Origin: Actinidia chinensis
Lineage: Eukaryota; Streptophyta; Magnoliopsida; Ericales; Actinidiaceae
Reading direction: 5' to 3'
Assembly: GCA_009663005.1 (NCBI GenBank)
Contig: VIGQ01000197.1
Location: 35,001 to 99,000 of the forward strand
Length of the DNA stretch: 64,000 bases
Shown here: positions 1 to 64,000 of the stretch, piece by piece
How the letters are laid out: each line of letters begins with the position of its first letter
How positions within the stretch are numbered: position 1 is the first letter of the stretch
Notes under the pieces: generated by a model
Databases searched by the model: none
What the model saw: only the letters and a program-made list of their open reading frames with translations
What the model was told of the DNA's origin: nothing
Made by a program: the position numbers and the translations under genes

Positions 1-1451
1 TCAGCAGGGTCACGATACTTTTTTCCTAATGCCGCTTCGTGTAACTCCTGCCATTGCACAAAAAATCTTCTGTTTTCTCACGTCTCTGTTAACATATTTT
101 TTATGTAATTTTAATTAACATTTTTTTCCTTTAACCAAACACTCATGGGGTGTTTAGCATTGGGTATTTATCAAAAAAAAAGAAAAATTTAAAGGACCAA
201 ATAACGAATGAAGCCTGAAAAGAACAAACATTTTTTTTTGGGCTATCTATATGGAAATGTTCTATAAAGGGAAATTTCTATTGTCCTTAAATCTAGACCA
301 ATAAATAGTTTTGAATTAAAAATGGAGGTACAATATACCATGGGCACTTGTGCTTCAGTTGCCACCATGTGGCGCTTGGATTCATTTTGCATTACTATTG
401 TAGCCGGAAGTTCACTATTGACCATGGTGGTTGTTTTTGGCTGATTGAATCTGGTGAATTAAAAATTCAATCGGACTAAGTCAGATTATCAATTTTGTGA
501 AATCTCAATATGCATTTTGTTTGTTTTACAATAGATATGGTGTTAGAGATTAAACAATTTTTTTTTATTTTTCATAATTTGACTCACATTATAATTTTTA
601 AACTAACTAAAAAAAAATCAAGTACTCTTAAATAAATAAATAAATAAAATAAATTGGTAACTAGGGTTCGATACATTAACTAACAACAAAAGACATCCAA
701 ATAAAATAACATATCACTCCTCAAGTGTCATAAGTTAATTAAAACTATACAATTTGTTAATGCCACTAGATGACGTATTATAAAATATAATATACTAACG
801 AACAAGAATCCTATTAATAAGCAAAATAGATACCAAACAAGTCACCTATAGAGGCATAAAAGACTATACGTTCTAAATAATTACATAATATTGTTTTAAT
901 TTATAATATTCTATTATTGTATTTAATAATGGATATTTTAGGTAATTTTAGAGCTAATTCAAATACTTTGAATTTGTAATAATGGGGTAGGGTTTTATTA
1001 TAAATTCAATCAATTTGGTGGATTACAAATTCATTAGGTTATCCAACCTGAGAAGGAATCAACAAACACCATATTAGTAACCTTACATGATTTGTATTCC
1101 AATTCAATATTCTTATATTCAAAACAAATATGACCTTTTGTTGATTGTAACCCATTCTAGATTTAAGGCCCAATGTGAGAATATTATTATCTTGAGGGCC
1201 AAAGTAGAATAAATCAACACTTTAAGGGGACAAAGTTCGATTCGCCTTTATACGTTTGATATCTTTGACCGTTTAGAAATATTGTAATTCTCCATTACCC
1301 ACCTAACGCCTTTCGTTGATCCGCATAATATCAAAACTGTCTCCCCTTTCTGTTCCGCGAAATGAAAGATTGGACCTGAGAAGAACCCACCACGAGCACG
1401 AGTAGTAGCAGAAGACCATCGTCAAGCTCCGACGACGCAAAATCTTCAGCA
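1..1451. other. Intergenic and 5' flank of the beta-galactosidase gene
   Basis: AT-rich sequence with many A and T runs and no exon-like open frame that I can support. The last 90 bases before the ATG at 1452 are richer in GC and purine, as expected of a 5' UTR. No convincing TATA box was identified close to the start. Confidence 0.5.
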
Positions 1452-1570
1452 ATGACGACGAAGCGAAGCGTAGAGGAGATATTCGTCTTTTTTCTCTCTC
1501 TCCTCGTCGTCGGAGGCTCGCCCCTGTCTTCGCTCCCCTCCCCTCTCTCTCCTCCTACCGCAACAAAGTA

Positions 1571-1608
<38 letters not shown>

Positions 1609-4600
1609 AATTTTCGATCAGTTTTACAAACTGCTGTTAGGTCATCTCTATCTTTAACTTTGTTTTCATTGAGTAATTTGACAGAATATTGATCTGATAT
1701 GCATTCTAATCCTTTCTTCTTCTTCGCCAAACTTTTCATGAAATTACACAACTTATCTTAAACTCTTCTTTCGTTTTATCAGATTGGAGTAAAATTTTTT
1801 GATAAAAAGTTGTTGTGATATGTGCATTCCAATCCTCCTTCTTCTTCACTAAATCTTTTCAAGAATTTATCAACTCATCCCAAAAAGCTCTTTGTGAGAG
1901 TATAATATGTGCTTCACTCCGACAGAACTTGTTATGAAGTAATAGTCCGGGCGATGCTTGTCCAAGCTCGGCCCGGGACGGAAGCTGCATATTTTATTCT
2001 TTCACAATTACCCTTTAGCTCGCGTGAGTTTGGTCAATAATTGTAGAGGTAATGCGAGCTAGTTGCCCGAGACCTAGGTTGAGGTAGCGTTCGATAGCGT
2101 CTGCAAGCTATCCTTTCAATGTCCTTTTGTGCCACGTGTCATTGTTTGATTTGCTGTGGAGCTTCCGTTAGGTATGAAAATTGAAGCGGCGTATCCACCC
2201 TTAGGCGCTATTTGGGAGGAAAATAGAGCGGTTGGAGTCCTCCTATAAATAGGGAACCCGAACTGACCACAGTTCACTTTGCATTCCAAAGAGAAAAACT
2301 GAGAGAGCGAATCAGAGCATCAACGAACCACTTGCTGTCGCAACCCCGGTCGATCCACCGCACATCTCCGACCCACCCGTCCACCGTGGCCTTGTTTTCC
2401 TTGACGGCAAAATTTTCGCGTATAAGCTCATCCTTGAGCTTATCCTAGCGGAGTTTCTAAAGCCGAGTTTTAGGATAATGTACACGACAAGTTCCCTCTG
2501 CCACCCGCACGCCTCAAACACGATGGTGCAATTGGCTAGCTACCAACCACGCTCTGGGGATAAGATTGGGTCAGCCGCCTACTCGCCTAACATGACAGTC
2601 AATTCGTCCTCACATGTACCGAGCTGCACTATAAAAGGGGACATATTGGTCTCCCACCAGTACGCAATACAATTTTCTCGCTCTCCTGACCTTTCTCCCT
2701 AGAAGACCAGCACCAAGATCCTTTTTCTTGCTCTCTCTTTAGCCATTTTTTTCGGTCACTAACTTGACTATCGGAGAACTGTTCCCCGAACCTTCTCACT
2801 AATGCTGTCTTGCAGGCTGGCCGAACAGCGTCAAGCCATCGGGAACTGCTTTCCAGCCACCATCTTATTTTACGATCAATTTCCTCCCATTCCCACAACC
2901 CCACACTGTTTTAACCATTTTTTTAATGAAAGAAAACCTATCCAATCGATCCTCTTTTTAAAATTTCATCGAATTAGAGAAGTATGGCTCGTTTTTAAGT
3001 TTGATGAATGAATGGTTCATCCTTGATTGGGTTGAAACATTAGGTCTCTGCGATTGTCATATGAAAGTAGTGGAGTTCTCTTTTAGTCCTCCTTCCAGCA
3101 AATTTGAATTTAATGAAAGATTTAGTGAAGATTAGTTCTCCCCTGATTTTCATATGAAGCAGTGAGTTTCTCTTTAGTCCTTTCATCAAATTTAAATTTG
3201 ACAAAGATTTGGTGAAGGTTAATTCTCCCTTAGTCCCTTGATTTTGTTATGAAATCATAGTTCTCTTTTAGTCCTTAAACTTGATGAAAGATTTGGTGAA
3301 GAATGAAGATTCACCAACTCGGAATCGAATCGAGAGAAAAGTTGTCACCCAATTCGGTGAAAGAAACTTTTGGGGAATAGGCTTGGAATTTTTCCAAAAA
3401 GATTTGATGATATGTTCAAGAAAGTAAGGTGGGATCATATGCTTTTATTAAAAAATTTGTTAAAATTGGCTTTTGGTTGTTGGCAAGTTATGAATTTCTA
3501 AAATATTGATGAAAAGCCATTGGAATATTTCATATCAAATCAGTTTTTAACCACAATATTTTACTCAAATTTGAGGAATAAGGATGGAGATGGTCTTATA
3601 TTTAAACTGTTCTTGTATTTTCCTTTGTTTGATTCATTTTACCAATGTCCAACTGTTAAGTGGATAAATAACGTAGGAATGAATAATCTCGTTTCAGTTT
3701 GCTGATGAGAAATTGTGATTGTGCGTCTGGAGCACCATTATTTTGGATTTAGCCAAGCCGAGTCCGGATCTAGGTATTTGTTGAACAATGAGATTAGTCA
3801 CTTTACCTAACTGCAGATAGTCCCCGTGTTTAGCTGTTTCCCATTTGTTTGTTTTTCCACGATGAGACCAAGTAATATTCATTTTCTAGCATTTTGTTTT
3901 CTTTTTCCCTTACCAAATCTTGTATGAACCAAAACGGAGCATGAGTTTCTTGCCTTTCCTCTGTTTTGCTGTGACGTTTAATCCTGTGCTAAGAGTTGCT
4001 TGCTGCTGTCCTTGGTGGAATTGATAGTTACCATTATAATTGCACTCAGTAACTCATTCCTTTCTTTTGAAGGTTAGGAAGTTGAGTTCTGTCAGCTGTG
4101 ATGTGGTCTAAGACATCTAATAGAGTTATTTTTTTTGGGTGCGATCAGGCAAATGCTGGAATTTGAGATTGCTGAGGACATGTTCTGGAAAGATGGTGAG
4201 CCTTTCCAAATTATTGGTGGGGATTTGCATTATTCCGGGTCTCCCTGAGGTATTTCTCTTAAATTGATTTTGCGGTTTTGCTGGGATTTAAGAGTTGCAA
4301 AATTATGTTTGCCAACAACCTATCATATTCTGAAAATGCTGTGAATGGAACGATAGATAAATTGCAATAAAAAAAATCCAGCACTTTTGGTTCCAAAATA
4401 ATATTAATACTCAAAGGTGGACCTACACATGTTTCCGGGGCCCTTCTGGGGATGCGTGCATGTAAAAGACAAACTGTGTGTACCTTGTAGAGATATACAA
4501 AAAAAAAAAACCAGGCTATGATGGAACATGTAATGACTATTCCATTTTTAGCTTCAAAGAATAGGGGATAGGAAACGCTTTACTTGCAATAAACCTACTG

Positions 4601-7600
4601 CAGTTTAAGGAATATAAATAACTATTAAGTTACATAGTAGAATAAGTAGAAGTCAAATAAAGAATTACTTACAAAGTCAGGTACTGACTACTGAGTGAGT
4701 CCCAGATAGGAAGTTAATTTCTCTATTATTATTTTAGATGTGCTGCTTTTCAGTTGTTTTTGCTTTTGTGGCCTTAACATAGACATAAGCTCACCAAAGT
4801 TGGATGACTGATAATAATTATATATAGAGTGTATATTGGAACTGGATGAGTATTCATCAATATCTGGTCTTAATTGTAATGCTTACGGTTTTTTTTTGTA
4901 GTAGCATGTTATTGGATTTGATTTACTGGTTTGGTGGGGTTATATTTTTCTTTTATTTCTTACAGTACAGTATTGGGAAGATAGGTTGTTGAGGGCGAAG
5001 GCATTGGGTTTGAATATATTCAGACTTATGTTCCTTGGAATCTGCATGAACCATGTAGGGGGCAACTTGTTTTCGAGGGCATTGCAGATATAGTCTATTT
5101 TTAAAGCTTGCCAGAAACTGGAATCTCCTGTATGCTTCGACCTGGACCTTATATCTGTGCAGGTAAGCAAGAAACTGTCAGTCAAGAAGTTTTAACAGGT
5201 TTTGTGGGATTTACATCATTTGTCAAGGTTTCTCATCCATCATGACTCAATTCATGCAACTTCATTCCTGAACGCTGGATGACAGAAGATTTGATTTATC
5301 AATCTCATCCTTTACGTGCTACACTATCCGTACTTGGTGCCTAACACTAGATTGTTTGTTTATTTTACATTTGTAACAGGATAAATTAAACTTAGAAGTC
5401 CAGTGCTTTTATGCAAATAAAATCAGGCACGAAACTTTCCTGACAATAATGTTTCTCATCCTCTACTTTCCCTTGCTTTTACCTCTGTACCGTAAATCTC
5501 ATTGCTTCCTCTTCAAACATTAGCTATGGTATCTCTCATGCAGTTTCTTTTTAATTACAACTGTTAATGTGTTCTATGGTGCGTAGTTTGATCTAATCTT
5601 TCTGTGACTGATTCTTCTTATGCTTCTTTGAACGCATCCTCTTGGTCTGAACTTTTTCTGGTTTAACCACAATGCATTCCAGATTTTCTTGAAAATTCTG
5701 TCTGGGGGGGGGGGGGGTTTTTCCTTCTTTTTCTCTTTATTCACCCCCCCACCCCCCCACCCCCTCATTTTCCTTTTGTTTCCTTCTACTTGAAGCACTT
5801 CATTTTTTTTTAATAATGCCATTGCTACTGTTTTACTTTTTTTTCCCGACTTTTTATTCTGATGTTTTAGTCATATATGTTTGCTGCAATATGAAGCAAC
5901 TAATGTATTTCCGCTCTTAACTAAAATATTTCTTTTGATTCTGTCCAAGTCATATATTTAATGGTTCTTCCTTCAAGTCACTTGTACTCGTGCTTATGTT
6001 TATGTTACATAGACGCTTTTAAATTAGTGGAGGTAAACTCAGTGTATATATGCGTTTCTAAATACATTTTATTATCTTGCCCTTATTAGTTCTGATCTAC
6101 TACCAGGTGGAAACGTTCTTATTTGTACTGAAGGCTTTTGCTATTGTATATCACGAATCATAAGTTATGACTAATACCACTTGTTGAAAATCAAATTACC
6201 ATGTATTGGTTCCCATTGAGAACAGCTTTTCTCTTGCAGAGTGGGATTGGGGGGTTTCCCTGCATGGTTACTTGCCATAGAACCAGCTCTCAAATTGAGA
6301 TCATCAGACCCTGCTTTCCTTGACTTGGTTTTACGCTTTGCATTTATATAGTTCTCGTAAGACGGAATATCCTAGTGTATGAACGATGTACATAATATTT
6401 TGCAGTTCGCTAACTAGGTCACAGGTCAATGATTGAGTATTAATAGACTTTTTCAACAAAGAAGCCATTGTGTGGTACACGTTAGAAGCTCATGGTATCA
6501 AGATTGAATTGCCAAAATGAGGGCAGATTAATAATTCTTGGGGGCCCACTGTTTGTATTGCCAAAAAGAGGGCTGATTACTTTTTTCCTTTGGACAATAC
6601 CTCTCATGGATGTTTATATTAACACTTGTCCCAAAAGTTTAAGCTGTCAGGGAAGTTGTCAAACAATGCATGTCAAGATCTCCAACATCTCACATTCTAC
6701 CCTTCCTTGCACGTCGAGGTTCAAACACCCATATATAGAGAGAAGTAGAAAGCAAACAGGGAATAAATGCGAAATAGAGAGACTTGAACTGAAGACCTCT
6801 CCACATCTCAAATTCTCCTCCTTGCATGTTGAGGTGAAAACACCCATATATATAGAAAAAGTAGCAAGCAAACGGGGAACAAATGCAAAATAGAGAGACT
6901 TGAACTGAAGACTCTTGCCAACCTGAGCATCGATACTGGATTGAGATCACCACTTGTCTAAAGATTAACTGTTAGGAAGGGACCAAACAGTGACTGTCGA
7001 GCTCTACGAAAGTTTGGCATAAGATAGTCCCTGCAGGGTAGATGTTGGTAAAACAATCAGAAGATAAGATGGATGTTGGCCGGTGGGCTAAGGATAGTAT
7101 GAAATCCAATGGCAATAAATGGACATGGCCTGCCTCTTTCCATCCCTTATCTTGTCCCAACCAAACACCTGAGAAGACTGTATTAATGTAGAGAATAATA
7201 TAGCCAAGTTTGGAAGTCCAAAGACAATTTGTCCAGGGATGTTCAATGTCTCTACTCCTATCTGTGCAGCAAAAACCAGCTTTATATTATGACCTTTTGT
7301 TCCTTCTGTTTTCATATTTATAGTAGTGGACTTACATACGATGTAACTGTCACAGGTTGAAAGGTGGTGGGGAGTACTACTTCCGCTGATACTCCTTTCT
7401 TTACAGCACGGAGGCCCTATTATAATGGTCCAGGTGGGCGTTTGTTTGCTTATTCTACTCCATAGTTTCTCCTTTGATACCCTGAGAATCAGAAAATAGG
7501 AAATAACGTAGAGTTCATATCGATAATTTCCAACTTGGGCGGTGTTTTACCAGTTTCTGCCTTTAAATTTTAAACCTTACTCTTCTTCTTGGGTATATTA

Positions 7601-8739
7601 TCACGTCCCAAGAAATAGGTGATTGCATTAAACCTTCACAGTACCCATGATATTATATTGGAAACGTGATCTCCTGTTGCTGAAGGTCTCAAATAAAGTG
7701 TGAGAGTTTAAGCCTTGCAAAGGGACACATGAGTCTGCTTCATTCAACTGCAAAGACCGTGAGAGACCTTTGAAGCTGTATTTTGGGTATTTAATTAACT
7801 TTTGAAATTTTCTTTTGTGGGTTCAATGTCCGAACCTTGGAGTTTAGGGTTGCCTTTTCAGTATAACTTGGGTTCTTCTAAATAAAGGAGTTTATGCCTT
7901 TTTTTTTAATCATTTGAGCACTTGTACTCTTAGTTTTTAACTTAATGATATCAATGATATGGACGTCATTATGACAGATTGAGAATGAATTTGGTTCCTA
8001 TGGAGATGACAAAGTTTACCTTCATCATCTTGTCACATTAGCTCGGGGACATCTTGGAGATGACATAATTTTGTAAGTGGTTTTATTTCTTCAGATGAAT
8101 CAGATCTATGTTCATGATTTCTTGCAGAAAACAACTACGGTAATATATTTGTTTCGTGGAACCTCTTTTGATTCTTAAATGGTACATCCTCCCTTTGGCA
8201 TCAGTTGTAAGAGTCCTTTTCGTTTCTTTAAATTGTACTTCTATCTAGTGTACTCGAGTTCTGAAAGATGATGAGTAGTGCAGTTGAGACTCCTTTTTGA
8301 TCATTCTTTAAAGTTGATTAAAACCTTTTTCTATTTTTACTTAAATTTAGAAATCATACAAAGAGCTGGCAAAGTCAACTTCTATATAGAGTTGACCATC
8401 GGCATGTGTGTGTGTGTGTGTGTGGGGTGGGTGGTGGGGGCTCCAAATATTTATGCACTTTTAAGTATATTTTGAACAAGCCCGCCACATATTTATTTAA
8501 ATGCTGGGTCACTAAGATTCTTTAAATCTTATAGTGCATAATTTTTTATGACTTGACAAGCAAGGTCCCACCAAGAAAATTCCTACCTTTCTCTCTGCTT
8601 GAGAACAGTTTCATTTTTTTTAAAAATTGTCACCCATTTTATTGGATGATCCCAAGAAACCTCCACCTAGCAAGTGATTGGCTTATTTTTTTACTTGTTT
8701 TTTATTGTTTCTTTTTGTCTTTTATTTAGTTATTTATAG

Positions 8740-8773
<34 letters not shown>

Positions 8774-11700
8774 TGGGGGTGGGGATTGTGTCAGTGTTTC
8801 ATTTATCGTTTTGCTTTTTGTTGCCATCTTTCCCTTGCCAAAAACGACTTTTTTCTTTTCTTTATTATCTTTTGCCAAGGAGGTCTTCAATTTTCTTATC
8901 ATTTGTTTGCAAATTGTTGCTTATAATAACATCTGACATGTCCATTGTCCCATTCCTCCCTCATGGTTTCTGTACGCATGTATGAAAATGCAGGTGAGTC
9001 CTTGTTATGGATTGTGCAGGTACCGTCCCTTGTCTCTATATGTTGCATTTGAAATTATCATGCGATGGATCTTAACTTCGTAATAATAATCTCAAACCAA
9101 TTTTCAGCTCATTATTCTTTCATCTCTTCTTTGATCTCATGCTCTTGAGTTCTTTCTTATCTTATCTTTTTGCTACTTTCTGGATGGATGGACAACCAAC
9201 CCAAAAAAATTGCATGCACCAATGATGATAACATAATGAATGATGTATTGGGAAGGAACTTAACTTCCGGATATTGAACAAAGTTGAATTTTAAGGCAGC
9301 AATGTTTGTTTTTTGATCATCAATCTTTTTCTTGACTACATAGCAATGGTTTCTAGGTATACTACAGATGGAGGTTCAAGGGAAACGCTAGAAAAAGGAA
9401 CAATTCATGGAGATTGCTGTATTTTCGGGTAAATTTATTTAGATGCTACAATCATCACTTACAATCACTATTTCGTCTACATACACCATCATGGTATCCT
9501 ACAATCAAACAATATTCTACCTGCTTTAAATACGGAACGATCTATCCCACACCTTAGAAAGCTTAGTCACGTCACTAAATTATGAGGAGACTGTTTGAGT
9601 CCATAAAACGATTTTCTTCAAATGACATACTACTATGATTCGTCGCCGATCAATAAACCTTGGAGATTGGTTAGGATAAACCTTCTTCCATTGGTCACCT
9701 TGTAAGAATGTATTCTTTGCAAATGCCAATCAGATTTGGCAGCAAGACTGTTGAAAAATCGAACAGAAGCCATCTTCACCACTAGTGAGAATGTCTAGGC
9801 GTAGCTGGGACCATAACTTTTGGTATACCCCTTTGCTACAAGATGAGCCTTAAGTCTCTCATCTGTACAATCAGGATGAACCTTGGACTGCATACCCACT
9901 GACATCCTACTACGAACTTTGCCCTTAAAAAGAGGCAGAGTCCTAACTCCTAAGTATTATTTTGCTTCAAGGAAATCATTTCTTCTTCCATGGCATTCTT
10001 CCAACTGCAATGAGATAGATCCTCTTTGAAAGATTTAAGAATCAGAATAGATGGCTAGGCAGCAACAAACGAGAAGCAGGGAGGGGATAAGTGATAATCG
10101 TAATCTCTTAATTAATATAGGATCTCTTACCTTCTAGGCAACAATGAGAAGATCTAAATGAGTGGTAGAGAGTGGTAGATGACTGATAACTGGTGGGCGG
10201 TGACATTGGGAAAACTGAGGCGTATGGATCAGGCTTTGCATTTTGGCGACGATCTTAAATCTTTAAATGAGGTTGAGATAGATGCTTAGTAAAGTAGGAA
10301 TAGGTGGTGATTAATTCAGACTGGGAGAATTAAGATGAGGAATTAGGGGAGGAAGAGCATTAGCATAATAGCATGATTAGTTACAAAGAGAGGTTTAGAA
10401 ACTTATTTGGGAGGGAGGGAGGTGTGTGTCAATGTCACTTAAAGAAAGTAACATCCCTACATTTAAAGAAACAATACAGAACTGGACTAAAATATTGGTT
10501 CCCTTCTGAGTAAGAGCGTAGGCCAAGATGATGCACTTATAACTGCATTAGGTTCATACTTGTCTCCACCTATTACATTTGTTTGGCATCAATTTAAATT
10601 GAAAACAAAGAAAATAAAGTGCAGAAGACAAAGAAAGGCAAGTAGGCTGCACTGTTCCTATGCCCTTTGCTAAGGTTACATTAGGTGAAGATGACAAAGA
10701 CTGGAGATGAGAAGAAGATATGAAATATACCTAATATCTGATCAGTGATCGTGGAGCCGATAACCATGGTCAAGAAGTAGAAGAAGAAGATAAAAAGGGG
10801 GCACCTTCCTGATGCAGAGATGAAATAGGAAGAGAAGACTTGAGATGCTTTATACTGAACGAAAGAAATTTATGATATTGAGATATTCTCCTCGGACTCA
10901 ACTCAATAGGTGAAGACAATGATGAAGGGTCTCAGACTCTCAGTGCATTGGAAAATTGAGGCCTCTCCCTTGATCCCTACACGTCCCTTGAGTATGGTTG
11001 TCCTTCCACAATGAGGATATTAACTATGTGAAACTCTACCACGACCCCTCGGCCATTACACAAGCTACCTCTGGGACAATCATTGGAACTACCACTACCT
11101 TTACAACCACTGAAGCTATTGTACTGATCAATTCTGCGTTTTGGAGTCTACTGTGTGACTAGAGCAACGTAATCAAGATAGAAGCACTAGAACACTGAAA
11201 ACTATCGCAATAGGTGACACGCATACTCAGGAATATGCTTTTGCAAGAGATAGTTCAGCACCAGCTAAAATAGAAGATCAAACTGTTACTGAACTACGCC
11301 AAGTCTCAAGCTAGTTAAATATTTCATCACAACCATATGTTACTGTGCTATTGCATTTTCCCAACATCATCAATGATAGGTAGAACAACTCTTCACAAAC
11401 CTGTTTGGGTTCAGAAAATTAATCTCTATGTTTAGCTCCTGCAACTATTTATATGAATAAAATGTGCTGATACCTTGACATAAATGCTCTCAACGACTGT
11501 AACAAAAGATGTATTCATGATTCTTATGGAGCAACATATGCGTAATACATTTCATGATCACAAAGTGTGCAGCGTAAATTAAACTAAAAAGTTATTGATG
11601 TGAATGGTTTATTTGTAGCTGTTGACTTCACTACTGGTGATGAGCCATGGCCTATTTTTAAGTTGCAAAAGGAGTTCAATGCCCCGGGCAAATCACCACC

Positions 11701-14700
11701 TCTTTCTGCGTCAGTATTTCATTTTCTCATTCTTAGTGTAACTTGTTAATCATTGCAGTTGATGATGCTCATTATGTTTCTTAGTTCAGTGAATTTTATA
11801 CTGGTTGGCTACTCACTGGGGAGAGAATATTGCGAAAACAGATGCTCATTTTACCGCGGCTGCCCTGGAAATGATTTTGTCAAGGAATGGGTCTGCTGGT
11901 GCTCTATGTACGTTCTGAAGTATACTAGTTTTTGTAGGTTGTGTGTCATTGTCTTACATATGCTTTTCTAATTTCTAGATGGCACATGGTGGTACAAACT
12001 TTGGATTTTATGGTGGCGCTAACACGGGGGCAAACAAGTCTGACTACAAGCCTGATCTTACTTCGTATGATTATGTGAGTAAGATTCCCTTGTTTATTTT
12101 AAATTCTGTACTGCACTTAGAAGAAGATCCCAATTATGGGTTCATCATCGTTATCAAGGTGATGCCTTCTTCTTTCAGGATGCACCTATTAAGGAATTGG
12201 TGATGTGGACAACGCAAAGTTCATTGGTTTGTATTGAGTTCTTTTTGGTCTCTACTATTTGGTGCTGTTATGTGTTCATGTGTGAATTTTGTTATTTTTA
12301 CGAAAATGCCGCCTTGTTATCTTAAAGTGGAAGTTTGTTTTGATTTTGGAGGTATTTTATAGGCTTCTTACCTGTAGTTTTCTTTCAATATGCATTCCAA
12401 AGTTGGTCATGACTTGAAAAATTGGGACAAATTTCAGAGACTTGCAGGGTGATGTTTAAGCAAAAAATTCAGTAATATTGTGGAAGTCTGACAAAGTTCC
12501 AGACTTAAGTCTAAGCATTAAATATTGCTATAGTCACTAAATGGGGTATTTATTTTTCTTTTTTTGGTTGGGGGCGGGGGTTGTTTCTGCTTAGAGCATC
12601 TCCAATGGACTCACTAAAGAACTTGTTAACTTATAACATGTTCAATTAATAATTTTTTGTCCAATTTTTGGCCTCCAATGGAATGACTAAAGTGGCCTCT
12701 TACTTTAATCACTCTTAGTTTTTGTTAAGTGACTCACTAAATCTAGAGAGTTGCTTAACAAACCGAGGGAGAGAGATAGAGAGAGGAGAAGAGACATAAG
12801 ACTAGATAATGGGGTCCATTTGTTCGTTTTTAAAACTTTTGTTTGTTTTAACACACTTTTGACTAGCCCATTGGAGCATCCAATGACTCTATAAATTAGT
12901 CAACATTTAACATACAAAATTGGGACCCATTTTTGCTTGTGTATACTTTAAAACACATTTAGCACAATTTTTTGTTTAGTGCAATGGAGATGCTCTTAGT
13001 TAGCTGAAGCTTCTATTGCAATATTGCTCTAGTAAAAATTTATTGACGATGATTTCACTATTGCTGTACTGTGTAGTGTTTGGAAGATATCTTGAAGCGA
13101 CAAGTTTGAGAGACTAACCTGGGTTTATACTAATTGCTTGTACACAACAAACTTTGCTAGCTGACTTCTTTATAGTGATCCACCATTTATTATTCTCTTC
13201 AATGTCTAACCATTTGAAAGAAAATAGACAAAGGATATTCCATATGCATCAAGGGGGGAGCTTGATGTATGTAGCGGACTATATATTAGTTTTGTAGTTG
13301 GGATGTTGGGAAGATATCAAGATAATCCTGGGATAGAGCATTGGAAAATAGTGAAGATGTCTAAAAATTATGTGCTCAATTATAGAAAATCAGATCGTTT
13401 GGACGTGATCGGATACTCGGACTCAGATTTATTCGTTGTCCCAATAGAGAAAGTCAATATCACTGGTTCTACAGGCAACGTTTAACGCTATATCTAATAT
13501 CAGGATGTTTTGACAATGATGATATCAAAGCCTGTGCATACTATTTCGTGTCAGTTACCTAATCCTAGTTTGTCAATCTTTCTTTCAAGGGCCATAAGTT
13601 CAGATAAACTACACTTTACCATGACTTTCCTCACTATCTCAACTAATAGTAATCTCCTTGCTGATTAAATCACATCTTTTTATGATGATATTTTAAAATC
13701 TCTTCCAATTTGTTATTGACTATAATAAGTAATCTGCTTATGAATATGGTAATGCATTCAGCTCTGCGGACGGTTATAAACAAATACAGTGCAGCATCTC
13801 TTCCTTCAGTTCCTTCCAATAATGAAAAGACAGGATATGGACACATCCAGCTACAGAAAACTGCATTTTTGTTTGATACATTGAACATTGAAGATGCTAC
13901 TGATGTGTCTAAATCTATAAGCCCAATTTCAATGGAGTCTGCTGGCCAGGTACATGACTTTCATGGTCTGTTGCTTGTGAAGTTGATTGTCTCTGGTTGG
14001 CTTATTCTGCTAAAACTTGAATGTGTTTTCTGTTCAGATGTTTGGATTTTTATTATATGTATCTAGATATGCTGCAACCTACATGAGAGAACTCTGTTCA
14101 TAGAAGAGGTAATGCCTTTCCCCTACGTGTATATTTATCTTTGATTGATGTCAAGGCTCGTATATATTATGATGGATGGTACACATATCTATGAATTCAT
14201 GTACCAGAGTGAGAAGATGGTCCCTTCTAAGTTCAATAATTTGGTTACATATTTACAGGTAAAGAAGCATGATATTCATGCAATTAACCAAGCTATACAA
14301 ATATCTATAGGCGACAAGGGTAGAAGGGTAGCGGTAATTAGTTTTGGCAACATGAAGTTGACTAATATGTATGAAAATATTTATTTTGTTTTAACAATTT
14401 TGGACAACAACTTCTTTTACAGAGTTCTTCACCAGACCAGTGTGCCATATTGACAAGAATGCGATTCTGTCAGTCACATTTTACATGGCTATATTATGTT
14501 TATAAGCATCTATTTTTAGTTCTGCTTGTGGCTATGCCTAGTTTTCTTCCTACATCCCAATGCTCTGCAGTTTGTTTACCCCTGAAAGGCAGCTGCTCAG
14601 TTCAAATTTTCATATCCATTCATAAAAAAAATTGCTCTTTTTAAAATTTGCAGAATATCAAGTGTCTTGGTGAATTTGACCTCTATACTATTGTCAATTG

Positions 14701-17700
14701 CAGGTGCATGACAGAGCTCAAGTGTTTATCTCATGCCCTTCTGATTCTAAAAGACCAACATATATTGGTACAATTGAAAGGTGGTCAAATAGACCTCTTG
14801 GTCTCCCTTATACTGACTGCCCTTCCAAAATTAGATTGTTCATTCTGGTATGTGGCTGCTTTCTTTCTCTTTTTCCTTTTAATTAAACTAGAATTTGCGG
14901 TTTGGGTCAATAATCCAAGGTAGTTAATTCCTTGTTGAAGGTTGTTACTTGTTAGCCAATTTATACAACTAATGAGTAAGCAAGTAGTTACTTAACACGG
15001 TCAATGGTCGTATAATCCATTGTTTGTATTGTTTTTTTCCTCTTGTTAGATCTCTTGGTATATTCTTGTTGTGCCATTTTAATGGAATAATTATATGGAC
15101 CTCCCCTGTGATTTCTGAAATTACATTGCTCCCTCCTTGCTTTTTTTTTTTTTCTTCTTTTCTGTACAAATATACAGACCTCCCCCCTGTTATCTAGCCG
15201 TTGCCCATCAGCCTTGGTAATGGAATCTCGCGATATTAGCGTTTTTTGGGTTTCCAAATACTAAAAAGTGCCCTTTTTTAGCAACGGAAAAATAAAACTA
15301 CTCTTTTCCTATCACTCTTTTCCTAGCCCCAACAAACATCTTTTACCGTGCTCTCCAACCAGGCGACCACTCTTCCTCAAACCACCCTTCCAGTTCAACC
15401 CCCAAAATCACTGCCACCTCTCTCTCTATCGTGTGTGCTGCCCTACCATCGAATTCCATTACTACCATCAAAGAACATCACTACCATCCTTTAATTTCGC
15501 ACTAAGGTTCGCAACAATGTCATCTGCCAGAGAAACAAGCTGCCACGTAATTACCAGAAAATCTCCCCTCTCATATCATATATGGGTTTATACATACATT
15601 TGTATGCACACACATGAATCTAGTCTCACAACTCTATCCTCAATTATTGTATATTAAATAAGATATTGCCATGTTTGAACACCCAAATGGTACATGTTAT
15701 ATGCACTTGGGCATTGTTACAGGCTGATCAGACAACATGATTTAATTCTAAAGATTCTTATGTATCAGCAGATCCTTCTTCTTCATCAATTTCTTGAGAA
15801 GGTATCCATCAACCTACGGATGGTTTCCCGTTATTCAGTAATTGGTTTAAGTTTTAAGCAAGGGCCATTTTGGTTTCTGGGTGTGCTTATTTTAGATATC
15901 TACAAGTTTGTTTTGGTATTTCTTCATCAATTTCGGCTAGAAAGCAATTCGCGAGATCGCTTTGTTTTCAAAAGTAGGTTAACTTTGTCCAAACATATAA
16001 CAAGATGGTTTGAATGTGAAAGGAATCCAATATATTAGCTAACACATGCTAGCCGGGTGCCGGATGATTAGAGAAGATGGAGCACGTATGTTTCTAGGGG
16101 ATTCTTCTTCTTTGGTGGCTATATATCTGCCATCATCTCCATAAGGCCATCCTCCGAATCCCCCAAAATTTTAAGGATTCTTCCACTTTTGTCCTGGGAG
16201 AAGTCTGCGGAGTCAATTCTGTCTCACATCCTGATCCCCCTAGTAAGGCAAACTATGCCCTCCCCTCCACTGCCACTGCTCTAGCATAGGCAATGAATGT
16301 AATTCAAATATCATTAACTGAATAAATAGATGAGAAGAAACCTTTTGAATCACATTCTACTTAGGCAGGAAAAGCAGTCTTCCTCCACTTCTCTGGCTTG
16401 GAATTCTTCGTTGCTCATATTTTGATGGTCTTGATCACTGGTTGTATGTAATACATATAGGATGTCTACATGTGTGTGCATAGCTGCATATGCCATGTAT
16501 GCATTTTTAATGTATACATTTACTGGGTTCGATAGAATATTTCATGATTTGTCCTATTTGTTTCCAAATTGAGAGGTATGCTGGATGGTTTTTGCATGAA
16601 GGTTTTGATGTGTGGGGTGAAGATAGACTTCTATTTTCTATTGAGGTAGCTGTGGGCTGAGGTTATGGCCCTCGTGAATTACAGAGCTGTGATAGGATTT
16701 TTAAGTGGTGGTGCACAGTAGATGGAACAGATCTCAAAAACCACACTATAGGTTCCTGTGCTTTGTTTGAAACCTCTAAGGTCTGAGGTGCTGGCCTGTG
16801 AGGTTACAAAGCGGTAGTATTTTTTGTATGTAATAATTTCCTTTGAAAGTATAAGCACTAGGATTCTTGGCCACATATATGAACCAATTAGCTCTTTGTA
16901 TTTTGTTTTATTTTATTTTTTGAGAGGGGTAATAGAGCGTTTTTTTTGTTTAAATGAAATAACAAATACCACACATGTCCCTATATCAAATGCTTATAAG
17001 TTTTTCAGTGATCAATTATTATAAACAGATCCACTGTTTCGTCCTGCATCTGATATTGTGCAAGGAAAACTTCTACTTATCTAACTCGCTAGAATAGTAA
17101 GCTAGACTTCAGGACTTCATCATATATCTTAAAGCGAGATGTTAAATATCTAGTATTATGCATCTAATGTTCAATTTCAGCTTTATTGGTAAAATACATG
17201 TTCTCTATGGATTTTATCTTTCTTGTTTTATGGATAATACCATGAAATTATGCGAAGTCCTAGCTTAAAAATAGTGTATATCATGCAAATGATAAGCTAG
17301 AGTATCTATTTAGTTCTATTAAATGGAAACCAGCTAGATTCAATAAACAGGTCAAGCGCAACAGCAATGTATCCGTAATTTTCTTCTCATTGATAGAAGC
17401 TACACAACGTATCTTTATTTTAACCAAATCCTTTTCCCATTATTGCAGGTTGAAAACATGGGTCGGGTGAATTATGGGAAATTCATGTTTGACAGGAAGG
17501 TAAAATCCTGATAAAGAAAAAAAACTCCAGTTTGCTCATGTTGGCATGCTTGCATATGAATTCAATCGTATGGTTATGTTAATGTCATTTGACTCCCTTT
17601 GAATCAATGTTGGGCTGCAAATGGGAGGTTTTGGAGATAGTGAACAAGAGTCTCCAAGCTACTCATACTGGCTTAAAGATAAAGTAGCCACACTTTAAAG

Positions 17701-20044
17701 GAGTCGCCAAACCATGGAGGTTGGCTTGTGATCTAACTTTCCCTTAGTGGAACAACCTATTTTGTTGTGGAGGATGGGTGGCAAAGGATCTTCTGAGATG
17801 CTTAGGCCGATAGACGATAAAGATAGTGGGGGGATAATTCTGCGGCACACGGAGGTACGAAACACACTCGCGTGTCTTGTCGTAGTCCGTAAAATGTCTT
17901 CTTGTTGAGATCTCTCCATAAGACTAGTTATTGGGCAAGTCCCCTCAACAGAGGATGTGACTACCCTTTAACTCTGGCCACCAAGCCAAGCCATCTCAAA
18001 GTCCATGCACGTGGGTTATAGCCTTATAAGATTGCCCAAGCACCACATTGACTATGGTGTTAACCCAGAGGATTTCCCTATTCCTGATCTCGACCTAGAT
18101 GGGCGTGGAAGCGTGGTTCCATTGGAGACAGGGGTCTATGTGGAATTGGAATTCAATGAGACAGAGAGTCGCTCAGCTTACCCGAGGGCAAGCCCGATCA
18201 GATGGGAGATGCACTCCAGTGGGTAAATGCTCAACCTGGTCAATAGCCATGTTAACACTTGGGTAAGGGTACAAGATATTTGTCTTACATGTCTAGTTGG
18301 ATATTCACCTAAGAAACATATTTTGTAATTTAAGTTTACCACAGAACTATACATGAAACTCTTATACTATACATTAAATGCTCATGGCACCATATAAATT
18401 CTATTTACTCTGAGGAAATAAAAGAAATATATTGAGGAATACGAATATTTTTCGTGTTTCTGTGTCCTTGAAATGATAATTAGATGAAACCTGCATCCCA
18501 CACCTGTACCCGAGTGACGAGTCCATATAACATAGGTCTAAGAGAGAATCCAAGCGTATATAGATGAGTGGATTGGGTTTGCTTGTTAATTGTTCCTTTG
18601 AGCGTCTAGATTTGGGGCAAAGAGTGTATAGCCTTTGCTGGCATAGCTCAACCACTGAGGGTGGAGTGCCAGAACACAGGCAGCGTATCATTGGTCAATG
18701 TGTTGCCTCAAGAGCCTGGCACATGGCTACCAATTGCTTGGAAATGGTGGCATGGTGGTGCTATGACACACCATGTGGGTAAGTAGGCCCATGTACCTAC
18801 ATTCTCATTCATATGATACGTAATTATGTGCTAAAGTTCCTCACTTTTCTATATTGCACTTCTTATTTCCTTCTCTCAAAATCTATATGATGCATATTGC
18901 TTTATTATTAATAATATTTTTCTTTTACAGGGCATTCTGTCTTCTGTTTATCTAGATGGAGAACTTCTGCATAGCTGGAAAATGTTCTCAGTTCCTTTTC
19001 AGAACTTAAATGACAAGCAGAAAGGCAATCCTATTATTCAGAGTGCATATTTGGACATCATTAAGTCTTCTGCTGACAAAAAGTTGGAAGATATCTCTGG
19101 TATGTTCTGTATTCTACTCAAAATACAAAGAGCTGACTACTGGGTGGTGTTGTTTCCTCAATTGAAGTTCCTGATCTTTTTTGGTTTCTATGGTGAACGT
19201 TTCTTGCTATTATTTACCTGATTTTGCAATAATGTGTTGATCAATGACTACATGCACAGTTAATACATAACACACTGGTAATCAGCATTTGATCTCTGTT
19301 TATTTGTGTATTTGCATGCGTGCAGACAACTCTTCAGAAGAACCAGCTTTCTTTGCTGGTTATTTACGGTTGATAAAGCGAGCCAGCTTAAGGATACATT
19401 CATATCATTCAGGGGATGGGGTAAAGGGATTGCATTTGTCAACGAATTTAATATTGGAAGATTTTGGCCGGTAAAATAGCGCTTGCGGTTTTAGTTTTTT
19501 TTGTTGTCATTTTGTCAGTGTCTTGATTATTATTGCTTCAAAATAAGCTTTAAAATGCTCCTTTTGCAGTCATTAGGACCACAATGCAGCCTTTATGTTC
19601 CTGCTCCAATCCTTCGACATGGGGAAAATGTTGTGGTAATAAGTTTCCAAATGCCATACTTCTCTTTTTCACTTTTGAAGAGTTATTTGTTACATGTTAA
19701 TTTTTTTTATATTTATTATAAGATTATCAGATGGGAAGAGAGAAGAAGACAAATATTTGGTTACTACTGAAACTTCTAACCCGCCCTCTAAATACTGTAG
19801 TCCATATTAGCATAGCTTCAATGCTCTTAGAAGATAAAGCTTACGCATTTCAGTTTGTTCTTAATTAGGTTACTAAATTAACTGTGATTTAATTCACTAG
19901 ACGTTTTGTTTTGATTCTATATTGTTTACGGTTTCTCAGGTCATACTTGAGTTAGATTCTCCAAATCCTGAGCTTGTGGTTACCTCTGTTGATCAGCCAG
20001 ACTTTACATGCGGTTCAAGTAGTTCAAAGGTGCATCAGCTTTGA
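1452..20044 (+). CDS. BGAL17: Beta-galactosidase 17-like, glycoside hydrolase family 35 (19 exons, frameshifted)
   Basis: GH35 enzymes remove terminal beta-galactose, usually in the cell wall or secretory path. Exons by eye: 1452-1567, 4149-4249, 4971-5162, 6240-6327, 7356-7433, 7978-8072, 9357-9428, 11619-11709, 11790-11907, 11979-12074, 12179-12226, 13762-13949, 14038-14108, 14704-14847, 17449-17499, 18931-19099, 19326-19470, 19570-19635, 19940-20044. Exon 1 gives a hydrophobic N-terminal segment (FVFFLSLLVVGG) and joins exon 2 in frame. Visible motifs are WKDGEPFQIIGGDLHY, IENEFGSYGDD with the acid/base Glu, AEFYTGW with the nucleophile Glu, and HGGTNFGFYGGANTG. Total coding length is about 2.03 kb, near the usual size of about 700 residues. 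About 16 one-base indels break the frame, for example near 4234, 5099, 6247, 7395, 7408, 11811, 12199, 14091 and 19375; exons 1, 6, 8, 10, 12, 14-16, 18 and 19 read cleanly. Family identity is clear; whether the breaks are biological is not. Confidence 0.88.
1573..1606. repeat. (CT)n microsatellite at the start of intron 1
   Basis: An uninterrupted CT dinucleotide run follows directly after the exon 1 donor (gtaattt at 1568). Pyrimidine repeats of this kind are common in plant 5' regions. Confidence 0.9.
1920..2900 (+). mobile_element. LTR fragment of a Ty3-gypsy-like retrotransposon in BGAL17 intron 1
   Basis: This block is richer in GC than its surroundings and looks like an LTR. It has a TATA box (tataaat at about 2244) followed by a purine-rich possible transcript leader. 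Near the 3' side is a stretch, at about 2755-2820, with 'cttgactatcggag' and 'ctgtcttgcaggctgg', a layout typical of the R-U5 region of plant gypsy LTRs. A second TATA-like box (ctataaaagg) lies near 2630. I could not fix exact ends, terminal TG/CA or a target-site duplication, and no gag or pol sequence adjoins it, so it is probably a solo or truncated LTR. Family assignment is by resemblance only. Confidence 0.45.
3050..3310. repeat. Imperfect tandem repeat, about three units of 80-95 bp
   Basis: A unit containing 'agttctcttttagtcct', then an AAATTTGA-like stretch, then 'gaaagatttggtgaag', recurs three times with length changes, in BGAL17 intron 1. Each copy has the order ATATGAA or TTATGAA, TTCTC(T)TTTAGTCC, GATTTRGTGAAG. 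Confidence 0.7.
5704..5764. repeat. G14 run facing a C-rich run, BGAL17 intron 3
   Basis: Fourteen consecutive G (5704-5717) are followed, after a 26-base pyrimidine-rich spacer, by a C-rich tract (5744-5764) interrupted by two A. The two arms are complementary and could form a hairpin, a G-quadruplex or an i-motif. Confidence 0.85.
6677..6915. repeat. Tandem duplication, about 117-bp unit
   Basis: Two diverged copies lie head to tail in BGAL17 intron 4. Both contain 'acatctca(c/a)attct', 'aacacccatatata', 'agcaaac(a/g)gggaa' and 'gagagacttgaactgaagac'. The last motif begins at about 6778 in copy 1 and 6894 in copy 2. Confidence 0.8.
8405..8424. repeat. (GT)n microsatellite
   Basis: A GT dinucleotide run in BGAL17 intron 6, followed by a G-rich tail. 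Confidence 0.85.
8741..8774. repeat. (ATT)n microsatellite
   Basis: About eleven ATT/TTA triplets in BGAL17 intron 6, followed by a short G run. Open frames crossing it are low-complexity artefacts. Confidence 0.9.
9440..10060 (-). mobile_element. Ty1-copia retrotransposon reverse-transcriptase fragment (antisense, decayed)
   Basis: Read on the minus strand, this part of BGAL17 intron 7 gives, from high to low coordinates, NAMEEEMISLKQN (about 10000-9965), then GCQWV, then LVAKGYTKSYGPSYA (about 9860-9790), then KMASVRFFNSLAAK (about 9770-9730), with a frame change between segments. Further on, SLYGLKQSP-like sequence and VYVDEIVIVSDD (about 9450-9500) follow. The order matches the Copia reverse transcriptase: the WxxAMxEE region, LVAKGY, KMxSVR, LYGLKQ, and YVDD, here YVDE. 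Frameshifts and stops are frequent. No LTR, integrase or gag was recognised, so it is a fragment, transcribed only as intron of the host gene. The GA-rich intron sequence up to about 11600 may belong to the same insertion, but I cannot prove it. Confidence 0.75.
12594..12995. mobile_element. Tourist/Harbinger-like MITE in BGAL17 intron 11
   Basis: A 402-bp AT-rich element begins with GAGCATCTCCAATG and ends with CAATGGAGATGCTC, terminal inverted repeats that match except at the inner bases. A TTA trinucleotide flanks it on each side (12591-12593 and 12996-12998), the target-site duplication typical of PIF/Harbinger elements. It has no coding capacity. An internal 'ccattggagcatccaatg' near 12869 is an extra partial copy of the terminal motif, suggesting rearrangement or nesting. 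Confidence 0.85.
14848..17448. other. BGAL17 intron 14, long non-coding stretch
   Basis: A 2.6-kb intron between two clean exons. At 15085-15220 it holds sequence of the kind 'gacctcccctgtgatttctgaaattaca', which resembles a common dispersed plant repeat. Open frames at 15268-15657 and 15694-16038 have biased or random composition and no recognisable domain, so I do not call genes there. Confidence 0.5.
17500..18930. other. BGAL17 intron 15, unassigned moderately GC-rich insert
   Basis: The segment 17590-18780 is less AT-rich than other introns here and carries two short open frames (18005-18226 and 18564-18782) without recognisable domains. It may be transposon-derived, but I recognise no reverse transcriptase, transposase or terminal repeat. 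Confidence 0.3.
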
Positions 20045-21210
20045 AAGCATTAGCATTGCATCTTCTGGGCAATTCATAAACACAAAAAAAGTTGGAACGA
20101 TCCAGCTGGCTAGAGCTTGAGGTCCTGCATCATATCATTAGCTGAAGTGCTGGACTTCCTGGCATCTACAAATCTTCAGCATATGGGAGTGCATACTGCA
20201 GACTAGGGTTTTAAATCATGGTATCGGGTCAAACAATAGGTCTATTTTGACCTTCTTTTCCATCCTAAAGTTCCGGGGTTGGACAAGATATTTTAAAACC
20301 TGGGCTTTTAATGGAATATGAACGAGAAAACTGCATATTTTACTGCCAGAACCACAACCGCCACGTCAAAAGAAAACAAAAAATTGTATTCTTAGTTTGG
20401 AGAGAGAGAGCCTTTGATGCCATTTACTCTTTCCATATTGAAAGTCACAATGGTTTTGTGTAAACCGTTTGAATAGCATAATTAGACCTACATTTTACAT
20501 GGCATCTACATAGGTCTCGAATATGGCGTTAGTTGGTAAGATGCTCAAGTGCAGGGATTTATCTATTGACGTTTCAACTTATTATTACCTCTGGGGATAT
20601 ATACATTTTTTTTTCTAGGATAAATAAACATGTACCCATATGACAAATTAAAAGGAACAAAAAAAAAATATCAGATTTTGGTGCTAAATTTGTGGCAATT
20701 GAGCTAGCAGCCCATTAACAGTCATTGTATTAGGTGGACAAATAGTTCTCTAACATTGTGTGGACACGACGCCAGCAGATTAGTAACAGTGGCCTTGGAA
20801 TTGCACGAGGACCAAATTTCTTGATAACTAGCAATGGAATCAATCGATAAGTTCAAAAGCCCCTCCGTTTCAACTTCCCATGAAAGATCCATGAATTTTT
20901 ACCAAACATACCCATAAGCAGAAGTAATATCTCAAGCGTCAGCAAAATTAACATTCGGTAATATCTCAAGCGTCAGCAAAATTAACATTCGGTAAGAACA
21001 CAAACTTGAAATCTCTATTCTACGGCGCCATCCAAAACACTTTTGACCTCTCAAATTGGGGTCACGCACAACACATCCTCAGGCTTCGCATGCTAAGTAA
21101 ATTATAGTTATTTATTAATTTTTCTCATCCTACAATTATCAGAACAAACATTCAGTATCCCCAATAAGCTCACTGGGATGCTTTATCAAGCAGCTGTGTG
21201 TGGACAAAAA
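20045..21210. other. Intergenic, 3' flank between convergent genes
   Basis: Downstream region of the beta-galactosidase gene, facing the 3' end of the minus-strand gene at 21211. No coding signal is seen. It contains the 34-bp tandem duplication at 20924. Confidence 0.5.
20924..20991. repeat. Perfect 34-bp tandem duplication
   Basis: The unit beginning 'gtaatatctcaagcgtcagc' occurs twice back to back (20924-20957 and 20958-20991) with no mismatch seen. Confidence 0.95.
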
Positions 21211-21707
21211 TCACTTTGAAGATTGCATAGAAGAATGCTTCTCATCCTGTTTGGACCCGAGATAGCTGCAGTTGCTGCAGCAGTCATAGCAGCGGCTGCT
21301 GCACCCATTTTCACACCATGTGTTGCCTTCGTAGCACCAGCAACTTTCGCAAAACACAGCTACACGTCCTATAAGCATAGCCTCAGGGAAACTGTTGGTT
21401 TTATTTTCATATCTTACGGTGCCTGAAATCACGCGAATTGCAAAATAAACAGACGACTAGATAAGGATAATAAAAAAACAGATGTCAGCTCAAAATAAAT
21501 TAGTTATGAAATGCAAGGAAAGCAGCATCTCTTTAGCCAGAACCACTCATGCAACCAGTGCTTGGAATTAACTGCAAACAAAACAGAAAAAGGACAGGTT
21601 GTGTGCAATCAAGCAGCAAGTACGCTCATCAATGTCAAAAGAGTTGGCGATTTCATCATTACGACCAGCTTCATTAGAACAGAGGTCGTCAAAATTCCAA
21701 AAGGCTT
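21211..21707 (-). CDS. Unrecognised gene, last two exons
   Basis: Two minus-strand exons are supported by splice signals and a continuous frame. The upstream exon is 21624-21707 (acceptor ...gaattag, donor gtacttg) and reads FWNFDDLCSNEAGRNDEIAN followed by SFDIDE. The terminal exon is 21211-21422 (acceptor ...gatttcag) and continues RTVRYENKTNSFPEAMLIGR before a cysteine-rich tail of about 45 residues, ending at a stop at 21211. The Cys-rich tail overlaps an Ala-rich alternative frame (MGAAAAAMTAAATAAISG); because this sequence has many one-base errors, either frame could be the real C-terminus. The upstream exons and start were not found; a 5' UTR exon may lie near 23190-23300. I do not recognise the family. 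The gene converges on BGAL17 and diverges from MED9. Confidence 0.4.
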
Positions 21708-24048
21708 CTAATTCCCACAAAATGATAAATCAGAGACGTAGGGAAAAGAAGGTTTCCGTCATTATTAACTGTGTCTTTTTATCTACAAGTATATCAAGTT
21801 TAATAAAAATGGCATCAAAGGGAAAGCCGTTCTACCAGCTCTAGACTCCGATGCAAAATGATGAATATATGCCAGTTCTTGTTAGAATTGGCACAATTAC
21901 CACAGAAACTGTGGCCTAACAGCTGCTTTGCCTTCGTGTTACATTATCCATATCTTATTCCTACAGCTTTGGGAAATCTTTATGTCCACTACAAGCTATG
22001 GATTATTGACAAATTCAACCAATTTCTAAAAGCCAACACCGAATATGACCCAATAGGCAATAACGGTTCACCTAAGATTCTAATAATGAGGTTTGTCAGT
22101 TTAATCAGCTAAGTCTCATCGTGTGAAGAAAACCAGGGCATATGTTATGCACGAAACAATTCATCCCAACAATGAACAATCACGTAAACATCCAGGTGGA
22201 ATACTAATGGAATCCAATTTTATCTTTGGTCATAATAAGGTCATACAAAGTGCACAAGGCTCCCACTCACAGTAGTGTTTACAAGAGATTGTAGGTAGGC
22301 AGGCTTACCCCTCCTTTTTTGTGGAGTGGATGATTCACTTTACTCAAACCCGCACCACATGTTGAGGGCCGGTAATGCTTACAATTGAGCCAGGCCAGGA
22401 GGCCCAGGACCAATGGATTAATTTAAGATACACAAAAAGTATTAAGCATAGCAATTCACCTGACAATAATATATGGAGATGCAACAGAATTAAACATCAA
22501 GTCTGACAAAACCTCGAAGACTTAACCTCACATTTTTTTTCCAGAATGATCAACTGTCAAAGATATGAGGGGAGCAAAATGAAGATTGAGGGGAACAGAA
22601 TGCTTCCCAATTAGTGGTTAACTAGAAGTTAGAACCACAATTGCCAACAGGACTCTGAAACGTGTAACGGAAGAGAAAAATGAATGGAATTGTGAAAGAA
22701 ATTTACTAATCGCCTTGGAAAACCGATGTAAAACACAAATAAACTTTCATGTGGTATATTAAACTATGAGTATTAGGCACTGACTAAAGAATTTTCAAGA
22801 AAGAACTTGTACTATAATTGAATAAGAAAGCCATAAGAGAACAGAAACTCATAAGGTTTCAAAACAGTCTCCAAGAGATTTTGAAAATCTTCTCATGAGT
22901 TATAACATATTTTTGAAATCACATTGCAACAGTTTCCCTCAACTTTTCTTTGAAGTTTTGTCACAACATTCAAATGGGTTTTTAAGAACAGAGTTGTCCC
23001 TCTCAAAACAAGTTTCATTGCACAAACAATTTCCAATGAAATACCCAAAACAGTCAAGATTTTGTACATTATGAAGAAATGATCCCAACTCTTTCTCCCC
23101 CCAAACCCTAGATTATGTAATTCCAATACTATCAATCAAAACCGTAAAATCAAGAACAAAAGAACCCAGATCAGCATAAACATACAAAGAGAGAGAGGGG
23201 GTCACTTTTTTCCCTTCCCTCTCGGAAGTAGAAATGGGTAGTCGAGTGGTGGCCAGAGAGTCGCGAGAGTCAGAAGCGCAACGTCGTCGTTTTGAAATTT
23301 CAGAAAATGCGACGACGTTTGGTTCTCATTCACAGTGCCTCTTAATAAACGACGTAGTTTTTGTCTGAACGAAGACAACTTATTTTAACCACTCCTATGG
23401 AGAGAGAGGAGTGATTCTATTCGCACCTTCTTTTTCTCTCAGTACCCACACCAAAATCTACTTCTTTATTCCAAATTTATACATTATATGAAGTTAAAAA
23501 AATACCCAACCATATTTAGCTATTTTCAAAAAACAAAGAGGGCACCATATCCGTCCATAGCCCTTTGTTGTTGTTGCCACCCTTAGCCACCTTTAGAATC
23601 CTCTCCCAATTTGGAAAAGGTTTTCGAGATGGTCTGTAAATGAATGGCGAGCTACTAGTTTTCATAGAGATGCTACGGGAGGGTGACGGTAAACAGGGTG
23701 GTGGGTGGAGGTGGAGGTGGAGGCTCTAGGGAAGTGGAGCTAAGGTAAGGTGGGGTGGGGGTGCTGGGGTGGGGTTTCCAATTAGTTTGGAGGTTGAAGA
23801 TTGGGGGCACTATCACAATTATGGAACGTGCACTTAGAAAATAAATAAATAACTACGGATTTCTCTTGGGTGTACTGAGACTTTGTGGGCACCGAGATAA
23901 GGAGGAGTGCAAATAGAGGTTGCGTTTTCACCTTCTTCTTCGTCTTCTACTTACCAGTTGCCTTCTTAATTCTCTCTCTATCACTCCAGGCGTAAGATAG
24001 CAGCAAACCCTTTTCTCTGAAGTCTCAATTCGGACGAAGAAGCTCGTA
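21708..24048. other. Intron/5' region of the minus-strand gene and divergent promoter before MED9
   Basis: The stretch 21708-23180 is AT-rich and intron-like on the minus strand, with no confident exon. From 23180 to 23350 it becomes richer in CG dinucleotides ('cgacgtcgtcgttttg', 'gcgacgacgtttgg') and ends in a possible minus-strand 5' UTR with a donor near 23188. The segment 23400-24048 is G/A-rich and leads into the MED9 start. It probably holds two promoters facing away from each other. Confidence 0.35.
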
Positions 24049-24148
24049 ATGGATCATTCGTTCGGAGGAGGAAGTTGGTCCATGATCCCCAACATTCCCG
24101 TCCACAGTAACCCCACTACACCCGCCAATCAGGACCATCTATACCTCC

Positions 24149-24184
<36 letters not shown>

Positions 24185-25580
24185 TCATCATCAACAACAA
24201 CAACAGCAACAATTTCATCCTCAACAACAGTTTCACCAGCAACAATTTCAACCACAGCAGCAACAATTGCAACCACAACCACAACAACAACAACAGCGGT
24301 TTTCAGCAACATCCGCAACAAATCAGCAACAGCACCATGACCACCAATCACTTGCTTCCCACTTCCATCTCCTACATGTATACATAGCTAAATCCCTAAC
24401 TGCCTAATTTTGATTTGGGTAAAAATTTTAGCAGTTTTTTTTAATATATTTTTGACTTGTAAAGAAACCCTAATAACCCTGAGTTTGGTTTGGTTAAAAT
24501 TCTAGTGGTCGTATATTTGCAGTCGTAGGTGTTTTTGAATGTCCAATTTGTTGAAGTTGGAGAATTTAGCGGGGGTTTTCTGTTGCTGATGATTTGAGTC
24601 CAAATTAGCAGTTGTATCTTGTCGATGGTAGTTGTTTGTGAATGTCTAATTTGTCGTAGTTGGAAGAGAATTAGCAGGTTATACACACACACTCTTATAA
24701 AAAAACTAATACCCTAAGTTTGATTGGGTAAGAAATTTATTAGTTGTATCTTTTCAATAGTAGTGTTTTGAATGTCTGATTGGTTGCAGTTGGTGGAGAA
24801 TTTGGCGGATGCTATTGAAAACGGAACTCGGGATCAGCATTCTGATTCATTGGTTTGTATTTTGAAATTTTACTGGAGAATTTTAAATGTGAATAGTCTG
24901 TAATTTTTCTCTCAGCAATCAGTAGTTCCCTCTAGAATTTCATTTTCATTTTCTTGAAGGTGTACTGAATGACCAACCAGTTTGAGAAATGCCAGCAGCT
25001 GCTGAACTCTATATCAGGATCAATCAATGCAAAAGCCAATGGTAATTAACTGATGAGTTTTACGGTTTCCAACAGTTGATTGATGTGGATTGGTGATTGT
25101 AGTTTGAGAATTCAGCTAGATCAGTGCCTGGAGAGTACCTGGCTGTTAGCTTAGGAAAAGTGAAAAAAAAGTGCTTAGAATGTCCATAGTCTCAGATTAG
25201 ACAGTTTAGAAAACAATGAGGGAGGGATTGTTTTGTACAATGCATGTCTATGTTATTCAGTTATTGCGTGTTATAATTGTGTGAGACATATGATGGCCCA
25301 CAAGAGATTAGTGCTTCTAATTTGTGTACTCCTGAATTTTAAGACAGTTGCGGGTCAAAGCGCAAACTGGAGGAGAGCGAGCCCAAGTGCTAAATCAACG
25401 GAGTATGTGGCATCGTAGCTTGTAACTTTGGTTTGCTATGAGCATTAGTGCTCTCATTGCTAAAGATCTTTATGGTGACTGTCAAAGTCAGGGATCTCAT
25501 TGCCAAGATATAGAAACTCTGTGGATGAGCTTATCCAAGACCGAAACGTAGTTGCTTATCACCTTTATAAATGGGGTTAA
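24049..25580 (+). CDS. MED9: Mediator of RNA polymerase II transcription subunit 9 (5 exons, frameshifted)
   Basis: MED9 is a small subunit of the Mediator middle module, bridging transcription factors and RNA polymerase II. Exons: 24049-24377, 24789-24852, 24960-25041, 25344-25402, 25492-25580. Exon 1 starts MDHSFGGGSWSMIPN and runs into a (CAA)n-coded polyglutamine tract; it then ends SLASHFHLLH at donor gtatac. Exon 2 gives LVENLADAIENGTRDQHSDS, exon 3 QFEKCQQLLNSISGSINAKA, exon 4 a KLEESE helix ending LNQRR, and exon 5 DLIA, YRNSVDEL. The order and Gln-rich N-terminus match plant MED9. The frame breaks after the CAA tract (near 24183, one T lost from TTT), at the start of exon 3, in exon 4 (near 25359 and 25385), at the exon 4 donor (one G lost) and in exon 5 (one extra A near 25506). 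The TAA at 25578-25580 is the likely stop, but the last 13 residues are less certain. Confidence 0.85.
24150..24183. repeat. (CAA)n microsatellite encoding polyglutamine in MED9
   Basis: About eleven CAA triplets code for glutamine in the MED9 frame. Further CAA/CAG-rich sequence continues to about 24330, but a one-base loss near 24183 makes a naive translation read AAC (Asn) instead. Confidence 0.9.
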
Positions 25581-25609
25581 GGATATCTTCTTCAATGTTA
25601 ATTTTTCCA

Positions 25610-27430
25610 GCTTTTTAACAGAAAACCCAAGAAGGACTAAGGAGTGAAAAGATAAATCTTCTTTTGTGGTTCTCATGAAGTTTAGTATTATATAATTATA
25701 TATCTTCCTGGATTTCCAATAATTTGATTTCCATAGTTTTTTTAAATTATTTTGTGAACCTCCTGCAAAGGATCAAATATCATTTACTAGCCCACCAACT
25801 ACTGACTTCAATGTTGATTTAAATATCTTTCCAACCTTTATTTATTAAACTCCAACTGACTCATACGTCGATGTAAGAATTGTTCTCGGTCATCTTCATC
25901 CACTTTTGGCTCCTGGGGATCATTTCACTATCAGGTCTTTTAAATGCTAATTTACTTTTGGTCTTCAGTGTGGGATCGCTGCCTATTCAGGTCTTTTAAA
26001 TGCTTAATTTACTTTTTAGTCTTATTTCGAGAACAAAATTGGGAGTTTTGAAATCAAATCAGAAAGAGACATCTCACGATTTATTTCCTGTTTTATGTAA
26101 ATCCTTGTGCTCTCCTTCAGTTTAGATTTCACTTGCTACACAATGTACAACACGTCCGTCAAAATATTCACATAGTTGGGTTTTCCGCTTGTTCGGTTCC
26201 GCTTTTTTCATATCGGTATGATTTTAGTTCCAGAACAGCGTTGAATGTTGTGCTAACTCTAAAGACTAAAGAGTTGCATTTGCCATGCAGGAATTACTGT
26301 TTAAGACACGTGGGACTTTAGGCTATTCTATCAGAACTGGTGGCTTATGCCAGTATTTCATTTGTACAGTTGAAAGTTTTACATAACTACTGACTTCTAA
26401 ATATGTTTTTTTTTCTCCGATGATACTAAGCGGTCTAGTTTGTTAAATCTTATGTTTAGCATGATTGAGCTATACACGACTAGTGAACACAAACCGAGGA
26501 ATGACAGAAAACCCAGGAAAAACGAATGAAAAGATCAATCTTTTTCTTTTGGCTGTTGAGCCTTCAGTGATATGTTGAGGAATGAAAAGCCTTGTGAATG
26601 ACATATTGACATGGAAAGAAATCTTACTAGTTCATGCACGAATTAGCAACTTTTTGGGTGGTTTCTTTATGTCCTGACTTTTCCCAAAATTGCGACTTTC
26701 TAGCCATAATTTTTGACAAGTAAGTTGTGTTTGGATCAAAGATTGGGGAGAAAATGATCCACATCTCCCGAATAGTTGGATCCTCAAATTTTTCCATTTC
26801 CATTTCCATTTCCATTTCCTTTTCTCTCACCAAATCCTTGATCAAAATGCAACCACAGTTTTTTGCTATATTATACTTTTCATTTTCGTTGTTTGACTCT
26901 TCCATAATCTAAGTTAGTACTTCAGTGGACATTTATTTTCCTAGTATGTGCCAATTAATTGGAAGTCCATAATTTTTCATTTATTTGGTGAACTCCTTCA
27001 ATGGGTCAAATTGTATAATTAATTGTAGCTCTTTGGCAAATTCAAATCAGTGTGTTGTTAAGTGGCATTCCATCCTTTAAACTTGTTGATTTCAACTCCT
27101 AAATCGCGCATGCTAACGTACTTTGTACAAAGGTTCATCAAGATTTCCAAATAGTAGGATCTTTCTGGTTCTGGTCACATTTCAGGTCCAGAACTGCGTT
27201 AAATGTTGTACTATTTAAGAGTTGCATTGCTTTAGAGGAGGTTATTGTGCGGAAGATATAGTGGATTTTATGCACCACTATCCATAACTAGTGCATGATG
27301 CCACTATTCATTCACATATTTGAAAGCTCTATACACCACCTACTTCAAAATCCTTTTTCTTTCAGATGATATATGCTGGTCTAGTTTGTTAAATCTTTAT
27401 GCGTACAATTGACTGAGTTATGCCATTGCT
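25610..27430. repeat. Diverged direct duplication, two copies of about 0.9 kb
   Basis: Copy A (about 25610-26470) and copy B (about 26500-27430) share a series of blocks in the same order: 'cagaaaaccca(a/g)ga' with 'gaaaagat(a/c)aatctt'; 'ggtgaact'-like blocks with 'gtcaaat'; 'tccagaac(a/t)gcgtt(g/a)aatgttgt' with 'gagttgcatt'; and 'ggtctagtttgttaaatct'. The offset between matching blocks is about 0.9-1.2 kb and identity between blocks is low, so the duplication is old. Confidence 0.65.
26791..26819. repeat. (TTTCCA)n microsatellite
   Basis: About five hexamer units inside copy B of the larger duplication. An open frame on the minus strand reading MEMEMEME is simply this repeat. Confidence 0.9.
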
Positions 27431-28386
27431 GTTCTGATGTTGTGGAAACTCTGCACTCAGTCAGTATTCGTATTTTCTCCTACTAGGGTATGTAAAATTA
27501 GAGTGCCTCTACGAAAAAGTAGAAGTTGGCTTCAGTTGTTCAAATTTCTTGATGAAAAATTGCTCTGCTTTTCTAGAGCATGCATATTTGCAAGACACGG
27601 GAGGGTTATGAGCTCCATTTCTCGATTACGTTTGTTTTGTTATAACAGGTCACCAGACACGGCAGGATTAGAAAATTGATGAATCTCTTGGACTTGTGAT
27701 AACAGTAATCATTTTGTTGTCCCTGGCGAGTTTTTTTATGAGCTGGTTGTTACTTCACTGGGTAAGGTTTTACTCTATGTTCCAGGAACGTTCCAGTACG
27801 AGGATCGGGAACGGGAACACTACAAGCCTTAAATCATGATATGATAGGGGTAGGCTTCTATAGGTTATAATAAAACATTAAAAAAAATGCATTATTCATG
27901 TAAAATACCTTTCTAGATGTGTTAGCACCAATTTTTCTATATTTTCTCTTGCTATAACAGTTAGTTTTTTTCTTCAAAGGAAGATATTTAGGATATAAGA
28001 GAAAAAACTTTGGGGTTCGATTGGATCGCTAAATTCGCCGTTTAGGAATGGAATTGTACCATGTTTAGAATGTGCACTAGAGTATTAGCAATTTCTGGTA
28101 ACTCAAGAGTCAAAAGACACTTTACTAAAGCTAGTTGCTAACATTGTTCTGATAGGCAGGGTTAGTTCTTCGGACGTTCTGTTTGGTTATATCAAAAAGT
28201 GAAGTCAAGTTATAAAGATTGGAATTCACTTGATGATGCATCTTCTATTTTGATAGCTGATCGTTTTACTAATCAAACGTTTCCCAGTAAACGCATATCG
28301 ATTGACCTTTTTCATCATCTTGGATACGTTACGCTATTGCTTTCATCATTTCAATATTTTGATGACAGTAATTTGTCTTGATCTCC

Positions 28387-28524
28387 ATGTCAAATTATTT
28401 CAGGTTGATGCTAATGTGATGAAATGGAAGGCAGCTTCTTGACCCTGCCAATTTATGTCAAAATCATTTCAGGTTGATGCTAATGTGATGAAATGGAAGG
28501 CAGCTTCTTGACCCTGCCAATTTG
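28387..28524. repeat. 69-bp tandem duplication carrying an exon-like unit
   Basis: Two nearly identical 69-bp copies each contain 'tttcag' followed by a frame reading VDANVMKWKAAS and a TGA stop. It could be a duplicated terminal exon or 3' UTR segment of an upstream transcript, perhaps MED9, but nothing ties it to a gene. Confidence 0.85.
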
Positions 28525-29336
28525 GGGGTTTATTCGTGTATTGGGAGTTTCATCCTATCTAGAATCTTTAGGGTTTGTTGAATTGATAGTATCAAGTAAC
28601 AGCTACCAGTTTGTATTCACCATTTCTGGTGTTCTTGATTGAATGACTTCTTCGGATTTGATTGTCCCTTTTTTTGTTTTTTTAAATACGAATCTGTGAA
28701 TGGTACCGATAATATTCGTTTTTGACATGTTTGATTGCTGAAACGCAACATTAAAGAAAAAAAATACTATTTGAACTTCAAAAGTAGTTCAAAGAGCGTA
28801 AAATTGTCATTGGGTATAAAAATTAGTGGTATTTCTATTTGGATGACATTTGCTATGTAAAATTAGTGGAAAGAGCTTAACAAAGTTTCTATTTTTTGGC
28901 GAATTCTTTGTTTTCAGTTGGAGGCTGCTGTTTGGTTTGAAGATTAGTAATTAAGGAATAAATATTTAGTAGGTGAAAACACTACGAGATTTGGAAAGAA
29001 AAGAAAAGGTTAATATGATGTTTTGAACCTATGAAATAATAACTATTTAGATTTTTTTAACCCCAAATATTGTTAATCGACTCAAATTTCTCGCCCAAAA
29101 TGTTGTTTACAGTGTGGAATAATGTATATCATCTCTCTTCTCTAAACCTGTCGCCCCCTCCCTCTATTTCTCTCCATCTCCCATTGTTCAAACCTCAGTT
29201 TTCGTCGCATTGGGAAAAGAAGGGAGAAGAAACAGAAAACAAATCCATATCTCGTTTTTCCTCCGCCGGAAAGGCCAGCCGAGATATCTCACACCCACCC
29301 ACAGAAAAAAGATCATAAAATTAAAACACTAAAATT

Positions 29337-30695
29337 ATGAGCAATTCTAGGGCTAACGGCACCGGCCCCCACGCTTGCGCTGCATGTAAATACCAACGCA
29401 GGAAGTGCGCTCCGGACTGCCTTCTCGCCCCTTATTTCCCTCACGATCACCACACCAGTTCCTCAACGCCCATAAATTGTTCGGTATCAGCAACATTACA
29501 AAACTCATACGTAACCTCGATCCCCCTGAGAAAGACCAAGCCATGCGTACTATTATTTTCCAGTCGGACGTTCGTGCCAATGACCCTGTGGGTGGATGTA
29601 TAGGTTATAATTGAGCTTCAACAAACAAATCGAGTATTACAAGGCTGAGCTAGGGTTGGTCCTTCAGCAGCTGGCCATCTGGTTGTGCTATCATCAGTCT
29701 CGGACCTCTTTGACGTATGGCCTGGAGGATTTATCCACCCTTAATTGCGAAAGATGTCATCCAATGAGCAACGACCGTATTCAAGAAACGCATGAAGAAG
29801 AGTACTTTTTGCATGACAATAACAACGTGGTGCCGTTGCAAGACATTGTTGCATGGGCAATGCAGGATACCGGGCAGCGGCTTCCTCCCTTGGCACGACA
29901 AAAAACATTTGTTAACGAATGCGATGATGTCAAACCAACCGTTCTTGAAATCGGTGGCGAAAGGCTCGAGCTCAAATTCGATCATGAAGAAGAAAAAATT
30001 CAACACAGGTTGTGCTATTAACATGATCAAACCTAATTATTCATGAAGATATTAATCAACAATGAATTTTAATTTTTCACTGATGAAATATCATTTATAT
30101 TCATTCAGCTTTAATGAAGAATTTTATGGTAATTAATAATTTGATCATTTTTGGTTTCATTTTCCGTGTTTTCAGAAACAAAAACAATGAAAAAATCTAA
30201 ACAATCATAGGTTTTAAAAACATCTTAATTTTTGTGGAAATCATATTTGGTAAATTCCAAAAGTGAGTTGTCTTTAGAAAATTTTCATGATAAAGTTAAT
30301 TTTCAAAAACAATTGGCTAAACACGTTTTCAGAAAAAGAAAATCGAAAACATAAAACATAAAATACAATATCAAACATACCCTTAATTTTTTCATAAAAT
30401 GTAAAAATCTTCCGATTTCATGATCTATGCAAATTAATCTCCAAATCAAAAAAAGGAGTTATTTAATTACCTTAATATCCAAAATTAATTATCCAGAAAA
30501 GTACCTCCAAAACATGATTTTGTTGTTGATTGCAGTGATGAGGCCATTCAAAGACAAGGGGATACTGAGATTGCCTCCTTCGTTTCTAAAGATGTAAATG
30601 AAGAGTCAGACCAACAATGCCCTCCATTGAAGAATCTCAAGACCATCATGATCTCAGACTCTTGTAACCCTAAAAAATTACACCCGCGTTTGTAG
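29337..30695 (+). CDS. LOB-domain (LBD/AS2-like) transcription factor, two exons, frameshifted
   Basis: LBD proteins are plant-specific nuclear DNA-binding proteins. Exon 1 (29337-30008) starts MSNSRANGTGPHACAACKYQ and contains the complete CX2CX6CX3C motif (CAACKYQRRKCAPDC), then LLAPYFPHDH. The GAS block follows in another frame (FLNAHKLFGISNITKLIRNL, then DPPEKDQAM, FQSDVRANDPVGGC). The coiled-coil region returns in a third frame (IEYYKAELGLVLQQLAI). I infer three one-base indels: near 29455, 29609 and 29625. The long C-terminal part then reads without interruption to a donor at 30009. Exon 2 (30536-30695) continues SDEAIQRQGDTEIASF and ends at a TAG. The length of about 275 residues and the motifs fit the family; I cannot name the member. 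The one intron lies after the conserved domain. Confidence 0.87.
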
Positions 30696-31439
30696 CAAAA
30701 CTTAATTGTACAAACACATAAATGGACCATTGTGGCATTGCTTTTTGTTGTTCATTAGATTTAGCAAACAAATAGAGTCAATAGACAATGGAAGCAACTT
30801 CAAACGTAGCTCAACTGATAAAGGACCTAAAATTTGTATTCAAAAGTTATCAGTTCGACTTCTCTCAAGGTTACTGTAGTTTTGTTCGACCATTAATTAA
30901 TTCAAAACCTCAAATTAGTCTCTCTTTCAGACCTAATTGTAAATTTAAACATGGTCCCTCAACTATTCAAATCATTTCAATTTGGTCCAATTAATGACAA
31001 ACGTTCAACTTCTTGCCGAAAAAAGTCTTTAGTACACAAACTAATCCAACCCTGCCCCATCCTTGACCACAGCATAACCAGGGCAATGCAGGGAATTTTG
31101 AAAACTTAGAACAAAAAATAAATTATAACATGGACCAGTTATGAGCAGTCACCCCCTACAAAAATAATAAGCTCAAAAAATATTTACATAATATTATTTG
31201 ATTTATCCATATTTAGTTGCATTTTCCTTTCCTATTTTTATAAAAATTTTATTGGAATATCATATTAAATAGCTTAATACAAATGTTTATATACATGGTA
31301 CATGAACATATTTTTACAAATCAATAATATGTTTAACTATTATCATTTCGATCCAAGAAACCAGTTAATTATGAGTAATCAAAATAGGTAGTATTCCTGT
31401 GGACAAGTTTCTCTCTCTAAAAAACTTGCTAAAGAATTA
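30696..31439. other. Intergenic, between the 3' ends of convergent genes
   Basis: AT-rich. It includes 'tggtccctcaactattcaaa'-like sequence near 30953, a phrase that recurs in plant dispersed repeats. No gene is seen. Confidence 0.45.
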
Positions 31440-34400
31440 AACCAATAAATTTAAAAATAAATTTCTAATATTGGCCTTTGCTTTTATACACCTGTCAGAT
31501 CTTCCTATTCTCTCTCTCTCAAATCTTCACTCCATGTACCTGCCTAACCAAACATCACAGAACCATTACTGCAACATATATTATGTGAATAATTTAATCA
31601 AAAAAATAACAAATAAAAAGGACATATTTGCAAAAAGTCCAAAAAATTCTAGTTTAAAACAGCTGGAATAGACTTTCTTGGTCGTTTGAAAGTTTTTCTG
31701 GTCGTTGTCCCTCGTGGAATCAGAAGAACTAAGTGAAAGAAAAATGGGCCATATATGCAAAAAGTCCATTAATATATAAAGTAGTCAAAAAAAAATGGAA
31801 ATATAAACTTTTTCGTCTTTGTGACTTTTTTTTTCAAATATAGTGTCTTTTGTTCGTTTCTGATTCACCCGAGACAAGACAAATCAGAAAAGTAAATTTT
31901 TTTAACAAACATTGATAAAGGAGACTGATCATAATTACCTGCCCACATCATAACAGTGGCTTGAGGATTAGTCCCGGCGATTCGTGAACCGTCGAGCCCT
32001 CGATGACTCGAAGGCCTATGGACCCCCAAAACCTTATAGTCATGGCTCATCCACCTTCCCCATATGCAGCCACCATGGTAGTGGCCACATTGTGGTCACG
32101 TGTCTTCACAACTGCTCCAAAGACTCTGTTTCATTGGTGTGTTTGGGTATGAGGTTGCATTTAGCCTGGACCACTCAAGTTGAGCAGCCGTCCAGTGTTT
32201 GGTGGTCACACTGGGCAAAGCTTTTGAAGTGTTTGGAAGTCATAACCTTCTCCACCGTGCTGATTCCGTGACACACCGCCGGAGGTTCTGAGGGTGGCTG
32301 AGTGTTGAGGTGACTGATGGTTGTCGTCTACTTCAGTGTTGAGGAGGCTGAGGTGGCCTCTTGAGATTGGTCTGGCAAGCTTCTCTAGAATGAAGCCGCC
32401 CTTGAAGCTTCATGGGGGAGCTCTCTTTTGGCGTTTGATGTAGGCTTGTATGGATCTGGGTTCTTGCTTTAGGGGGATTGCGGAGAGTTGCCCAATCTGG
32501 TTAGAAAAGAAGATAAAGTTTTAATAAGGTGTTTGAGGAAGTTTCATATCGAAATCTATTCAGAATGACGTGATAATGTCATTTTTCAAAATTAATAAGC
32601 CAAATGAATTTCGGTAGGTTTCTGTTTTGTATGGACATAAGCCAGTTCAAGAAATTTGTAGAACATGTAGACTGAAAGTAAAAGGGTGACTTGGGGGCCC
32701 AACGGTAAGTCTAATTTCCTTAGGCTGTAAATTTGGATCAGGATTTGGGGAGGGAAAACACATAAAGAAAAAGATTAAATCTGAACTATTGGATCCATTA
32801 GCTTTCCCCTTTGCTTTTCGTTTAATCAATCCAAACACTGCCTTAGAGTTCTTGGGGGCACAGTTCTACTCAGGGATAAACAAGGCTCTTCAGAAATAGA
32901 GGCAAATAATATGGGGCGGAATCTTTTGTATGGAAACGCTCTTCCATTAATCCGGAATGCTTCATAGTCACGATTGGTAAAAAAAATTGGAAACGTTAAA
33001 ATCAGAGCAAAAAAAATCATGCGGCCTGATTCCAAAATACATTGGGACAGAAACAGAGGATTTGGGGACAGAATTCTATGCTAAGGGGTCGGACCGTCTT
33101 TTTTTAATGTAGACTCAGTATGAAACCATCCAAACCCACCATTTCAAGAATAAACACATAATGATAAACTTGAATTGTGGGGTCGCCGAGCCCAATAAGT
33201 AGAATGAAACTAACCCAGCCGTAAAATCCCAGATGCCCACGAATGCTATCCCGGGACTGCCCAAACCCGCTGCTAGCTCAATGTACACCCCAAACTTGGT
33301 GATTTGATTCCTCCAGTCGGTATATCAGTGACTGCTCCACAGGCTTATTCGCTACGGGACGAAGATCGAGTTGAGGGGGTTTGTCCGACATGCCTTTTCG
33401 ACAAACTCATTGGAAGCATGACCGACAGGTCGTTTTGAAGATCAGATTTGGGTCAAGTGCCACTCAAATAATAGTCGCTGGGCCTGTGCTAATGGCTGCC
33501 GGACGAGGCTATTACTTCGATCCACCCGACGCTGGCAAGAAATGCTAGGTGTTTGTTGCCGTTTCGTCTTTGAAGATCACTCCCACTGATCTTGGTTTTC
33601 CCTGGAATTACCACATTACAAAGTTCTGTTAGAAACTGCCTCTTAACGTTTTGAAACTCTGTTCTAACAGCATTTCTATACTAGTTTCAACGCAAAGGAA
33701 TGTTTTGCCTTAAATTAAAGTGATATGATCAGACTCGCCAGTCATCTGTATTTATTTTCGATACAGTTTTTTTCAAAATCATTCTCAATTTGGCTCATAG
33801 ATTCAGTGTGACATGTTCATTTTCCAATAGATAACTTGTAATAGTTTAGAGATCAACTTGGAAATCCTAAACTTTTCGTGGAAACTAAACAGCTACAAAA
33901 TTTAACTTGAATACAAAACGTTTTGAAAATATACCTGTGTATCAAAAACAATTCTTCCGAAACAGTGCATCGAACCAGAAACATCAAGTTTTACGGGGTT
34001 GGCGGAAGCAAGCAACTCGCAGTGTTGTGCCGGTGACCAAACCTATCGGAAAATGTGTCCACCAACCTTGGTTCCGTAAAAGTGACGATACGTAAAATTC
34101 GTTTTAAAGGGCGAGACACCGACTTCCCGAAAAGGCCCCCTCAATCACGGCCACCTGCCAAGAGGGCGAGGTGCAGGCGATGAACAATTTGCTTCTCAAA
34201 ACCCAGGGTAGATTCATCACCAACTTTGCATCCCAACCTGCTTCTTACATACCTGCAAAAAAATACGGAATTATTTATATAAAATTTTGATCAAACGATG
34301 AAAAATATTTATTAAAACAAAAACCAGAACAGTTTAATTTAATTTGGTTTTAATTCAGACATTCAGGCTTGCCCTTAGATTTTAGGGTCTCAAAGAAAAA

Positions 34401-36625
34401 AAATTTCTTATGTTGCCCTCTATACATTTTTTTTGTTTTAGAGACAAAAAGGGTAATATAATAAAACTAACTTTAGAACAAATAATTACGTTATTCAAGA
34501 GGATGATTATTCTCGAAATTTTAGCTGCAAAAGTACTAATTTAAGGTTGCAATTCAGTTTTCCATGTTAAGAGGCTGGCCAAAAAAAATTGTTTTCTGGG
34601 TTTTGTTTAAGATGCCCTAACGAAATTGTAATATGCCTCAAAATGAGACTAAACAACAATGTTTACGATAAGCTTGTGATATTCTAAATAACCAAATTCT
34701 TATCAATGACACAATTGCTATAGTACCTATTTTTGTATCAGTCTTGCACGGTGATTAATTCACACTTTTCACGAATATCTTTATAATTTGTTTCACTTAT
34801 TTTCAACGCATTTTCAAAGAATAAGCAACTGGACTTGAAATGAGGTGGTTGGGCGGGTTTGTTATGGGACCATCACTTCTAACTAACAACATAGTCTTAA
34901 AGGAATACACATCCATGTGAATGTCCAAAACTATCTCTCTCTCCCTTCTCTGAGGTCATCAATATGATAAACCACTGAAAAGCCCAAAATCTGCAATCAT
35001 CGAGTGGTCAACTTTTTCATTTTTTGTCAATTTTTTTTTACTTTTTTAATTAGTCTGGATTAAAGGAATCCAACAAGTAAAAAAAATCAAAAAAAGCCCA
35101 AAAATTAATCTAAAAAAAAAAGTCACTCTTCTATGAAAACAAGTCCCAAACTTACTCCTAAAAAAATGACAAAAAATAAAATAAATTCCACATAAAAACA
35201 TAAATTAATTCAAAAAAAAAAACTCCCAAAACTAAGCTTTAGTCACTAGACAGAGATTAGATGAGGCGTTAGAGTTGTTACCTTGCTGCCTTGCTTATGT
35301 GTAGAAGCCAAGCATTGATGCTGTACCTCCACCCAAAAACACTAGCCACTAGAAAATTGATGACCCCTCCGTGGAGATGAAAAATTGGGACAGCAGATCT
35401 GGGTGAGGTTGTCAGCAAGAGAGATGTGGAAGTTCTTATTCAAGTTGAGGTTACCAAAGGGAACCCCCCCCCACCCACCCTCTCTCTAACAACAAACACA
35501 CTAGTTATGAGATGGAGAGTGGTGGCTAGCGGGCACCCAGCTGTGCCACCAACCACTATGATGTAGTCATTAGGCCTTGTCACACACCACTTTTGATGAA
35601 ATGGGTGATGAGATGATGGTGATGTGAATGACTTGCTGGCTTTATGAATGGGTATTTGTTTTCCCACTTTTGCTTACCTGCATTGCAAGTCATAATGTAA
35701 AAAAAATACAATAATTATATGGGTTTAAACTAGTAAATCTAAAATTAAGTGTATAGTGTGATAAGCTCATACTTGGAATGAATTTGGTATACATACTTTA
35801 AATTTTAAATTTTAAATATGAGTGCAATTATATTTTTTTAAAATAAATAAATATGATCTATTTTTTTATTAATTCTTTTAGTACAATGATCCTCGTTTAA
35901 AACAAGCATTCAATGACTAACAAATCACAAGAAGTGTGTAATATTCAATTAATTTTAAAGTCAGTTAATATAATTAATTACAATCTTCTAAGTACTTTAT
36001 TGTATTCTATTAAAATATGATCACAAAGCATAGAAATTATGTCAGCAACGAACGGTTACTGTGTGATTAACACACATCTTGGGACTAAACCATATGTAAA
36101 AACTCTCATATGAGCTACACACGTGAGATTCATATTTAAGAGAGTTTGTGTAAGTGCGCGAGTGAACCACGCGATTGCTCGGCCTTGAATTTTGAGATAC
36201 CAGCAAGATAATCACAAGAAGTATAAACAAGGCGAAAATATAAGCTCGTATTCGATTCTAAAAACCACAAAGGAAGAAAAAAAACTCTTCAACATGTGCA
36301 AACTAATTTTCTCTAACTTTCTTGATCACCATCACAGTAATGAGAGAGAGAGAGAGAAGAGAGAGAGTAAAACAGAGAGTAAAGAAAAAAGGGAACAGGG
36401 CCCATTCACCCAAGTCCATACCACAGAACGCAAGACTAAGTCCATTTGAATTTTTGGAACTACATTGAGGAAATTCTTACATTGCTTTCTCCGCCCAAAA
36501 TATATATGCGGAAAAAAAAGGAGAAAGAGAGAGAGAGGAGAACCTTGACAGAAAGTGAGTGCATTCAGGCATAGAGGATACATAGAGAAAGAGCTTCACT
36601 TTCTCTCCCCCCAAACCAAAGCCAT
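31440..36625 (-). CDS. HOTHEAD-like GMC oxidoreductase (FAD flavoprotein), six exons, frameshifted
   Basis: Glucose-methanol-choline oxidoreductases of the HOTHEAD/ACE group are FAD enzymes linked to cuticle formation and organ separation. Minus-strand exons: 36544-36625 (MALVWGERK then LFLYV, signal-peptide-like), 35282-35677 (NDYIIV, GGTAGCPLATTL: the FAD-binding GxGxxG-type motif), 33935-34252 (KQIVHR, then FYGTKVGG), 33215-33601 (FKDET, EVIASSG, GMSD, FGVYIE, GFGQSRDSIRG), 31939-32496 (IGQLSAIP, FKGGFILEKLARPISRGHLS, ISTVEKVM, WHYHGG, DYKVLGV, GTNPQATVMM) and about 31440-31539 (YMGVKI-like). WHYHGG and GTNPQ carry the catalytic His and Asn of the family. Every exon except possibly the last is flanked by usable splice sites. 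Many one-base indels interrupt the frame, for example one G lost near 33556. The exact stop is uncertain. Only exon-by-exon comparison in shifting frames reveals the gene. Confidence 0.82.
36340..36368. repeat. (GA)n-rich microsatellite in intron 1 of the GMC oxidoreductase
   Basis: Two GA runs interrupted by 'aga'. Open frames on both strands here are made of this repeat. Confidence 0.8.
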
Positions 36626-37310
36626 TGAGAATTCAGCAAATTAGCCTCACACTGAAACCAATTCCTCTTCACCTCTACTTCACTTGGCTATCACTGGTTG
36701 GCCTTGTTCACTGTGTCACATCTCTAACCTCTAATAATATATATACATATATTTGGTAAACTACACCTTGAACCCTTGCACTTTCACAAAATTCCATTTT
36801 CCACCTTTCACTTCCAATTTTGTTGTTTAGTCACTTACGCTCTAGGTTATGTGTCTTATGCCTTCTTCCGTTCATTTACTATTCAATTAAGTGATGGAGT
36901 GGCCCAGAGGTGGTCGGTGAACAAGCCCGAGCCTGTGGTGAGGGAGTTAAGCCAAGTGCGTGCTAGCTTTGCTCAGCGATCCCTTGGCCTCGTGATTATC
37001 TAAATCCACTTCATGGGCTTTCGATCAGCGCTCTGCCCTGTTGCATCACTGCCATTGGCTTAACTGGAAATGACAATTTCACCCAAACTCGATGGGGAGC
37101 TGGCTGAACTAGCATTTGTGGTATGGATTTTTTTCAATTTTTTGCCGATGGAGGAAGGTAATAGTGGGAGGGGTGAAATACTCGATTGAGTACGAGTAGG
37201 GTAGGGTTTGACTACCTTCATACCTGACTACTCGAACTCAATTTATATATATTATAAAGAGAGTTAGTATGATGAAAAATGTGTAATATACACTTGGTTT
37301 GACTTAGGAT

Positions 37311-37348
<38 letters not shown>

Positions 37349-37496
37349 GAATGATTTGTAATAGTGAGCTTTAAAAAAAATTCTATAAAATAAGTTGGAA
37401 TTTGTTTTTTATTGTTAATATGGTTAAATTTTGTATTTTGAGGATTGAAATTTGATTTTTTTAATATTCCATGTATTGGGTATACCCGATACCCGA

Positions 37497-37528
37497 TTGA
37501 ATTTGAATTTGAATTTGAATTTGAATTT
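37497..37528. repeat. (GAATTT)n microsatellite
   Basis: About five hexamer copies. The minus-strand open frame reading NSNSNSNS is this repeat. Confidence 0.9.
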
Positions 37529-37732
37529 AGTAGCAATATTCAATACCGCGTGGGTATTTACTAACCTGTCGCCATCCTAGGCTTAAATGGCTCTAAACCC
37601 TCCCACCTGATAAAGAATATGTTCAAGAGCAGGGTGGAAGAACAGAAAAAAAGGTTGTATAGCTCTTTATTGAACAAACAAATGAACAAATGGTTCACAT
37701 TGACACTTGACCAAAAACCTTCTAAGGGGTTG

Positions 37733-37911
37733 ATTGACACAAATAGAAGTAAAAGGTTGCAAGGGAATTTCGGTGAAAATGCAGGAGTAAAAATGTAAGC
37801 ACCCTAATTATATACGAATTGACACATGGAAGTAGTAAAAGTTGCAAGGGAATTTCGTGGAATTGGGAAAGTGCAGCGGAAAAATGTAATCCACCCTAAA
37901 TTATATTTACG
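37733..37911. repeat. Diverged tandem duplication, about 85-94 bp unit
   Basis: Both copies run 'attgacaca', 'agtaaaa(g)gttgcaagggaa', 'aaaaatgtaa', 'caccctaa(a)ttata'. Copy 1 is about 37733-37817 and copy 2 about 37818-37911. Confidence 0.85.
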
Positions 37912-39318
37912 CCAATGAATATTGAATAAACAAATGTAGCAAATAATACATTAGTGAAAGGGCAACTCACAACTGTATTAATTAAAGATGAGAGGAGGAG
38001 GAGGACGCGACGAGGACGAGGAAATTAATGGTTGAAATCAGAATTGAATTGTTTATGGGTGGTGTGCAATAAATGGGCCGTCCGATCAACGTTTAATCCT
38101 TGATAGATCACGTCCATCCATCAGTATGCCAGGGGGAAAAAACAGTTCACTAAATTATTAACCAACCCCTGCATGCATTACAATCAGGAGGTGCTGTGAA
38201 CTTTATAAAGGGACCGCTTATACATTTTGCAATAATCATTTTTATCAGTAATTTTTGGCTTTTGCATTAGGCTAAAAGTGGGGTGAGTGCACAACAGTGC
38301 TACAGTTTGAATTTAGATCAAAAATAAAAATTTAAATTCAAAACGAAATGATTCAAAATTACTTACATGTGTAGGGGATCGTAAAAAAAAATACGATTAC
38401 ACACTAAAAAAGTCCTTTTAAAATGAAAAGAAATATTAATTTCTCTTGTACCCTCTGAAAAGTTTTACAATAATGGTAAAAAACAATTCATACTTTTGAT
38501 TTGGACAAGGGACATTGTGCCCACTTTCTATTTTTATATATTGTGTCACTTTTAATAGGTTCTTGACAGGGACAGGCGAAAGTATATTTAATCATTGAGG
38601 CAAAGTGGTACATACAAAAACTTAAAAATTTGTAATCTATGTAAGAAAAACACAACATTTATTTTAATCTTTGGACGGAGAAACATATATAATTTGAAAA
38701 TATTAATAGCTAATTCTACCATAAACTAAATTGTTATTAAAAACCTTGGGGGCGGCGGCACTCCAACCGCACCCACGGCCATCCTTGGTTCTTACCCTTA
38801 GAAGAATGGGACCAGAACATTGGAATAAGAGGAACCCAACCCCAACAATAATGTGGCATGGCAGTGTCCACTGACACGTATTAACACTGAAATGTTCCCA
38901 CAAGAGTTTTTGTCATTGCCATTCCCTCTCTCTCAATAGATTTGCCCATTGAAAGCACCCAAGAATTCAAATTTTGACATGTTGGCAATGACCTAATTCC
39001 TTGCATTTGACCACAACCATTTTGAGTTATTGACTCTACGAGTATACCAGAGTCCAGAGATTTGCAAACTAATTTAGGCCATATAAAGAATCTATTACCT
39101 TCTACTTTTGTTTTCGGATCTTCTTAAAGCATGCATAGAAAAGTTTCAAAGAATGATCCTCAAAGCATCTTTGAGACTTGCATTCAAGTAATACTAAGGT
39201 TTTTCAACTGTGCTTTCGTTGTTGACTCCATTTGCACACATATACTAAGGTAGGTTTTTTCAGTTTTTTTTCTGTCCTCTTACAAATCCACAACCAAACA
39301 AAGCCTAACCAGGGCCAA

Positions 39319-39380
39319 TATTATAGATATATATATCTATATATATATATATAATTATAATATATATATTATATATTGTC
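39319..39380. repeat. AT-rich palindromic tract
   Basis: Nearly pure AT with alternating TA and several self-complementary segments ('atatatctatatatat', 'ataattataatatatatatt'); it could extrude as a cruciform. Confidence 0.8.
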
Positions 39381-41600
39381 CACCATGTGAACATTCCCTT
39401 CACTTGTAATTCATTGAAAAATTAAGATCTACCGCTTTAGATCTCGCTTAAAACAGGAATTCATTTTTTTACCATCACAAATAAGGATTATATTCACATG
39501 TTTTAAATCGATCAACTACTTGTCAATGCGAGTAAGTAGTAACAAATTTACTTCCATCTTCTTGAAAACTTTATTTGAACAAATGTGTACTACATTAACC
39601 AAGGGAAGCTGCAGCTCCTATTCCCCTCAAATATTATTTTTCCTTTTTCTCAGTTGTCCATCCCTACCCACAAGTAGGAATTCGCTATTATAATAACCGA
39701 GATATGTGAACTTTATATCACATGTAACTGTTTGAGGTCCATAACATTGTTCCCTGAGACCTTGAACTAACCCGGCACAGCATAATGAACTTAAAAAATA
39801 AAAAGAAGAAGGAAGAAGGAGAAAAAAAGAAAAGAAAAGAAACGCCCGCCGCCCAGCTTAAATAGTATTATGATAAATATGAACTAATTTGAACCTCCTA
39901 GGTGCTATCAATCTTGCGTTCAGTCAGTCCATACGGGGCTTTTAATAGGCCCCACTAGTGGATGGTAGGATTGGTCATCCAAATAAATCTTGTCCTTGGG
40001 TTTTTTTTTGGGGTATTACAGAGTTATTAAAAAAATAGTATTTATGACATATGGTAGAGAAACAACAATGCAATACTCTCCATGGTCTTCGTTAAAGCCT
40101 TCAACCAACCAGTTCTCAAGATTGGCGCTCCTTAACTGAACAATAGTTTATCTCTTCAATTCATAAATAATGAAGAGATGGTTCAACACATCATTCTAAC
40201 CAACAGAGGGTCCAGCAGTAGAAAATAAGATTTATGTTCTATATTTCTCACTAACTACCAAGATGCTCACTAATTCGAACATTAATTTTCCCTTCAGCAC
40301 AAACAAACACAGGCAGCCTATAATCAACTATTTGGCGGCTGTGCTTGTGGATCAAATATTTGTGAAGGGGAAGAAAAGAAGTGAAAAGGCTGAATGCTTC
40401 GTTTTCCCCATCATTTTCCTTAATAGGATAAGGCTCTTCAGTCTTCACAAATTGAATACCCGAACATAACCTTGAGTTAGGGTAAGGAAGGACAGTGTAA
40501 TTCATCTACATCCCAGAAACCAAGGACACCCTAAAAAGCTGATGTTACCCCACCCCCTCCCCCAACAAGACAAAACCCTCCAAGTTACCCTAATAGAATA
40601 AACTATTTCTAACTCTTCATTCCGTTGTTGATGTTTATACAAAATCACAAGCTCCTATAGCTACTGATCTTACGCTCATTTTTCTATTTGCTCAGCAGAG
40701 ATACTAGCATACTCATGTCTATTAAAAATATTAGTAACAAAAAGTACTTTTGGCTATCGAGTCAAGGTCGATCATGTTTGCTCATGTGCTTAAAAATATA
40801 ATTCTTGTGCGCGCTATATTTTATTCAGCTCGTTTTATTGCTTCAGGATGAAAACAGTATTGATATGGCACGATGGAAAAAGGAGTATGGTTTGAAACAT
40901 CTTAAATAGGTCAGTTTCAAGGATTATACCTGGACAGCCGTATGCTAAGTTTGCACTCCTTTTGCTTTCTTTCCTTAATTATATATATATAAAATTTTCA
41001 TGGTATTGTAAGTTTTTAGATTTCTGCATTTTGATTCCTTAAGAGTTCCATTGTCAACAATGTTTGTTCACGCTTTGAGTTACTTGAGTATAACTAAAAA
41101 TGAGAATAACGAAAAGAAACCCCTGTAGGATCAGTTACTAAAAGGAGAGAACTAAAATTAAAATGAGAATAACCAAAAGAAACTCCGCTTGAACAATGAA
41201 TTGGCCTGAAACAGCACCATATAAGTTATCTAAAATATTCGGTATATGCCTCAAGGTATACCAAAGGAACTTCGTGAACTAAATTCCCTATTTCTGTACA
41301 TCCGGAATTTCTTTTGGCAACTATGTGTGAATAACAGGACTGTTTCGGAACAACGAGAGTAATTTATAACTCTAAAGCGCTATTCCAGTTACCCTAGACA
41401 AGAAAAAAAAAAAGAAAAACCAGTGCTTTCAGATGCTCGTCATTACAGTTAAAAATGGAAGAACCATACGCATGTAAAGCAAAACACCAACACAATCAAA
41501 CAGAAGAAAATGAGAAAATCGCACTGCAAAAGAGATTTACTCTTACTTCACTTTTTCATGTATTGAGGACTTCAGTAGTCGGTCCCATTTTCTGATCAAG

Positions 41601-41756
41601 TTACCTCAGCCTGAAGTCACTCCTAAAGCTTTTTGATGCTAATGCATGATTCCTCTGAGGCTCAGTTGTTGTAGGGTTTTGTCCCTCCTCTAGCGTAGTC
41701 TTAAGAAGGTCATGGCTATGGGAAGGAATTTGGTAGACAGAGAGCGAAGCCCGAAG
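41601..41756 (-). CDS. Terminal exon of an unrecognised minus-strand gene
   Basis: A 156-bp minus-strand exon follows a good acceptor (polypyrimidine then 'gatttcag') and stays open for 51 codons to a TAA at 41601-41603. It reads LRASLSVYQIPSHSHDLLKT, TLEEGQNPTTTEPQRNHALA, SKSFRSDFRLR: hydrophilic and Ser/Thr/Arg-rich, without a domain I know. Possible further exons of the same gene lie upstream on the minus strand near 42070-42240 (SFTSRLNSATEL), 42530-42600 (VRLLSTQSIARIS, organelle-presequence-like) and 43090-43200 (VLRLDDGSVILRQRQTTHYP), with a possible proline-rich first exon at 43346-43657. Their joining is unproven. Confidence 0.4.
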   Translation of the reverse strand, partial: LRASLSVYQIPSHSHDLLKTTLEEGQNPTTTEPQRNHALASKSFRSDFRLR

Positions 41757-42621
41757 CTGAAATCATGAAAAATCAAGAGAGACAAGCCCTTATTAAAATC
41801 TAAACAGTTCATTATAGTAAAATTCCTTGCGGCAGATATGACAAAGGATTAATTACTAGCGGCCACCAGAAGAAGAATTTAACCGTTTCCATATTTTAAC
41901 TTCAACATATATAAATTCTCTATAAAGTCAATTCACTTAAGCCGTTAGCAAACAGAATTAAACCACATGAAAATAAGCATAAAACACACGTTAAGGAAAT
42001 TACAGTCAATAAATGGCTTGAATTTACTTTACTTTGACGACAACCAAAAAAAATAAAATCCACAAAAGGTTTTAAGAAACTACATCAAGAACAGGAGTTT
42101 GAGACTGTTTGCTCAACAAACTAGTGTTGCGCCGTTGACACACACCAATAATATATTTGGAATGCAAATAAGCAAAAAGATAGTTAGACACACACAGCTC
42201 TGTTGCAGAATTTAGCCGAGATGTAAAGCTGCACTCACAGGGCTTTTGCATGTAGAAATACTGCAAAAATTACACCTAGATACAAAGTATTCCCACATGA
42301 AGAAATGCCAATATGTAAAATTTAATAGTAAATTAAAGGGGAAGGCAAAACTGCTTAAAAAGACCTATGCAAGTATATTTATCGGACCTCAAAGAGCAGA
42401 CAAGTTTTATGTAGGAAGTTGTCAAATGGTACACATTCATCACTATCCATATAATAATTAGTTACTAAAACCCATCAAAATCTCAGCTCATATAAAGGGC
42501 TAGTTATACCAGCATGAGAACTATTTAGGCCGAAATGCGGGCTATGGACTGAGTGGATAACAGCCTAACAGAAATCCAACCCGACTTAATCTTCTACTGC
42601 AGTTGTTGTGTGACCACACAT

Positions 42622-42657
42622 GAGAGTGAGAGTGAGAGAGAGAGAGAGAGAGAGAGA
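42622..42657. repeat. (GA)n microsatellite
   Basis: A GA run preceded by two GAGAGT units. Confidence 0.9.
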
Positions 42658-43089
42658 TGAACAAGCATGAAGTACTCAATCACAGTATGTGGCCATAGAG
42701 TAGAGTAGTTATTAGACAGTCACAATATGAATATCAAAGGCCAAAATTAGAACTTCAGCACTATACCTTATCTGTCTTGTGGACAAATTATGGATCGGTT
42801 AATCCATTGTTGTCAAAAACGAATCACAGAAACACGTTGTGATTTCACTAAGGCGTGATCTACCATGTCAAAAATGAATGGCCAAATATAGAGGTGGATT
42901 GAGCAACAGCATTGCATTAGAACAAGAAATATCACACAGAAAATCACAACAGGGGTAGATAGTTTTTAAACCATAACAATCTATCCAGTTGATCGCAAAC
43001 CACCCAATGATTCTTCTACACAACCAAAAATCTTCATCCTTAATAACTAGAGCTCAACATAATCACAGTTAAACCAGATAATGAAGCAG

Positions 43090-43657
43090 TTACAACTGTC
43101 ACCTCTTGCCAAGGTGCTTGTGGATAGTGGGTCGTCTGTCGTTGTCTCAATATTACAGAACCATCATCCAATCGGAGTACTGCCATAACAGAAAGCAGCT
43201 TCAAATCCGAAAAAATAAAGATATTACATAATGTAATCACCGAAGATAATATGAAGAAAAACCACAACCATATACGTATGTTAACCTCATATTCAAACTA
43301 ACCAGAGAATCTATATTCAGAGAAATCTTACTTAGCGCATTAAGACTATAACTGGAAGTGGACACCAGTGGCCATCGATTGATCGGAAGCAATGGGGTGG
43401 AGGTGGGTCACCGGGAAGAGAGGGGTTGGCTGGCGGAGGGAAGGGGTCGGCGGGGGAGGGTGGGGAAGGGGCTGGAAGGGTGGGGACTCGGGAAGCAATG
43501 GTAGTGGTAGGTGTGCGCGGCGGGATCGTGTGGGTGGCCAGCGGCCTGAGATGGTGGGGGGCTTCTTTAGATTCTCGGGTTTTGATAATTGTATACGGGC
43601 AGGGTGTAATAAAAAAAGGTAAAATACAATGAGCTCCCTGTGGTTTTCCTTATACAA
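43090..43657 (-). CDS. Possible 5' exons of the unrecognised minus-strand gene
   Basis: The minus-strand frame 43657-43346 is open for 103 codons and is rich in Pro and Ser (PPPPTPSLRQ, LPLPLLPESP), compatible with a plastid-targeted N-terminus or simply with GC-rich low-complexity sequence. About 150 bases further on, the same strand reads VLRLDDGSVILRQRQTTHYP up to a possible donor near 43096. CG-rich composition here, in an otherwise AT-rich area, suggests a gene start. The plus strand of the same block reads Gly-rich and is rejected as a shadow. No family was recognised and the model is tentative. Confidence 0.28.
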
Positions 43658-44401
43658 GATCCTGAACTTGAGAAATTACACTGTCGCGCATCAGAGTTTG
43701 TTCCTAATTGACGTTAAAGAACATTGGTGGGTTAAAAGAAAATGACGTATATCTTATTGCCTTTCATTTCTTTTATCCTCTCCTCCCACTGTATCTCTCT
43801 CTCCTCACTCCCTCTCTTCCTCCCACTTTTAAAACCCATCTCGCAACACCCCATAGCGGTTCTGTTTGGGTACTAGTTTTTCGGTTTTTTTTAAAAAAAA
43901 TGTAAATAAAAAATAGTCAAAGTTTATTTTTTTTGTTTTTTTAGTTAACTTTAAAAACCAAAAAGCAAAAAAAAATAAAAACATATTAACTTTTAATAAT
44001 AAATTTAAAAAAACTTAATTTTTAAGCATTACCAACGGAAAGCCTAACACCACGCTCACCAACATCCATCATAGATGAGCAACATTCGGCCAATAAATCC
44101 CCACTTCCTTCTCTCACAAGTTGCAGCCCCCACCAACACACATAGCGCATCACATTGCCACGAGCCCCAAACCACCCCATAAATAAACCATGATAGTCAT
44201 CCATTTCCAGAGGGAAATAGGAGAGACAAACACGCTATAAATCCACCCTACTCACCAGTCAAATACCTCCCCCAACCCACCAAAAACAATACCCCACTAA
44301 CAATGGCCATCACCTGCTTGGCATATGATTCGGAATTACCAAAACCCTAGTAACGACCAGCAAAAGCCCTGAAACACTTGAAAATTCCAAGAATACTCCT
44401 C

Positions 44402-44448
44402 TATCTCTCTCTCTATATATATATATGTATGTATGTATGTATGTATAA
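44402..44448. repeat. Compound (CT)n(AT)n(GTAT)n microsatellite
   Basis: Three adjacent simple repeats in direct succession. Confidence 0.9.
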
Positions 44449-44580
44449 ACTATTTGTGGAAGTGTGATCTATAGGTGAATGTGTTAGCTGACGTTGTACT
44501 CAAAACCAATCACGATCACACACACAAAGAGAATAGAAATTATGGTGGTGCGGCCAATAATTTTTACGTCTCGGAAGAAG

Positions 44581-44606
44581 AAAAAAAAAAAAAAAAAAAA
44601 AAAAAA
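44581..44606. repeat. A26 homopolymer
   Basis: Twenty-six consecutive A after a purine-rich lead-in (gaagaag). It may be a retroposed poly(A) tail or simple-sequence expansion; no source gene is evident next to it. Confidence 0.85.
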
Positions 44607-45710
44607 TCAATAATCCATTAATAGAAAAATGAATTACAAAACTCAAACTCTCAACTCACCTCTCTCACAATCTCTTTGTCTTAATCTCTACTCTAAACTC
44701 ACAACAACACTGCCCTTGCTCACAATAGTAAACTTCCAATGTGATACTAATTATTATCTATTTCTAACTAGGAAAACATTAAATCTCATTAGTTTTAGAT
44801 AATTAGCGAGTTTCAATCTCACAGAACACTCTATGTGATTCAAACCGGCCGACTTGATACTAGACTTGAACTCATCCAAGTGGACTGGATCAACATTTGA
44901 AAGAAAGACGGAGAGAATTGATGATACCCATTTCGTCACAATTTATTCCTAATCTACAATGTTCTGGAATCAAACGGCACAGGAAAGGCAACAGAGAGAT
45001 GCAAGTGGGAAGCGGGCGGTGCCCATGTTGTAGGGCAAACCACACAACAGTAGTTCAACGGTTGCTGCCATGTCGGCATTGTGGTGAGTAGGGCGATGGT
45101 GTGGGGAGTCCAATTTGTTTCCAACACGCATAAATTAAATTTTACTATTCAATAATTTGCTTAGCAAAACAATATAATTTTATAATTCTAGATCATGATT
45201 CATACTCTCCTGGACCAAATAGTTTTCTCAAATATTTAACACACACAAAAGGGGTTATTTGAGTACTTGTACGTAATAAAAATAAAATATTTATAATTAA
45301 AGAAGAAAAAAAAACTGGAAAAATTGCATAAACTACATTATTTTCACTGTTAAATATTTCTTTATCTAAATTAAAATATATTATTTATGTTAGAGTCGGT
45401 AAATCAATTTCAAGTGAAAAAAAATTAAAAAATATATATTACATAGCTTTGTTATTTTATTATTATTTTATATATTATTAATTAAAATAAAAAAATTAAA
45501 TTATAAAAATAAATTATAAAATTTAAAAAATAAAATACAATGATCGTGTATTTAAAAAAATTATCTCATTAAGAGAGTATAATTAGCTTTATAAGTTCGT
45601 TTTACGGAACAAAACGTCATGCGAGGCGGGCGTTAACCTCGAGGGCGCAGTCAGCAGTGTCACAGGCCGGGAAGCGGAAGCAGAGGAGAGAGGAGAATAG
45701 GAAGAAGAAG

Positions 45711-48700
45711 ATGAAAGACAGAGGGGGAAAGGGGCAGCAAATCGAGTGGACGAACGGTATATCAGTGGAAGTCTCTCGTCCCCGTTCTCTTACGACTGGT
45801 TGGCAACCACAACCCTCGTTTGGCCCTCTCTTCTTGACGGTCCGTACTCTCTCTCTCTCCCTACTCTGTATCTCGATTTTAGGTTTTTTTTTGGTGATTT
45901 GAGTAAGTACGTCTAGAAGTTGATGGTGTTGATCCGTTTTCACTATATATTAGAACAACTCGTGGGTGTGGATGAGAAACATTGGAAAACAGGCGGAAAG
46001 ATGTTTTTTAAAACGTTGAGAACCGTTGAGATTTGATCTAATCGAAGCCACAACGAGGAGCTCGAAGGAGTAACTCCAGAAACCCTACCTTTTGGGGGGT
46101 TTTACTTTTTGATTTGTTCTTTTTGTTGTTGATCGAGTTGCACTAATACCCCTGATCAAGCCACCATAAATGTCCAGAAATGTGCAGTGCATGGATCAGA
46201 TAACATTGGCCATCTTCCACATACCAAGTTGACCTACACTGCAAATTGTTGCCTGTAATTTTTGTAGTTCAATTCTGGGTGTAGACTTGCTGACATATTG
46301 TAAATGGCGTGCTTGTTTATTTTTTGGTTTAAATAGTAGGGTTTCTATTGCTTGATAGAGTTCATCTCCCTCTACATCTCGTGCACACACAAGTAAACAT
46401 AAGGAGAAAAGAGAATCAATTAAGTATATATTCATTTATATGCTGCATATTTGATTCTATTACTGTGTGAGTTGTTATATATTTTTTTTATTTCAATTTT
46501 GCAAAACGAGATACTGATGGATAATCACTATGTGTAGTTAAATTACTGGCATGTTGAAACTGATTGATTTTGATTTGAATGAGCATATAACTAATTACTA
46601 TACTCAGTAATTTATACGTGTCTTTGTGATAATATGATGGGGGTCCACGCTAGAGAAAGCCACTTCAAGAACGTCAGCGTCTGTATCTCTCGGACAGGCA
46701 GAATCATGTGACCTACCTGCATTCCTTAATTACTGGAAATGTGACCGAGGCTGGGTATTCAACGTCATTGATTACGTTGAATTTGTTATTATGTGTGGTT
46801 TATCAATAAAGCATCCACTCTTTTGGCTTCAACTGGACTTTGTTTTGACAGTTTATAAAACTTTGTTTACTTTTATTTGTGCAAAACTGTTAAGAGGTTA
46901 CTTCCAGAAAAAGGCGTCAAGTTTTTTTTTACCTCTTTGATTCAACATTTCATAGAGAATTAGATACTTGGCTAAGCTAGTGGAGGATTGGAGGATTGGA
47001 TCCGTTTTCTTGCATGGTTAGCTTGTGTTTTTGTGCTCGTATTGCTATGAATATCAGTTTACGTCTCTTATTTGTGTTGCTTTATTTAATGTTTTGTTTA
47101 TTTTTACAAAATGGTCTAGTACATTCTTCGTTTCTTATTGGTTTTACCACAGACTGACGGTAGTGTTCCAAAAACACAACTTGTCATAGCAAATGTGAAA
47201 ATTGTCTAAACTAGGGTTGCTGCTTTTTGCCAGAGCATAATATCACAGGTGAGTAACAGTTTTAACACCCACCACCTTTATGTCCTTCCCTGGGTATAAT
47301 AAGTGAATTTAATTTTCATTAATTCTTTAATGTATGGCTTGGCGGCTTGATCTTTCAGTTCCAATGAAGAGACGTTAGCCTTTTGTAAAGAAGTTCAAAA
47401 CCAAATTATACATTCCGGAGAGGATCCATAACTCAAAATTGAATTACTTGCTTTGTGCTTTTTGTATTTTGTTGTGAGAGGTGGGCGAACTTTATCCACT
47501 AATTTCAATCTTACATTTCACGGATGGAGTTGAAGTAACCAAATCGAACAAAATTAAGCCTTATGTCCCTATCATGGGGTTAGCTATATCAATCATGTTT
47601 TACCATTTACACCAGTCAAGGACGAATGGTCAGTTAAAATTGCCAATTTATATCGTCTTTTACTACAACTTACTTTCCTTACTTCGTCCTAGCATTTCCA
47701 TTAATAGTGGTCCTGTTACTTTTCTCACTGTTGGATGCGTGTTATTTAGATGATTGTCTTGTAGCATGCTTTATATCCATTGGCACAATTTCTTATTATA
47801 CTATGGGCAGAGACAGACGCATATACTTTTATTCGGCTAACTCAAAAATATTGCTGATACTTGATAACATATGATATTGATGTATGTAAGCTATGTACAT
47901 ATAAGACACTTTGATTCCTATACTGGTGAGGATTGTCATCATACATGCTTATTATAGAGTATATCTGTTTCCAATTTAGCATCTAATATCGATGAACCAA
48001 ATTCTTTGGCAATATTCAATGAAGTGATGTGTCCTTACTCTGGAAACAACACCGGTGAAACGTGAAATAAGTAAAGAGTAATTTTAGAACTAAACCAATC
48101 TTTCACTTTCTTCTCTTTCCTGACCTCTAGTGTTTAAATTTATCACAAACTTAACAATCCCCTTCCGCCTCTTTGTGTTAAAGTTGCGACGAAGGATCAG
48201 GATGCGCAACATGATACCATAGATAACAAAGGAAATCTGTTTTATAGCAAAAAACATATAATATAAAATAATAAAGCTTTAGGGATGCATTCCAATACAA
48301 AAAACAGTCCAGCAAACAAAAATACCTTATACTCTAGTAGAACTATTGTGTGTTATCAGAAGGTTAAAAGATTTTAAAAATTGGTAAAGGGTAGATTGCC
48401 CCCCAATGCTCAACTAAAAAAACCTAAACAAAAGCACTTTTTAGCCTATACAAGAAGCTATAATTTTTGCCTTCTCGTCTCCAAATGCTCATTGAACCTG
48501 ATTGAGCTATTAACTATTGGAACTCCCTTCTATTAGCAAAAGATTTTCGAATTCTATTAGGAATCTGTTGAATGTTACTGCAGGTAAATCGAATCAGGGA
48601 GCTCACAGAATAGCAGATAGTGGCAAACACACACTGACAGTCCCGATGTACAAATTTTCTCGTTTTTATTCTAAAAGTTCTTGTTTTCTCCCAATCAAAT

Positions 48701-51700
48701 TTGAAGCTTTTACTGAAACTGTATGGGCTCGAATTTTTAGTTGTGAAGTTGTTGGTATTTAAGTTCTTAATAACTTTTAATTAGGTGATCATTTGGGATG
48801 TTGAGGCTCAACCTCATCGTCACGCGTATTGTATTGGGAGCTCAAGATTCCCGACCAGACCTGGTATATTTTGCATTTTTCGTGGCTTCCACGTTCCTCT
48901 TCATATGTTTATGTTGTCGTCTCATTTTGTTCAACATGTTTATAGCTCAACCCCTCACCAGATGTGGTTTGAAAAAATAAAGTTAATGCATACATATCTC
49001 TGCTATACGTTATTAGCTGTTAATGATCTTTGATTTTTACGACATTAAAACTTAAAATAAAAACATAAAATATATGTATCTTTGAAGTTTTTTGCTATTT
49101 TGCCATAAAAAAAGCCTTGCTATTTGATGAGCTTTCTTCTTTACGCAGGCTATCTGATAAATTTGTAAACGCATCTTGCAGATACTGACTGGGCATCAGG
49201 ACAATGCAGAATTCGCTCTTGCCATGTGCCCCACTGACCCTCTTGTGCTATCTGGAGGTTGACAGTTCACATTTGATTGTTGTCTCATACAGACTTTATA
49301 TATGATAATACATCTACTGAATCTAAGTTGGTTGTGATGTTAACGTGTACAATTTATTGTTACCACAATTTTACTCTTACTTGCTAGAGTTGGAACACCT
49401 GGTTGCTCTAATATGAACACCCCACCCTCCACCTCCTTCACTATATTAACCCCAAAGAACTGAAAGAAGAATGTTAAAGAAGCTATTCTTTTATTATTTT
49501 CTTAACATTTATATTTGAATCTCTTTGCTTTGCATTAATGTTGTTTCCACCTGTATGAATGATTATGTATTGCATATGTAATGACTTTACTTATTGTTGT
49601 TCCCATGTAGTGGAATGTCATCATACTTATATGGTTGTTGTCAAGAGATATTGTTACTTATGAACTTGTCACTTCTTTTTGTCATTGATAATGCAATCAA
49701 CAGTGATATTTTTCCAAACTCGCATGGTAAAACTATCGACCGTCTAATGTTACTTTATTGGTTCACCACCACACTGATTCCCGTCTCCCTTTTTGGGTTG
49801 GGGATGGGGAGTTGGAGAGTGCTCATAAACCCAAGTCTAATTCAATCCAAGTGCAGTAAATTTAGGAGTTGGCTAGATGAATATTGAGTTATATCTTCAA
49901 TAACCACGATGAAATTATTGTGGGGACTAGTGAACTTGACATTGGGAAAATAATCATGTTAAGCTGCTGATCAAATTTCATAACTTCACTAAAAGTTGAA
50001 GAAAGGAATAAGCTCATGGCGGTTACTAAGCTTAGAATTGATTTATTTGGAAGTGCCTAAATCTCCTTTTGTAGCTTTGTCCCGTTTACACTTATAACAC
50101 TTTTTCTTGAAAAGAACCTTAAAGCTATATCTTTGAATGTATTGTAAAAGTAAATATTTTCCTTATTATTTTATTTTTCTTTAGAATCTGTTCATAGTTT
50201 TAACTTCATGACCAAAGATGTTGAAAAAAAGTGATTTTGATCAAGATAACAGCATTCCTTGGTGTGGCGAACATGCTTGGCACTGTAGAAGTGGATATAA
50301 CTCAACGACAATTCTAAAACTTCAGGGGCCAAGGACCTTCAGTACATAATCCAAAATTGTTATCTTTGATCTTCAATAGAACGCGAACATCTAAATCATG
50401 ATGCTTCCTATCCGAGTAAACAAGGTAAAAATTGATTTATGAAGGCTTTATTGTCATAGTACTGCAGACTATTTTTGTTACTAGATTGTAATGGGCTTGT
50501 GGATCAGGGGGTAATGGATGCAAGACTAAGTTGGTCTGATGCTAACTCAAGGAAATAAATTGCACACGAATTTCTTTAAGATCAGCATATAATTTAGCCA
50601 TCTCATAGTTTAATGAACTATAGTTGTGATATGTTCGTACATGTGATAGGGACTTGCCTCGTGTAAGCATAGCATAAGATCATCACTTGGTTAGGTTTTC
50701 TGAAAGGCCATTTAGGGTCAATACAGAACTCCTATTTGACGATCTATACTGTTAAACTCAGTCTATGATGTCTCTTCTTACTGTGGCAATACTCATTTAT
50801 ATTTTTTCCTTCCTTTTTGTCACGAGAGGTTATTTACTTTGAATGAAATCGTCATTTCTAATGTTTTCCACTTCGGTTACTTTATTAGGATCATTTTAAT
50901 CTTTTATGTACTTTTTCAATCTCTACAAGGATACGTAGAAGAGAAAAGTTGCAGGTTAAATCTAGCGAGAAGAATGATGTATTTTGATCTTCAAGAGAAC
51001 TATTTCCCTAACATACCATGCCATTCAAATCATATTATTAAAAAAGAATGACTAAAATTATTTTCTTTTCCAGACTTTCTGTTTAGATATTTTTCAAAAT
51101 GTGGAACTTTTCTTTCTTACATGGCAGGGAAGGACAAGTCGGTGGTTATGTGGGAGCATCCAGATCATATCTCCTTTTGGCAACAGCATCCCAGTGTCTG
51201 CAAAGTCTCCTGGATCTGGTAGTGGCAGCAAAAATACATCGACGGACTGGTGGGGCTAGTGATAAACTTGTAGGACGGCCCTACTATCGGACCACGGAGG
51301 TACCTATCAGGGTCACGGGGACACTGTTGAAGATTGTGCAGTTCTGCCCTTCGAGGTAAGTGCATAACGTTGTGTCAATGCATCATTATGTTAGACAAGT
51401 AGTATATATTCATGGATACTAGCTGCAATCCGTTTTCTATGAATTAATATATATATATATATATATAAATTGACACAAATATTTTCTCTCTGGAGAGATT
51501 AGGACTTGATGCAGCCCTATGCTGAATACTTTCTGTGTAGCAATAACTCTAGTTTGCGGTTATTCATGCTGCGCATTTGTTGACCTTGCACTCTATTTTT
51601 TCTGAGCGCGAAAGGAGTTCGCAGCGTTGGTGATGATCCTTGCCTCTAGATATGGGATGCGAAGAACCGGATTCCGTCCAGTGGTCCTCAATGGGTTAAC

Positions 51701-54700
51701 ATCTTCAACTTGATTATTTAAGCTGAGCAGCTCAATTTTATGAAAAAATTTTGTTTTTATTTGCAACGCATTGATATATGCTTGAGGCCTAGCTTCAATC
51801 AGGATTTTGTTTATCTCACCCCAAAGTCACAGAAGAATTTGATGTGCCTGTGTCTGAAAATTATGCAGAAAACTGTGGCTAATAATCTTTTAAACCCTTA
51901 TAAGAGGTGATAGGCAAAAAAAAGTTTGTCCTTTTCTTTGATTGTGTTTGGAGGAATGAAAAACTGTTTTAAAACAAATTTTCCCTAAAAGCTTGTTGTG
52001 TTAAAACCATAATTGCGATGCTAAAACTTAATCAATCCATACCTCAGCTATTGACTATTTACCTAAGGATAGTCACATTGTGTATATTGGGAGAAGCTCA
52101 GGTATTACACGCTTTACATAGTATTTAGAAATTTGCGTTATCACCAAGGCCAGCAAATGAACGGCATATAGTTTAGGCATGTATGGAAGTAAGCTAGCAT
52201 TCAAATCGTATTGCTGTATGCACAAAAAAAGAGAGGAGCATTGTATACGTTGTATACTAATGCATGATACATAACAACTCTAATATATTATGTATCTATA
52301 TAGGTTAGAGCCGATGCTTTTATAATTTATAGATGTTTTTATTATTCTTTAACACTTTTTCTGTCATTTTTAAATAATTTTACATATTTAGTAAGTTAAA
52401 TTATTAAATTTTGAAATGCTTACACTCAACAAATCAGGCTTAACTTTGCCTTGCTCATTTTGCTTTTGAAATCACTGAGCCGTGTTGTAGCAGGTCCAAG
52501 CTAACTTGGCCATTGGGAACATAAGTCATGGCAAATCTTATTTTCAGTTTAGGCTTGGAAGCGAGGGCATATCAAGCTTCGAAAGTGGTCTCGGGTTCCA
52601 TTTGAGTTGGACCTCCTCTATACTTTTTCAGAATGAACTGTAATTTAATATCTGTTTTTAGCTCAGTTGATTAGTTTGTGTTTGTTCCAGACAATATATA
52701 AAGATAGTGATCACAGCCCTTTTTTAGGGTGCTATTCCCCCTCCCCACGTGAAAACTTGTAAACCTTTTGCTTTTAGTTGATAAGTTGGGCATTTTCCCA
52801 TCCTTTGTATTGTTCTGGTGCTAGCCGTACATGATTGGTTCCCACTCGTTAGATTAATTGGACATGGCCCGGTTTTGAGGATGGGCTCATTACATTGGAC
52901 AATTGCCATCTTATGGGATTTTGGGAAAAATTGTGACATAAAATTAATGGGGGTCTCTATGTTGTTTTCTAATTTTTTCTTCCAACTGATTTTTATTATT
53001 AATTCAGGCACTCTATTGTGTTGCGCAAACCAAAGCAACCAACTAAGCTTAATGTCCCAACTCCCAATCAATTTGGGTCGGCTCACACCAAAGTCGCCTG
53101 TTGTTTAATTATATCTCCATGGACTTTTTTCTTGTTTTGTAATTAGTGGATGGGGCCACCGTTGGACGTTGGTGGTTCTTGTTGCAGGGTGAGAAGGCTC
53201 ATGAGCCGGACCTGCACTGTGTTGATTGGAATCATCATGACGTTTAATCTCATCATAACTGGGTAGTGGACTATGCTATGTTTCTTCATTTGTTAATTTA
53301 CCAATTGTTAAAGTGATGGCTTAGCTATTCTGGTTTTTCGTTTTCGGTGTTCAGACATCGTCAATATCTGTGAATGTCACTTTAGTGATGTTCCACACTT
53401 TTCTGATAGCTATTGACCATGCTGTTTCTTCAGGTCTGCGATACTTTGTCGCAGGTTGACCGTCGAACCTAACATCTGGGGGGCGTGGATCCCTGTTTCA
53501 TATATTTGAGGGTCATAGTGCTGTGTCCTTTGTGTTCAGGTCTTGGAAGATTACATAGTCTAATCTTTAATATTGAGTAACGCATCTGCAGAAAAATAGG
53601 GTATATAACTACGGATCGGCTATGATTAAATAGAAGTTCTGCATTTGTCTCAGTGGTCTCCAGACAGGTCGTCGGTTTTCGGAAGTTCAGCGGAGGATGG
53701 CATCTTGAACATCTGGGACCATGACAAGGTCTGAAGTCTGAACTGCTATTTGGAGCAATTATTATTTTTATTTGTTAATAATATCTCATGAAATATACAG
53801 AGAGGGGATAGAACCTAAAAATTCCTCAACACTCAGAAAAAAACACATGGAAAAATATGATGTCAGAAAACTAAAAGTGCTTTTCCACTATGAGTTTGAG
53901 ATCATGTGAAGTATATATAAGGTAATGCAGATTAAGTGACTTGCAGTAAGGAAAAATCCGAGAGGCTTTAACGAGGCATCCAAGAGAAACAAAAGGAATA
54001 AATTTTAAAACTAGCTTTTGATTATGTAGCCTTTGTCTCTGTTTGAATCTGGTGATGAGCTACCTTGTCACAGCTTTGGTTCTCGTCCTGAAAATTATGT
54101 GCAGAGTTCATGTTTTCGTGCTCAACTTTGCATAAGTACAAAATATTGTTTTTTATTTTGGTACCAGATGGTAAGAAACAAGAAGCTGTTGGAACAAGAG
54201 TTTCAAAATCAGCCCCACAGGCTCCTTTCCTTCCACCTATTCTTCCGACATGCTGGCCACAGGTGTGGATCTTTTTTCCCCATTGAGAATGTCAGTTTTA
54301 ACTTAGCAGTTGTAAAAATGTGACTCCTGATGATCGACATGTGATCTCTCTCCTTACATAGGTGACTTTCCTGGTTGTAAGGTTTATTGTAATCATTATT
54401 ACTTTTGAACATGACTGCTATCTATATATTCGTTGTCATTAGTATTACCCTACTGATTCGGCACTGTTGTATTGAAGTAAATGGTTTCATTAGGATAAGG
54501 TCGTCGATTTCCCATGGAATTCATGTGATCCGTGGACAATTGTTAGCGTTTCTGATGATGGTGAAAGTACGGGTGGGGGGGCACATTCAGGTAGCAACTA
54601 TTTCTCTGCTATCTTTGAGACAAAGAATAACTTTTATGTTTTCATAGAGGAAGAGAATAACGAATTATAGATACAAAACAAAAATTCACGTCGGTCTTCT

Positions 54701-55347
54701 AAAGATGATTTAGGACAAGTCATAACATTTGTTAGACAAAAGGATGGAAAGTTATGTTTGGTATTGATTTATTTCTGTTTTCCGTTGCTTTTTTTGGAGA
54801 CAAGAAATTGTTTGGCACCACTGTTGTGAAACCTGTTTTTGTGGACATATTTTGAAGACAAGCTTTTTCACAGAAGGCAAAAAATTATGACTTTCCGCGA
54901 AAAAATGAATATTACATGAAAATGATCTGTCTTCTTGTTCTCAAAAAAACTGATTTTTGGAAAAGTGTTTGCAAACCTATTTTGAAAATTGCAACGAAAC
55001 CAATTGAGTGGGTCCACCTTTCTCATGTTTCTATTACAGCAACTAACAAAACCACTGCATCATGAATTGTGTTCATATGACAGTTGTACTTCTGTTTCTG
55101 TGAGAAATGATGGATACCCTAGTAGTCATGTCTTCAGAGAGAAAAAAGATAGAAAAAATGTATTTGAAGTTTGGTGAGGTGACTAGAAATCTCTCAATAA
55201 CTGTTCATTCATTACGCCATCCTTAAAATGAGGTGGTAATTGTGTTTGTGCAATATGGGCGAAGGATTGACTTGATTTACAGGCCGGAAGAGGAGGTCAT
55301 GCCGAGGCTGGATAAGTTAAAAATCTCACATACTTACCTGTGTTTGA
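45711..55347 (+). CDS. MSI4: WD40 histone-binding protein, MSI4/FVE type (15 exons, frameshifted)
   Basis: MSI4/FVE is an RbAp46/48-like WD40 protein in histone-deacetylase and PRC2-type complexes that controls flowering time. Exons by eye: 45711-45839, about 46636-46698, 47153-47248, about 47360-47422, 48584-48647, 48785-48863, 49182-49257, 51128-51355, 51607-51694, 53188-53262, 53434-53539, 53654-53728, 54168-54262, 54494-54590, about 55253-55347. Segments include YDWLA, LVWPSL, TDGSVP, IIWDVEAQPHRHA, ILTGHQDNAEFALAMC, KDKSVV, LHCVDWN, WSPDRSSVFGSSAEDG, then ILNIWDHDK, FFRHAGHR, DPWTIVSVSDDGESTGG and a C-terminal RPEEEV. Exons 7 and 12 are intact; the others carry one-base indels, for example one G short in the G-run at 54575-54581 and at least five losses in exon 11. 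Exon 4 is the most degraded, and its donor and that of exon 2 are not canonical. WD repeats can be followed in order, so the identity is firm; MSI5 is the close alternative. Confidence 0.85.
49258..51127. other. MSI4 intron 7
   Basis: A 1.9-kb AT-rich intron between WD40 exons. Open frames at 49594-49887 and 50839-51051 show no domain and are taken as chance. Confidence 0.5.
51448..51468. repeat. (AT)n microsatellite in MSI4 intron 8
   Basis: About ten AT units. Confidence 0.85.
51695..53187. other. MSI4 intron 9 with possible retroposon tail
   Basis: A 1.5-kb intron. At 53020-53095 the minus strand reads 'ccgacccaaattgattggga' followed shortly by 'aagcttagttggttg', resembling the 3' tails of plant SINE/LINE elements. 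The assignment is tentative; a 120-codon minus-strand frame across this region is not a recognised protein. Confidence 0.35.
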
Positions 55348-57209
55348 TGATGCTCTTGAGAGGAACCTCCGGTTATCTTTACTTCTGAATTGTTTAACAC
55401 CGAGAAGCCAATGATCAATAGTGTTCTCTTCCATGGTATGGATGTTCCATCGAGGAATGCCACCATGAACTTTGTTTGAATGTCTTTTTTAAGTCTGCCT
55501 CCATGGATTTTCACCTGGGGGGAGAAGAAGGAGAGATTTAAAGGAGAAGGGGTGTTTGGCAAAAAAACTTATTGTGCAGCTTTTGAGATTTTAGCTAATT
55601 TGAAGCAGCTTATAAGCATACGCATCTAGTAACTTGTTGATGGCAAAAAGAGTTTTTACTTTTTCTCAAAGCATCCAAGGGGTTATTTGCAGCTCGGCTC
55701 GTTTAGATGGTGGGCTCTAAGAAATAAAGGACTCAAATGTTAATTACTATTGTTAATAATTACAGTCTGTTATTTTGCATTAAACAAATTAAAGGACTGC
55801 TTAAATTTGAAACTACAAGCTCCGCAACACGTTTTGTACTTTTAAAAAAGTCCAACAATCTAAAATTTTACTAACCTATACTAATATTTTTGACGGACAA
55901 ATTAAGAACTTCTGTTTTTTAAATGTCAAACTTATCGGGTAAACATGTTGATTTTGATATCTTTTATCATTATTGCCTACATTCATGATTGGCATGTATT
56001 TTTCTGTTACTGGATTATTCTCTTATTAAGCCCTTGTTTGAGTTACTTTTTTTTTCTTTTGTTTTTAATGATTTTTTTCATCATTTAATTAAAATATTAT
56101 ATTTTTTTTAACACATTTTAATAACGAGGAATTTAAAAATATAAAAAAAATTATCTAATTTTAAAAAAAAAAACTTTAAAAACTAAAAATAACCAATTTT
56201 ACTTGACTAAATAGTTGTTTTTTTGTCTTTTTTTTAAAAAATGAATAAAAAAATTATGTTTTAAATTTATCTAGGAATCGAAAAGTATAAAAGTTTGATG
56301 AACAGATAAATATAAATATTCAAAAATCAAAACAAACAAAAAATCTCAAAAAAAAACACAAAACCCCGTCAGTGCTAAACACCATAACGCATAAAATGAA
56401 GCCATCCTCTCTACCCTTTTCATTGTGGTCAATCTGATTCCTTCACATACCAATTAATCTGGGTTGATTTGCTCAATTGGGGTGGCGTGGGCTATAAGTG
56501 TGGTTGGTTAGTGCTTGGAGTCTCTCTCTCTCTCTTTCCCAACCCATATAGGCAAAGACACAATCGGCTGTTCACAACCTATTCATGGCCAAAGTTGAGC
56601 AACAAATGCCAACATTTACATCACCACCACTGATCATTCCGAAAACCTTCCACACCGTCATCAATTTAATCGAAACCTAGTCACACGAATCCGTCCACCA
56701 ATAGTTGGCCACAAAGACTGGACACCACCCACCGCCACCGCCACCGCTGATGTGTAAAGCCACTCCCTCTCTGGTTTTGGTTCAACAAAGTGGTAAGGGA
56801 AGGTCGGGTTCTGGGGGTGTATTGGTGGGTTCGTGGAGTGTTTTGGTAATAAGGTTAAGAGTGGGCTTCAAATTGATTGGTTTTGGTCTCTCGGAAACAG
56901 GGTGGAGTGTTTTGTTGGGAAAATAAATTGTTGCAAGTATTTTATAAAGGTTAAGATTGGCATTTCAACACATACAAAATGATGACATAAGCATTTTCCG
57001 TGAAGTCCACTAACGGCTGTTAAGTTAATTCGAGCTCGGTGGAAATGATCCAAAATCAAATAGGTTCTTACTAAATGGATGAGGTGGAAGAAGCAATGGT
57101 GAGGCTGGAAATAGCACGTCCTTCTCTCTTTAATTGCTCGGCTGGCTTTGCATCGTTTTTCTTCAGCTCTTTCCTACCCTCTCTAAAACACGTACTCTCT
57201 CGAATCGAA
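55348..57209. other. Intergenic between MSI4 and the TM9 gene
   Basis: Contains an extremely A/T-homopolymer-rich block (56030-56370), CT runs (56520), a short CCACCG repeat (56727) and the GC-richer 5' flank of the next gene (57120-57209). No gene is seen. The open frames at 55326-55562 and 56705-56926 are not supported. Confidence 0.5.
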
Positions 57210-60200
57210 GATGGGGAGTAACTCAGCGACGGTGGCCGCTATCTTCTTCTCTCTCCTCCTCCTGATCTCACATACCTACTCATTCTATCTCCCCGGCGTC
57301 GCTCCTCGCGATTTTCAAAGGGTACTCTCTCTCTTTCTGCGTTGAACTAATCGATCTATGCTTCGTGTTTCGTCGCGCGTTTTCTTGTAATTTCGTTGTA
57401 ATTTGCACATGATTTAGATCTGAGGTTGCGGAATTTTGATCTATGATGCGTACTTATGTAGTCTCTTGTTGTGGACTGGAGGAAATGTTTGGTCTAGGGT
57501 TTGGTGGTAGTCAGACATAACAGGTCGACATTTATTTGAGGTTTTTGATGGTTATTGTTTACCCGAACGCTATTGAATTTCTTGTTTTCTTGCTTTTTTT
57601 GTATTTACTATGCGGTGGTAAGAGGAATTACTCACAAATTTGCATACCGCATTTGCACTTTGATGGCACTCTAGTTTTCAAGACTTGCGTCAGCATCTGG
57701 GGGGGGTCTATTTTTGGGTATATTTCTTCTTTTCAGTGTTTTGGTGATCATGGAGGATTCACTTAGTTCTTGGAATTATTTAGAATAAGAAAAAAGTATG
57801 CTAGGATGATCATTGTTCATGGTACGAGGGAGTTAAAATCTTGGATGCGGGGATTTCCTTAAGATCGTTGGTTTTAGATTGGAGAAGCAATGTAAAATTG
57901 TTAGATTTTGGAAGGGACCAAAATGCTAATTTTTTTTATGATGCCTTGAATAAAGTGGGCTAATAGAAATTGATTGAAGCTGGGAGGCCCATGCCTCGCT
58001 CTATTTCTGCCCCTGGGTTTGATTAAAACTACATGATTTGTCTTGTTGTTTGGCATTGTATAAAGTGAGATAACACATGGTAACTGAGCCTGACCACTGA
58101 GGTGGAATCATGGCATTAAGTTGCCAAAAGTTCCATTCTTATTGCGGAACCAGAATAGGAAGTGCCAACTATGTTCTTCCAAGTTAAGATCACCTAATTT
58201 CCGTTCGAAGGAATTGTGCATTGGAACTTGAGAGCCTGCAAGTGCTGTTGTGCCATCACCGTGGTCATTTGTTGGTCATTTTTTTAGATATAGCTAAGTT
58301 CATTAGAGTTAAGAGATTTGCTTACTGGAAGTAAAATTGGGTTGGGCTAAAATACAAGTTGCAGAAGGTGGACTTGGTCTTGTAGGCTTAAACAATCTTT
58401 TGTCTGGTCTTTCTTCTTTTTTCTTTTTCTTGTTTTGGTTTTGTTGGTTTTTATTTTTATTAATTGCAATGGGATGTTTTTTAATGCTAATTAGGAACCT
58501 TTTGATCTATCAAAAAAGAGCTTCTGTTTTTGAGATTGCGGATCTCCTATAATGATACTGAATGTTTATGACATTGTTGTCTTTATAACAGGGTGATCCT
58601 CTTCCAAGTTAAAGGAAAACAAGCTGTAATCTCCAAAGACACCAACTTCCATATGATTACTATTACTGGAAGTACGTACGCTTCCAAAATTATGAACAAT
58701 GCTGTGAAATTTAGGGGAGGTTCTCGAGGCGGATCGTTTTATAGAGAATTCTGTCTACACTGTGAGCATTATTAATTACTGTTACCTTTTCTATTAATTG
58801 GCATTGGACAAAGAAAGTATTTGATGTTACGTTTCTGTTCTTAATGTGTCACCATAAATTTTCAAAATATATTGCATTCAATATGAGGGAAGAGCAGCAT
58901 CAAAGGAGCTGACACGAATTAAGGTGAAGCTGATACTGCAAAGAATTTAAGGAAAAAATTGATGACGAATATATATAGAGTGAACATGTATGATGAAAAG
59001 AGGCCCCGTCATTATTTGTGAATAACGATTATTTATTTCCTTCCATTCAATTATTTTTTAAGAGTATTGGCTGCGTTGCAATATATTTCTTGTTTTTATT
59101 CCATTTGCAACTGAAGCTGTATGCAGGCGTAAGATTTACACATAGTTATCGGTTTTAAACTGAAATTTCTGAGATGGGTTTTCCGGATTATAGATAATCT
59201 TCCTGTTGCTGTTCTGCGGCAAAGGGGAGGGATGGAAGTCCGTCAACCACTTATGGAACATGGTTTCCGTGTGTGGGAAGTTTCAAAGGAATTATGCAGG
59301 AGGTGAGGTTGCAATAGACAGCTTTATTGTATTGTGCTCGTTGGTTCTTGGTAATTAGATTGTAATATTTTGTGCTTCTGCAGAGCAAAGAGGAGGACGT
59401 ATTTTATAAACAACCACTTGAGCTTAGAGTCATGTATCACAAGGATCCGAGACTGATTCCCGAATGTGGGGTTCGAGTTACTCCTAACAGGTTATTGATT
59501 TATACTTGCGCTGCTCTTGTGGTCGTTTTGGCAAAAAAACCTCAGTTTTGGCAAAAAAAACCTATTAGTGTAAGATCTGATGTTTGGTGATGTAGTGTAT
59601 CTGCCCCACCAGGATGAGGTAGAGGATGAAGTTAAACTATCTACTAAAAAGATAAGACAATAATTTAGACGATAGTTATATTTCACTTCATTCCCACAAA
59701 AACTCTTGTAGCTCTTTTGTGCAGGGAGAAAGTCTTTATCTTTTGATATGAGTGATCTAGGCTTTATAATGAGCTACTTTTACTTGTTGATAATAAATGA
59801 TCTGGAGTTCTGAACTTTCGTTTTTTTTTTGTTGGCAGAATAACTGAGTGTTTTCTGTTTTGTTTTTGTCCGGTTGTATGTTATATAGAGCTCCCCCCCC
59901 AACTCATCCTTCGTATATGATGATTTCCATTAGAAAGAATAATGGAGATTGTATCCTGATATTGTAGGTGTGTGTTGGTTGTCCATGAGAATGTAACAGG
60001 CCAAATTGTTTATTGAACGGGCGTACTTTCTGTGCTGGTTGTTAAATTGTGTTGGTGCTTTATTTTCATTTTTACCTTTGCTTGTTGAACAGTATTAATC
60101 ATGAGTACAAGGAGTGGGTATGAGAAGATCCTCAGGTAACAAAGGGGCAACCAGATACCAAAAATATATTCAGGCCAGCACGTTCCACAGGAGGTTGATA

Positions 60201-61473
60201 AAGTAAGGACATAGTATTTACATATGATGTTTCTGTAAGGTACTTGGTGCTGAAGCACGTAGGACCGGGCTCCCCCATAATTTTTCGAGTGTTATCTTAT
60301 GTGGCTTCCAACTTATGTGATTTTATTTTCCCTCCCTTCAGGAAAGTGACGTCAAGTGGGCATCACGTTGGGACACTTACCTCCCATGAATGATGATCAG
60401 ATCCATTGGTTATCATCATAAACCTCTGATGATTGTCCTCTTCCTTTCTGGCATGGGTGCATGAGTATGATGAGAACTTTGTACAGAGATATTGCAAACT
60501 ATAATCAATGGACACCACAGGATGAAGCTCAAGAGAACAGGATGGAAGCTTCTCCATGGAGAGTTTTCAGGGCACAATTAATTTGGTTTACTCTGTGTTA
60601 TATTGGACTGGTGTTCAGGTCTTTGCAATGACCACTTGTAACCATGCTATTCGAGCCTTGGTTTCTTATCACCTTCAACCGAGGGGGGCTTATGACTGAT
60701 ATGGTTTTTATGGGTCTTCATGGGCTTATTGCTGGTTAAACATCTGCATTCGCCTTGTACAAAATGTTTAAGGGCACTGGTGGAAGAGGACTACTTTGAA
60801 AATGCCTTATGTTTCATGTATTCTGTTGGCATATTCTTTGTGCTGGAATGCCCTCATCGGGGAGAATCTTCTGGAGCATGCCATTTGGAACTATGTTTGC
60901 TCTTGTGTGCCTTATGGTTTGGTATATCAGTACCTTGGTGTTTGTGGCGTTACTTGGGTTTCAAAAAACCAGCCAACAAAACAAACGGAAGCCCCAGTGA
61001 AGACAAACAAATTCCCAAGGCAAAAGACCCGAGCAGGCTTGTATATGAACCAGGTTCTCGATTCTGATTGGAGCATTCTCAATTTGGGGCGGTTTTCATT
61101 GAGTGTTCTTAATCTTGACATCGATATGGCTGAATCAGTTTACTACCATATTCGGATTCTTTTCAAGTTTTCGTGCCTTATAATCACGTGTGCTGAGATG
61201 AAACTATTGTGCTCTGTTATTCAATTGGGCAGTGGAAGACTACCATGTGGGTGGAGGGCTTACCTGACTGCTGGCCCGCCGCTTTTTACCTCTTCCTGTA
61301 CTCTGGCTTATACTTCTTCACCAATTGGAGATCACTAAGCTGGTTCCGGCATCTTGTAACTTTGGCTATAGAGTTAATCGGCTCATATGCCTTCTTGGTT
61401 TGACGGGAACAATGGGCGTTTACGCTTGCTTCTGGTTTGTGAGGAAAGATCTATTCTTGTGAAGATAGACTGA
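57210..61473 (+). CDS. Transmembrane 9 superfamily (endomembrane protein 70) member, seven exons, frameshifted
   Basis: TM9SF/TMN proteins have a lumenal N-terminal domain and nine membrane spans and act in the Golgi and endosomes. Exons: 57210-57319, 58592-58761, about 58876-58987, about 59187-59302, 59384-59490, 60093-60202, 60342-61473. Exon 1 gives a signal peptide (FFSLLLLISHTYS) and FYLPGVAPRDFQR. Later segments are GDPL, a tyrosine-rich YDYY, MREEQ, KNFKEKIDDEY, DNLPVAVLRQR, LRVMYHKDP, ESDVKWASRWDTYL, MPFGTMFALVC and CAEM. The single large last exon holds the membrane region, as in plant TMNs, and ends with KID before the TGA at 61471-61473, the KxD/E Golgi-retention signal of this family. 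One-base indels occur throughout, including lost G bases at the splice junctions near 58875, 58988 and 60203. It matches the Arabidopsis TMN7-12 group best; the exact member is not resolved. Confidence 0.87.
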
Positions 61474-64000
61474 TGTGAAGATTATTGCCAAAAGAGTGTC
61501 TGCTTGGGTACGATAAGGGCAGATTGGTCGCTGATTACCGAAAAGAGCAGCAAAATCGCATCTACATTTCTATTGGATAATGACTACGTGCAGGAAAGTT
61601 TTCCAACCTCACCAAACTTTTCCATTTTGCTATCTGTTAGTGTAGGAGGCTTGGCTGTAATCTTGTCTTTTTTTTACCACTGGTATCAATTGTTATGAAC
61701 TGTACTTTTAGTTAGTTCGATTGCACTACGCTTTAGTAGAAGTTTGTCATAAAAATTTCATGATATGCGTCGTTAGTACATGGACATTGTGAATTAATAG
61801 CAGAGCCACTTGAATCGCATTTGCTTACGCGCGTTAGAACAGTGGAGTGTTTTGGACTATGAATATGTATCACATACTAGGTTGAGAAATTCTCAAAAAC
61901 TCATTTGAGATGATTCGTACATTTTGATGCTGAATTCTGAAGTGTAGACTTGCGATTGATTTGAAAAATAAACAAATAGCGGGAGCAAGATTTTGAAGCT
62001 ATTCAAAACTAAGCTTTGTCCTATTGTTATCGACTTGGTTTATTCTTTTTCATTTTTTGGTAGGTAGTAATGTGTACCTCTCACAGATAGCTTAATCAAT
62101 GGTTGCGATTCATAGCAACATTAATATAATAACAGATGTGATACACACGATTGGAGTGGAAAGAGGAGGATGTATACAAACAATTGGCCTCATTGATTAA
62201 TAGCAACAGGTCAAGATGTACTGAAAATAACAAGTTAAACAAACAAATAAACGTGTGTAAGATGAGAATCTCATAAACCCAATTCTTGATTCAGAACTTG
62301 GCAATGGCCTCTCAAGTTGAGAAATTAAGGTGGTAGTGTAATGTCAGAATCTCATGTACCCGTCTATCTAATAACAAATTGTCAATTGGCCTCCTGATTA
62401 ATAGCCAACATTCACTAAATATAACAAGGTGAGAAAAATAACAAGGCTTTGTGTAATGGGTGTCTAATTGTTGGATTTTGGGAGAGTGGGGTCGTTCATG
62501 TGGGCATGATCCATGGGGCATGATCAGAACCCATGTTTATGTGAAGGGGAGAGAAGAGAGAAAGTTATGGGCATCTTTGGTTAGCACCAAAAACTGCCAA
62601 CATTTTGTTTAATGAGAGAATTGGATCTATCAAAGAATCCGGAAAATATAGAAATCTCTCTCTCCCTTTACTGGTATCTTTGTCAAATACAAAGAAGTGG
62701 AATCAAGGACAAACACTCGCCAATTATAATGTTTGCCAATCGTTGAAATTATTGATTCGGATTGGAGCATGCGATTCACCCTCAATATTCGATTTCGGTT
62801 CAAATCAAAGAGGTATTCGTTTTCCATAAATGAGTCCAACACTCGTAAACCAGCTAATTCTCGACTCATTAACAAGTTTTTTGAGACTAAAAAATAACAA
62901 TTGGCCTCCCTTGATTAATAGCCAAGATGTACTATTGAAAAATAGTAAAGAAATACACACGAAGATGAGTGATGTATAATTATGAGAATCTAATAAAATA
63001 TAATTCTTAATTGTTCACAATTAAAACTAAATAAATTATGGGAAAATGCATCCACAGAAAATAATTACTATCACATAATTATTTTTGGTCTTTTGTCGAG
63101 TCTTTAACGGACAATATTTTTTTTAGAGGTAAAGTAGTAAACCATTATTTCTTAGTTAATAATCTCTCCTTTCATTCGATCATTCATGTTAGCATGCCTA
63201 TTGCATATATTAACTATTTGAATTATTGTCAATATTCTCTGTAACATTAATTTTTTTGATAGAAATAACAAGATGCTTTTAGATTTAGAATTTTTATATT
63301 TCTTTGCTCAATACACCAATTAAAATATTATTTTTTTCTTAATTCTATTTTTTTTGGTAATTGTCTCTACAAGTCGACCTCCACAAACGCGCAAGATACA
63401 TAGTGTATATAATTTCTCATTGGTAGGTATATTCCCAAACATACTTTAACTAAGAATTGCATAAATCATAATGTAAAACAACTGGTTTTAAAAATAATTC
63501 TCAAAAGCAATGAATTAAGCAAGTATAGTGATTGTTTTGGGGGGAGGTTTAGACCCCTTCAAAGAAAGAAGAGTATATAAGAAGAGATTATGCCCACTAC
63601 TTCTTCAAGATTTCCATTGTCTTCTCAAATATTGTCTCTCTGGCTATCCAATGGACAAAGATAAAGTCTCATGCATGGGTATGCATTTTGTTTTAATTCT
63701 AATTCTCATTTACCTATCAATAGGACTTCATTTATTGCTTTTTTTTTTTTTGAAATATTTGCCTTCTATCAATAGTGAAGATTTCACTCTCTGTTTTTTT
63801 ATTGAATGATCTTTGTATTGCAATAAAAATTACATAATTGTTTGCATTTTATTCAATCATTTGAGCCAAAAAGTAATGTAGAAAATGCTATGAAAATAGG
63901 ATACGTGAGTAAAATGATCCACCCTAGATGTGGTCGCGCCTTCCCTTCCCTTAGCATGAGCAGTGCGCCGCAAAATATGAGCACCAACAACCGGCTATGG
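61474..64000. other. Intergenic, 3' flank of the TM9 gene
   Basis: AT-rich with a three-copy dispersed repeat (62182-63000). Open frames at 62605-62829 and 63528-63809 have no domain and are probably chance. Confidence 0.5.
62182..63000. repeat. Three-copy short direct repeat
   Basis: The phrase 'attggcctc', two to six bases, then 'tgattaatagc' recurs near 62182, 62391 and 62898. Copies 1 and 3 also share 'caagatgtact' a few bases further on and, about 60-80 bases later, 'gagaatct(c/a)ataaa' with 'attctt(g/a)att'. Copy spacing is about 210 and 505 bp. Confidence 0.75.

Follow-up and report, generated by a model that had tools for sequence, protein, structure and literature searches.

Frame-shifted genes in an Actinidia genome stretch: very probably unevenly corrected consensus error rather than a pseudogene cluster

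In the consensus-error cases of Watson and Warr, single-base indels shift reading frames, and intact genes come to mimic pseudogenes. The abstract of Kastor reports, for small genomes, detected errors amounting to less than 0.05% of the sequence; that of Polypolish makes a statement on repeats, related to the resistance to short-read polishing that is proposed below for noisy stretches. Several assembly routes are described for Actinidia. For A. eriantha ‘White’ (PMC6446220), Canu and wtdbg assemblies were joined by Quickmerge and then treated with Pilon, which corrected 2,818,370 bases, 2,495,388 insertions, and 1,691,495 deletions; A. chinensis ‘Hongyang’ v3 (PMC6804796) likewise combined Canu and wtdbg through Quickmerge, with Pilon afterwards. 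‘Hongyang’ v4 used polished nanopore contigs as gap fill, and the diploid var. deliciosa assembly was made with NextDenovo and NextPolish.

The window (the whole stretch of 64,000 nucleotides that was analysed) shares its genus with ‘White’ and ‘Hongyang’ v3, both merged, Pilon-corrected PacBio assemblies; they are compared here as assembly routes, and neither is tied to the window as its source. Its genes resemble the Watson and Warr cases. Relative to the rate in the Kastor abstract, the noisy stretches here carry errors at some fifty to ninety times the density; the organism, unlike those there, is a plant, and a single gene can pass from clean to noisy sequence and back. We conclude with high confidence that this is a stretch of Actinidia nuclear genome from error-prone long reads, whose consensus was in part well corrected and in part left near-raw. 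The broken look of the genes is sequence error, an ordinary data-quality artefact and no biological feature, and the plant itself probably carries intact genes. Those considered are:

1386..20042, plus strand: BGAL17 (GH35 beta-galactosidase) gene, 19 exons, aligned from reference residue 8 to A. chinensis P0121
24049..24404, plus strand: Q-rich exon 1 of a gene we take to be MED9-like; one frame change by eye in a three-frame reading
29337..30018 (end approximate), plus strand: LBD (LOB-domain) gene, few frame changes
33200..35640 (ends approximate), minus strand: HOTHEAD-like GMC oxidoreductase gene, several frame changes
45711..55342, plus strand: MSI4/FVE WD40 gene, 15 exons, error-rich, aligned to A. 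rufa P0241
57211..61471, plus strand: TM9 gene, aligned to A. rufa P0116 with one gap filled from Camellia
57211..57321, plus strand: TM9 exon 1, free of shifts and mismatches (37 of 37 codons agree with A. rufa P0116)
58592..61471, plus strand: TM9 exons 2-7, the densest errors, 73 shifts in 1774 exon bases

The BGAL17, MSI4, and TM9 genes were aligned to intact proteins by dynamic programming (DP), with a frameshift- and splice-aware program in C whose moves were codons, losses or gains of one or two bases, gaps of whole residues, and introns, whether or not their ends were GT-AG. Intact relatives, back-translated and run with the identical program and settings, served as controls. Under the sharper scoring, nine of eleven controls (one of them P0121 against itself) gave no shifts, and the other two gave 7 (Bertholletia P0125) and 1 (P0009) false shifts. 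Shift counts depend on scoring: with a milder scheme (BLOSUM62 and raised shift penalties) all ten intact controls, P0125 and P0009 included, gave none, and the counts in the window were 11-13 for BGAL17 (four references), 28-52 for TM9 (three), and 18-25 for MSI4 (three). The frame shifts in the window thus exceed chance, as judged by the intact controls.

BGAL17 is the clearest of the three. Among at least 120 matches listed from a capped candidate set, the best for its stitched peptide was A. chinensis P0121 (778 bits), followed by a Camellia protein (664 bits); this near-identical intact protein is that of the same species or a sister species. Outside the shifts, the DP alignment to P0121 is identical at 673 of 677 codons, and all 18 introns have GT-AG ends. 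It holds 22 shifts (19 losses, of which 17 are of one base and two of two bases, and 3 one-base gains), where the original prediction, at about 16 (14 losses and 2 gains), was too low; its claim that the gene has no in-frame nonsense is borne out, with 0 stops. Unchanged scoring against three other plant references gave 17-18 shifts.

For MSI4, A. rufa P0241 was the best among the matches listed (at least 120). Together with the BGAL17 match and the identity of TM9 exon 1 to A. rufa P0116, this assigns the window to kiwifruit or a very close relative. Of the codons aligned to P0241, 378 of 427 are identical, leaving 49 mismatches and 3 stops; shifts are present in 13 of the 15 exons and number 42, with gains (20) almost equal to losses (22). 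Two other plant references gave 39-40 under the same scoring. The TM9 search, which like that for BGAL17 scored a capped candidate set, also listed at least 120 matches, and the reference used was the A. rufa P0116 protein with one absent stretch taken from Camellia. Here 512 of 561 codons are identical, with 49 mismatches, 2 stops, and 73 shifts (53 losses and 20 gains; 66-73 against three other plant references with scoring unchanged). Exon order and protein motifs are therefore retained despite repeated frame shifts (22, 42, and 73), as had been predicted. The further statement that GT-AG ends are spared holds for BGAL17 and fails for MSI4 (8 of 14 introns with canonical ends) and TM9 (3 of 6), although the aligner may have misplaced intron ends in these noisy genes; splice sites damaged as well as frames are consistent with the error explanation. 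As for the number of broken genes, given as six, BGAL17, MSI4, and TM9 are confirmed by alignment, while the LBD and HOTHEAD-like genes were compared with distant PDB segments, and MED9 was read by eye.

The balance of indels and substitutions can be set against that of genes losing function. Neutral pseudogene decay typically brings several substitutions per indel, in the range of 5-8. In simulations, 24 single-base indels were planted in the back-translated BGAL17 gene with R substitutions per indel, and 12 runs were made for each R. The shifts recovered numbered about 22 whatever the value of R, while mean changed residues rose from 1.2 (R = 0) through 5.8 (R = 0.25), 19.2 (R = 1), and 52.1 (R = 3) to 86.6 (R = 5; range 78-96) and 132.1 (R = 8; range 124-142), with mean stops of 4.6 and 6.5 at these last two values. 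The 4 changed residues and 0 stops observed fit 0-0.25 substitutions per indel.

These figures bear on the possibility of a real pseudogene cluster, that is, a duplicated segment that lost its function and decayed neutrally, with intact paralogues elsewhere in the genome. Such a history would account for several adjacent genes being frame-shifted, for the record of a near-identical intact BGAL17 protein, and for the in-frame stops in TM9 (2) and MSI4 (3). For BGAL17, decay at the usual pseudogene ratio is ruled out, since 78-142 changes and about 5-6 stops would be expected. In MSI4 and TM9, the 49 mismatches in each fall short of even R = 3, at which simulated values were 92-142 and 171-207, respectively; and ruined and clean exons alternate inside a single gene. 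A pseudogene cluster is thus strongly disfavoured, and we consider it extremely improbable.

The TM9 counts fit 110 indels planted in 1914 bases at R = 0.3 (simulated means of 74.0 shifts, 41.7 mismatches, and 2.2 stops; 69.8, 43.6, and 1.2 in a second series). At about 6% indels, TM9 resembles a barely corrected long read in quality. Those of MSI4 fit 60-70 planted indels at R = 0.6-1; one further setting (70 indels, R = 5), in which a mean of only 114 codons aligned, was left out. For both genes, R is an upper guide only, because genuine divergence relative to the reference species enters the counts. Mismatches per shift are higher in MSI4 (49 for 42) than in BGAL17 (4 for 22), an excess that the reference species explains only in part and that counts against the error reading. 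In all three genes indels outnumber substitutions, by these fits (0-0.25 per indel in BGAL17, about 0.3 in TM9, and 0.6-1 in MSI4), and it is because of this high ratio, above all in BGAL17 with its 22 shifts, 4 changes, and 0 stops, that we favor error over decay, in support of the prediction of consensus or assembly error. A very recent, almost purely indel-forming mutational burst, confined to patches of the segment in one plant lineage and leaving substitutions nearly untouched, is an explanation to which we give next to no weight.

A second feature, absent from the original prediction, says the most about the cause: the errors are patchy within genes. BGAL17 goes from error-rich to almost clean along its length, with 25.1 shifts per kb in exons 1-5 (16 in 638 bases), 7.8 in exons 6-11 (4 in 510 bases), and 2.1 in exons 12-19 (2 in 931 bases). 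MSI4 has 29.3 (42 in 1433 bases). TM9 has 0 in exon 1 (111 bases), 37.2 in exons 2-6 (24 in 645 bases), and 43.4 in exon 7 (49 in 1129). The noisy stretches thus hold 25-43 shifts per kb, and a uniform density is rejected (chi-square p 1.4e-8, for stretches chosen post hoc from the exon table and with one small expected count). The mix of losses and gains also differs by gene (19:3 in BGAL17, 22:20 in MSI4, and 53:20 in TM9; p 0.012), as if different reads dominated in each.

Losses tied to homopolymers are the usual sign of nanopore error; those in the window show no clear tie of this kind, a point against the favored reading itself. Another account would be uniform under-calling of homopolymers across the window, as in an unpolished nanopore consensus. 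Overall, losses do exceed gains (94 to 43), and the original prediction placed the indels mostly in homopolymers. That may be true of BGAL17, where 58% of the 19 losses are close to a run of at least 3, against a background of 45% (p 0.20); it is not borne out over the three genes, where such a run occurs no more than 2 bases from the shifted codon for 36% of the 94 losses, with a background of 43%. MSI4 lies below its background (14% against 42%), and its 20 gains nearly match its 22 losses, both of which count against general under-calling. The test itself is weak, since it detects only the run remaining after a loss: simulated random losses lay near a run in 48% of cases (background 45%) and homopolymer-only losses in 51% (background 36%), a comparison that also speaks against uniform under-calling, and with a 4-base window the two simulations barely separate (57% against a background of 48%, and 58% against 56%). 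With that window the 43 gains lie near a run in 74% of cases against 55% (p 0.0065, uncorrected among many tests).

One segment stands out by its run lengths:

48001..56000, no strand: stretch nearly without homopolymer runs of at least 8 (run-length table)

Here 1 of 82 runs of at least 5 reaches 8 bases, compared with 74 of 478 outside this segment (p 7e-5 by Fisher's test, for a stretch picked post hoc), and this scarcity is a point in favor of under-calling and of the near-raw consensus reading alike. Between 56 and 64 kb the sequence is noisy too, yet long runs are present, so runs have not been shortened throughout; an uninterrupted stretch of 26 A at 44581-44606 also counts against uniform homopolymer shortening. 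Given in addition the uneven error density, we regard uniform under-calling as very unlikely.

Returning to locally uncorrected long-read consensus, the noisy stretches would keep roughly 2.5-6% single-base losses and gains, with fewer substitutions. They might have been left by low local read depth, by the merge of two assemblies, or by gap filling; as to the assembly step responsible, any choice among these is a guess. Once near-raw, such stretches could have escaped short-read polishing, because short reads would map poorly where there is one indel per 23-40 bases. The millions of Pilon corrections in ‘White’ are in keeping with this reading, in that they show how much repair a published Actinidia long-read assembly has required.

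Gene prediction on this sequence would call genes broken or missing, among them MSI4/FVE, a gene with a role in Arabidopsis flowering, and pseudogene counts would be inflated. The ratio of indels to substitutions in frameshift-aware alignments separates consensus error from decay without reads, and patchiness within genes means that a genome-wide mean quality value can mask far worse stretches.

The genes between BGAL17 and MSI4 add some detail. The LBD gene matches Pfam PF03195 (1.2e-32) and PDB 5ly0 (1.1e-25), and has 1 shift in 76 LOB-domain codons, the reference being a distant PDB segment only. The HOTHEAD-like gene matches PDB entry 8s2y and (R)-mandelonitrile lyases (best 1.6e-24), with 8 shifts in 139 aligned codons, again relative only to distant PDB segments; its stitched peptide gave no Pfam match at 0.01. 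The MED9-like name of the Q-rich exon is putative and follows the original prediction. No tRNA genes were found in the window. Within a BGAL17 intron, a reading frame on the minus strand (9798-9956) resembles a Ty1/copia reverse transcriptase motif; a 53-residue piece from it had no Pfam match at 0.01.

The deposited A. rufa TM9 protein (P0116) lacks one stretch and seems to be frame-shifted across it; the A. rufa gene model may therefore itself be faulty. There are also several tandem duplications in the window. In the noisy left part, the copies within the duplications at 6679-6912 and 3052-3229 differ by 4% and 8% indels, respectively (86% and 81% matches), and nearer the middle, those within the duplications at 20924-20995 and 28387-28523 hardly differ (0% and 1% indels). 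Independent errors in each copy would produce this pattern, and so would older duplications.
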